From positions 1 to 35,908 of the IMG/VR virus record IMGVR_UViG_3300032092_000116: DNA of 35,908 nucleotides, one strand, 5' to 3'. This stretch comes from a virus. The position numbers and the translations under genes were made by a program. Positions 1 through 35,908 of the stretch are shown here, in pieces. The notes beneath the pieces are model-generated. The model was not told where the DNA came from and did not search any database. It saw only the letters and a list, made by a program, of their open reading frames with translations. How positions within the stretch are numbered: the stretch's first letter is position 1; each line of letters begins with the position of its first letter.

Positions 1-206
1 CCAATTGTGCTTTTTTCAGTCTCTGAGAACACTGCCTGCAATGGACGAACTTCAGACGTGTTGATATTGAAGTAGCAGTGGAACAAGAACTTGTTCCGTG
101 GTGCATACTCATATCCATTGGTGCGAAAGGTCTTGGAAGCGTGGGAGTAGTCTTTGAGACCTTGCCCACCAAAAAAGCCTTTGAGGAAATCCTGGCCAAA
201 AGCCAT
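1..206 (-). CDS. Tail-tube-like protein, N-terminal part (cut by window edge)
   Basis: The ATG lies at 206-204 and the frame stays open to base 1, so only the first 68 residues are visible. The protein begins MAFGQDFLKGFFGG and continues through a segment reading NKFLFHCYFNIN. That segment resembles the early beta-strand of gp19-type tail tube proteins (compare KYRFRVIFENFG in the neighbouring gp19). It starts 6 nt after the gp19 stop, with an AGGAT-like Shine-Dalgarno inside the end of gp19, so the two are very likely co-transcribed and translationally coupled. T4-like marine phages often carry an additional conserved gene next to gp19. Whether this is a second tube or tail-terminator subunit or another structural protein cannot be settled from 68 residues. 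Confidence 0.6.
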   Translation of the reverse strand, partial: MAFGQDFLKGFFGGQGLKDYSHASKTFRTNGYEYAPRNKFLFHCYFNINTSEVRPLQAVFSETEKSTI

Positions 207-212
207 AGTTGA

Positions 213-830
213 TTATCCTGTTACTACGTCGTTGACAGTTCTAGCAATTGTCGATCCAACCCCTGTGCCGTTGGGTGTTTGATTGGCGTTGTCGAACATA
301 ATGGTCATGGCAATTTGCACTGGTGTGCTTTCTGCGTAGGCCATGTTGCCATAGTCCACGCTTTTTAGATAGCAACCATACAATTCCCATGTTTCCAGCA
401 CAATCGGTGTGGCTGCGCCATTGCCGCCGTCGAGCACTTCGAAGCGTGTGGTAAACTTGTAGTCAATACCAGAAGCAGCCGAGGCCATTTCCAGAAAGTC
501 CATCTGCTTCTGTATCTGTTCGCCTACCAGTTTGCTGACAGCACCGGACGCATCATCACGTAGATTGCAAGAGACTTCGGCCCATTTGCCCTTGCCTGCT
601 AGATGCAATGTGCTGTTGTATATTTCAATTGGGATGTCATCGAACGTCATGGTAGGTCTTTTGAAGTCTATAACCTGCTTGGTCAATTCTGTTCGTGGTG
701 TACTGACACCAAAGTTTTCAAATATTACTCGGAAGCGATATTTGAGTTTGGGCATGAGCAAGCCTTGGTTGCTCGCGCTTTGATCGCTTGCCAAGGGCAC
801 TGTCATTCGTGTTAATGATGCAACGGCCAT
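213..830 (-). CDS. 19: Tail tube protein gp19
   Basis: This 205-aa protein fits the T4 gp19 family (T4 gp19 is 163 aa), which polymerises into the inner tube inside the contractile sheath. Family-like features are the KYRFRVIFENFG strand near residue 30, the central region with WAEVSCNLRDD, and the C-terminal WELYGCYLKSVDYGNM followed by VQIAMTIMFDNA, typical of tube and Hcp-like proteins near the end of the fold. An AGGAG Shine-Dalgarno precedes the ATG. Its position directly downstream of the sheath gene is the T4 order 18-19. A strong terminator separates it from gp18, so its mRNA is probably made separately from a weak GTAAATA late motif at 852-858. That arrangement would allow tube and sheath to be produced in different amounts. 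Confidence 0.9.
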   Translation of the reverse strand: MAVASLTRMTVPLASDQSASNQGLLMPKLKYRFRVIFENFGVSTPRTELTKQVIDFKRPTMTFDDIPIEIYNSTLHLAGKGKWAEVSCNLRDDASGAVSKLVGEQIQKQMDFLEMASAASGIDYKFTTRFEVLDGGNGAATPIVLETWELYGCYLKSVDYGNMAYAESTPVQIAMTIMFDNANQTPNGTGVGSTIARTVNDVVTG

Positions 831-851
831 ATTTGTAATCTCCTATGCAGT

Positions 852-858
852 TATTTAC
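852..858 (-). promoter_or_regulatory. Weak T4-type late promoter for gp19
   Basis: On the minus strand this reads GTAAATA, a partial match to the T4 late consensus TATAAATA. It lies about 20 nt upstream of the gp19 ATG and just downstream of the terminator after gp18, where a promoter is needed. The match is imperfect, so the call is tentative. Confidence 0.35.
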
Positions 859-871
859 CTCAGTTGAGGCC

Positions 872-900
872 AAAAAAAATGGGGTGTTGCCACCCCATTT
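872..900 (-). terminator. Rho-independent terminator after gp18
   Basis: Bases 877-886 and 891-900 form a perfect 10-bp stem (AAATGGGGTG with its complement) around a 4-nt loop. On the minus strand the stem runs into eight T residues (879-872). It lies 18 nt after the gp18 stop and before gp19. Confidence 0.9.
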
Positions 901-917
901 ACCAGTCTAACGATATG

Positions 918-3900
918 TTAAACAGTGGTTGCTGTGGCCACAGAGCCTGCAGCAATTTCGCCTGTGTTCTTGAGACGCAGAGGAATGTAGATAAATTCCA
1001 CAGATTTCACAGGTTCAATAGCAATGTCAACCCAGAGCTCATTGGCATCAATTCTGGCAGGTGTGTTGTTGGAATCATCACACACCACCAAGAAGTCATA
1101 GATACCACGCTTGGCCACCAGGTCAATACACAGGCTGTTGATAGCGTTGGATATTTCGTTTCTGGTGATCTGATCGTTGGGTTCAAACAAGAACTGCTTG
1201 CCAATTTCTTCCAATCTGCCACGCATGAATGCAACCAGTCGGGCCACATTGATACGATCCAGAGCACTGGCAGTACCATAAATGGTCTTGTTACCAAAGT
1301 TGGTAATACCAACACCAGGAATAAACGTGATTGGATTGATACGGTTCAAGTATTCAATGTCACGCAGTCCTTGATTATTACCAATGGTCACAAACTCTCC
1401 AGTTTGACTGTTGATGTAACCAATGGTGGCTGCATTGTCAATCACGCCGCGACGTGTGCCAGCAGGTGCCAACCATGGATAACTCACTTCGTCGCTGCGA
1501 ATTATTGTGCGTACCATCATGTGACTAGGTGCTGTCACAACTGTGCTTCCGCCCAGGTCTGTGGTCTGACAGCTGGGATAGAACACAGCAGCATATGGTG
1601 TGCTGGTGGTCAGGCCGTCGCCGGCAAATGTGCCAAGACCGCTGTTGTTTGTAGCCCAGGCAACCAGTTCAGTGCCACTGGCATCCAGGCGCATGGGAGT
1701 GTCACCAACCACAAAACAGGTGTTGTTGCGCTCATTGCTGAGAGCAGACATGTTGACAATCAATTCTGGGTATGCAGTACATGCCAAGAGATTGAACACC
1801 GCTTGTTCTTCACGAATTGTGATGCTGGTATCAATACCCGACTTGAGTGCTGCCACAACCAATGCACGTTGTGCCAGTCGGCCCATGTTGGGTGCTCCAT
1901 CTGCTCTGTTGCCAGATGCTGTGACCCAAGAATTGGTTACCAGAAGATCCCAGTAAGATGTTTGTGTAGCAGGATTCTGATTGGTGCCAGCTTGAATAGC
2001 CACATACAAAACTGCATTATACAACACCGCAGTGCCTACAGCATAGGCAGTGCTGTTGCTCCAGGTGCTGTAGCTGAAATCAGCAGCATTAAAATAGTCA
2101 ACCTGGAAGCTCTTGACATTGAAGCCGGAGCGACGTGTGTTGAACAACAACATGCCTGTGGGATACAGCGCAGAATCAGGTGCATCAACGTCTAGATAAT
2201 TGCTGGTCAACAGGCTCACAATCGTGGGCAAGGCACCTGTGATTGGATCCACAGTACCTGTGGGACTCCAACGAGCATCTGCAAACAACACACCATTTTC
2301 AGTGGTTTGGTCAGTGTTGTCAATCAGGACCCATTGATCCACACCTTCAACATTTTGCCAACGTTTGATCACAGGGTAAATTTCAAGATTGCTAGTATCA
2401 ATCCAGAGATCACCATACACCAACGCAGTGGCATCACTTTGTGTGGTAGGTGCTGTGGCAGAGATTTGTGGTCCTGCTGGATCGGTTAGAGAAAGATTAT
2501 CGCCACGAACGTCATTGGTTTCGTTTCGGTATCCAACCCATCCTGTTCCACTCTGAATCATGATATCAACTTGGCTGGTGGTAGAATAATACCAGTAACG
2601 GCCATCAGCTGGGTCTTGATCTGGTGCAGTTGGGCTGGCAGTGTAATCCAGTGCCTCCCATGCACTAAGCAACAGAGTAACTTCGTCGTCTACTACAGAA
2701 CTGCGGCAACCAGTGGTAGCAGTGGTAAAACCAGCGTTGCTCAAGGCAGTACCAGCACCCACATTGTCCAGCACAATTACGCCACCAATGCTTTGTGTAA
2801 ACACAATGGCACCAGTTGAATCTACTGCTGCACTCACACCAGGAACACCAGCAGAACTTACCGCAGTAATAAATGCCGCAGCAGTGGTTCCGCTAATGGT
2901 AGCAGTCACAGCAGTAGTCAGGCTGGTTGAATTTGCCACAGATGTTTGAATAGTAAATTGATTACCATTTGTAAATGTAGGTGTGGAGGTGCTGCCTGTT
3001 ATCACAGTGGCTCCTTGTGCCACACGCTCAAACACCTGCAGAGTGTAGGTGTTGTTGTAGGGATATGCCGCAACTCCACTGAGTTCTGGATTCACATTGT
3101 ATTGTGTGTATGTTGTGCCAACAGCAATATTTTTGCCGCCACCGGTGGGATCCAGTGTTGCATTGGCACTCTGGTCATTGGCATATACAGCAGCAGATTG
3201 TTGTACAAATGCACCTAGTGCAGTACTGTATTTTTTCACAACCATTGAGGTTCCAAGATTGCTGCTGGTAATCTTGTTCCAGACGCTGCCTGTGGGTCTA
3301 GGTTGATCGTCTGTGGTTCTCCAACGTGGCACAGTGAAGTTGGCACTTTGTTGCAGGGTAGGAGCATAATTGGCAACATTGGCAGTAATACCCAAGGTAG
3401 TCAGCAGCCCTGCGGTGGAACCTGTAGAGTTAACAACAACAATACCGTCGTCTGCTGTGGAATTGTCAGCAGTGGCACTGGCGTTAGCAAATAAACACAG
3501 TTTGTTGTCTATGACTGCTGAGTAAACACCCAGGATGTTGGCAGTATTGATAGCTGCACTAAGACCAGCAATATCATTGTTGGGAGAGACAGGAACAGCT
3601 ACACTTGAACCATTGATCACAATAGTATTGCTAGCTGTTAAATCAGCTGTCACAGCATTGGCACCTGTCAAGGTTGGCCAGCTCAGTTTCCAGTCATTGG
3701 ATCCAACCAGGACCCAGGTATTGTACAAGTCTGACAATTCGGTGGCAGTGGTTTGAGTTGTGGCTGCTGCACCATTTTTGTAGTATATAGGATTGGCTGT
3801 GTTGGTTGCAACCACAGCGTAATCGCCAATGCTGCCGTAATCTTGCGAAGGGACTCCGCTGGTGAGATCTGCGGTGCTGGTAATAACCAAGGGCACTTGA

Positions 3901-4373
3901 TTGCTAAATGCACCAGTGGTCAGATTCCATTCAAATGCGCCCCAGATGGTGTTGGCAGTGTCTAACCAGAATGTGCCATCATTGGGTTCACCTGTGGGAC
4001 GAACCAGACTGGCTGTGAGTTCTGACAAATCAATGTCCACACGTTGAACATACGCACGATTGGTGATACCCAAGGCAGAGTAAGCAGCCAACAAACCATA
4101 TTCGTTGAGCTCGTAACCATTGATTGGTGTGCCTGCTGTGGTTTTGTAGAAAAACGGATTGCCAAATGTAGCTGATAGATCACGTTGGCTAGTGACCAAA
4201 TAAACTTTATTTGCGTTGGCAGCTAGTGTGCCAGCTGCAACACCCACGCCAGAACCCGAAACTTTGTTTTGCGCCGTGGCGATCAACATGTAAGGTACTG
4301 AGTTTGTGGCTGCAGGAATGTAATTTGTTTCGTCAATTACAGTGACTTGAACTCCGGGTGATACTAGTGCCAT
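918..4373 (-). CDS. 18: Contractile tail sheath protein gp18, enlarged by insertions
   Basis: This 1151-aa protein has the two conserved ends of T4 gp18. The N-terminus is ALVSPGVQVTVIDETNY, and the C-terminal core (about residues 825-1151) includes NINVARLVAFM-like and IAIEPVKSVEFIYIPL segments that pack around the tube. T4 gp18 is 659 aa. The extra length lies between about residues 130 and 815 and is rich in Thr, Ser, Ala and Asn. It contains several short WxDT/WYYST-type modules (GTFWLDTANTIWG near 133, DGRYWYYSTTS near 590, GDLWIDTSNLEIY near 650). Near residues 766-811 a segment resembles a small chitin-binding/CBM5-12-like fold (AYAVGTAVLYNAVLYVA followed by a YW). The sheath core polymerises; the inserts should face outward. 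AAGGAG precedes the ATG and a GATAAATA late promoter lies at 4401-4408. Confidence 0.95.
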   Translation of the reverse strand: MALVSPGVQVTVIDETNYIPAATNSVPYMLIATAQNKVSGSGVGVAAGTLAANANKVYLVTSQRDLSATFGNPFFYKTTAGTPINGYELNEYGLLAAYSALGITNRAYVQRVDIDLSELTASLVRPTGEPNDGTFWLDTANTIWGAFEWNLTTGAFSNQVPLVITSTADLTSGVPSQDYGSIGDYAVVATNTANPIYYKNGAAATTQTTATELSDLYNTWVLVGSNDWKLSWPTLTGANAVTADLTASNTIVINGSSVAVPVSPNNDIAGLSAAINTANILGVYSAVIDNKLCLFANASATADNSTADDGIVVVNSTGSTAGLLTTLGITANVANYAPTLQQSANFTVPRWRTTDDQPRPTGSVWNKITSSNLGTSMVVKKYSTALGAFVQQSAAVYANDQSANATLDPTGGGKNIAVGTTYTQYNVNPELSGVAAYPYNNTYTLQVFERVAQGATVITGSTSTPTFTNGNQFTIQTSVANSTSLTTAVTATISGTTAAAFITAVSSAGVPGVSAAVDSTGAIVFTQSIGGVIVLDNVGAGTALSNAGFTTATTGCRSSVVDDEVTLLLSAWEALDYTASPTAPDQDPADGRYWYYSTTSQVDIMIQSGTGWVGYRNETNDVRGDNLSLTDPAGPQISATAPTTQSDATALVYGDLWIDTSNLEIYPVIKRWQNVEGVDQWVLIDNTDQTTENGVLFADARWSPTGTVDPITGALPTIVSLLTSNYLDVDAPDSALYPTGMLLFNTRRSGFNVKSFQVDYFNAADFSYSTWSNSTAYAVGTAVLYNAVLYVAIQAGTNQNPATQTSYWDLLVTNSWVTASGNRADGAPNMGRLAQRALVVAALKSGIDTSITIREEQAVFNLLACTAYPELIVNMSALSNERNNTCFVVGDTPMRLDASGTELVAWATNNSGLGTFAGDGLTTSTPYAAVFYPSCQTTDLGGSTVVTAPSHMMVRTIIRSDEVSYPWLAPAGTRRGVIDNAATIGYINSQTGEFVTIGNNQGLRDIEYLNRINPITFIPGVGITNFGNKTIYGTASALDRINVARLVAFMRGRLEEIGKQFLFEPNDQITRNEISNAINSLCIDLVAKRGIYDFLVVCDDSNNTPARIDANELWVDIAIEPVKSVEFIYIPLRLKNTGEIAAGSVATATTV

Positions 4374-4400
4374 TTTGGCTCCTTTAAAAACTTATGTAGA

Positions 4401-4408
4401 TATTTATC
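4401..4408 (-). promoter_or_regulatory. T4-type late promoter for gp18
   Basis: GATAAATA on the minus strand, a one-base mismatch to TATAAATA, lies 27 nt upstream of the gp18 ATG. That gives a leader of about 20 nt carrying an AAAGGAG Shine-Dalgarno. Confidence 0.75.
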
Positions 4409-4459
4409 GGATGATGACAAAACTAGTGGTGTTGCGTTGCCCTTTGCAAAGGTTCGCGT

Positions 4460-4467
4460 GATAAATA
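4460..4467 (+). promoter_or_regulatory. T4-type late promoter abutting the zinc-finger/HNH gene
   Basis: GATAAATA on the plus strand is followed by CCCC and then the ATG at 4472. In T4 late promoters transcription starts about 6 nt after the motif, so the transcript should begin at or next to the start codon. It is divergent from the gp18 promoter 52 bp away. Confidence 0.7.
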
Positions 4468-4471
4468 CCCC

Positions 4472-4816
4472 ATGAGACCCATATGTGCTGCTTGTAACCA
4501 ACGCTTGGTGGCTGTGAACTACACCCGCAATGATGTTGTACACTATCGAACCAAATGCGATCATTGTATTAGAAGAAATAAAAAAGTAAAATCGCCCGAA
4601 GCCCTGTGGAAGAAGGCAGGCTACAAGAAAAAAGCCACATGCGATAGATGTGGCTTTAGATCACGATACGCTGGCCAGTTGCTGGTGTGTCACATGGACG
4701 GAAACATGCGCAATGTGTCTTTGAACAATTTACGCACAGTTTGTTTGAACTGCATGGAGGAAGTAAGGCGGCTGGATATACCTTGGGTTCCCAACCAGCT
4801 TCAGGCTGATCGTTGA
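4472..4816 (+). CDS. Zinc-ribbon / HNH-like small protein
   Basis: This 114-aa protein has four CxxC pairs: C5/C8, C29/C32, C57/C60 and C91/C94. The C-terminal half reads CDRCGF then CHMDGN, N86 and CLNC. This is the layout of a degenerate HNH/His-Me finger nuclease held by two zinc knuckles (H74, D76, N78, N86). The N-terminal half looks like a second zinc ribbon. Small proteins of this type are common in T4-like marine phages, but their biological role is not known to me; a nuclease or DNA-binding role is inferred. No Shine-Dalgarno is visible, and the late promoter sits 4 nt before the ATG. The 3' end overlaps the dNMP kinase gene by 16 nt in convergent orientation. The coding region also hosts a terminator for the opposite strand (4628-4657). 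Confidence 0.8.
   Translation: MRPICAACNQRLVAVNYTRNDVVHYRTKCDHCIRRNKKVKSPEALWKKAGYKKKATCDRCGFRSRYAGQLLVCHMDGNMRNVSLNNLRTVCLNCMEEVRRLDIPWVPNQLQADR
4628..4657 (-). terminator. Terminator for the exonuclease-dNMP kinase transcript, inside the opposing HNH-like gene
   Basis: Bases 4631-4640 and 4648-4657 form a perfect 10-bp stem (AAAGCCACAT and its complement) with a 7-nt loop. On the minus strand the stem runs into six T residues (4633-4628). It lies about 145 nt beyond the dNMP kinase stop. The same bases encode the Lys-Lys-Ala-Thr-Cys-Asp-Arg-Cys zinc knuckle of the gene on the plus strand. Confidence 0.65.
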
Positions 4817-5445
4817 GTTACCAGCTGCTGCACCTGCTCATACAGGTGATCTAGTGTGGAATTGTTGTCCAGCACAGCATCAAACTTGGTGCCTGCCCAG
4901 GCATATTCGCTGGCATGAATTTTACTGCGTTCCAGCTTGCCTTTGCTAATGCTCCAGTTAGAGTTGCCGTCAGGTCCGTGATTTACGCTTACTGCTGCAT
5001 CATACCACACAGGTTCCGGTCCACGGGTCACACGCACCACGATGCCTCCTGCTGCCTTGATTGACTTGATTTCGTTAGGGAAGCGGCAATCACTGATCAC
5101 AATATCGTCTGTGGAGTTACGCAGTTTGTTTTCCAAACTGGCAATCCAGATATCGTCGTGAAACCCTTGACGGCAAACTTCTGTGCCCCAATATTGCAGC
5201 ACCCAACGTGGAGTTAGTTTGGGCAGTTTTAAACGTTCTGCCCACCAAGGATCAATTTGATCCCGCCATTCACGGGCTTGTTTTGTGCGGCCTTCTAGCA
5301 GTTCTCTATTCCATCCAAACACATGGCTCACAGCGTCCTTGAGTGTGTTGGCAAAACTTTCTCTACGAAACTGATGTATGTTCACAAGATAATCTGCAAT
5401 GGTATCTTTACCGCTACCTATAAATCCCACAACTCCTATGATCAT
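4801..5445 (-). CDS. 1: Deoxynucleoside monophosphate kinase (T4 gp1-like)
   Basis: This 214-aa protein should phosphorylate dNMPs to dNDPs for phage DNA synthesis, as T4 gp1 does. The N-terminus carries a P-loop, GFIGSGKDT (residues 7-15), directly after a hydrophobic beta-strand. Family-like features follow: SFANTLKDAV (substrate-binding/LID region), a WVLQYWGTEVCR segment, and DIVISDCRFPNE, which resembles the Walker-B/DxRFxNE motif of dNMP kinases. The length is close to T4 gp1 (241 aa). The ATG overlaps the exonuclease stop by 4 nt (5442-5445), which implies translational coupling. The pair is driven by a sigma70-like promoter at 5970-5998, consistent with early expression. The 3' end converges on and overlaps the zinc-finger gene. 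Confidence 0.9.
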   Translation of the reverse strand: MIIGVVGFIGSGKDTIADYLVNIHQFRRESFANTLKDAVSHVFGWNRELLEGRTKQAREWRDQIDPWWAERLKLPKLTPRWVLQYWGTEVCRQGFHDDIWIASLENKLRNSTDDIVISDCRFPNEIKSIKAAGGIVVRVTRGPEPVWYDAAVSVNHGPDGNSNWSISKGKLERSKIHASEYAWAGTKFDAVLDNNSTLDHLYEQVQQLVTQRSA

Positions 5446-5963
5446 TTTAGTTCCTTTACGTCAAGATGTTTTAGTGTACGTTGTAACATACTAATCTGTC
5501 TACGGCAATCTTCCAGTGAGTGGTGTGTTGTAGGCGGGATTGGCTGGTCGGGCCACAAACTAAACACTGTTCTTGAGTCCCTAACCTGAAAATATTTCCA
5601 GGGCAAAGGCTTGCAATAACTCTTGTAGGCATGCTCAAGAATGTTCATGTCATATGTGGGACCTTGACTCCAGATCAGTTTTGAGTGCCAGATCATTTTG
5701 GCCAATTCGTCTAGTGCCTGGTCCAGGGGAATACGGTCTTGTTCGTTGAACGCTTCTTCGCGGGCATGGTCGGGTTGAGTAGCCCACCATGCAATTGTGC
5801 CGTCATCGATAGCACGATTTTCCTGACTTTCTAAAGTGACTCTGGCATAGTAATGTTTGTCGTACCAGCCCGTGCCAAACGGATCAAACGTTTGAGCGGC
5901 AATAGTAAGAATGGTTGTGTCCGGTCCTGTTGCTAGGCCTTCAAGGTCAATCATAAGGTGCAT
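5442..5963 (-). CDS. dexA: DexA / RNase T-like DEDDh 3'-5' exonuclease
   Basis: This 173-aa protein starts with a hydrophobic strand carrying DLE (D6, E8), the DxE of exonuclease motif I. Motif II is TYDMNIL (D105), and motif III is HHSLEDC (H147 or H148, and D152). This is the DEDDh arrangement of RNase T and of T4 DexA (227 aa). The likely activity is 3'-5' degradation of single-stranded DNA or RNA. It is the promoter-proximal gene of a two-gene unit with dNMP kinase, so a role in nucleotide recycling from host DNA is plausible. The predicted sigma70 transcription start falls on or next to the A of this ATG, and there is no Shine-Dalgarno. A second in-frame ATG at 5954 is possible but also lacks one. 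Confidence 0.8.
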   Translation of the reverse strand: MHLMIDLEGLATGPDTTILTIAAQTFDPFGTGWYDKHYYARVTLESQENRAIDDGTIAWWATQPDHAREEAFNEQDRIPLDQALDELAKMIWHSKLIWSQGPTYDMNILEHAYKSYCKPLPWKYFQVRDSRTVFSLWPDQPIPPTTHHSLEDCRRQISMLQRTLKHLDVKELK

Positions 5964-5969
5964 TTAATG

Positions 5970-5998
5970 ATTGTAACAGAACTGCAATAGTTTGTCGA
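5970..5998 (-). promoter_or_regulatory. Sigma70-type (early) promoter for exonuclease-dNMP kinase
   Basis: On the minus strand TCGACA (5998-5993) and TACAAT (5975-5970) are separated by exactly 17 bp. Each hexamer matches the consensus at 5 of 6 positions. The start site predicted about 7 nt downstream coincides with the ATG at 5963. A host RNA polymerase promoter fits early expression of nucleotide-metabolism genes. Confidence 0.65.
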
Positions 5999-6005
5999 GT
6001 GGTGT

Positions 6006-6776
6006 TTAGCCGATAACGAATGTTAATGGTTGAGAAGCATCCACATACAGTTTGAGCTCTTCGATGCACTTGTCCATTTGTGCCTGTGCTTCGGCTTTCA
6101 TTGCTGCACCATTAAGAGTGCCGCCGCCTTGTGGTCCAGCAATACTTCCAAACTTTTCACGGGCTTCACCAATGATCATTTTGCTGGCCGCCACCATGTA
6201 GTCCTTGATCCATTGTTGGATCTGGAAGTCGCCCAGCAACTGAATTTCGGGCTTGAGATTGTAGGTCCACAACAGGACCACTTCGCCATAACCGGTTGGG
6301 CTGCGGATAAGTTGCAGTTTTTTGGTAACCGGATTCCAGGTGTAGTTTATAAAGCCGCCAAACATTCGAGCTGCCAATTCCACATACTGGGTATAGAAAT
6401 CGTAGGTGGCCAAGCCGCCTGATTGGTTGAAGTTGATCAGATACACATTCATCTGTGCCTGACTAAACGGATCAAAATTGGAACCTGTTGGGCCCGAGGC
6501 AATACCAAAACTGCGTCGGAAAATCTGTCTAACACTCTGCACTTCTTGTGGCAAGGTATAGATGTTCTGCTGATTCACCAACTGCATAAAGCTGTAGCTT
6601 TCTTCGTAGGCATTGTTGGCCCGTTGGCGATAGGTGCCAACGGTTCTTTGATACGCTGCTTCCAAGTGAGCAGGATCAAGTTCAAGGTCAATGATTTGAT
6701 GGCCCAGTTGTAGGCGTACATACTCAAAGAGATTGGTTTTTAGAGTGATTAAATCAATAGGTTGTTGTTCGACCAT
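6006..6776 (-). CDS. 13: Neck / head-completion protein, gp13-like
   Basis: This 256-aa protein resembles the gp13-like neck/structural proteins of T4-like marine phages. It has an N-terminal helical segment with LDPAHLEAAYQRTVGTYRQR, a middle part with YLINF and GGLATYDFYTQYVE, a beta-hairpin around NPVTKKLQLIRSPT, and a C-terminus reading GPQGGGTLNG then PLTFVIG. Proteins of this group sit at the portal-tail junction and help close filled heads. The next structural genes (gp14-like, gp15) lie just across an oppositely oriented gene, which supports a neck role. A CTAAATA late motif and a GGAG Shine-Dalgarno precede the ATG. I am confident it is a conserved virion/neck protein, less so of the gp13 equivalence. 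Confidence 0.6.
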   Translation of the reverse strand: MVEQQPIDLITLKTNLFEYVRLQLGHQIIDLELDPAHLEAAYQRTVGTYRQRANNAYEESYSFMQLVNQQNIYTLPQEVQSVRQIFRRSFGIASGPTGSNFDPFSQAQMNVYLINFNQSGGLATYDFYTQYVELAARMFGGFINYTWNPVTKKLQLIRSPTGYGEVVLLWTYNLKPEIQLLGDFQIQQWIKDYMVAASKMIIGEAREKFGSIAGPQGGGTLNGAAMKAEAQAQMDKCIEELKLYVDASQPLTFVIG

Positions 6777-6794
6777 TAGGGGCTCCGTGCCCTA

Positions 6795-6801
6795 TATTTA
6801 G
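6795..6801 (-). promoter_or_regulatory. T4-type late promoter for gp13-like gene
   Basis: CTAAATA on the minus strand gives a predicted leader of about 13 nt containing CGGAG before the ATG at 6776. Confidence 0.55.
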
Positions 6802-6805
6802 TCTT

Positions 6806-7957
6806 TTACCATGCCTTCAGTATAACCAGGTTCTCAGTTCCACGTCCGTTAAACTGTGTCTCTGTGGTGGTTAGATCTTTGTAGATCTTTCTAGCAGCGG
6901 GCTTGCCAGCTGCCTGCATGGCCCGCACAATGTCAGTGGGTTTGCGCACAGTTTTCTGCATGCTTTCTGCGGTGCTAAAACCAATGATGCTGTTGCTCTT
7001 GATAGTAAACGTGCCCACATGCGAGTCTGCTAGCACATGGATCAGTTTGCGCTTTTTGCTGTCATACAGCCAGGCTTCGCTCTTGTCCACCAGGTTTGCA
7101 GGAGCAAGCCCTTTGATTTTGAGGTCCACAATTTCGGCCTGGAACTTGAACTTGGCTGCACGTTTTTCTGGACTGATGGCCTTGGCCTTGCGTGGCTTGC
7201 GGTCAACTTTCTTGATCTGCACGTATGCACCGCAGTCATTGATCACTGCTTCGCAGAACTTCACAATACCACGCATTTGAATCTTGGTGAAGTTGCTGTA
7301 GCCTTCTGCTAGTTGGGCATCCTTGCCCCCAATTACAGTTTCAAATTCTACAAGTTTGCGTTTCCAATCCACAGCAATTTCGTTCACCATCTGTGGTGCT
7401 ACATTTTTGCCACGGATAATGGTAATGGGCTTGATGTCTGCGCTCATCTTGGCACCGGACACCACAAAGTCATCAAACAATCCTTCTAGTTCTCCTGCAC
7501 ATTCACTAAGTTTTTCTCGCAGTCGATCCTGGATTGTTTGGCGAGCCGGGGCTGTGTCTGTCTTTTCCACCTCTACTTGTTGAGTGGTGCCCAGGGTTTC
7601 TGCCAACATATTGTCCAAGCGTATCTGTTCTGCTTCGGTCAAGTCCAGTCCCACCTGGCTCATTCTGCACATCCAGCCTGTGGTTAGTCTCAGTGCAGAA
7701 TCAGGAACACCTCGAAGCAGTCGCACATCATTTTTGCGTCCGTGAGTTTCCAAATAGCTCACTACCATGTCTCTGGCATCCTTTTTGCCATAAAAGTAAT
7801 TGTACCAGCTAAAAGCCTTGGTCAACTGACTTATTCTATCATAAATGGGCTGTACCCGCCAGGTGGGTTCATCACCCATGAATTTGGTATCGGCGCTGCG
7901 TGGGTTTAACGGGCGCACAGTGGCGCGAACTGGTTGAGCAGTGGCAGTGGTTTTCAT
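6806..7957 (-). CDS. Conserved phage protein of unknown function (383 aa)
   Basis: I place the start at the ATG at 7957. It has an AAGGAG Shine-Dalgarno 4 nt upstream and lies downstream of a near-consensus sigma70 promoter; the ATG at 8017 lies upstream of that promoter. The protein has no signal peptide or membrane segment. The N-terminal half carries TKAFSWYNYFYGKKDARDMV and QDRLREKLSECAGELEGLFDDF. The middle is basic (KKVDRKPRKAKAISPEKRAAK), and the C-terminus has LYDSKKRKLIHVLADSHVGTF and KTVRKPTDIV. It reminds me of a conserved hypothetical protein of T4-like marine phages, but I know no function. The basic patch suggests contact with nucleic acid, which is only a guess. Early expression is likely from the promoter type, unlike its late structural neighbours. 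Confidence 0.8.
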   Translation of the reverse strand: MKTTATAQPVRATVRPLNPRSADTKFMGDEPTWRVQPIYDRISQLTKAFSWYNYFYGKKDARDMVVSYLETHGRKNDVRLLRGVPDSALRLTTGWMCRMSQVGLDLTEAEQIRLDNMLAETLGTTQQVEVEKTDTAPARQTIQDRLREKLSECAGELEGLFDDFVVSGAKMSADIKPITIIRGKNVAPQMVNEIAVDWKRKLVEFETVIGGKDAQLAEGYSNFTKIQMRGIVKFCEAVINDCGAYVQIKKVDRKPRKAKAISPEKRAAKFKFQAEIVDLKIKGLAPANLVDKSEAWLYDSKKRKLIHVLADSHVGTFTIKSNSIIGFSTAESMQKTVRKPTDIVRAMQAAGKPAARKIYKDLTTTETQFNGRGTENLVILKAW

Positions 7958-7979
7958 GGTACTCCTTACTAATGCAGTA

Positions 7980-8008
7980 ATTATAACACAAACAGGATTA
8001 TTGGTCAA
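7980..8008 (-). promoter_or_regulatory. Near-consensus sigma70 (early) promoter
   Basis: On the minus strand TTGACC (8008-8003) and TATAAT (7985-7980) are separated by exactly 17 bp: 5/6 and 6/6 matches. The start codon at 7957 follows with a good Shine-Dalgarno. An inverted repeat GGTCA-AC-TGACC (8003-8014) overlaps the -35 element and lies next to the divergent late promoter, a possible regulator site. Confidence 0.8.
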
Positions 8009-8014
8009 CTGACC

Positions 8015-8022
8015 CATAAATA
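8015..8022 (+). promoter_or_regulatory. T4-type late promoter for gp14-like gene
   Basis: CATAAATA on the plus strand lies 7 nt before the ATG at 8030. The predicted start site is within 2 nt of the start codon, and no Shine-Dalgarno is present. Confidence 0.65.
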
Positions 8023-8029
8023 CATTACT

Positions 8030-9403
8030 ATGCCCAGATTATCACTATACAAACCCAATCGCTCAGCCGACTATCAGTTTTTTGATAGAACAATAGCCGA
8101 AATGTATCAGGTGGGCGGAGCCGACGTGTATCTGCACAAATACCTGGGTCCAGCCACAGGCGACAACGGAGGCAATCCGGATGCTACCTTGCCCAAATAC
8201 AACACACTGAATCCTTTGTTTATTGAAGATCTGTTGTTGTTGGAAAATCGAGATAGAAAATACGATCAAGACATCTATGTCATGCGTGGTGTTTACCGAG
8301 CACAAGATATAGATTTTGATCTTACACAATTTGGTCTGTTCCTGAACAACGACACCTTGTTTATCACGTTTCATTACAACCGCATGATAGACACTGTGGG
8401 TCGCAAACTCATGAGTGGCGACGTGATAGAATTGCCCAGTCTGCGCGACTACAATCCTTTGAACAGTGACATACCCCGAGCACTGCCCAAGTGGTATGTG
8501 ATCCAGGATGCATCGTTTGCCAGTGAAGGCTTTAGCCAAACCTGGCTGCCACACCTGTGGCGTGTGAAGGCCACGCCCATGGTCAATGCACAAGAGTACA
8601 ATGACATTACCAAGCAGCCGTTTGAACCCAACAACATCTGGGATCCGGGCAATTTTTATCCAGGTGGAACAACTGTGTTATACGGCGACAAATATTACAT
8701 ATCAAACAAAAATGTTCCTCCGGGCACAGAGATAACCCATGCAGAATACTGGACTGAAAAAACCAATCCCATCAGCATTGCTGATTGGCAAAGCACAAGA
8801 CCCAAGGATCTCGAACTCAATGACGCTATCCTGGTTCAGGCCGAAGCAGAAGTTCCCAAGTCAGGATTTGATGTGGTTAAATTTTATATTGTGGCCACCA
8901 ATTCAGATGGCACACCTGCCAACCCTGAGTCAGCAACCTACACCGCAGACTACACCATCACAGATGCCAGCCGCACTGTGGCCAACGATGGCAACACTCC
9001 AACCGGAGATGGCTACACTGCCGGATACTTGACCGGAGACGGCAAAGCACCCAATGGATTGCCTGTGACTGCTGGAGTTAATTTTCCGCCTGCACCTGTA
9101 GCTGGACAGTTTGCTCTGCGCTTGGATTATTTCCCCAATCGCTTGTTTAGATTCAACGGCACCAGCTGGATCAAGATTGAAAGCGATGTACGCACCAACC
9201 TCACACCGGGTGCCAACAACAATACTTTGCGTTCGGGCTTTGTGAACAATACATACACTGTGAACTCCACTGATCTTGGCAACATACCTAGTCGTCAGAG
9301 TCTGAGTCAGGCTCTGATACCCGATGCTGTCAACGGTGACGATGGCGGCAATAAAACTGCAAATCCCTATCCGGCCACACAGCCATATCAGAAATCCAGT
9401 TAA
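8030..9403 (+). CDS. 14: Neck protein, gp14-like, with C-terminal extension
   Basis: This is a 457-aa protein. The first 190 residues resemble the T4-like gp14 neck family: an early KYL segment, DIYVMRGVYRAQDIDFDL, a QFGLFLNNDTLFITF strand comparable to the SKFGL...ATF segment of that family, then SGDVIELPSLRD and a WYVIQDASFASEGFS segment. gp14 binds the portal-neck complex and helps join head to tail. The second half is an added domain rich in Thr, Asn and Gly. Near residues 207-245 it contains TTVLYGDKYYISNK followed by a YW pair, like a small carbohydrate-binding (CBM5/12-type) module. It is followed 14 nt later by gp15, as in T4. The neck assignment rests on partial motif similarity and gene order. 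Confidence 0.6.
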   Translation: MPRLSLYKPNRSADYQFFDRTIAEMYQVGGADVYLHKYLGPATGDNGGNPDATLPKYNTLNPLFIEDLLLLENRDRKYDQDIYVMRGVYRAQDIDFDLTQFGLFLNNDTLFITFHYNRMIDTVGRKLMSGDVIELPSLRDYNPLNSDIPRALPKWYVIQDASFASEGFSQTWLPHLWRVKATPMVNAQEYNDITKQPFEPNNIWDPGNFYPGGTTVLYGDKYYISNKNVPPGTEITHAEYWTEKTNPISIADWQSTRPKDLELNDAILVQAEAEVPKSGFDVVKFYIVATNSDGTPANPESATYTADYTITDASRTVANDGNTPTGDGYTAGYLTGDGKAPNGLPVTAGVNFPPAPVAGQFALRLDYFPNRLFRFNGTSWIKIESDVRTNLTPGANNNTLRSGFVNNTYTVNSTDLGNIPSRQSLSQALIPDAVNGDDGGNKTANPYPATQPYQKSS

Positions 9404-9417
9404 CCAGGTACAATTCA

Positions 9418-10824
9418 ATGAGTCAATTTTTTTTCGACGAACAGATACGTAGATATCTGTTGCAATTCACTCGCATGTTCAGCTTGTTTGAAGTTGAGTA
9501 CGGGCGTGATGAGCAAGGCATCAAGGATCTGGTGCGTGTGCCCATACGCTACGGTGACGCCAGTCGTCAGGCACAGACAATTATACAACAGAACTCTGCC
9601 AACTCGCTGCCATCTTCTCCGCTAATGACTTTTCACATCACAGGCCTGGACTATGATCGTCCCAGAATGCAAGAACCCTATCATGTGAACAAAATGATGG
9701 TTCGTCAGCGATCATATGATCCTGGCACAGAAACATATGAAACCACACAGGGCAATGCGTTTCAAATTGAACGCCTGATGCCTGTGCCCTACAAGTTGAC
9801 AATCAACCTGGATATATGGACCACCAACACCAATCAAAAGATGCAGTTGTTTGAACAAATTGCCACCTTGTTCAATCCTTCCTTGGAAATACAGGCCACA
9901 GACAACTACATTGACTGGACCAGTCTTACCACATGTGATCTTGAGCGTGTGAACTGGAGTTCAAGAACAATTCCTGTGGGCACAGAAAATCCCATAGACA
10001 ACATGACTCTGACTTTTAGTCTGCCAATCTGGATATCAAGTCCGGCCAAGGTGAAAAAACTGGGTGTTGTGGAACGTGTGATTGCGTCTATTTTTGATGC
10101 CAACGGCGATGCCAACAATGCCCTGCTGGACAACGACCTGTTGCTGGGCACCAGAGTCAAGGTCACTCCTTATAGTTATCAGGTGCTGCTGTTGGATGGA
10201 CAACTGCAGGTGTTGCAGCCTGCTCAGGTTGTGAATCCTGATCGACTGAGCCTGGCATCGTTCACATTTCCTCTAGTGGAAAATCCACAAATCACATGGC
10301 CAGCAGTGGTCAGTGCATATGGAGTGCTTAGACCTGGCATCAGTTACGTCACTTTGGACAATCCCTGGGCACCTGATTCCAGCATTGTGGGCACTGTTGC
10401 TGTGAATCCTGCAGATGACCGATTGTTGATCTTCAACATTGATCCTGACACTGCACCACAAAACACTCTGGATCCTGTGAACTCAGTGGTGAATCCCTTG
10501 ACTGCTGCTCCTGGAGATGGCTTGCCTGCTGCGGCTACAGGTCAACGATACCTGCTGACTGAGAGCACTGGCAGTGCTGCCAACGTGGGCACCAATCCCA
10601 CTGCCTGGAGTGGATCCGGTGCTCAGCCCTTGATTGCCCACAGCGGGGACATTGTGGAATACAATGGTGCAAGATGGATCATAGCATTTGACAGTCAAAA
10701 CGATGTTGGTGCTCAGTACGTGGTCAATCTAACCACTGGTATTCAGTACTACTGGGACAACGTAAAATGGGTCAAGAGCATTGACGGCCTGTACGCCGGA
10801 GGAGCATGGAACCTCATATTGTGA
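9418..10824 (+). CDS. 15: Tail completion / sheath stabiliser protein gp15
   Basis: This 468-aa protein matches T4 gp15 in its N-terminal half. It starts with FFFDEQIRRYLLQFTRMFS (compare the FRRY...LMGDLFS start of T4 gp15), followed by VPIRYGD, FHITGLDYDRPR, PVPYKLTINLDIWT and a MTLTFSLPIWIS segment. gp15 forms a hexameric ring that caps the finished tail, stabilises the sheath and docks to the neck. T4 gp15 is 272 aa. The added C-terminal part (about 240-468) carries a module with TGQRYLLTES, a DIVEYNGARW and GIQYYWDNVKW, resembling the W/Y-rich surface modules in the sheath and fibres of this window. It ends overlapping the Nudix gene by 19 nt. Confidence 0.85.
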   Translation: MSQFFFDEQIRRYLLQFTRMFSLFEVEYGRDEQGIKDLVRVPIRYGDASRQAQTIIQQNSANSLPSSPLMTFHITGLDYDRPRMQEPYHVNKMMVRQRSYDPGTETYETTQGNAFQIERLMPVPYKLTINLDIWTTNTNQKMQLFEQIATLFNPSLEIQATDNYIDWTSLTTCDLERVNWSSRTIPVGTENPIDNMTLTFSLPIWISSPAKVKKLGVVERVIASIFDANGDANNALLDNDLLLGTRVKVTPYSYQVLLLDGQLQVLQPAQVVNPDRLSLASFTFPLVENPQITWPAVVSAYGVLRPGISYVTLDNPWAPDSSIVGTVAVNPADDRLLIFNIDPDTAPQNTLDPVNSVVNPLTAAPGDGLPAAATGQRYLLTESTGSAANVGTNPTAWSGSGAQPLIAHSGDIVEYNGARWIIAFDSQNDVGAQYVVNLTTGIQYYWDNVKWVKSIDGLYAGGAWNLIL

Positions 10825-11234
10825 AGGCAGTGGGGGTATGGTTTTTTTGTCCTGCCACACACAGATATCTGTATCTACTGCGCAACGATCCCAAGTATCC
10901 TGACACCTGGGGACTAGCAGGTGGCAAGGTGGAATACGGTGAAACACTAATTGCAGCAGTGGAACGAGAGTGTTCGGAAGAACTGGGTGCCATGCCCGAG
11001 TACAAACAACTGATTCCCATTGAAAAATTCACATCACCGGATTCAGCATTTGAATATCACACCTTCTGGTGTCGTGTGGAGCAGGAGTTTGTGCCTGAAC
11101 TAAATCACGAACATGTGGGCTATGCCTGGATTGGCACAGGACGCTGGCCTAGGCCGCTACATCCTGGATTGTGGAACACTGTGAATCTAGACGCTGTGCA
11201 GCAAAAGATTCGTCAGATTGAACAGACCTTATAG
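10806..11234 (+). CDS. Nudix hydrolase
   Basis: This 142-aa protein contains a complete Nudix box, GX5EX7REXXEEXG, from G40 to G61 (GKVEYGE ... RECSEELG). The glutamates bind the divalent metal for hydrolysis of a nucleoside diphosphate linked to another moiety. Before the box lies a typical strand (YLYLLRN) and the GLAGG turn. Possible substrates include oxidised dNTPs, NDP-sugars, capped RNA and ADP-ribose; the sequence does not decide between them. T4 NudE is a functional precedent in a phage. The start overlaps the gp15 3' end by 19 nt, with GGAGGAG just upstream of the ATG inside gp15, so it is translated from the gp15 mRNA. The 3' end overlaps the convergent fibre gene by 6 nt. Confidence 0.92.
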   Translation: MEPHIVKAVGVWFFCPATHRYLYLLRNDPKYPDTWGLAGGKVEYGETLIAAVERECSEELGAMPEYKQLIPIEKFTSPDSAFEYHTFWCRVEQEFVPELNHEHVGYAWIGTGRWPRPLHPGLWNTVNLDAVQQKIRQIEQTL

Positions 11235-12248
11235 TCTGCCAACTACCACTTCGATTGTGCCAACACCAGTGCCGTTGTAGTTTTCTACTGCTTTGCCAAT
11301 GATCACACCTGGTTGATAGTGCCGCATGTCCAGGCGTTCAGCAACACCTGCTTGACTGCTGGATACCACTCGATCACCAGCAGCAACGGGACCAATCACT
11401 TGACAAGGCACACGTCCAATCAGGCCAACTTCTACAGTGAATTCACTAACCAGTCCCGAGTTCATCACATGAGCAGGATTGGTAGATACTATTCCTGCAA
11501 TTCTAGTGTCATGACTTTGTGTGCTGACGGTTACTTCTTGATCACCGCCAAATACCAGCACAGTACCTGGAGGATATTTGGCATCTGATTTGTAAACTTC
11601 GGCCAAGTCAGCATACAGTGCTGTGGTTGCCTGAGCAAATAGTCTATTGAAACTCAATGTAGCACTACCAATATTGGCTGTGGCATTGCCGGTTGGCATG
11701 AAGTTGCTGCTGATGTTGACATTACCAGTGCCATTGGGTGTCAACACAATATTGGCGTTGCCAGCAGTGGTCTGGAGATCCAACTGAGCAGAGTCTTGAA
11801 TTGCTCCAGTTATAATTAAATTACCACCTGTGATGTTGCCAGTTAATACTGTTAAACTACTACCGGTAATGACTGCACCTGTGATATCACCGGTTGCACT
11901 GATCAAGCCAGTTACATAAGTACCAGTTGTAGCAAATACAGCCACGTTTGATGTTCCACCAATACCAACTGCTATGTTTCCTCCTGAACTCACAACTCTG
12001 GCATTTGATGTACCGTTTACGATTTGAGTAGCATCTACGCCTGTAAGTTGACTACCGTTACCTAGAATGAAACTACCAGTAATATTACCTGTTGCGCTAA
12101 CAATTCCACCAGTTAATATGTTGCCACCAGTTACGTTACCCGATGCACTAAACACCGACGGAGCAAAAGTGCCAACGGTTAGTGTTCCGGCCGCTGTAAT
12201 ATTACCCGATGCTGATATGCCAGTTGTGCCGTCTAATGTGATTGCCAT
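11229..12248 (-). CDS. Short tail fibre / adhesin with conserved C-terminal domain
   Basis: This is a 339-aa protein. Residues 1-195 are Gly/Thr/Asn/Val-rich repeats (SATGNITGS, SASGNVTGGN, LTGG), probably a beta-structured shaft. From about residue 199 a globular domain starts with SFNRLFAQATTALYADLAE. It continues through PPGTVLVFGGDQEVTVS and AGIVSTNPAHVMNS and ends GTIEVVVGRL. The same domain ends the 1845-aa fibre. The domain vaguely recalls the C-terminal autoprocessing (Peptidase_G2-like) domains of some phage fibres, but I see no proof of cleavage. A good AATAAATA late promoter (12270-12277) and an AAGGA Shine-Dalgarno precede the ATG, so this gene can be transcribed separately from the fibre upstream. 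Confidence 0.75.
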   Translation of the reverse strand: MAITLDGTTGISASGNITAAGTLTVGTFAPSVFSASGNVTGGNILTGGIVSATGNITGSFILGNGSQLTGVDATQIVNGTSNARVVSSGGNIAVGIGGTSNVAVFATTGTYVTGLISATGDITGAVITGSSLTVLTGNITGGNLIITGAIQDSAQLDLQTTAGNANIVLTPNGTGNVNISSNFMPTGNATANIGSATLSFNRLFAQATTALYADLAEVYKSDAKYPPGTVLVFGGDQEVTVSTQSHDTRIAGIVSTNPAHVMNSGLVSEFTVEVGLIGRVPCQVIGPVAAGDRVVSSSQAGVAERLDMRHYQPGVIIGKAVENYNGTGVGTIEVVVGRL

Positions 12249-12269
12249 TCTCGTGTCCTTTTTATGCTA

Positions 12270-12277
12270 TATTTATT
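12270..12277 (-). promoter_or_regulatory. T4-type late promoter for the 339-aa fibre
   Basis: AATAAATA on the minus strand lies 22 nt before the ATG at 12248, in the 30-bp gap after the preceding fibre gene. Confidence 0.65.
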
Positions 12278-12278
12278 A

Positions 12279-13391
12279 TCAAGCCGGGGTAAAAATTGTT
12301 AATGTTGCGTCATCAGGAACAAAGATATTGCCCAAATTGCCAACAATTACCGGGCTAATTAGTATTGCATTAACAGCATTTGCCACAAGTATATTACTGT
12401 TAATTGTCTTGGGAGTAGCAAAAGGACCACCTAAACTTAGTGTATTTGTTCCAAAAACTGCAACATTACTATATCCATTAATGCCAACAGTAACATTACC
12501 CCCCGAACTTACCACAGAAACATTACTTGAGCCACTGGCAATTTGCGTAGGAATTCCAACAGAAATACCGGTAAGTTCACTGCCGTTGCCAATAAAATAG
12601 TTACCCGTAACGTTGCCAGTTGCTGATATCAATCCACCTGTTAATACATTGCCACCTGTGACGTTACCTGATACACTTACCACTGAACCTGTGTGACTTG
12701 CTGTGTTCACGATTGTGGTAAACATGCCATTGTTGGCTGTAACGTTACCTGTTACCGAAATCACTGCACCAGTATGACTGGCCACATTTACAATATTTGT
12801 AAACAAACCACTGTCGGCAGTGACGTTACCCACAGCAGATATCAGGCTACCAGTGGTTATACTACCACCAGAATATACGTTACCTGCTGATATGTTTCCA
12901 GTGCTGACTGTGGTCAAGGTGGTCGCACCAGTCACGCTCAGTGTACCTGTTGCCGAAATTAAGCCACCTGTGAGTAGATTACCGCCTGTTACATTGCCTG
13001 AAGCACTGACCACGCCTGTGACGTATTCACCTGTGGTAGCAAACACTGCTACATTGGCACTACCGCCAATGCCAACAGAGACATTACCGCCAGAACTGAC
13101 CACGGTAACATTTGACGTGCCAAGATTAATGTTGGCAACACTGGTAATAACACCAGTTAGTGATGCCCCATTACCAAAAAAGTAGTTGCCGGTTACATTG
13201 CCTGTGGCTGATATATTGCTGTTGACGTTGAGAGTGTTGGCTGTGAGAGTGTCAACCGTGATGACATTGGCCGTGATGACATTGGCAGACGAAAGAATTC
13301 GACTCCAAGAATTAGGGGTGGTAGCATACTGATATGCTATACCACCCACTACTGCAATTTGCCCGTTAGTCGGCGTGCTGGGAAAGGCCAT
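12279..13391 (-). CDS. Repeat-type tail fibre protein lacking the shared C-terminal domain
   Basis: This is a 370-aa protein. The N-terminus (MAFPSTPTNGQ, then AYQYATTPNSWSRIL) is nearly the same as that of the adjacent 1845-aa fibre and probably attaches to the virion. The body consists of ATGNVTGN, SVSGNVTGGNVLTGG and related repeats, with two near-identical units containing FTNIVNVASHTGAV and FTTIVNTASHTGSV. It does not carry the ADLAE domain. Instead it ends with a hydrophobic segment (LVANAVNAILISPVIVGN) and TLTIFTPA. It starts 11 nt after the 1845-aa gene and is in the same transcription unit. It may be a partial duplication of the large fibre with a different tip, giving an alternative or accessory receptor-binding subunit. 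Confidence 0.75.
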   Translation of the reverse strand: MAFPSTPTNGQIAVVGGIAYQYATTPNSWSRILSSANVITANVITVDTLTANTLNVNSNISATGNVTGNYFFGNGASLTGVITSVANINLGTSNVTVVSSGGNVSVGIGGSANVAVFATTGEYVTGVVSASGNVTGGNLLTGGLISATGTLSVTGATTLTTVSTGNISAGNVYSGGSITTGSLISAVGNVTADSGLFTNIVNVASHTGAVISVTGNVTANNGMFTTIVNTASHTGSVVSVSGNVTGGNVLTGGLISATGNVTGNYFIGNGSELTGISVGIPTQIASGSSNVSVVSSGGNVTVGINGYSNVAVFGTNTLSLGGPFATPKTINSNILVANAVNAILISPVIVGNLGNIFVPDDATLTIFTPA

Positions 13392-13402
13392 CTACTACCC
13401 TT

Positions 13403-13830
13403 TTAATTTTTGCCAATCACAAGTTCAATCATGCCTTCACCGCCTGCGAAGTTTTCTAACGCTTTGCCAATTATGGTACCTACTTTTGGACTTGCAATTG
13501 TCACTGCACGAGCTCTACCATTTCCTGCTGACACCATTAGATCACCTTTGCGTACAACACCTGTTACCTTGACTGGAACTCTACCAATCAGTGCCACTGG
13601 CAATGTGATGTCACCAACAATGCCCGAATTCATCAGATGTGCAGGATTGGTTGATATCACGCCAGCAACTCGTTTGCTAGAATCAGTGTTACTTATTGTG
13701 ATTTCTTGAGTGCCGTCAAAATCTACCACAGTTCCTGCATCGTACGCAGCGTCACTCACATACATCTCTGCCAAGTCGGCGTAGAGTGCTGTGGTTGCCT
13801 GAGCAAACAGTCTATTGAAGTATGTAGTCG
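13403..13830 (-). repeat. Shared C-terminal fibre module, copy 2
   Basis: This segment encodes the FNRLFAQATTALYADLAE domain of about 140 aa. It is paralogous to 11229-11655 in the 339-aa fibre gene. DNA identity is high at the domain start (the stretch encoding ATTALYADLAE) and lower towards the 3' end. Confidence 0.75.
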
Positions 13831-16800
13831 AACTACCAATGTTGCCCACTGCATTACCTGCACCGTTCACAATGGCAGTGGCTGCTGCTCCAGAGTTCAC
13901 AGTAAGTATGCCTGCTGTGTCCAAGTTGCCACCAGTGATTGTGCCTGTTGCACTGACAACACCTGTGACATACTGACCTGTTGTGGCAAATACCGCTACA
14001 TTTGATGTTCCAGCAATAGTGATGTTGGCATTGCCATTCAGCGTTTGGATATCAATCTGTGTGGTTCCGTTCTGGATTCTATCGCCCAGAATGTTGCCAC
14101 TCAGTGTGGCGTTGCCGCTCACGCTCAAGTCGCCAGTGATTGCTACCGCAGTCGAAGTAATAACCATCACGTTTGATGTTCCGCCAACTGACGCTGCAAT
14201 ATTGCCGCCTGAGCTGACCACACTCATGTTGGTTGTGCCGTTGTTGATATTGCTCACGCTGGTAATGATACCGCTCAACGAAGCACCGTTGCCATAGTAG
14301 TTTGTGGCGTACACGTCTCGGAATGTTTGTCCGCTGGCACCAATATCATACACATTGCTAGTGGCTACCAGCAAACTGCCTGAGATTGCCACGTTGGCAA
14401 CTACTCCACCTGCAAATGCAGGACTGGTTGTGTCAACCCAGTAATCGCTTGTGCCATCATTGAGATATTCATACAGCACGTCTGTGGAAGTATTGTACCA
14501 CTGCCAGCCTTCAAGTGGGTTGGCCGGTGGTGTGGTATTTGCTGTGTAATTTACACCAAACACAATGGCCTGACCATTGGCATAGTAGTAGTTGTTTGAA
14601 AGTATGTTGCCACCAGCAATGTTGCCAGTGGTGGTGATCAATCCGGTTGTGCTGATGTTGCCACCAGTGATGTTGCCACTTACAGACACAACTGATCCCA
14701 GTATACTTGAACCAGTGATTGTTCCTGTTGAACTGATCAGTCCACCTGTTAATACGTTGCCACCGGTGATGTTGCCTGTGGCACTTGCGGTGCCGCCTGT
14801 GGCAATGTTTCCGCCAGTTATTGTGGCTGAACTTGTGATGGTTGATGTGGCACTAATTAATCCACCAGTTAGAACATTACCGCCTGTGATGTTGCCAGTT
14901 GCTGACGCAGTACCACCTGTGGCCAAATTTCCACCTGTTACTGTACCAGCTGCTGACGCTATTCCACCTGTGAGTACATTACCACCTGTGATGTTACCTG
15001 TGGCACTTGCGGTACCACCTGTGGCAATATTACCACCAGTTATAGTGCCTGTGACACTTGCGGTGCCGCCTGTGGCAATATTGCCACCGGTTACTGTTCC
15101 TGATGCACTCAATAGTCCGGTGATGTACTCACCTGTTGTGGCAAATACCGCAACATTTGATGTGCCGTCAACACTGACTGTGACGTTGGCGTTGGCTGTT
15201 GCAATGGTCACGTTTGATGTACCATTGTTGATGTTGGCCACACTTGTGATAACACCAGTCAACGATGCACCATTACCCAGAATATAGTTACCAGTTACGT
15301 TGCCAGTAGCACTTACTTGGCCGGCTGTTAAGACATTACCACCTGTGATATTGCCAGTTGCACTTGCAGTGCCACCTGTGGCCAAGTTGCCACCTGTTAC
15401 AGTACCTGCTGCACTTGTTGTTCCACCAGTGGCCAAGTTGCCACCAGTTACTGTACCTGCTGCTGAAGCTGTTCCACCAGTGGCCAAGTTGCCACCAGTT
15501 ATGGTAGCAGCACTTGTGATAGTCGATGTTGCACTGATCAATCCACCAGTTAAGACGTTACCGCCTGTGATATTGCCAGTTGCACTTGACGTGCCACCAG
15601 TTTCAATATTTCCACCAGTTATTGTGCCAGTTGAACTGATCAGTCCCCCTGTGAGTACGTTGCCACCTGTAATGTTGGCACTGCTTGTGATAGTTCCTGT
15701 AGATGAAATTAATCCACCTGTCAACAAGTTACCACCGGTGATATTGCCAGTAGCACTTGCTGTTCCGCCAGTGGCCAAATTGCCACCAGTTACTGTTCCA
15801 GCAACACTTGCTGTTCCACCTGTGGCCAAGTTGCCAGCGGTTACTGTTCCAGTCGAACTAATTAGGCCACCTGTTAGCAAATTACCACCAGTGACATTAC
15901 CTGACGCACTCAGACTTGCTGCGCCAAATGTGCCAGCAGTGGAAATATTACCACCGGTAATGTTGCCGGTAGCACTGATCAAGCCACCTGTGACTACATT
16001 GCCGCCTTCAACATTGCCAGTTAGGCTTACACTTGTACCTGTTGCAGCACCAATATTGGGTGTGGTCAGGTTAGCACCAGCCTTGACAATGATATTGCCT
16101 GTGCCATCAAATGCTGTGGTATTGTTGTCAATCTTAACTGAAAATACTGTACCGGTTAGGCTCAGACCAGCTGAGGTATTGGCTGAGTAAACTTGACTGC
16201 TACTGAATATACTAAAAGAAATGTTGCTTGTGCCAAATGTAATTACACCTGTTGGCGCACTAACAATAAAGGCTGAGCCTGCATTGACATTACCACCAGT
16301 AGTGAAGAAATAATCATTGATACTGAATGATTCTGCATTGTCAGATCCGTATTGATCAGTGTCTGTAGATCGAACAATCGCTGTGGCATTGGCCCAGACA
16401 TACACACCGTTTTGTACAGCGTTGGCTTGATCTTTGACCAGAATACGTGTGCCAACAGACTGAACATTGCCGGTATCAATTAAATTAAATGATCCTGTTG
16501 TGGTCAGTGTTGCTCCAACACCATTGGCCACGCCATTGGGTTGAGCATATGTGATTGTACCACCTGTGGTAGTGGCCAAAGTTGTGGTTGTTGCAACAAC
16601 CACAGCCTCGTGATAACTGATAGCAGTGGTTGCAAGATTGTCAACGTATTCTTTTGTGGCTGCATCAGATGACTGTGCTGGATATGCCAAGCTATTGATA
16701 TATGTGTTGGCCAATACAATATTGCCAGCTGGTTGCAGATTCAAATTACCCGACGCAGTGGTAATTGTTAATTCACCACTTGTGGGTCTAATAGCACTGG

Positions 16801-18940
16801 TGTTAACATTGCCAGCAATAACGTTGCCGGTTACTGATACCAGTCCAGAGGTCAACAAGTTGCCGCCGGAGATATTAGATGTTGTTGTAATGGTACCAGT
16901 TGAACTGATCAATCCACCTGTCAACAAATTACCACCTGTGATGTTGCCAGTAGCTGAAGCTGTGCCGCCTGTGGCAATATTACCACCAGTTATTGTACCT
17001 GTAGCACTAGCAGTTCCGCCAGTGGCCAGGTTGCCACCTGTTATGGTGCCTGCCGCACTTGCTGTGCCACCTGTGGCCAAGTTGCCACCGGTTATTGTGG
17101 TGGCACTTGTGATAGTACCAGTTGAGCTAATCAATCCACCAGTGAGTACGTTACCACCTGTGATATTTCCTGTGGCACTTGACGTACCACCTGTGGCAAT
17201 ATTTCCACCTGTTACTGTTCCGCTTGCACTAACAACACCTGTAACATATTCACCTGTGGTTGCAAACACAGCAACATTGGATGTGCCGTCAACACTGACT
17301 GTGACATTGGCATTGGCAGCAGCGATAGTTACATTTGATGTGCCATTGTTGATATTGGCCACGCTGGTGATAACACCAGTTAGTGATGCACCGTTACCCA
17401 AGATATAATTACCAGTAACATTGCCGGTTGCACTTACTTGTCCGGCTGTTAAGACATTGCCGCCTATGACATTTGCAGTGGCACTGAGTGTGGTGCTTGA
17501 AATTACATTAGCACCAGAAATATTACCGCCTGATCCCGAAGTTGAAATATTTCCAAAAGTGGCATTACCAGTGGCTGAGACTATGCCACCTGTAAGTACA
17601 TTGCCACCGGTGATGTTGCCGGTTGCTGACGCAGTGCCGCCAGTGGCCAAGTTGCCGCCTGTTACAGTACCTGCTGCACTGGCTGTTCCGCCTGTGGCAA
17701 TGTTTCCACCGGTTACAGTACCAGCTGAACTGATCAGTCCACCAGTTAAGACATTGCCGCCTGTGATATTTCCTGTGGCACTGGCTGTACCACCTGTGGC
17801 CAGGTTGCCACCTGTTATTGTGTCAACGCCGGTGATTGTTCCTGTGGCACTGATTAATCCACCAGTTAAGACATTGCCGCCGGTGATATTACCTGTTGCT
17901 GATGCTGTGCCGCCTGTGGCAATGTTTCCGCCGGTTACAGTGGCAGTGGCACTTACTTGACCACCTGTTGTTATGTTGCCACCAATTACGTTGCCAACTG
18001 CACTAACTGTGGTTCCTGCTGACACCGCATTGGTTGCAGACAGATTGTTGGAGCTAAAATTATTGGCTGTAAAAATTGCAGTGGCATTTGAACTAAGTGT
18101 TTGATCACCAAGATTCAGTGTATTACCGCTTAGATACAAGTCTTTCCAGAGTTGTCCTGGACCACCAAGGTTAAATGTTGCGTTGGCAGAGGGCAATAAA
18201 TTACCAATTACATTGCCAGTAATACTAAAATTACCTGTTTGTGTTACTCCGCTGGTGATTAAATTGCCACCAGTGATGTTGGCAGCACTTGTAATAGTGC
18301 CAGTCGAACTGATCAGTCCACCTGTGAGTACATTGCCACCTGTGATATTGCCCGTGGCACTGGCTGTTCCGCCAGTGGCCAAGTTGCCGCCAGTTACTGT
18401 TCCAGTTGCTGACGCTGTTCCACCTGTGGCAATATTTCCACCGGTTACTGTGCCAGTTGAGCTGATTAACCCACCTGTGAGTACATTGCCACCTGTGATG
18501 TTACCTGCAGCACTGGCTGTTCCGCCAGTGGCCAAGTTGCCACCTGTTACTGTGCCAGTTGCACTAACAACACCTGTTACAAAAGCACCAGTTGGAGCAA
18601 ACACAGCAACATTAGGAGTTCCTGTGACTGTGATTGCAATATTGCTATTGGCTGCTGCTGCAATGTTGCTGTTGCCTGCCGAGATTGGAAAACCGCCACT
18701 TGAGGCCACAACCCCAGTCAACTGACTACCGTTACCAAAGTAATAATCAGCTGTGATGTTGCCGCTGGCAACAATATCCACTCCCACAGTCAAGTTGCCA
18801 TTTACTGCAATTGTGTTGGCGGTAATAACGTTTGCTGTAGATAAAATTCTAGTCCAGCTGTTGGTTGCACTGGAATACTGGTATGATACCTGATTAACTA
18901 CGGTTACTTGACCGTTTGTGGGTGTTGTTGGAAATGCCAT
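13403..18940 (-). CDS. Giant repeat-built tail fibre / adhesin (1845 aa)
   Basis: The N-terminus (MAFPTTPTNGQ, YQYSSATNSWTRIL) is shared with the 370-aa fibre. Most of the protein is tandem 17-residue units of the type ATGNITGGNVLTGGLIS / ATGTVTGGNLATGGTAS, likely a long beta-solenoid or triple-stranded shaft. Around residues 700-975 a non-repeat domain intervenes with LVKDQANAVQNGVYVW, a sequence type found in many phage fibres. Around 1450-1550 a second module carries WQWYNTSTDVLYEYL and DYWVDTTSPAFAGG. The C-terminus (from about 1705) is the FNRLFAQATTALYADLAE domain also present in the 339-aa fibre. No signal peptide is present. A TATAAATA late promoter (18970-18977) and CAGGAG Shine-Dalgarno lie upstream. 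Receptor binding or virion decoration is the likely role; the repeats may also be hard to assemble from short reads. Confidence 0.85.
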   Translation of the reverse strand: MAFPTTPTNGQVTVVNQVSYQYSSATNSWTRILSTANVITANTIAVNGNLTVGVDIVASGNITADYYFGNGSQLTGVVASSGGFPISAGNSNIAAAANSNIAITVTGTPNVAVFAPTGAFVTGVVSATGTVTGGNLATGGTASAAGNITGGNVLTGGLISSTGTVTGGNIATGGTASATGTVTGGNLATGGTASATGNITGGNVLTGGLISSTGTITSAANITGGNLITSGVTQTGNFSITGNVIGNLLPSANATFNLGGPGQLWKDLYLSGNTLNLGDQTLSSNATAIFTANNFSSNNLSATNAVSAGTTVSAVGNVIGGNITTGGQVSATATVTGGNIATGGTASATGNITGGNVLTGGLISATGTITGVDTITGGNLATGGTASATGNITGGNVLTGGLISSAGTVTGGNIATGGTASAAGTVTGGNLATGGTASATGNITGGNVLTGGIVSATGNATFGNISTSGSGGNISGANVISSTTLSATANVIGGNVLTAGQVSATGNVTGNYILGNGASLTGVITSVANINNGTSNVTIAAANANVTVSVDGTSNVAVFATTGEYVTGVVSASGTVTGGNIATGGTSSATGNITGGNVLTGGLISSTGTITSATTITGGNLATGGTASAAGTITGGNLATGGTASATGTITGGNIATGGTASATGNITGGNLLTGGLISSTGTITTTSNISGGNLLTSGLVSVTGNVIAGNVNTSAIRPTSGELTITTASGNLNLQPAGNIVLANTYINSLAYPAQSSDAATKEYVDNLATTAISYHEAVVVATTTTLATTTGGTITYAQPNGVANGVGATLTTTGSFNLIDTGNVQSVGTRILVKDQANAVQNGVYVWANATAIVRSTDTDQYGSDNAESFSINDYFFTTGGNVNAGSAFIVSAPTGVITFGTSNISFSIFSSSQVYSANTSAGLSLTGTVFSVKIDNNTTAFDGTGNIIVKAGANLTTPNIGAATGTSVSLTGNVEGGNVVTGGLISATGNITGGNISTAGTFGAASLSASGNVTGGNLLTGGLISSTGTVTAGNLATGGTASVAGTVTGGNLATGGTASATGNITGGNLLTGGLISSTGTITSSANITGGNVLTGGLISSTGTITGGNIETGGTSSATGNITGGNVLTGGLISATSTITSAATITGGNLATGGTASAAGTVTGGNLATGGTTSAAGTVTGGNLATGGTASATGNITGGNVLTAGQVSATGNVTGNYILGNGASLTGVITSVANINNGTSNVTIATANANVTVSVDGTSNVAVFATTGEYITGLLSASGTVTGGNIATGGTASVTGTITGGNIATGGTASATGNITGGNVLTGGIASAAGTVTGGNLATGGTASATGNITGGNVLTGGLISATSTITSSATITGGNIATGGTASATGNITGGNVLTGGLISSTGTITGSSILGSVVSVSGNITGGNISTTGLITTTGNIAGGNILSNNYYYANGQAIVFGVNYTANTTPPANPLEGWQWYNTSTDVLYEYLNDGTSDYWVDTTSPAFAGGVVANVAISGSLLVATSNVYDIGASGQTFRDVYATNYYGNGASLSGIITSVSNINNGTTNMSVVSSGGNIAASVGGTSNVMVITSTAVAITGDLSVSGNATLSGNILGDRIQNGTTQIDIQTLNGNANITIAGTSNVAVFATTGQYVTGVVSATGTITGGNLDTAGILTVNSGAAATAIVNGAGNAVGNIGSSTTYFNRLFAQATTALYADLAEMYVSDAAYDAGTVVDFDGTQEITISNTDSSKRVAGVISTNPAHLMNSGIVGDITLPVALIGRVPVKVTGVVRKGDLMVSAGNGRARAVTIASPKVGTIIGKALENFAGGEGMIELVIGKN
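14610..18600 (-). repeat. 51-bp tandem coding repeats (17-aa fibre units)
   Basis: Dense tandem arrays of 51-bp units encode TGG-N-[IVL]-x-TGG motifs. They occur in blocks (about 14700-15120, 15300-15990, 16830-17230, 17560-17960 and 18240-18560) interrupted by unique modules. Neighbouring units are often nearly identical. They keep frame and lie within the 1845-aa gene. Similar but more diverged units occur in the other fibre genes. Confidence 0.85.
16015..16840 (-). repeat. Paralogous fibre module block A, copy 1
   Basis: A block of about 825 bp encodes the LVKDQA...QNGVY domain and its flanks. It matches 24440-25265 in the 2392-aa gene at high identity and in the same orientation, so the two copies are direct repeats about 8.4 kb apart. 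Confidence 0.8.
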
Positions 18941-18969
18941 TGATTACGCTCCTGGTATTGGTTATATTG

Positions 18970-18977
18970 TATTTATA
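18970..18977 (-). promoter_or_regulatory. Consensus T4 late promoter for the 1845-aa fibre
   Basis: A perfect TATAAATA on the minus strand lies 29 nt before the ATG at 18940. It begins directly after the T-tract of the terminator for the upstream gene. Confidence 0.85.
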
Positions 18978-19010
18978 AAAAAAACAGATTTAAAAATTAC
19001 AGTCTGTCTT
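18977..19010 (-). terminator. Terminator after the MTxEQWLAxQ-repeat gene
   Basis: On the minus strand, AAGACAGA (overlapping the stop codon) pairs with TCTGTTTT to give a stem of 8 bp including one G-U pair, with a loop of about 14 nt. It is followed by a run of eight T. The stem is A-T rich, so termination may be partial. Confidence 0.5.
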
Positions 19011-19680
19011 ATTTTATGTTTGCTTGCTCTGCCAACCACTGTTCTCGGGTCATTTGACGCGGTTGCAGAGCGGTTTTTTGTTGTTCAAGCCACTGTTCTC
19101 TAGTCATCGTTGGTTCATTTATCTGAGCTTTTTGCTGTGCCAGCCATTCTTCTGCTGTCATAGTAGGACGTGAATCCCGCAACAATGTTGGGGCATGAAT
19201 TGTCTTGATCTGTTGCTGGCTGGCCAACCACTGTTCTCTAGACATTGGGCTGGCTGATTGTTGTTGAGCCAGCCATTCCTGATTAGTCATTTTTGTTTCT
19301 TCTGCTAGCCATTGCTCAACTGTGAGTTTTGCCACTGGATTTTCAACTGTTTGTGGATCTGCTGTTGGTGAATCGCCCATTGGATGACGTGGATATTTTT
19401 CTTTTACTGCTCGTATTCTGGCTGCCATTGGTGCTGGAAAAACTCCAGCATGATACAGTGCATCCAGTTGTTCTTGCACACTGGGATACTCTCTAGCACG
19501 ATTCCGTTGATACATGTTCCAGTCATAGGCCTGTTGCAGTCGCCGTTGCTCTTCGAGTATTTGTGCTGTGGTCACTGGAGCTGTTTCGGGCTTGTGCCAG
19601 ATTATTGTTTTGTCATACATGCCCACACTGACTTCTGCCCCGGGCACCAGACTCTGTATAGCATGAAACACAGTTATCAT
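19009..19680 (-). CDS. Tail-fibre assembly-like protein with six MTxEQWLAxQ repeats
   Basis: The start is the ATG at 19680, which overlaps the stop of the preceding fibre as ATGA and has GGAG upstream. The 223-aa protein has three parts. Residues 1-35 form a small beta-rich segment. Residues 38-97 are charged and helical, with REYPSVQEQLDALYHAG and IRAVKEKYP, a sequence type seen in small phage proteins encoded next to tail fibres. Residues 119-219 hold six copies of a 10-residue motif (LTVEQWLAEE, MTNQEWLAQQ, MSREQWLASQ, MTAEEWLAQQ, MTREQWLEQQ, MTREQWLAEQ) joined by variable linkers. Each copy would make a short amphipathic helix with an exposed Trp-Leu pair. I infer a fibre chaperone or adaptor that binds several partners; I do not recognise the repeat domain. 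Confidence 0.75.
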   Translation of the reverse strand: MITVFHAIQSLVPGAEVSVGMYDKTIIWHKPETAPVTTAQILEEQRRLQQAYDWNMYQRNRAREYPSVQEQLDALYHAGVFPAPMAARIRAVKEKYPRHPMGDSPTADPQTVENPVAKLTVEQWLAEETKMTNQEWLAQQQSASPMSREQWLASQQQIKTIHAPTLLRDSRPTMTAEEWLAQQKAQINEPTMTREQWLEQQKTALQPRQMTREQWLAEQANIK

Positions 19681-21167
19681 GATGCGGTGATCTCCATGGC
19701 TATCAACCAGATATTTGTGCTGGTCAGTGTGCTGCTGGCATTGGACACTTTTTGTTGTAGTTTGTAGGTCACTGGTGATGTGGTTCCTGGGCTGTCCACA
19801 TAATTGTAAGATACAGAACCGGTGACACCAATACCACCACCCGAAACTGTGGTTCCGCATGTTTGTATTTGCAAACTGGTGCTGGGGCTTCTGACCAACT
19901 GAGCGTCAGCTGTGACATCCTGTCCTGCCAATGATGTAAAACTGGTAGTACCTGTGGCCATGACAAAGACCTTGCTGGTTGCACTTGATGGGGTAATAGT
20001 CACGTTGGCATAACTGATGTCAGCATAACTGGTGCTGTTTGTGATACTGCCCCCAAGACTTGAACTCATCACTGTTTGTACCACTGCACCTACTGGCATG
20101 TTATACGCAGGTAATCTGTTGTTGGTATATAGATTCTGCGTGTAGGTGTTACGGAAATACACTGTGCTAGTACCAATGTCATAGGTGACATTTGCAACCG
20201 GTATCAGAGTGCCAGAAATTGCCACGTTGGCAACTACGCCGCCTGCAAAGGCAGGACTGGTTGTGTCAATCCAGTAATCGCTTGTGCCATCATCAAGATA
20301 TTGATACAGCACATCATTGGCAGTATCATACCATTGATCAGTTACTTTGGGTGCTGGGCTAACAGGAGGTGCTGTATTGGCAGTATATACTATTCCAGGA
20401 GGAACTGGTGTACCATTGGCATAATAATAGTTGTTGGACAGTATGTTGCCGCCGGTGATATTACCCGACGCACTTACTGCTCCAGAAACATATGCACCTG
20501 TGTTGGCAATCACAACTACATTGCCTGTGCCATTCACACTCATGGTAATGTTGGCATTGGCGCTAGCAATAGTCACATTGCTGGTACCGTTGCTGATGAA
20601 TGTGGTGTCTACACCAAATTCACCCACATATCTATAACCCACAACATAAATTGTGTTGGCTGTTCCTGTACCAATGGCTGCTGGTATGGTTGCGCCGTTG
20701 AAGTTTAGTACGCCGGACTGGTAGTCAAAAAACCAAGTGTCGTCTGCGCCAGACCCAGCGCCAAACAACTTGGTACCTGCTGTTTGAGCATTGGTAATAC
20801 CAGGTGCGGCTGCATAAACCTGCACAAGATAATTGTCACCAAACTGTGTGGGAATCCAGTTGATCGAGTTTGTTTTCCAGGTTTGATTGTCTGGTGCTGT
20901 GAGATCTTCTGTACATTGCACTGTGGGACTGTATCCAGCTCCGCCGCCATCCTTGTACACCTGTACCAGTGGTGTGGTATTGGCAGGCGGTGAAGCAGGT
21001 ATGTCTCCACTCTGTGTCCAGATAAGATCGCCGCGATACAGCAGCGGACTGGCAATGCTTTCGTTGAAGGCTTCTTTGGATGCAGGCTCGGCTGTTTTGG
21101 TTACGCCGTAGCCAACCTTTTTCCAAAGATAGTCAATTTTTTGTGATTCGTTAAAAGAAGCAGCCAT
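19677..21167 (-). CDS. Virion structural / tail fibre protein (496 aa)
   Basis: The N-terminal 170 residues (ASFNESQKIDYLWKKVGYG, SPLLYRGDLIWTQS, NSINWIPTQFGDNYLVQVY, DDTWFFDYQSGVLNF) match a conserved structural protein type of T4-like marine phages, probably an attachment domain. Residues 180-235 are shaft-like repeats (NVTIASANANITMSVNG). Residues 239-350 form the module YYYANG ... QWYDTANDVLYQYL ... DYWIDTTSPAFAGG, which is shared with the 1845-aa fibre. The C-terminal 140 residues form a distinct tip with a single Cys (QIQTCGTT) and IWLIAMEITAS at the end. Its ATG overlaps the stop of the 2392-aa gene by 1 nt (TAATG), and its own stop overlaps the next gene, so three genes are translationally coupled. 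Confidence 0.8.
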   Translation of the reverse strand: MAASFNESQKIDYLWKKVGYGVTKTAEPASKEAFNESIASPLLYRGDLIWTQSGDIPASPPANTTPLVQVYKDGGGAGYSPTVQCTEDLTAPDNQTWKTNSINWIPTQFGDNYLVQVYAAAPGITNAQTAGTKLFGAGSGADDTWFFDYQSGVLNFNGATIPAAIGTGTANTIYVVGYRYVGEFGVDTTFISNGTSNVTIASANANITMSVNGTGNVVVIANTGAYVSGAVSASGNITGGNILSNNYYYANGTPVPPGIVYTANTAPPVSPAPKVTDQWYDTANDVLYQYLDDGTSDYWIDTTSPAFAGGVVANVAISGTLIPVANVTYDIGTSTVYFRNTYTQNLYTNNRLPAYNMPVGAVVQTVMSSSLGGSITNSTSYADISYANVTITPSSATSKVFVMATGTTSFTSLAGQDVTADAQLVRSPSTSLQIQTCGTTVSGGGIGVTGSVSYNYVDSPGTTSPVTYKLQQKVSNASSTLTSTNIWLIAMEITAS

Positions 21168-24100
21168 TAAGACACCACTCCTATCTGCAGGTCTGTGATG
21201 GACTGCCCGGCCGCTAATGCAATTCTAATTAGAATATTGGTACCAGTGCTGTTGGCGGCATTTTGAGATCCTAGGGTCATTGTGTAAGCTACGTTAGAGA
21301 TTGCTGTATTTAATGGAATTACATCTGCCCCGGTCAAGGCACATCCATTTGAACCATTGCCGCCGGTGCCAGTGGCTGCACCAGGAACGCCTGATCCGGC
21401 ATATTGTGTAGATGCTTCCAACCATCCGTTGATGGTACTGGTAGGTCCTGGGAATCCCGGTGTGGGTGACGAGAATCCGCCTGTGTCTATTGTGGTTCCG
21501 GGTGCAGCCAGCCATACACCTGCAACACCTGTGGTTGTGGTTAATCTAATATCAAAGTTTGCCAGGCTTGGTCTTGCAAATGCAAAAGTAAAGTACTGTG
21601 TGCTGGTGCGGCCGCCAGTGACTGACAAGTTTGGTCCCACTGGCAAATATCCTGTGCTGAGATCAACTGCATACTGTTTGAGCACACCGTATCGAACCAC
21701 AGCTTCTGGTGTTCCAGCAATGGTTTGTGCTCCGGACCAGGCGTTGGCAGTGTAGAAATTGGTTGAATTGGAAAATACAGGAGTGTTGCCTGCGGTGCTC
21801 ATCACTATTCGTATGGCTGCTTGTGTGTTGGCAGTGGGTGTGCAAATGATTGCCTGTTCGTTTATGCCAGAATTTGCACCTGCGTACATCTGTATATTTG
21901 CCGGCAATTGCACAGTGGCACTGGTTCCTATCACGTTGAATATGTTGGCCTGCAAAGTGGCCACGCTGTTGTTGGCTCCTGTTAGGTTGGCAGTCAAGTT
22001 GCCAAGTGTGTAAGATGAACCAACACCCACATTGGCATTTAGATTGGCACCTGTCAAGAAGCTGTTGCCAGCATTGTTGATTGTGCCGAGTGCTTTGGTC
22101 TGTGTTGCGGACAATATGGCTCCGGATCCTTCGATCACTGTTCCACTGGCCAACACAAACGGATCTGCACTTCTAAATGTTTGTCCAGACAAGTTTGCCA
22201 CTGCCAGTGTGGCAATGGTAATTGTGGGGGATCCTGTGTTGTAGTAAGGAATACCTGAAATATATCGATAGGTGCCGGCTGTGGCTTCAACCAGAGTGGT
22301 ACTGGCAGTGACCAGGCTAGGTGCTGAATTCAAATTGTCTTTGACAAATCCCACATAGTTGGTGTTGCCTGTTACTGAGTCTACCAATTTGTAGTTGTTG
22401 TAACCGGTACTCAAGCTGCTGAGGGCACAGGCAACATTGGCATTGAACACCTTGTAGAAGTAGCTTGGCACAGCAGCATTGGCCACGTGCAAGTCTCGAT
22501 CTTGAGTGATTACCAATGCACCTGAAGTTCCAACAGTGTTGCTCACATTGCTAAATGTCACGTTTCCGGCCTCAACATTGTTGACATAGGCAAACAGGTT
22601 GGCTGTCAACTGAGTTGAACTTATGCCTGTGTTGGCATTGATAATATTGGCAGCAGTAGCAATTGGTGTGGTTGTTGCAAAACGTGTGACACTGACACCA
22701 TTGGCCACAATGTTGCCGCCAGAAGCATCTGTTGCTCCAGCAGCCAACAACGGGCTGGTTCCTTGACTGGTGTTGGCTATGGTCAAGTTGGAGAATCCAC
22801 TAAGGTTAGTTGGTGCTGTGGGATTGGCAGCAATAAAAATATAACCAACATTGGAGATGGTATTGCTTTGAGCAGTGCTGGTTATACCGTTGGGCGTGCC
22901 ATTGGCCGTGAGTGCCACTGTGAACGCACCAGTGCTGTTGTAAGTGTGCAGCGTGTTGCCCACATTTGATACACCGTTGCTGAATGTGCTATCACCCCAG
23001 GACCAGTTGGCCAGATTACTGTTCTGACTGGTGTTCTGGAATGTAAACGTTGATCTGTTGGAAGTATTGTAGTCAGTATAGAGATATCCCACTCTGGCAT
23101 TGCCTGTGTTGGCAGTGGCATCTGTCACAACGTTGGCTGTGGTTCCAATATAGTTGCCACGCACCTGAGGTTCTATTGTGATTGTGATGTTGCCACTCTG
23201 GGCCGGGCTGCTGCTGTAACCAGTGTACAGATACAAATTGGCTGTGAACTGTTGGTAAACGTTGCCGGCTTGGTTAGCAGCACTCAACACAAATGTGTTT
23301 GTGACATTGGCTGCTGCTGGGTTACCTGCAATACCTGTGCCCACATTGACGTTGCCAACATTGCCGTCACCGTAGTTGAAGTTGTACAATTGTTGTGCGC
23401 CAAAACTGGCTGTATTGCCTGGCGTGCCATTTGAGTCGTTGCGGAAACTTATGCCACCTAGGCCGTTGATCACGTTGGCCCGATTGGCTGTGACAAACAC
23501 ATTGCCAGTTTGAGGAGCAAAAACTTTAACATTGCTAGCCGATGATACCACAGTAACGTTGCCTGGACCTGCGGTGTTGCTGGTGCCACTTAGAACTGCA
23601 CTGTACAAACTGTCTGCGTTGGACGACACGGAATTGTACTGATGAGTTACATTGGTAAATGAGGTATTGCCCAGACCTGGACCAGCAGCAAAATTAGCAG
23701 TACCATCGCCAAAACTCAGGTCATACCAGACCACATACTGGCTGGTGTTGGTTATGGTTATGGTGTTGCCTGTGTTGAAACTGTTGCTGCTCAGAGTAAA
23801 TGACGGTATCGGACTTGGAGTGTACAACACAATGTTTGAAATGTTAGCACTGCTAGTGGACCCTTTGGCACCATTGGCTGCATTGCCGTTGTAGGTTCCA
23901 TTGGTATTGAAGGCCGTGAAGTTCACAGTAAAAGTTCCGCCTAGAGTATTGCTAAAGGTATGAACCGCATTGGCTGTGGTAGCATTGGCTGTGCCATCTC
24001 CAAACTGCCACAAGAAACTGTTGGGATTACCAATGTAATAACTGGTGAATGCCACTGTCAACGGACTGGGTCCAGAATAAACATTGGCAGTGATATAGGC

Positions 24101-27100
24101 ATTGCCCACATAGGTACTGTTGGCAATGTTCAATGACACCTGATTTAAGTCATCTAGACCGTCTGTTACAAAAGTACCTGTGGTCCATCCAGGGTAAGCA
24201 ACGTTAGCTGTTAGGCTACCATCTGTGGGTGTGCCCAGAGTAATGGTATTGCCCACGCCGCCAGAAGCAATGACATTAGAAAGTCCTGCACCGTTACCAG
24301 CAAAGTAATTGCCAGTAATGTTGCCAGTTGCACTTATTGAGCCGCCTGTGGTTACATTGCCACCTGAAATATTGGCAGCACTTGTGATGTTGCCAGTTGC
24401 ACTTATCAAGCCGCTGGTGTTGACATTTCCACTGTTGACATTTCCTGTTAGACTTAGACTTGTGCCTGTGGCAGCACCAATATTGGGTGTGGTAAGATTG
24501 GCACCTGCCTTGACAATAATATTTCCACCAGCATCAAATGCTGTGGTATTCAGATCAACTTTGGCACTGAATACTGTACCAGTTAGACTTAGTCCAGCGT
24601 CAACGTTGGCAGTGTAGGCAGTTGTTTGACTAAACAGAGCAAAAGTAATGTTGCTTGTGCCAAAAGTAATAGTGCCCGGCGGTGAATTGACTATGAAAGC
24701 TGCACCAAGATTGACATTACCAGTGCTGGTAAAGAAATAATCGTTTAGACTTATCTGTTGCGAACTATCTGGTCCATATTCGTCTGCATCAGTGGCTCGA
24801 ACAATTGCTGTGGCATTGGCCCAGGTGTAAATGCCGTTTTGTACCGCATCGGCTTGATCTTTGACCAGAATACGTGTGCCCAGTGTTTGAACGTTGCTGG
24901 TATCAATCAGATTGAATGAGCCTGTGGTGGTCAGCGTTGCACCAACTCCGTTAGCTACTCCGTTGGGCTGAGCATATGTGATTGTTCCGCCTGTGCTAGA
25001 AGCCAGGGTGGTAGTGGTAGCTGCATATACAGGTGTATGGTACGCTATAGCTGTTGACACCATGTTGTCAACATATAATTTTGTTGCAGCATCAGTGTCT
25101 TGTGCTGGATAGGCCACACTGTTGATATAGGTGTTGGCCAACACAATATTGCCTGCTGGCTGCAGATTCAAATTGCCTGACGCAGTGGTAATTGTCAATG
25201 GCCCGCTGACAGGTCTAATAGCACCAGTATTGACATTGCCAGCAATCACATTGCCTGTAACACTTGCAAGTCCTGTGGCAAAAATATTGTTGCCAGAAAT
25301 ATTACCGGTTGCAGTAATTAATCCTGCTGTGCTTAAATTACCAACGGTGGCATTGCCAGTTGCTGATATTAGGCCTCCTGTGACAACGTTGCCACCCGAA
25401 ATATTGGTAGCACTTGTAATGTTACCAGTTGCACTTATCAAGCCACCTGTTAGTAAATTACCTGCGGTTGTGTTTCCAACCACACTTAGACTAACCAAAT
25501 TGCCGACTGATGTTAGGCTCGAGTTTAATACATTTGAACTTAGAGTGTTGCCAATTAGTGCATCAGCATTTACACTAGATGCTGCAACACCTGTTAATTG
25601 ACTACCATTACCAATAAAATAATTACCACTAACATTGCCGGTTGCTGTTATCAATCCCACTGTGTTAATGTTACCAGCAGTAACATTAGCGGTTGCAGAT
25701 ATCAATCCAGCAGTGAGTAAGTTACTGCCAGTGATATTACCTGTTGCACTAATTAGGCCAGTAACATATTCGCCTGTTGTGGCAAATACTGCTATGTTGC
25801 TTGTTCCGCCTATGCCAACAGAGACATTGCCGCCAGAGCTAACAACAGTAACATTTGATGTGCCAAGATTGATGTTGGCCACACTGGTAATCACACCAGT
25901 CAGCGATGCACCGTTGCCCAGGATATAATTGCCGGTTATGTTGCCAGTTGCACTGATTAATCCACCAGTTGATAAATTACCACTAGTTGTGTTTCCTGTT
26001 ACGCTTAGATTGCTCAGGGTGCCAACCGACGTTAGACTGGAGTTCAATACATTTGAACTTAATGTGTTGCCGGTTAATGCGTTGGCGTTGACTCCAGATG
26101 CTGTAACACCTGTCAATAAACTACCGTTACCAATAAAGTAATTGCCAGCAATATTGCCTGTGGTTGATACCAGTCCGGTTAAATTTGGTAAGTTGCCCGA
26201 ATATGTTGGCAGGAAGTTGGCCACATCAGCATTGCTGTATCCTGCCGGTAATCCTGTGATGAGAGCACCGTTACCAAGCAAATAACTGCCTGTTATGTTG
26301 CCTGTGGCACTAATGACACCAGTGACATATGCACCGGTGTTGGCAAACTGTGCTATGTTGCTGATTCCACTTACACCAACTGTGACGTTGCCATTGGTAG
26401 CCACAACAACATTACTATTACCATTCAACAGTGATGATCCAGCTGATACCGTGATGCCTGTTAGTAACGCACCGTTACCAACAAAATAGTTGCCTGACAC
26501 ATTACCGCTGGCACTGACTTTGCCAGTGGTCAGTAAGTTTCCACCAATCACATTGCCCGATGCGCTGACAACAGTGGCACCAATAGTGCCAGATACAGAA
26601 GTATTGCCTAGTGATGCATTTCCAAAAATTACTAACCCGTTACCAACAAAGTTATCGCCATACACATTGCCTTGGGCACTTACGATACTATCAACATTTA
26701 CATTGCCAGCATGTATGTTGCCAGTGTCTACATTGCCGCCTGTGATATTGCCCGTGGCTGTGATAAATCCTGGCGTAACAAGATTGCCGCCACGAATGTT
26801 TCCTGCAGCACTAACTGTGAGACTTGAGACTGTTCCGCCAGGAACACTGAGATTACCACCAGTTATGTTTCCTGTAGATGAAATCTGTCCAGCTGTGGTG
26901 ATATTGCCGCCAACCACGTTGGCAGTGGCAGTAACAGTGGTTCCGGTTACGGTAGTACCAATTAGATTGTTGCCGGTGACGTTGCCAGCAGCACTGATTG
27001 ACCCGCTGGCTGCAACAGTCACAGCATTGACTTTGGTGGCATCTACATTGCCTGCTGTGACGTTGCCTGTGACTGTGGCTTGACCACTGGTTAACAAATT

Positions 27101-28345
27101 GCCGCCAGTGATGTTGGCAGTGGTTGTTACAGGCCCTGTTAAACTGACCAGGTTACCTGTGTATGTGGGCAGGTATGCAGCAACATTGGCATTGCTGTAA
27201 TTACCAGCAGGTAGATTGGTTAACTGACTACCGTCACCCAAGAAGTACGCACCAGTGACATTGCCACTTGCACTAACTGGCCCGCTGACAGTAACCGTAG
27301 CAGCATTGACTCTGCTGGTATCAACATTGCCTGCTGTGACGTTGCCTGTGGCTGTTATTTGTCCAGTCGCACGAATATTAGCACCAGTGATATTGGCTGT
27401 GGTTGTTACTGGACCGGCAAGACTGACCAGGTTACCTGTATAGGTTGGAAGATATGCAGCAACATTGGCATTGCTGTAATTCCCAGTAGGTAAATTTGTT
27501 AATTGACTACCATCACCAAGGAAGTATGCACCGCTAACATTTCCACTGGCAGTAATATTAGCAGCATTGACTCTGCCAGTGTCTACGTTGCCACCAGTGA
27601 TGTTGCCTGTGGCTGTTATTTGACCACTAGTTCTTAAATTTGCGCCTGTGACGTTAGAAGTGGTGGTAACAGGTCCTGTCAGGCTGACCAGGTTACCTGT
27701 GTATGTGGGCAGGTATGCAGCAACATTGGCATTGCTGTAGTTGGCATTGATTCCTGTCAGCAACGCACCGTTGCCCAGAATATAATTGCCTGCGATGTTG
27801 CCTGTTGCACTTACTGCACCTGCAACATACACTCCAGTATTGGAAAATACCACAATATTGCCGGTGCCGTTGACAGTGACAAATATATTGGAACCCGCTG
27901 TGGGTATCGTGATATTGCTGTTGCCGTTTACAACCCTGCTGCCTGTGGTGGCTACAATGCCTGTAAGTGCAGATCCGTTGCCAATAAAATAGTCAGCGGT
28001 GATATTACCGCTGACAACAATGCCACCTGTGATGTCCAGGCCGCCGGAGCCCACATAGATGGTGTTGAATCTTTGAGACAAGCTGCCCAGATCATACACA
28101 TTGTCGATTCGTGGCAGCAGTGTGTTGTTGACCTGAATTTTGCCAATTCCCGAAGGACTCAATATCAGGTTGCTGTTTATCACCGTGGTGGTGATGGTGT
28201 TGTTGGCAATTTTTACATTTGAGCCAACAGGTCCCGATTCAAAAATCTGGCTGAAGTTGTCGTTGGTAAATGCAAACGCTGTGCGTAACGGGTCGCCCTG
28301 CCCGTCGTCGGGTACCGCGCCAATGTCAATAACATATTGGGTCAT
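21167..28345 (-). CDS. Giant PKD-containing tail fibre / adhesin (2392 aa)
   Basis: The N-terminus (IDIGAVPDDGQGDPLRTAF, then NDNFSQIFE) is a common start of phage fibre-like structural proteins. Residues about 100-1020 are shaft repeats with NYFIGNGSLLTGV and ANVAAYLPTYTGN units. Residues about 1027-1302 are module A, shared with the 1845-aa fibre. Four PKD-like beta-sandwich domains follow, marked by WQFGDGTA (near 1447), LSFGDGTA (near 1545), FNYGDGNV (near 1658) and WSWGDSTF (near 1782). A poorly repetitive region follows. The C-terminal domain (about 2245-2392) has TSTQYFTFAF, a GGNGSNGCALTGAD loop and ILIRIALAAGQS. PKD domains typically act as spacers or bind glycans. It is probably a long receptor-binding or capsular-polysaccharide-binding protein. 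Export is not indicated. Confidence 0.85.
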   Translation of the reverse strand: MTQYVIDIGAVPDDGQGDPLRTAFAFTNDNFSQIFESGPVGSNVKIANNTITTTVINSNLILSPSGIGKIQVNNTLLPRIDNVYDLGSLSQRFNTIYVGSGGLDITGGIVVSGNITADYFIGNGSALTGIVATTGSRVVNGNSNITIPTAGSNIFVTVNGTGNIVVFSNTGVYVAGAVSATGNIAGNYILGNGALLTGINANYSNANVAAYLPTYTGNLVSLTGPVTTTSNVTGANLRTSGQITATGNITGGNVDTGRVNAANITASGNVSGAYFLGDGSQLTNLPTGNYSNANVAAYLPTYTGNLVSLAGPVTTTANITGANIRATGQITATGNVTAGNVDTSRVNAATVTVSGPVSASGNVTGAYFLGDGSQLTNLPAGNYSNANVAAYLPTYTGNLVSLTGPVTTTANITGGNLLTSGQATVTGNVTAGNVDATKVNAVTVAASGSISAAGNVTGNNLIGTTVTGTTVTATANVVGGNITTAGQISSTGNITGGNLSVPGGTVSSLTVSAAGNIRGGNLVTPGFITATGNITGGNVDTGNIHAGNVNVDSIVSAQGNVYGDNFVGNGLVIFGNASLGNTSVSGTIGATVVSASGNVIGGNLLTTGKVSASGNVSGNYFVGNGALLTGITVSAGSSLLNGNSNVVVATNGNVTVGVSGISNIAQFANTGAYVTGVISATGNITGSYLLGNGALITGLPAGYSNADVANFLPTYSGNLPNLTGLVSTTGNIAGNYFIGNGSLLTGVTASGVNANALTGNTLSSNVLNSSLTSVGTLSNLSVTGNTTSGNLSTGGLISATGNITGNYILGNGASLTGVITSVANINLGTSNVTVVSSGGNVSVGIGGTSNIAVFATTGEYVTGLISATGNITGSNLLTAGLISATANVTAGNINTVGLITATGNVSGNYFIGNGSQLTGVAASSVNADALIGNTLSSNVLNSSLTSVGNLVSLSVVGNTTAGNLLTGGLISATGNITSATNISGGNVVTGGLISATGNATVGNLSTAGLITATGNISGNNIFATGLASVTGNVIAGNVNTGAIRPVSGPLTITTASGNLNLQPAGNIVLANTYINSVAYPAQDTDAATKLYVDNMVSTAIAYHTPVYAATTTTLASSTGGTITYAQPNGVANGVGATLTTTGSFNLIDTSNVQTLGTRILVKDQADAVQNGIYTWANATAIVRATDADEYGPDSSQQISLNDYFFTSTGNVNLGAAFIVNSPPGTITFGTSNITFALFSQTTAYTANVDAGLSLTGTVFSAKVDLNTTAFDAGGNIIVKAGANLTTPNIGAATGTSLSLTGNVNSGNVNTSGLISATGNITSAANISGGNVTTGGSISATGNITGNYFAGNGAGLSNVIASGGVGNTITLGTPTDGSLTANVAYPGWTTGTFVTDGLDDLNQVSLNIANSTYVGNAYITANVYSGPSPLTVAFTSYYIGNPNSFLWQFGDGTANATTANAVHTFSNTLGGTFTVNFTAFNTNGTYNGNAANGAKGSTSSANISNIVLYTPSPIPSFTLSSNSFNTGNTITITNTSQYVVWYDLSFGDGTANFAAGPGLGNTSFTNVTHQYNSVSSNADSLYSAVLSGTSNTAGPGNVTVVSSASNVKVFAPQTGNVFVTANRANVINGLGGISFRNDSNGTPGNTASFGAQQLYNFNYGDGNVGNVNVGTGIAGNPAAANVTNTFVLSAANQAGNVYQQFTANLYLYTGYSSSPAQSGNITITIEPQVRGNYIGTTANVVTDATANTGNARVGYLYTDYNTSNRSTFTFQNTSQNSNLANWSWGDSTFSNGVSNVGNTLHTYNSTGAFTVALTANGTPNGITSTAQSNTISNVGYIFIAANPTAPTNLSGFSNLTIANTSQGTSPLLAAGATDASGGNIVANGVSVTRFATTTPIATAANIINANTGISSTQLTANLFAYVNNVEAGNVTFSNVSNTVGTSGALVITQDRDLHVANAAVPSYFYKVFNANVACALSSLSTGYNNYKLVDSVTGNTNYVGFVKDNLNSAPSLVTASTTLVEATAGTYRYISGIPYYNTGSPTITIATLAVANLSGQTFRSADPFVLASGTVIEGSGAILSATQTKALGTINNAGNSFLTGANLNANVGVGSSYTLGNLTANLTGANNSVATLQANIFNVIGTSATVQLPANIQMYAGANSGINEQAIICTPTANTQAAIRIVMSTAGNTPVFSNSTNFYTANAWSGAQTIAGTPEAVVRYGVLKQYAVDLSTGYLPVGPNLSVTGGRTSTQYFTFAFARPSLANFDIRLTTTTGVAGVWLAAPGTTIDTGGFSSPTPGFPGPTSTINGWLEASTQYAGSGVPGAATGTGGNGSNGCALTGADVIPLNTAISNVAYTMTLGSQNAANSTGTNILIRIALAAGQSITDLQIGVVS
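22860..24110 (-). other. Four-domain PKD array within the 2392-aa fibre
   Basis: Four copies of the PKD signature [WFY]-x-[FWY]-G-D-[GS] are visible, spaced by roughly 100-125 residues, each followed by an H-x-[FY] strand (VHTFSN, THQYNS, NTFVLS, LHTYNS). The third is the most degenerate. Confidence 0.7.
24440..25265 (-). repeat. Paralogous fibre module block A, copy 2
   Basis: This is the direct-repeat partner of 16015-16840. The protein segments share DAATK-YVDN, PNGVANGVGATLTTTGSFN, TRILVKDQA-AVQNG and KAGANLTTPNIGAATGTS. Confidence 0.8.
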
Positions 28346-28363
28346 TTGTAGAGTCTCTTGCTG

Positions 28364-28370
28364 TATTTAC
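28364..28370 (-). promoter_or_regulatory. Late promoter-like motif for the 2392-aa fibre
   Basis: GTAAATA on the minus strand lies 18 nt before the ATG at 28345. It sits in the loop of a 7-bp inverted repeat (28357-28363 with 28377-28383). An AAGAG sequence could act as a weak Shine-Dalgarno. Confidence 0.45.
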
Positions 28371-28401
28371 CAGAGCCAGCAAGGCCAAGGTTGTAGGGAG
28401 A

Positions 28402-28989
28402 TTACAGGTTTTCGCCGGTGTTTATCCGGTGCACAAAGGCTTTGAGATCAATGTGTAAAAAATTATCTATGTTTTTCAAGTCGGTAATTTCAGCAGTGGT
28501 TGTGCCGCACACACGCACAAATTCCGTTCGGGAAAAATCTCTAGCAACTGCGGCCAACTGCCGGATCCAGTTGCCTGTGAAGGTGGGTGCTGAATCTGCT
28601 GCCTTGTAGAACTCTGTTCCTGCATACACATTGTTGAATTTGCTGGCCGCTGTGCCAGACATGTCGTAGCCCAACAAGTATATGCGTCTGTGTCCGTCTG
28701 ACGCAGCTATGGCACACGCAATAGGACCTGAACTGTTGCCGTGATACTTTTTTGGAACCTGGTGTGCGCCCAGATCTGGCAAGGGTCTACGAGTGTAAAA
28801 TCTATTTTTTTTGCTGTAACCTGAACGTTGTATGTGTTCTGCAATGGGTCTGTCTGTGGCCACAAGACAATCGGGCTCAAAATCCCTGTACAGTCCGTTG
28901 CAACCATAGATTGGTCCCAGAGGCCGAATTCTGGTCAAATCAATAACTGATCGGCTTTGGCCGTTGCCCAATACAAATGCTATGCTCAT
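28402..28989 (-). CDS. Rossmann-like protein with LGNGxS motif (unknown, possibly glycan-related)
   Basis: This is a 195-aa protein. It opens with a strand and glycine-rich turn (AFVLGNGQSRSVIDL), followed by PIYGCNGLYRDFEPDCLVATDRP, then YTRRPLPDLGAHQVP, GNSSGPIACAIAA, RIYLLGYDMSG and NNVYAGTEFYK. The LGNGxS start with a downstream DxLVATD and GYD resembles the DUF115/MAF-type proteins linked to glycan or nucleotide-sugar chemistry. Conserved proteins like this occur in T4-like marine phages, where I do not know a demonstrated function. It lies between the fibre cluster and a virion-type gene, close to a TPR-glycosyltransferase, which makes a glycan role plausible but unproved. Its Shine-Dalgarno (GGGAGGA) lies inside the terminator stem after the preceding gene. 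Confidence 0.65.
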   Translation of the reverse strand: MSIAFVLGNGQSRSVIDLTRIRPLGPIYGCNGLYRDFEPDCLVATDRPIAEHIQRSGYSKKNRFYTRRPLPDLGAHQVPKKYHGNSSGPIACAIAASDGHRRIYLLGYDMSGTAASKFNNVYAGTEFYKAADSAPTFTGNWIRQLAAVARDFSRTEFVRVCGTTTAEITDLKNIDNFLHIDLKAFVHRINTGENL

Positions 28990-29023
28990 AAAAAAATCCT
29001 CCCAGTATGTAGCTGAGAGGATT
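28990..29023 (-). terminator. Terminator whose stem contains the next gene's Shine-Dalgarno
   Basis: Bases 28995-29005 and 29013-29023 pair as an 11-bp stem (one G-U pair) around a 7-nt loop, followed on the minus strand by seven U. The U-run abuts the ATG at 28989. The 3' arm of the stem is CTGGGAGGATT, which carries the only Shine-Dalgarno for that gene. Confidence 0.8.
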
Positions 29024-29038
29024 CTGACCCTAAATCTA

Positions 29039-29821
29039 TTAGGAAGTGGTGTTTTCTACCAGTGCCAGATTCAAGAGGTTTTGTTGTCCTGCTGAAACGC
29101 TGCCGGTGTTGGCAGCACCAGTGGTGCCAGATTTGATCATGGTGCCTTCGTCTGTGAAGAAGTTGGCCAAGCTGCGAAGATCGCCTGTGACCGAAGCAGA
29201 ATCATAGTTGGAACCACCTTCCCAACCCAGGATAAAGTGGTTGGTAAGTTTGCTGATGTACACATCAGAGCTGGCGTTGTCTATGTAGGCAATGCTCATG
29301 TTGCCGTTGGTAGGAGATCCAGAATCGCTGAGCACACACACGCCAACCAGATTCACACTGCCTGTGCCTGTGCTGCCCAGAGCCGCTGTGGCAGTGAAGA
29401 TTGTGCCAACACCATAGTTGCTAGGAGCACCATAGGCGATCCAGTCTGTGTTGCCAACCACGGCAATTATATAGGCATTGCCCACAACCAAAGCAGTGCG
29501 GCTGGTGGCATCACCCACCAGATACTTGTGGCTGCCTTTTTGGCGTATGATATAACCAGTGGCAGAACCTGCTGCAGAACCTGTGGCCAAGGTGATATTC
29601 ACTGTGACCACAACTCTAGGATTGGTAGCACTGGGAGTATCTGTAGGGGCTGCACCACCTACCACACCCACATACTGTGCGTCATTGAGTGTTTGTGTTG
29701 GTGAGTTGAACACTGGTACTGTGAGCGAGCCAAAGTTTGGATAGCCAAGATCCACACCCACGCTGGCGCCACCGCTGCCGGAGCCGGTGGAAGTTTTTTG
29801 TATTTTAAGAGGACGACCCAT
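29039..29821 (-). CDS. Virion-associated structural protein (260 aa), function unknown
   Basis: It begins MGRPLKIQK, a start I associate with conserved structural proteins of T4-like marine phages. A Gly/Ser linker (STGSGSGGAS) follows, then a beta-rich body: VVVTVNITLATG, ATGYIIRQKGSHKYLVGD, WIAYGAP and FTATAALGSTGTG. The C-terminal third (DVYISKLTNHFILGWEGG, ANFFTDEGTMIKSG, QQNLLNLALVENTT) is the most distinctive. No signal peptide or catalytic motif is seen. AAGGAG precedes the ATG with a 9-nt spacer, and a CTAAATA late motif lies at 29914-29920. A capsid decoration or tail-associated role is likely given the neighbours, but the exact location in the virion is unknown. Confidence 0.7.
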   Translation of the reverse strand: MGRPLKIQKTSTGSGSGGASVGVDLGYPNFGSLTVPVFNSPTQTLNDAQYVGVVGGAAPTDTPSATNPRVVVTVNITLATGSAAGSATGYIIRQKGSHKYLVGDATSRTALVVGNAYIIAVVGNTDWIAYGAPSNYGVGTIFTATAALGSTGTGSVNLVGVCVLSDSGSPTNGNMSIAYIDNASSDVYISKLTNHFILGWEGGSNYDSASVTGDLRSLANFFTDEGTMIKSGTTGAANTGSVSAGQQNLLNLALVENTTS

Positions 29822-29913
29822 GATTTTTTTCTCCTTAAAGAAGTCCGATGCGAGTTCTATTCGCTACGCGGCAGGGTAAATCACCGCATAAAACGCAGTA
29901 TTGCGTTGACTTG

Positions 29914-29920
29914 TATTTAG
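29914..29920 (-). promoter_or_regulatory. Late promoter-like motif for the 260-aa structural protein
   Basis: CTAAATA on the minus strand, about 93 nt upstream of the ATG at 29821, lies in the divergent region 29822-29967. That region otherwise shows nothing I can name. Confidence 0.4.
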
Positions 29921-29955
29921 CAAAAACGGTTTATTTTGTGCAGGGCTGCGGTATT

Positions 29956-29963
29956 CTTAAATA
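29956..29963 (+). promoter_or_regulatory. Late promoter-like motif for the TPR-glycosyltransferase
   Basis: CTTAAATA lies on the plus strand 4 nt before the ATG at 29968. It supports that ATG rather than the one at 29848 and predicts a leaderless message. Confidence 0.5.
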
Positions 29964-29967
29964 TCTC

Positions 29968-31119
29968 ATGAACCATCAAGAACTTATTGACCAAGGCAAT
30001 CAACATCGTGCAGAAAATCATCCTGAACAGGCATTGGCTTGTTACGCACAGGTGTTTGCTGAAGATTTCAATCACAGTGCTGCATTCAACAACTACGGCA
30101 ATGTGTTGAGAGAAATGGGCTATCCTGCCAGAGCCATTCCTTTTTTGCAGGCAGCACATGACATCAATCCTGCTGACGTTACTTCTGAGTTCAATCTTGC
30201 AGTGGCCTACTTGCTGAACGGAGACTATGCTCGTGGCTGGCCCTTGTACGAATCACGCTGGCGATTTGAACATCTTGACGGTACTAAACCTCGACTGGCA
30301 CAGCCCGAATGGACCGGTCAAGATCTCCGAGACAAAACACTGTTGATCATAGGTGAACAAGGACTTGGCGATCAAATACAATTCATAAGATTCACTGCCA
30401 ATCTGCACTCAACCGGTGTAAAAATAAAATTACTCTTGAATCCCAGTGTCAAACCCCTGTTTCCGCAGCCGGCCGGAACAATTGTGGGCATCTACGAACC
30501 CGGCGAAGACCTGGGTGAATTTGACTACTGGATTGCCATGATGGATATTCCCAGAGTGATTGGCATGACTCTGGAAAACATTGCACATCAGTTGCAGTAC
30601 ATTGCAGCTGATCCTGTGAACGCAAACATCTGGGCTGGTCGACTGGGTTCCAAGACTCGCATGAGAATTGGTGTGTGCTGGTCCGGCCGCAAGGATAGCT
30701 GGATACATCAGCACAAGAGCATGCCTGTGGCGAACATGGCTGACCTAATCCGTCGCAATCCTGAACATCAGTGGATCAATTTACAAATGGATGCCACCGA
30801 CGAAGAAACTGAGATCATCACGGCAGCAGGTGCTGTGTGCTTTCCGGGCACCATAAGAAACTTTGCAGACACTGCGGGACTCATGCATCATCTTGACCTG
30901 GTGATTTCTGTGGACACTGCCAATGCACACATGGCTGGTGCTCTGGGTCGTCCTGTGTGGATACCACTCAATGCCTATGGCAACTGCTGGCGTTGGCTGA
31001 TTGGTCGTGAAGATTCGCCCTGGTATCCCAGTGCTAGACTGTTCCGTCAACCTCGTCAGGGTGACTGGGATTCAGTGGTTGACCGGATGCACAAGTTCCT
31101 CAGCTGGTTCAAGATCTAG
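29968..31119 (+). CDS. TPR-domain glycosyltransferase-like protein (GT-B fold)
   Basis: I choose the ATG at 29968 (383 aa). An upstream in-frame ATG at 29848 adds 40 residues of poor composition and would place the late motif inside the gene. Residues 1-100 are about three TPR units (NHPEQALACYAQVFAED, MGYPARAIPFLQAAHDINP, NGDYARGWPLYESRW). The rest resembles the GT-B-like C-terminal domain of bacterial TPR/glycosyltransferase-9-like proteins. Examples are LLIIGEQGLGDQIQFIRF, RIGVCWSGRKDSW, and DLVISVDTANAHMAGALGRPVW, where the last is the usual nucleotide-sugar-binding region. Such proteins glycosylate proteins or lipids; the acceptor here is unknown. It is oriented opposite to its neighbours between virion genes, so it may modify a phage surface protein or have been acquired from a bacterium. 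Confidence 0.82.
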   Translation: MNHQELIDQGNQHRAENHPEQALACYAQVFAEDFNHSAAFNNYGNVLREMGYPARAIPFLQAAHDINPADVTSEFNLAVAYLLNGDYARGWPLYESRWRFEHLDGTKPRLAQPEWTGQDLRDKTLLIIGEQGLGDQIQFIRFTANLHSTGVKIKLLLNPSVKPLFPQPAGTIVGIYEPGEDLGEFDYWIAMMDIPRVIGMTLENIAHQLQYIAADPVNANIWAGRLGSKTRMRIGVCWSGRKDSWIHQHKSMPVANMADLIRRNPEHQWINLQMDATDEETEIITAAGAVCFPGTIRNFADTAGLMHHLDLVISVDTANAHMAGALGRPVWIPLNAYGNCWRWLIGREDSPWYPSARLFRQPRQGDWDSVVDRMHKFLSWFKI

Positions 31120-31127
31120 TCAACAAA

Positions 31128-31147
31128 AAAGCATCTGTCGATGCTTT
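31128..31147 (-). terminator. Terminator after the homing endonuclease gene
   Basis: AAAGCATC (31128-31135) pairs with GATGCTTT (31140-31147) over a 4-nt loop. On the minus strand the stem continues into six T (31130-31125). The plus strand lacks a long T run, so it mainly serves the minus-strand gene and insulates the convergent pair. Confidence 0.65.
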
Positions 31148-31172
31148 CGTGCCACTTCTCATCCCGGGATTG

Positions 31173-31928
31173 TTATCGGGTATTTATTAGAGATCCACAG
31201 TTGGCGCCGTGATACCCATTGTATCTTGCTTTGCCGGCCTGGACTCCGCAATGCGGACAAGTCTGTTTAGGCTGTTGAGTATAGTGCGTTCCTGCTGCCA
31301 ATTGCGCTGCCACTGTTGCTGATAATTTTGCTCCCATACCTTCGGGTTTAGATTTACCTTTGGTACCTTGTGATATTTTAAGTTTATTCTCCTCACTCAT
31401 TGGTCCTTTGGATTTTCCTTTTGATGCCAATGACATTTTTAACTTTGTTTCTTCACTACGTTTTTGACCAAGTTGTTTAGCAACTGCTTTAGCAATAGCC
31501 TCTGCACTTCTTTTTTTACCAGTTGCTGCTATTCTATTTTTTCCTCTTTGTTCTTCAGTAATTGGAATTCCTCTATTCCATGGGTCTCTACCCTTCATAG
31601 TAGCACTATGAACAATAGAGAATTCTTTTTTAAGACTTTCGTACACTCTGCTTGTAACCAGTGTTTCATATCGTTGCGTAAATTTACTGTTTCGTTTCAT
31701 TCCATTGAGAGCGTAGATCATCTTAGACTTTGCTTCACCTGTGTACATTTTAGTGAGAAGCCAATGACATATAAAGTGTTCACGAGCAGTTAGATCAACG
31801 AGATTAGCTTTGTCATCTGTACCATTTAGACTTTTAGGTATAACATGATGTCGTTCGGTATAGCCTTCAAGTTTGCGTGTTCGGGCACGATCTGTAATAG
31901 CCATATACCAAGTAGTGTATTTGTTCAT
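31173..31928 (-). CDS. HNH homing endonuclease with NUMOD3 repeats
   Basis: This is a 251-aa protein. The N-terminal HNH nuclease has ERHHVIPKSLNG (H27/H28), NLVDLTARE (N42) and H51 before FICHWLL. Residues about 110-197 are NUMOD3-like basic repeats (GKKRSAEAIAKAV, GQKRSEETKLKMS, GPMSEENKLKIS), which contact DNA in homing endonucleases. The C-terminus is a zinc finger (CPHCG ... YHGANC, residues 224-244). The gene is visibly richer in A+T than its neighbours and uses A/T-ending codons, a sign of separate origin. It sits as a free-standing gene just downstream of gp23, with its own consensus late promoter and terminator. No intron is evident. The ATG at 31928 has no Shine-Dalgarno and coincides with the predicted transcription start. 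Confidence 0.88.
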   Translation of the reverse strand: MNKYTTWYMAITDRARTRKLEGYTERHHVIPKSLNGTDDKANLVDLTAREHFICHWLLTKMYTGEAKSKMIYALNGMKRNSKFTQRYETLVTSRVYESLKKEFSIVHSATMKGRDPWNRGIPITEEQRGKNRIAATGKKRSAEAIAKAVAKQLGQKRSEETKLKMSLASKGKSKGPMSEENKLKISQGTKGKSKPEGMGAKLSATVAAQLAAGTHYTQQPKQTCPHCGVQAGKARYNGYHGANCGSLINTR

Positions 31929-31933
31929 ATGTT

Positions 31934-31941
31934 TATTTATA
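31934..31941 (-). promoter_or_regulatory. Consensus T4 late promoter for the homing endonuclease
   Basis: A perfect TATAAATA on the minus strand ends 5 nt before the ATG at 31928. Confidence 0.8.
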
Positions 31942-31975
31942 ACAAATTTAACTTTCTCGTAAATTTATAGTCAAT

Positions 31976-32000
31976 AAAAAACGCCCCGAAGGGCGTTTTT
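31976..32000 (-). terminator. Strong terminator after gp23
   Basis: AAAAACGCCC (31977-31986) pairs with GGGCGTTTTT (31991-32000). On the minus strand the loop is TTCG closed by C-G, the extra-stable UUCG tetraloop, and the stem runs into six T. It lies 26 nt after the gp23 stop and could act in both directions. Confidence 0.93.
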
Positions 32001-32025
32001 GTTGTCCAAATAAATGGATTGTGGA

Positions 32026-33237
32026 TCAGCTGAACGAGAGGTTCGAAACTGCTATCTCTCCCACATAATCGCCCGCATTGCCAAACGAGCTGGCAGTGTT
32101 GGTCAATTCGATGAAACCATATCTTGTCATGAATGACACGACTGGTTCGAATGTTGTTGGATCAAGAACAACACCAGAGCTCATCAACGGAATGTATGGG
32201 CAGTAGAACGCAGGTGCGTCAGCTTCCGAACTTCCTTTGTAGCCAACCAATACAGGTGTTGCGTCACTTGCGTAACTGTCAACAAACACACGCATTGCGC
32301 CGTTCAGAGTACCCACAAACTTGGTGTTTGTAGGTGCTTCGAATGTGCCTTCTGTAGTGCGAGCAAACGCACTAGTTGTAGCTGATTGCAACACTGTGAG
32401 TGCAGCAGAGCTAACAACAGCGTAGTTACCTGCGCCACGACGAGTGCGTTGAGCGATCAAGTTAGCAACACGGTTGATCAAAACAGCCAGGGCGGCGTGT
32501 TCGTCACCAACAAATGTGGCTGTACCAGATACGGTAGCTTGGTTGTATGTGAACTCAGTAGTGGCCAGTGAGCGTAGGCTCAACAAGATTTCCTGGTCAA
32601 TCTCAGCTGTGATCTCTTGTGCAAGAGCTGCCATGATTTCGGCTTCTACGTCGATACCATGCATAGCTTGTGCGTCTTGAGCAGCTTCAAAAGTCCAACG
32701 TGCTTGCAACTTGCGAGTCTTGGCTTCCACAGCCTGCTTCAAGATTTGCACAGAGATCTGACGACCGCCGCTGCCTTCAAGCACTGTTGTGTTGGCACCA
32801 GAATAGATATTCTGTGTTGGATCAACAATACCAGCTGTTGTGCTGCTTGCTGAAGAGTAGGCCTGAGCAATTTTGAACGGGCTCAATGCTTCTTCACCAG
32901 CTGCTGTGCTTGTGGCAGCAGCAGAATTGTCAGTCATTGTGTTGGCATAACGCACACGCAGAGTGTGAATTTGACCAACAGGGCCAGTCATGGGCTGAAC
33001 ACCCACCAACTCGTTGGCAATGACAGTTGGCATAACACGACGAATAACAGGCAAAATAACACGGTTAAGTGTTGCAATGTTGCCAGAGCCGGTTGAACCA
33101 GAACTTGCGTTCTCTTTCAAGTATCTACGTGTATTCTCAAGAATAACGCTCATGCTATTGCGTTTAGAACCATTCAGTCCTTCAAGCAATGCTTCCTTGG
33201 TCTCGTCCCAGCGACCTTCCAATAATTGTTGTGACAT
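32026..33237 (-). CDS. 23: Major capsid protein gp23
   Basis: This 403-aa protein has gp23 features. The N-terminal delta region ends near LKENASSGS. It is followed by LNRVILPVIRRVMPTVIANELVGVQPMTGPVGQIHTLRVRY, a region conserved across T4-like capsid proteins, and later by KLQARWTFEAAQDAQAMHG, DQEILLSLRSLA, RTRRGAGNYAVVS and a C-terminal FMTRYGFIELTNTAS. LKE at residues 40-42 fits the gp21 protease rule (Leu/Ile-x-Glu), so cleavage after E42 is likely. At 403 aa it is shorter than T4 gp23 (521 aa), lacking much of the insertion domain. AAGGAG lies upstream of the ATG. The gp22 stop is 19 nt away, so it can be expressed from the head operon. Confidence 0.97.
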   Translation of the reverse strand: MSQQLLEGRWDETKEALLEGLNGSKRNSMSVILENTRRYLKENASSGSTGSGNIATLNRVILPVIRRVMPTVIANELVGVQPMTGPVGQIHTLRVRYANTMTDNSAAATSTAAGEEALSPFKIAQAYSSASSTTAGIVDPTQNIYSGANTTVLEGSGGRQISVQILKQAVEAKTRKLQARWTFEAAQDAQAMHGIDVEAEIMAALAQEITAEIDQEILLSLRSLATTEFTYNQATVSGTATFVGDEHAALAVLINRVANLIAQRTRRGAGNYAVVSSAALTVLQSATTSAFARTTEGTFEAPTNTKFVGTLNGAMRVFVDSYASDATPVLVGYKGSSEADAPAFYCPYIPLMSSGVVLDPTTFEPVVSFMTRYGFIELTNTASSFGNAGDYVGEIAVSNLSFS

Positions 33238-33256
33238 TTAAGTCTCCTTATTTAAA

Positions 33257-34354
33257 TTACAGTCCTGCCAGACGCTTGATGGCAATGACATTGCTGTTGT
33301 CAGCAGTGTCGTCGTCCGGGCGATGGGCAGTTTTATTACCAGTGACTTCTGAAACATTTTCCACAATCACCTGACGGGCTTTTGCGGATTTGCCTTCAGC
33401 TAGCACAGCTGGTAGATACTTTTCAAAAGCGTTCTTGAGTCTAGCTGTTTGAACACTTTCGAGTAAATTACGCATGGTCTCACGTTTCTCTTCGTTGAGA
33501 GGAGAAAGTAACTCTTCCAGAGTGTTTTGACGCACATTGGATTCGTTGATCATACGTATTTCACGTTCTTTGGACTCAACCAGGACCTTGGCCCGGCGGC
33601 TGAGTTTGATAGCTTCTGACAGTTGTTGTTCTCTGGCAGCGATGGTGTTTTGCAACTTGCGAACTTCGGCTTTCTCATTGAGATGAGTAGCACCAAATTC
33701 AGCAGCATACGCTTCAAAAATACGTCGACCAAAATTGTTCTCGCGAGCAACTTTAATGTCTTCGTGCAACTGACCCAGTTCAGTCTTGAGATGTTGACTA
33801 ACAGCTTGACTCATTTTTTGCGCAGATTCTTTTACAAATCTTGCTTTGAGACCTTCCAGTTGACCACGAGCTTCACGTATCAAGCGGACTTTGGTTTCCA
33901 CTACATCACGTTTGTCTTGGGTAAATTCTTGGATCTCACGAGCCAGGGCATGCACCATGAAGCTTTCTAGTTTTTCTAGTCCTTCACTGTGCATCTTGCG
34001 GTCTTTACGTAACTCTCCAATTTCTTCAGATAATTTTGTTACCATAAAGTTGTTGAACTTTGTGGCATTTTCTTTCATCTTGCTCTGGAACTTCACGCGG
34101 TCTTCCCGCATTGCCATTTTCTCCTGAGCAAACTCTTCGAGTTCACCAGAGAGTCTATCTGTTAACATATTATCTAAGGCTTCAACCATCACTGTCTTGT
34201 CGTGCTCATAGCGTTGCGCAAACTCTTCACGTAGTTCTGCTCTGACCTGTTCACGTGCTTCTGTCAGTTTAGATTCCCAAGCTTCGTTGAGTTCTTGACT
34301 GACGTCTTCGTTGATTAGGCCGCTATCTAGCAATGGCTTGATTGCATCTAGCAT
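33257..34354 (-). CDS. 22: Prohead scaffold protein gp22
   Basis: This 365-aa, highly charged, almost wholly helical protein has strong coiled-coil character: long runs of Glu/Lys/Arg with heptad Leu/Met, and no Cys or extended hydrophobic stretch. Two tandem segments of about 60 residues look alike (EFAQEKMAMREDRVKFQSK ... MVTKLSEEI and EFTQDKRDVVETKVRL ... preceded by MVHALAREI). The C-terminal section LLSPLNEEKRETMRNLLE ... FEKYLPAVL is typical of T4-like gp22. The protein fills the prohead and is degraded by gp21; LTEA near the N-terminus is one candidate Leu-x-Glu cleavage site. Three nucleotides separate it from gp21, and gp23 follows, the T4 order 21-22-23. Confidence 0.92.
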   Translation of the reverse strand: MLDAIKPLLDSGLINEDVSQELNEAWESKLTEAREQVRAELREEFAQRYEHDKTVMVEALDNMLTDRLSGELEEFAQEKMAMREDRVKFQSKMKENATKFNNFMVTKLSEEIGELRKDRKMHSEGLEKLESFMVHALAREIQEFTQDKRDVVETKVRLIREARGQLEGLKARFVKESAQKMSQAVSQHLKTELGQLHEDIKVARENNFGRRIFEAYAAEFGATHLNEKAEVRKLQNTIAAREQQLSEAIKLSRRAKVLVESKEREIRMINESNVRQNTLEELLSPLNEEKRETMRNLLESVQTARLKNAFEKYLPAVLAEGKSAKARQVIVENVSEVTGNKTAHRPDDDTADNSNVIAIKRLAGL

Positions 34355-34357
34355 GCT

Positions 34358-34996
34358 TTACTCCTTAATTTTGAGATCCCGAATCAGGCGTTTTACTTCC
34401 TGCGTCAGGTATCTCTGTACCTTGCTGTCATGCCCTGCTTCTCTGGCAATTTCCAACACTTTATGACCGTACTTCATGTTACGAAGTCCTTCATAAATTG
34501 CTTTGGGATATGCATTTGGAGCACTAGGCTGAGCAACAATATCTACAGTGACTATTTCAAAGTCACTGACCTGTCCGTTGCCGTCGTTCACGTTGCCGGA
34601 ACCACGACTCGAAACGCCGAGTTTCACACCCGAATCCAGCATGGTTTTTACCAACTGGCCCATGGGTGTAGGTAATATTCTTAACTTACCATAACCAGCA
34701 GGTCCATCCATCCACATTTTGTCGATGCAATGACTGACTCTGTCAAGATTGATTTTCAAATCTTCTGGGTGATCTACTTCGCCCAGTACAGAATAGCCTT
34801 CATGCACTTGTTTGTTGACAGATTCAACTGCTCTAGAAATTTCTTGCACAGGATACACACGTTCGTTGGCATTGCGAACTCCGCCTTCGATACATACACC
34901 TTCCATGTACAGTGTTTTGTCACCGTGAACATCAGCTTCAACCAAGACACGAATCTTGGCCTGATTGAAGTTGAGATGTTCCTGTAGGTAACGCAT
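34358..34996 (-). CDS. 21: Prohead core protease gp21
   Basis: I take the ATG at 34996 (212 aa); a TTG two codons upstream is an alternative, and the AGAGG Shine-Dalgarno could serve either. The protein matches the T4 gp21/U9 serine protease family. It has YMEGVCIEGGVRNANERVYP near the N-terminus, the catalytic His in LGEVDHPED (H76), the catalytic Ser in LGVSSRGSG (S129 or S130), and VDIVAQPSAPNAYP, the third conserved block. It cleaves scaffold and capsid after Leu/Ile-x-Glu during head maturation. It lies between the acidic core protein and gp22, and the 6-nt and 3-nt gaps show one transcription unit. Confidence 0.95.
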   Translation of the reverse strand: MRYLQEHLNFNQAKIRVLVEADVHGDKTLYMEGVCIEGGVRNANERVYPVQEISRAVESVNKQVHEGYSVLGEVDHPEDLKINLDRVSHCIDKMWMDGPAGYGKLRILPTPMGQLVKTMLDSGVKLGVSSRGSGNVNDGNGQVSDFEIVTVDIVAQPSAPNAYPKAIYEGLRNMKYGHKVLEIAREAGHDSKVQRYLTQEVKRLIRDLKIKE

Positions 34997-35002
34997 TGTC
35001 AA

Positions 35003-35827
35003 TTAACCTCTACGTCCGCCGGGCAATGGGCTCTTGGTGTTTACACCAGTAGCTTGTGCTGTGTGCGGCTTGGTAGCTGCCTTGGGAGCCTGAGTAGACT
35101 GGCTTGGGCTGTTGCCAACTTTACCAATCATGTCTTTGGCTGTGGGTGCTGTGCGACCTTGTGCAGTGTCACCAGTCATACGCACAGGCTTGCTGGCCAT
35201 ACCAGCTGCACCACTGTTGAACGCAACAGGTCCTGATTTGCCGTTGCCTTCTTCTTGAGTGGTTGTTTTAGGATGAACTTGCTTGAGGGTGATGTTTTCC
35301 ATCATGCCTTCAGTTTCGTATTCATCGTCGTCCATGGCACCCATGTCGTCGGAACCCATCATGTCAGCTGCATCGCCGTCTTGACCACCCATCATGTTTT
35401 CAAACTCAGCCATTAACTGGTCCAGTTTGTCTTCAAGATTCATGACATCGTCTTTGCTAGCAGGCTCGTCTCCGCCCATGTCGCTGCCCATATCGTCAGA
35501 GCCCATGTCGCTGTCCATGTCGTCAGAGCCCATGTCCATTTCTTCGTCATCTTCGCCTTCTTGCATGCCTGATTCTTCAACTTCAACATCGTCGATTAGG
35601 TCGGCAGTTTGGCTTCCGCCCATGTCGTGACCTTCGTCCATGTCTGTGTCAATTTCAGTGGGTTCTTCGCCCATGGCATTGTCTTCGTCAAGATCTTCCT
35701 CTTGCATGAGATTTTCATAAATCTGGCGGCTCTTTTCCACAACGATTTGGTGGAAAAGTTCTTTGGCTTTGGCGTCTTCATCATTGATGACATATTCGAT
35801 CAGTTGTTCGAAACGATTTTTACTCAT
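35003..35827 (-). CDS. Acidic prohead core protein, gp67/gp68-like
   Basis: This is a 274-aa protein. The first 45 residues are helical (KNRFEQLIEYVINDEDAKAKELFHQIVVEKS) and resemble the start of gp68-like core proteins. The middle (about 45-170) is extremely acidic and Met-rich, with reiterated MGSDDM / SDMG units (five or so around residues 98-118). It includes a short coiled-coil (LEDKLDQLMAEFENMM). The tail is basic and Pro/Thr-rich, ending LPGGRRG, so the charge is strongly polarised along the chain. T4 encodes two acidic core proteins (67, 68) at this position before gp21; here one longer gene takes the place. AGGAG precedes the ATG. Confidence 0.75.
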   Translation of the reverse strand: MSKNRFEQLIEYVINDEDAKAKELFHQIVVEKSRQIYENLMQEEDLDEDNAMGEEPTEIDTDMDEGHDMGGSQTADLIDDVEVEESGMQEGEDDEEMDMGSDDMDSDMGSDDMGSDMGGDEPASKDDVMNLEDKLDQLMAEFENMMGGQDGDAADMMGSDDMGAMDDDEYETEGMMENITLKQVHPKTTTQEEGNGKSGPVAFNSGAAGMASKPVRMTGDTAQGRTAPTAKDMIGKVGNSPSQSTQAPKAATKPHTAQATGVNTKSPLPGGRRG

Positions 35828-35856
35828 TTAAATAGCTCCTGTTAAGATATTCGGTA

Positions 35857-35876
35857 ATTTTGCCACCCGGCAAAAT
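35857..35876 (-). promoter_or_regulatory. 5'-leader hairpin upstream of the head operon
   Basis: ATTTTGCC (35857-35864) pairs perfectly with GGCAAAAT (35869-35876) over a 4-nt loop, between the late promoter and the Shine-Dalgarno of the gp67/68-like gene. Neither strand has a following T-run, so it is not a terminator. It would lie near the 5' end of the late transcript and may protect the mRNA. Confidence 0.6.
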
Positions 35877-35885
35877 GTATACCTA

Positions 35886-35893
35886 TATTTACA
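35886..35893 (-). promoter_or_regulatory. Late promoter for the head operon
   Basis: TGTAAATA on the minus strand, two mismatches from TATAAATA, lies 58 nt upstream of the ATG at 35827. It is placed to drive the genes for gp67/68-like, gp21, gp22 and gp23. Confidence 0.5.
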
Positions 35894-35908
35894 ATCTTGG
35901 AGAAAAAT

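Follow-up and report, generated by a model that had tools for sequence, protein, structure and literature searches.

Repeat units, replaced modules and tip-gene turnover in the probable tail-fibre locus of a putative large T4-related freshwater phage

Mosaicism of the genes for the fibres with which phages attach to bacteria has been described for phage P2 and others (Haggard-Ljungquist 1992, as cited in PMC3945230), and a survey of protein-fragment shuffling pointed to the receptor-binding proteins as a hotspot of recent mosaicism (PMC10684548). Moreover, the duplication of tail-fibre domains in the Xanthomonas oryzae phages OP1, Xp10 and Xop411 has been linked to a change in host range (PMC2248197), and a domain duplication is on record for the T4 adhesin (Tetart 1996, as far as it is cited in PMC2248197). 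Our limited search of the literature returned nothing on a repeat fibre of freshwater jumbo phages, on the freshwater-2 RNA in phages or on the autocleavage of phi29 gp12.

The locus presented here lies on a linear IMG/VR virus record of 35,908 bases, the whole of which was analysed and is referred to as the window. PHROG matches in the window comprise the tail tube, tail sheath, sheath stabilizer, head-tail adaptor, a gp23-like major head protein and the prohead protease; judged by these matches, the phage is contractile-tailed and related to T4. The best annotated relatives of the head protein belong to large myoviruses, e.g. Vibrio phage 2.275.O and Pseudomonas phage PA5oct (~64% identity). 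Contigs of relatives with the same fibre modules measure up to 200 kb and beyond, which makes a jumbo genome likely. The fibre cluster sits among virion structural genes (sheath, tube, sheath stabilizer, major head protein and prohead protease) and was measured to take up 48% of the window, in agreement with the original prediction of about half. The explanation that we favour, and consider as a whole to be highly probable, is that the locus encodes the tail fibres of a large, uncultured freshwater myovirus related to T4, and that its mosaicism, intense but of the ordinary kind, arises by general homologous recombination and by recombination mediated by the repeats.

The five minus-strand fibre ORFs are open between positions 11229 and 28345. 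The relatives with which they were compared, designated L001 and so on, are IMG/VR metagenome contigs, i.e. assemblies without reads that may include strain chimeras. The features are as follows.

11229..12248, minus strand: g339 fibre gene, with a short N-terminus, one GNGxLTG repeat and a C-terminal ADLAE domain, in the hypervariable slot adjoining the nudix gene.
11235..11666, minus strand: ADLAE C-terminal domain of g339, with a predicted Peptidase_G2-like intramolecular-chaperone or cement-protein-like fold.
About 11690: sharp edge, in relatives, of the block of shared DNA at the ADLAE domain of g339.
12279..13391, minus strand: g370 fibre gene, with a MAFP N-terminus, 3 GNGxLTG repeats and a short C-terminal module.
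13251..13391, minus strand: MAFPxTPTNGQ N-terminal module of g370.
13403..18940, minus strand: g1845 giant fibre gene, with a MAFP N-terminus, 17/23-residue TGGN repeats, LVKDQA module, YYYANG module and ADLAE C-terminus.
13409..13834, minus strand: ADLAE C-terminal domain of g1845.
14405..14602, minus strand: YYYANG/DYW module of g1845, site of an allele swap relative to the near-identical contig L001.
16106..16810, minus strand: LVKDQA module of g1845, replaced relative to L084.
18794..18940, minus strand: MAFPxTPTNGQ N-terminal module of g1845.
19009..19860, minus strand: g283, a non-fibre gene between g496 and g1845 (phrog_9114, a family without assigned function).
19677..21167, minus strand: g496 fibre-like gene, with a phrog_9417 N-terminal domain, YYYANG module and its own C-terminal domain.
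20238..20441, minus strand: YYYANG/DYW module of g496.
21167..28345, minus strand: g2392 fibre gene, with an N-terminal domain, nine GNGxLTG repeats, LVKDQA module, PKD domains and a long C-terminal region.
21176..24268, minus strand: PKD-containing and C-terminal region of g2392.
24533..25237, minus strand: LVKDQA module of g2392.

A sixth gene inside the fibre interval, g283, is not a fibre; its true start is probably near 19680, because the ORF as listed overlaps g496. The counterpart of g370 measures 720-1386 aa in some relatives. The window holds no match to Peptidase_S74.

The original prediction had paired four modules across the five genes, and all four pairings were borne out. The LVKDQA blocks of g1845 and g2392 are 77% identical at the amino acid level over 245 codons, the YYYANG/DYW modules of g1845 and g496 74% over 76 codons, the MAFPxTPTNGQ N-termini of g1845 and g370 66% over 47 codons, and the ADLAE C-termini of g1845 and g339 56% over 143 codons. 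The 1845-aa protein matches each of the other four at E 1e-28 to 1e-114 after low-complexity masking and composition-adjusted BLAST, and its match to the 2392-aa protein scores 1033 bits, versus at most 268 bits when the 1845-aa sequence is shuffled. The shuffles and the composition-adjusted searches rule out chance or low-complexity similarity. The further claim that TGGN-type repeats join all five genes holds in part. The 17-residue unit of the 1845-aa protein (T-G-G-N-[LI]-A-T-G-G-T-A-S-A-T-G-[NT]-[IV]) is real, with 27 TGGN spacings of exactly 17 residues and 7 of 23, and 51-nt arrays were detected by TRF. However, TGGN is abundant only in this protein (40 copies, versus 2, 2, 1 and 5 in the 339-, 370-, 496- and 2392-aa proteins), and the 2392-aa protein consists mostly of another, longer repeat of the GNGxLTG type together with PKD domains.

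AF2 predicts short strands throughout, with moderate confidence for the shaft models. For the 17-residue array the model shows short strands in regular succession, at a pLDDT of ~80-84, and a comparison of the shaft model with the PDB gave no significant match. The fibre proteins are repetitive with conserved N- and C-terminal modules and, on these models, beta-rich. The ADLAE domain of g339 was modelled with high confidence (pLDDT about 85-98, mostly >92 from about residue 220), and Foldseek matched it to the C-terminal fragment of phi29 gp12 (3gqh; prob 1.00, E 2.9e-3, TMt 0.56, rmsd 4.6). The base of the gp8.5 head fibre and capsid cement proteins match at lower E-values, and the match is therefore to a shared fold and not to the Peptidase_G2/gp12 family alone. 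At the sequence level, 18 of the 38 ADLAE family members match the Peptidase_G2 profile (PF11962) at E up to 1, weakly (best 4.4e-5); neither ADLAE protein of the window matches PF11962, the g339 domain is without any Pfam match, and a search with the ADLAE profile against the PDB gave chance-level matches only. From its fold and position, ADLAE may serve as a C-terminal folding or chaperone domain, and we flag it as a likely shared folding module.

Among relatives the fibre genes gain and lose whole repeat units. Phages that are ~94% identical show in-frame, whole-unit differences of 51, 69, 102 and 276 nt. More specifically, in g1845 the record L082 lacks 69, 69, 102, 219 and 51 nt that are present in L081 (L081, L082 and L084 are separate records); each missing peptide amounts to one complete 17- or 23-residue unit or to a sum of such units, with the exception of the 219-nt segment, which is mixed. 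The g2392 of the window is 95% identical to that of L081 and 92% to that of L084 over aligned positions; the window lacks a 276-nt unit found in both, and L081 lacks 282 nt found in the window. Codon alignments of relatives show no indels in g496. Many of the unit-sized indels have an exact end homology of only 0-3 nt, and their 60-nt flanks are often 60-85% alike.

Modules are also replaced and moved. From g496 to g1845 the 11.7-kb contig L001 shows 36 mismatches to the window in ~7.2 kb, and 28 of them fall at window positions 14426-14555 (~130 bp), inside the YYYANG module of g1845. In that ~130 bp the allele of L001 is 89% identical to the g1845 copy of L084; to the g496 copy of L084 it is 75% identical, as compared to 87% between g496-type copies and the 3' part of the allele in the window. 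The LVKDQA module of g1845 has a dS of 0.78 to L084, versus 0.14 for the gene's ADLAE domain; a tree of LVKDQA modules places the giant-gene copy of L084 apart from L081, L082 and L001, which form a supported group. The submodule IVSATGNATFGN... is located near codon 1282 in L084 but near codon 453 in L081, in L082 and in the window; the TFGAAS... submodule has two copies in L084, which are 96-99% identical to the window's single copy. The dispersion of synonymous differences in g1845 amounts to 12.6 (window-L081), 18.9 (L081-L082) and 5.7 (window-L084), as compared to 1.6-2.3 in structural genes and <1 in g496.

The gene content of the slot adjoining the nudix gene (window 11229-13391) differs altogether among relatives whose nudix and stabilizer proteins are 96-100% identical. 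The slot holds fibres with Laminin_G_3 lectin-like domains in L018 and L013, separate lectin-like, fibrinogen-like and glycine-rich genes in L003, and a tryptophan halogenase together with a 2OG oxygenase-like gene in L011. Slot genes in relatives often end in the ADLAE domain, sharply cut off at its border: when 12 ADLAE-ending genes were compared with g339 in 45-nt steps upstream from the C-terminus, 10 retained a DNA identity of about 58-100% per step over ~450 nt and then fell to background, the drop coinciding with the domain border. L018 stays similar to g339 until about 585 nt from the C-terminus, and one L110 gene could not be aligned to g339 without gaps. The borders of exchange match protein domains. 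The comparison of related genomes that the original prediction had proposed as a check for reassorted modules has, on the contigs at hand, turned up common parts, in-frame changes in repeat number by gain and loss of units, replacement and relocation of modules, and turnover of swapped tip genes in the slot. A fixed order without exchange, the outcome it had set against itself beforehand, did not occur: the order is largely fixed, yet exchange is seen.

Under the favoured explanation of ordinary mosaicism, the proteins would form long, beta-rich shafts of fibres, attached through their N-terminal domains and ending in C-terminal domains for folding or for the tip. In co-infecting related phages, general homologous recombination would use the conserved domains and the repeats as homology, and would replace internal modules and the tip genes adjoining the nudix gene. 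Whole 17-, 23- or ~92-residue units would be added or removed in frame when repeats slip or undergo unequal exchange, and the length of the shaft would change accordingly. Phage recombinases tolerate diverged substrates (PMC3945230) and, by analogy, such tolerance would fit an exchange between 70-90% identical modules in this phage. A RecA-family recombinase is encoded in 4 of 10 records. We infer this recombination pathway, together with a trimeric shaft, an autochaperone role and a consequence for host range.

The original prediction had gone further and suggested that the cluster may work as a host-range evolution cassette. A dedicated cassette, selected to reshuffle its own tips and shafts within one genome at a raised rate and with the repeats as programmed sites, would be in line with the concentration of repeats and patchiness in g1845, the gain and loss of units, the relocation of one submodule within g1845 and the hypervariable tip slot. 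Nevertheless, we consider it unlikely. The dS between in-genome module copies is 0.8-1.4, with MAFP saturated, and 1.03 between two GNG-module copies inside g1845, as compared to 0.18-0.27 for the sheath-stabilizer gene among near relatives. With synonymous sites this near to saturation, the non-repeat modules have long been separate within this genome, and the high dS rules out recent gene conversion between its own modules as far as the non-repeat modules are concerned. Moreover, all relatives that span the genes have them in the order g195-g2392-g496-g283-g1845, and the modules mostly keep to their own gene lineage. The g2392-type label changes 8 times on the LVKDQA tree, versus 30 times after shuffling, and the supported branches require at least 6 changes of context; the YYYANG tree shows 4 context changes in all, with one clear supported jump, from g496-type to g1845-type genes. 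Among complete ORFs the usual pairs of ends are fixed (NT_496+CT_496, NT_2392+CT_2392 and NT_MAFP+CT_ADLAE), and NT_2392+CT_496 and NT_496+CT_ADLAE are rarer combinations. In-genome repeats align at only ~65-89% DNA identity, and no dedicated site was found. No invertase or integrase was identified among the family matches in the window, which represents an incomplete genome. Reverse transcriptase (RVT_1) was likewise not found in the window or in nine related contigs (74-200 kb, all fragments), in accordance with the original prediction that none is involved, and a diversity-generating retroelement was rejected on this result for the ten records. Since the in-genome copies are old, the shuffling occurs mainly between phages and by gain and loss of units, and not by free reshuffling inside one genome. 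It is also unlikely that the 17-residue arrays of g1845 are an evolved recombination substrate, in which codon-level similarity is maintained and units and intervening modules turn over faster than general phage recombination predicts; if true, the arrays would tune fibre length and tip identity within a population.

That the differences in repeat number and modules arose from the short-read assembly of mixed strains is very unlikely. All relatives are indeed metagenome contigs, and the g370 of L001 carries two odd deletions, of 172 nt (frameshifting) and 159 nt, with ~1-nt end homology. These may be artefacts or illegitimate deletions, and neither was counted as evidence for repeat recombination, given the frameshift in one and the short end homology of both. 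However, all exact direct repeats measure less than about 70 nt. Where two records represent one phage (L084/L085, L125/L126, L121/L122 and L151/L152), they agree almost perfectly in repeat lengths, even if some pairs may result from the reassembly of a single sample; L084 and L085 are 99.94% identical without gaps over 2190 codons. Gene-level indels among relatives are in frame, aside from some window-L081 and window-L084 differences that a global pairwise aligner broke into out-of-frame pieces and for which MAFFT and codon alignments were used. Finally, g496 shows no such patchiness, and structural genes show it at close to background level. An ancient duplication followed by divergence by descent without any exchange is extremely improbable as the source of the common parts, for it would agree with the high dS between in-genome copies and the sorting of the module trees largely by gene context, but not with the YYYANG allele swap of L001, the LVKDQA replacement relative to L084, the forced LVKDQA context changes, the supported YYYANG jump or the unusual combinations of ends.

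The locus is a natural and well-resolved example of fibres that change by whole repeat units, module replacement and tip-gene turnover, and it comes from a group of uncultured freshwater phages that is common; fibre length and tip turnover thereby become measurable directly from environmental long reads. Like the mosaic tail-fibre genes of P2 and other phages, it has domains that are variously combined among relatives and exchanged within domain bounds. It differs from them in that five genes of one locus share parts, one gene holds dozens of 17-residue units and the phage is uncultured. With OP1, Xp10, Xop411 and the T4 adhesin it has in common a change in the copy number of fibre segments that is tied to short repeats, whereas its repeat arrays are much longer; the link to host range belongs to those phages. 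As in the hypervariable metaviromic islands of the pelagiphage Polarivirus skadi (PMC10504331), the tail or receptor region varies among otherwise similar phages and includes lectin-fold proteins, but the phage group is another one and the slot is defined by assembled gene content adjoining the nudix gene, not by read coverage. The ADLAE domain resembles the phi29 gp12 chaperone and Peptidase_G2 (PF11962; 3gqh, 3suc) in its C-terminal position on a fibre or appendage protein, in the weak profile match of relatives and in its fold, whereas the identity in the structural alignment is about 15% and trimer-dependent self-cleavage would apply here only by analogy. Fibre mosaicism and domain duplication with effects on host range are thus known already, and what this locus adds is a rich new instance from an uncultured phage group rather than another kind of system.

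The gene g283, a non-fibre gene (phrog_9114) lying between g496 and g1845 of the fibre cluster, is listed as the ORF 19009-19860 on the minus strand, which overlaps g496 by 184 nt, and its start is therefore probably located near 19680. The C-terminus of g283 carries a repeat of its own, of the type MTxEQWLAxQQ. Within the cluster itself, the g370 gene of the near-identical contig L001 (L001:3755-4453) displays two apparent deletions, one of 172 nt that is frameshifting and one of 159 nt that is in-frame.

The slot beside the nudix gene is occupied in the near relative L011 (L011:10888-13100) by a tryptophan halogenase (PF04820, E 1e-109) and by a 2OG-Fe(II) oxygenase-like gene.

Endonuclease genes are interspersed with the structural genes of the window:

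4472-4816 and 31173-31928: HNH endonuclease and homing endonuclease

The ORF 35003-35827, which adjoins the prohead protease and for which a family match was not found, contains a 27-bp tandem repeat at 35474-35536. Alongside the fibre cluster, the plus-strand ORF 29848-31119 encodes TPR repeats and has a weak match to glycosyltransferase family 9. The ORF 29039-29821 had neither Pfam nor PHROG matches; at its 5' end lies an Rfam freshwater-2 RNA (RF02980; 29819-29908, minus strand), which was present in all seven related loci tested.
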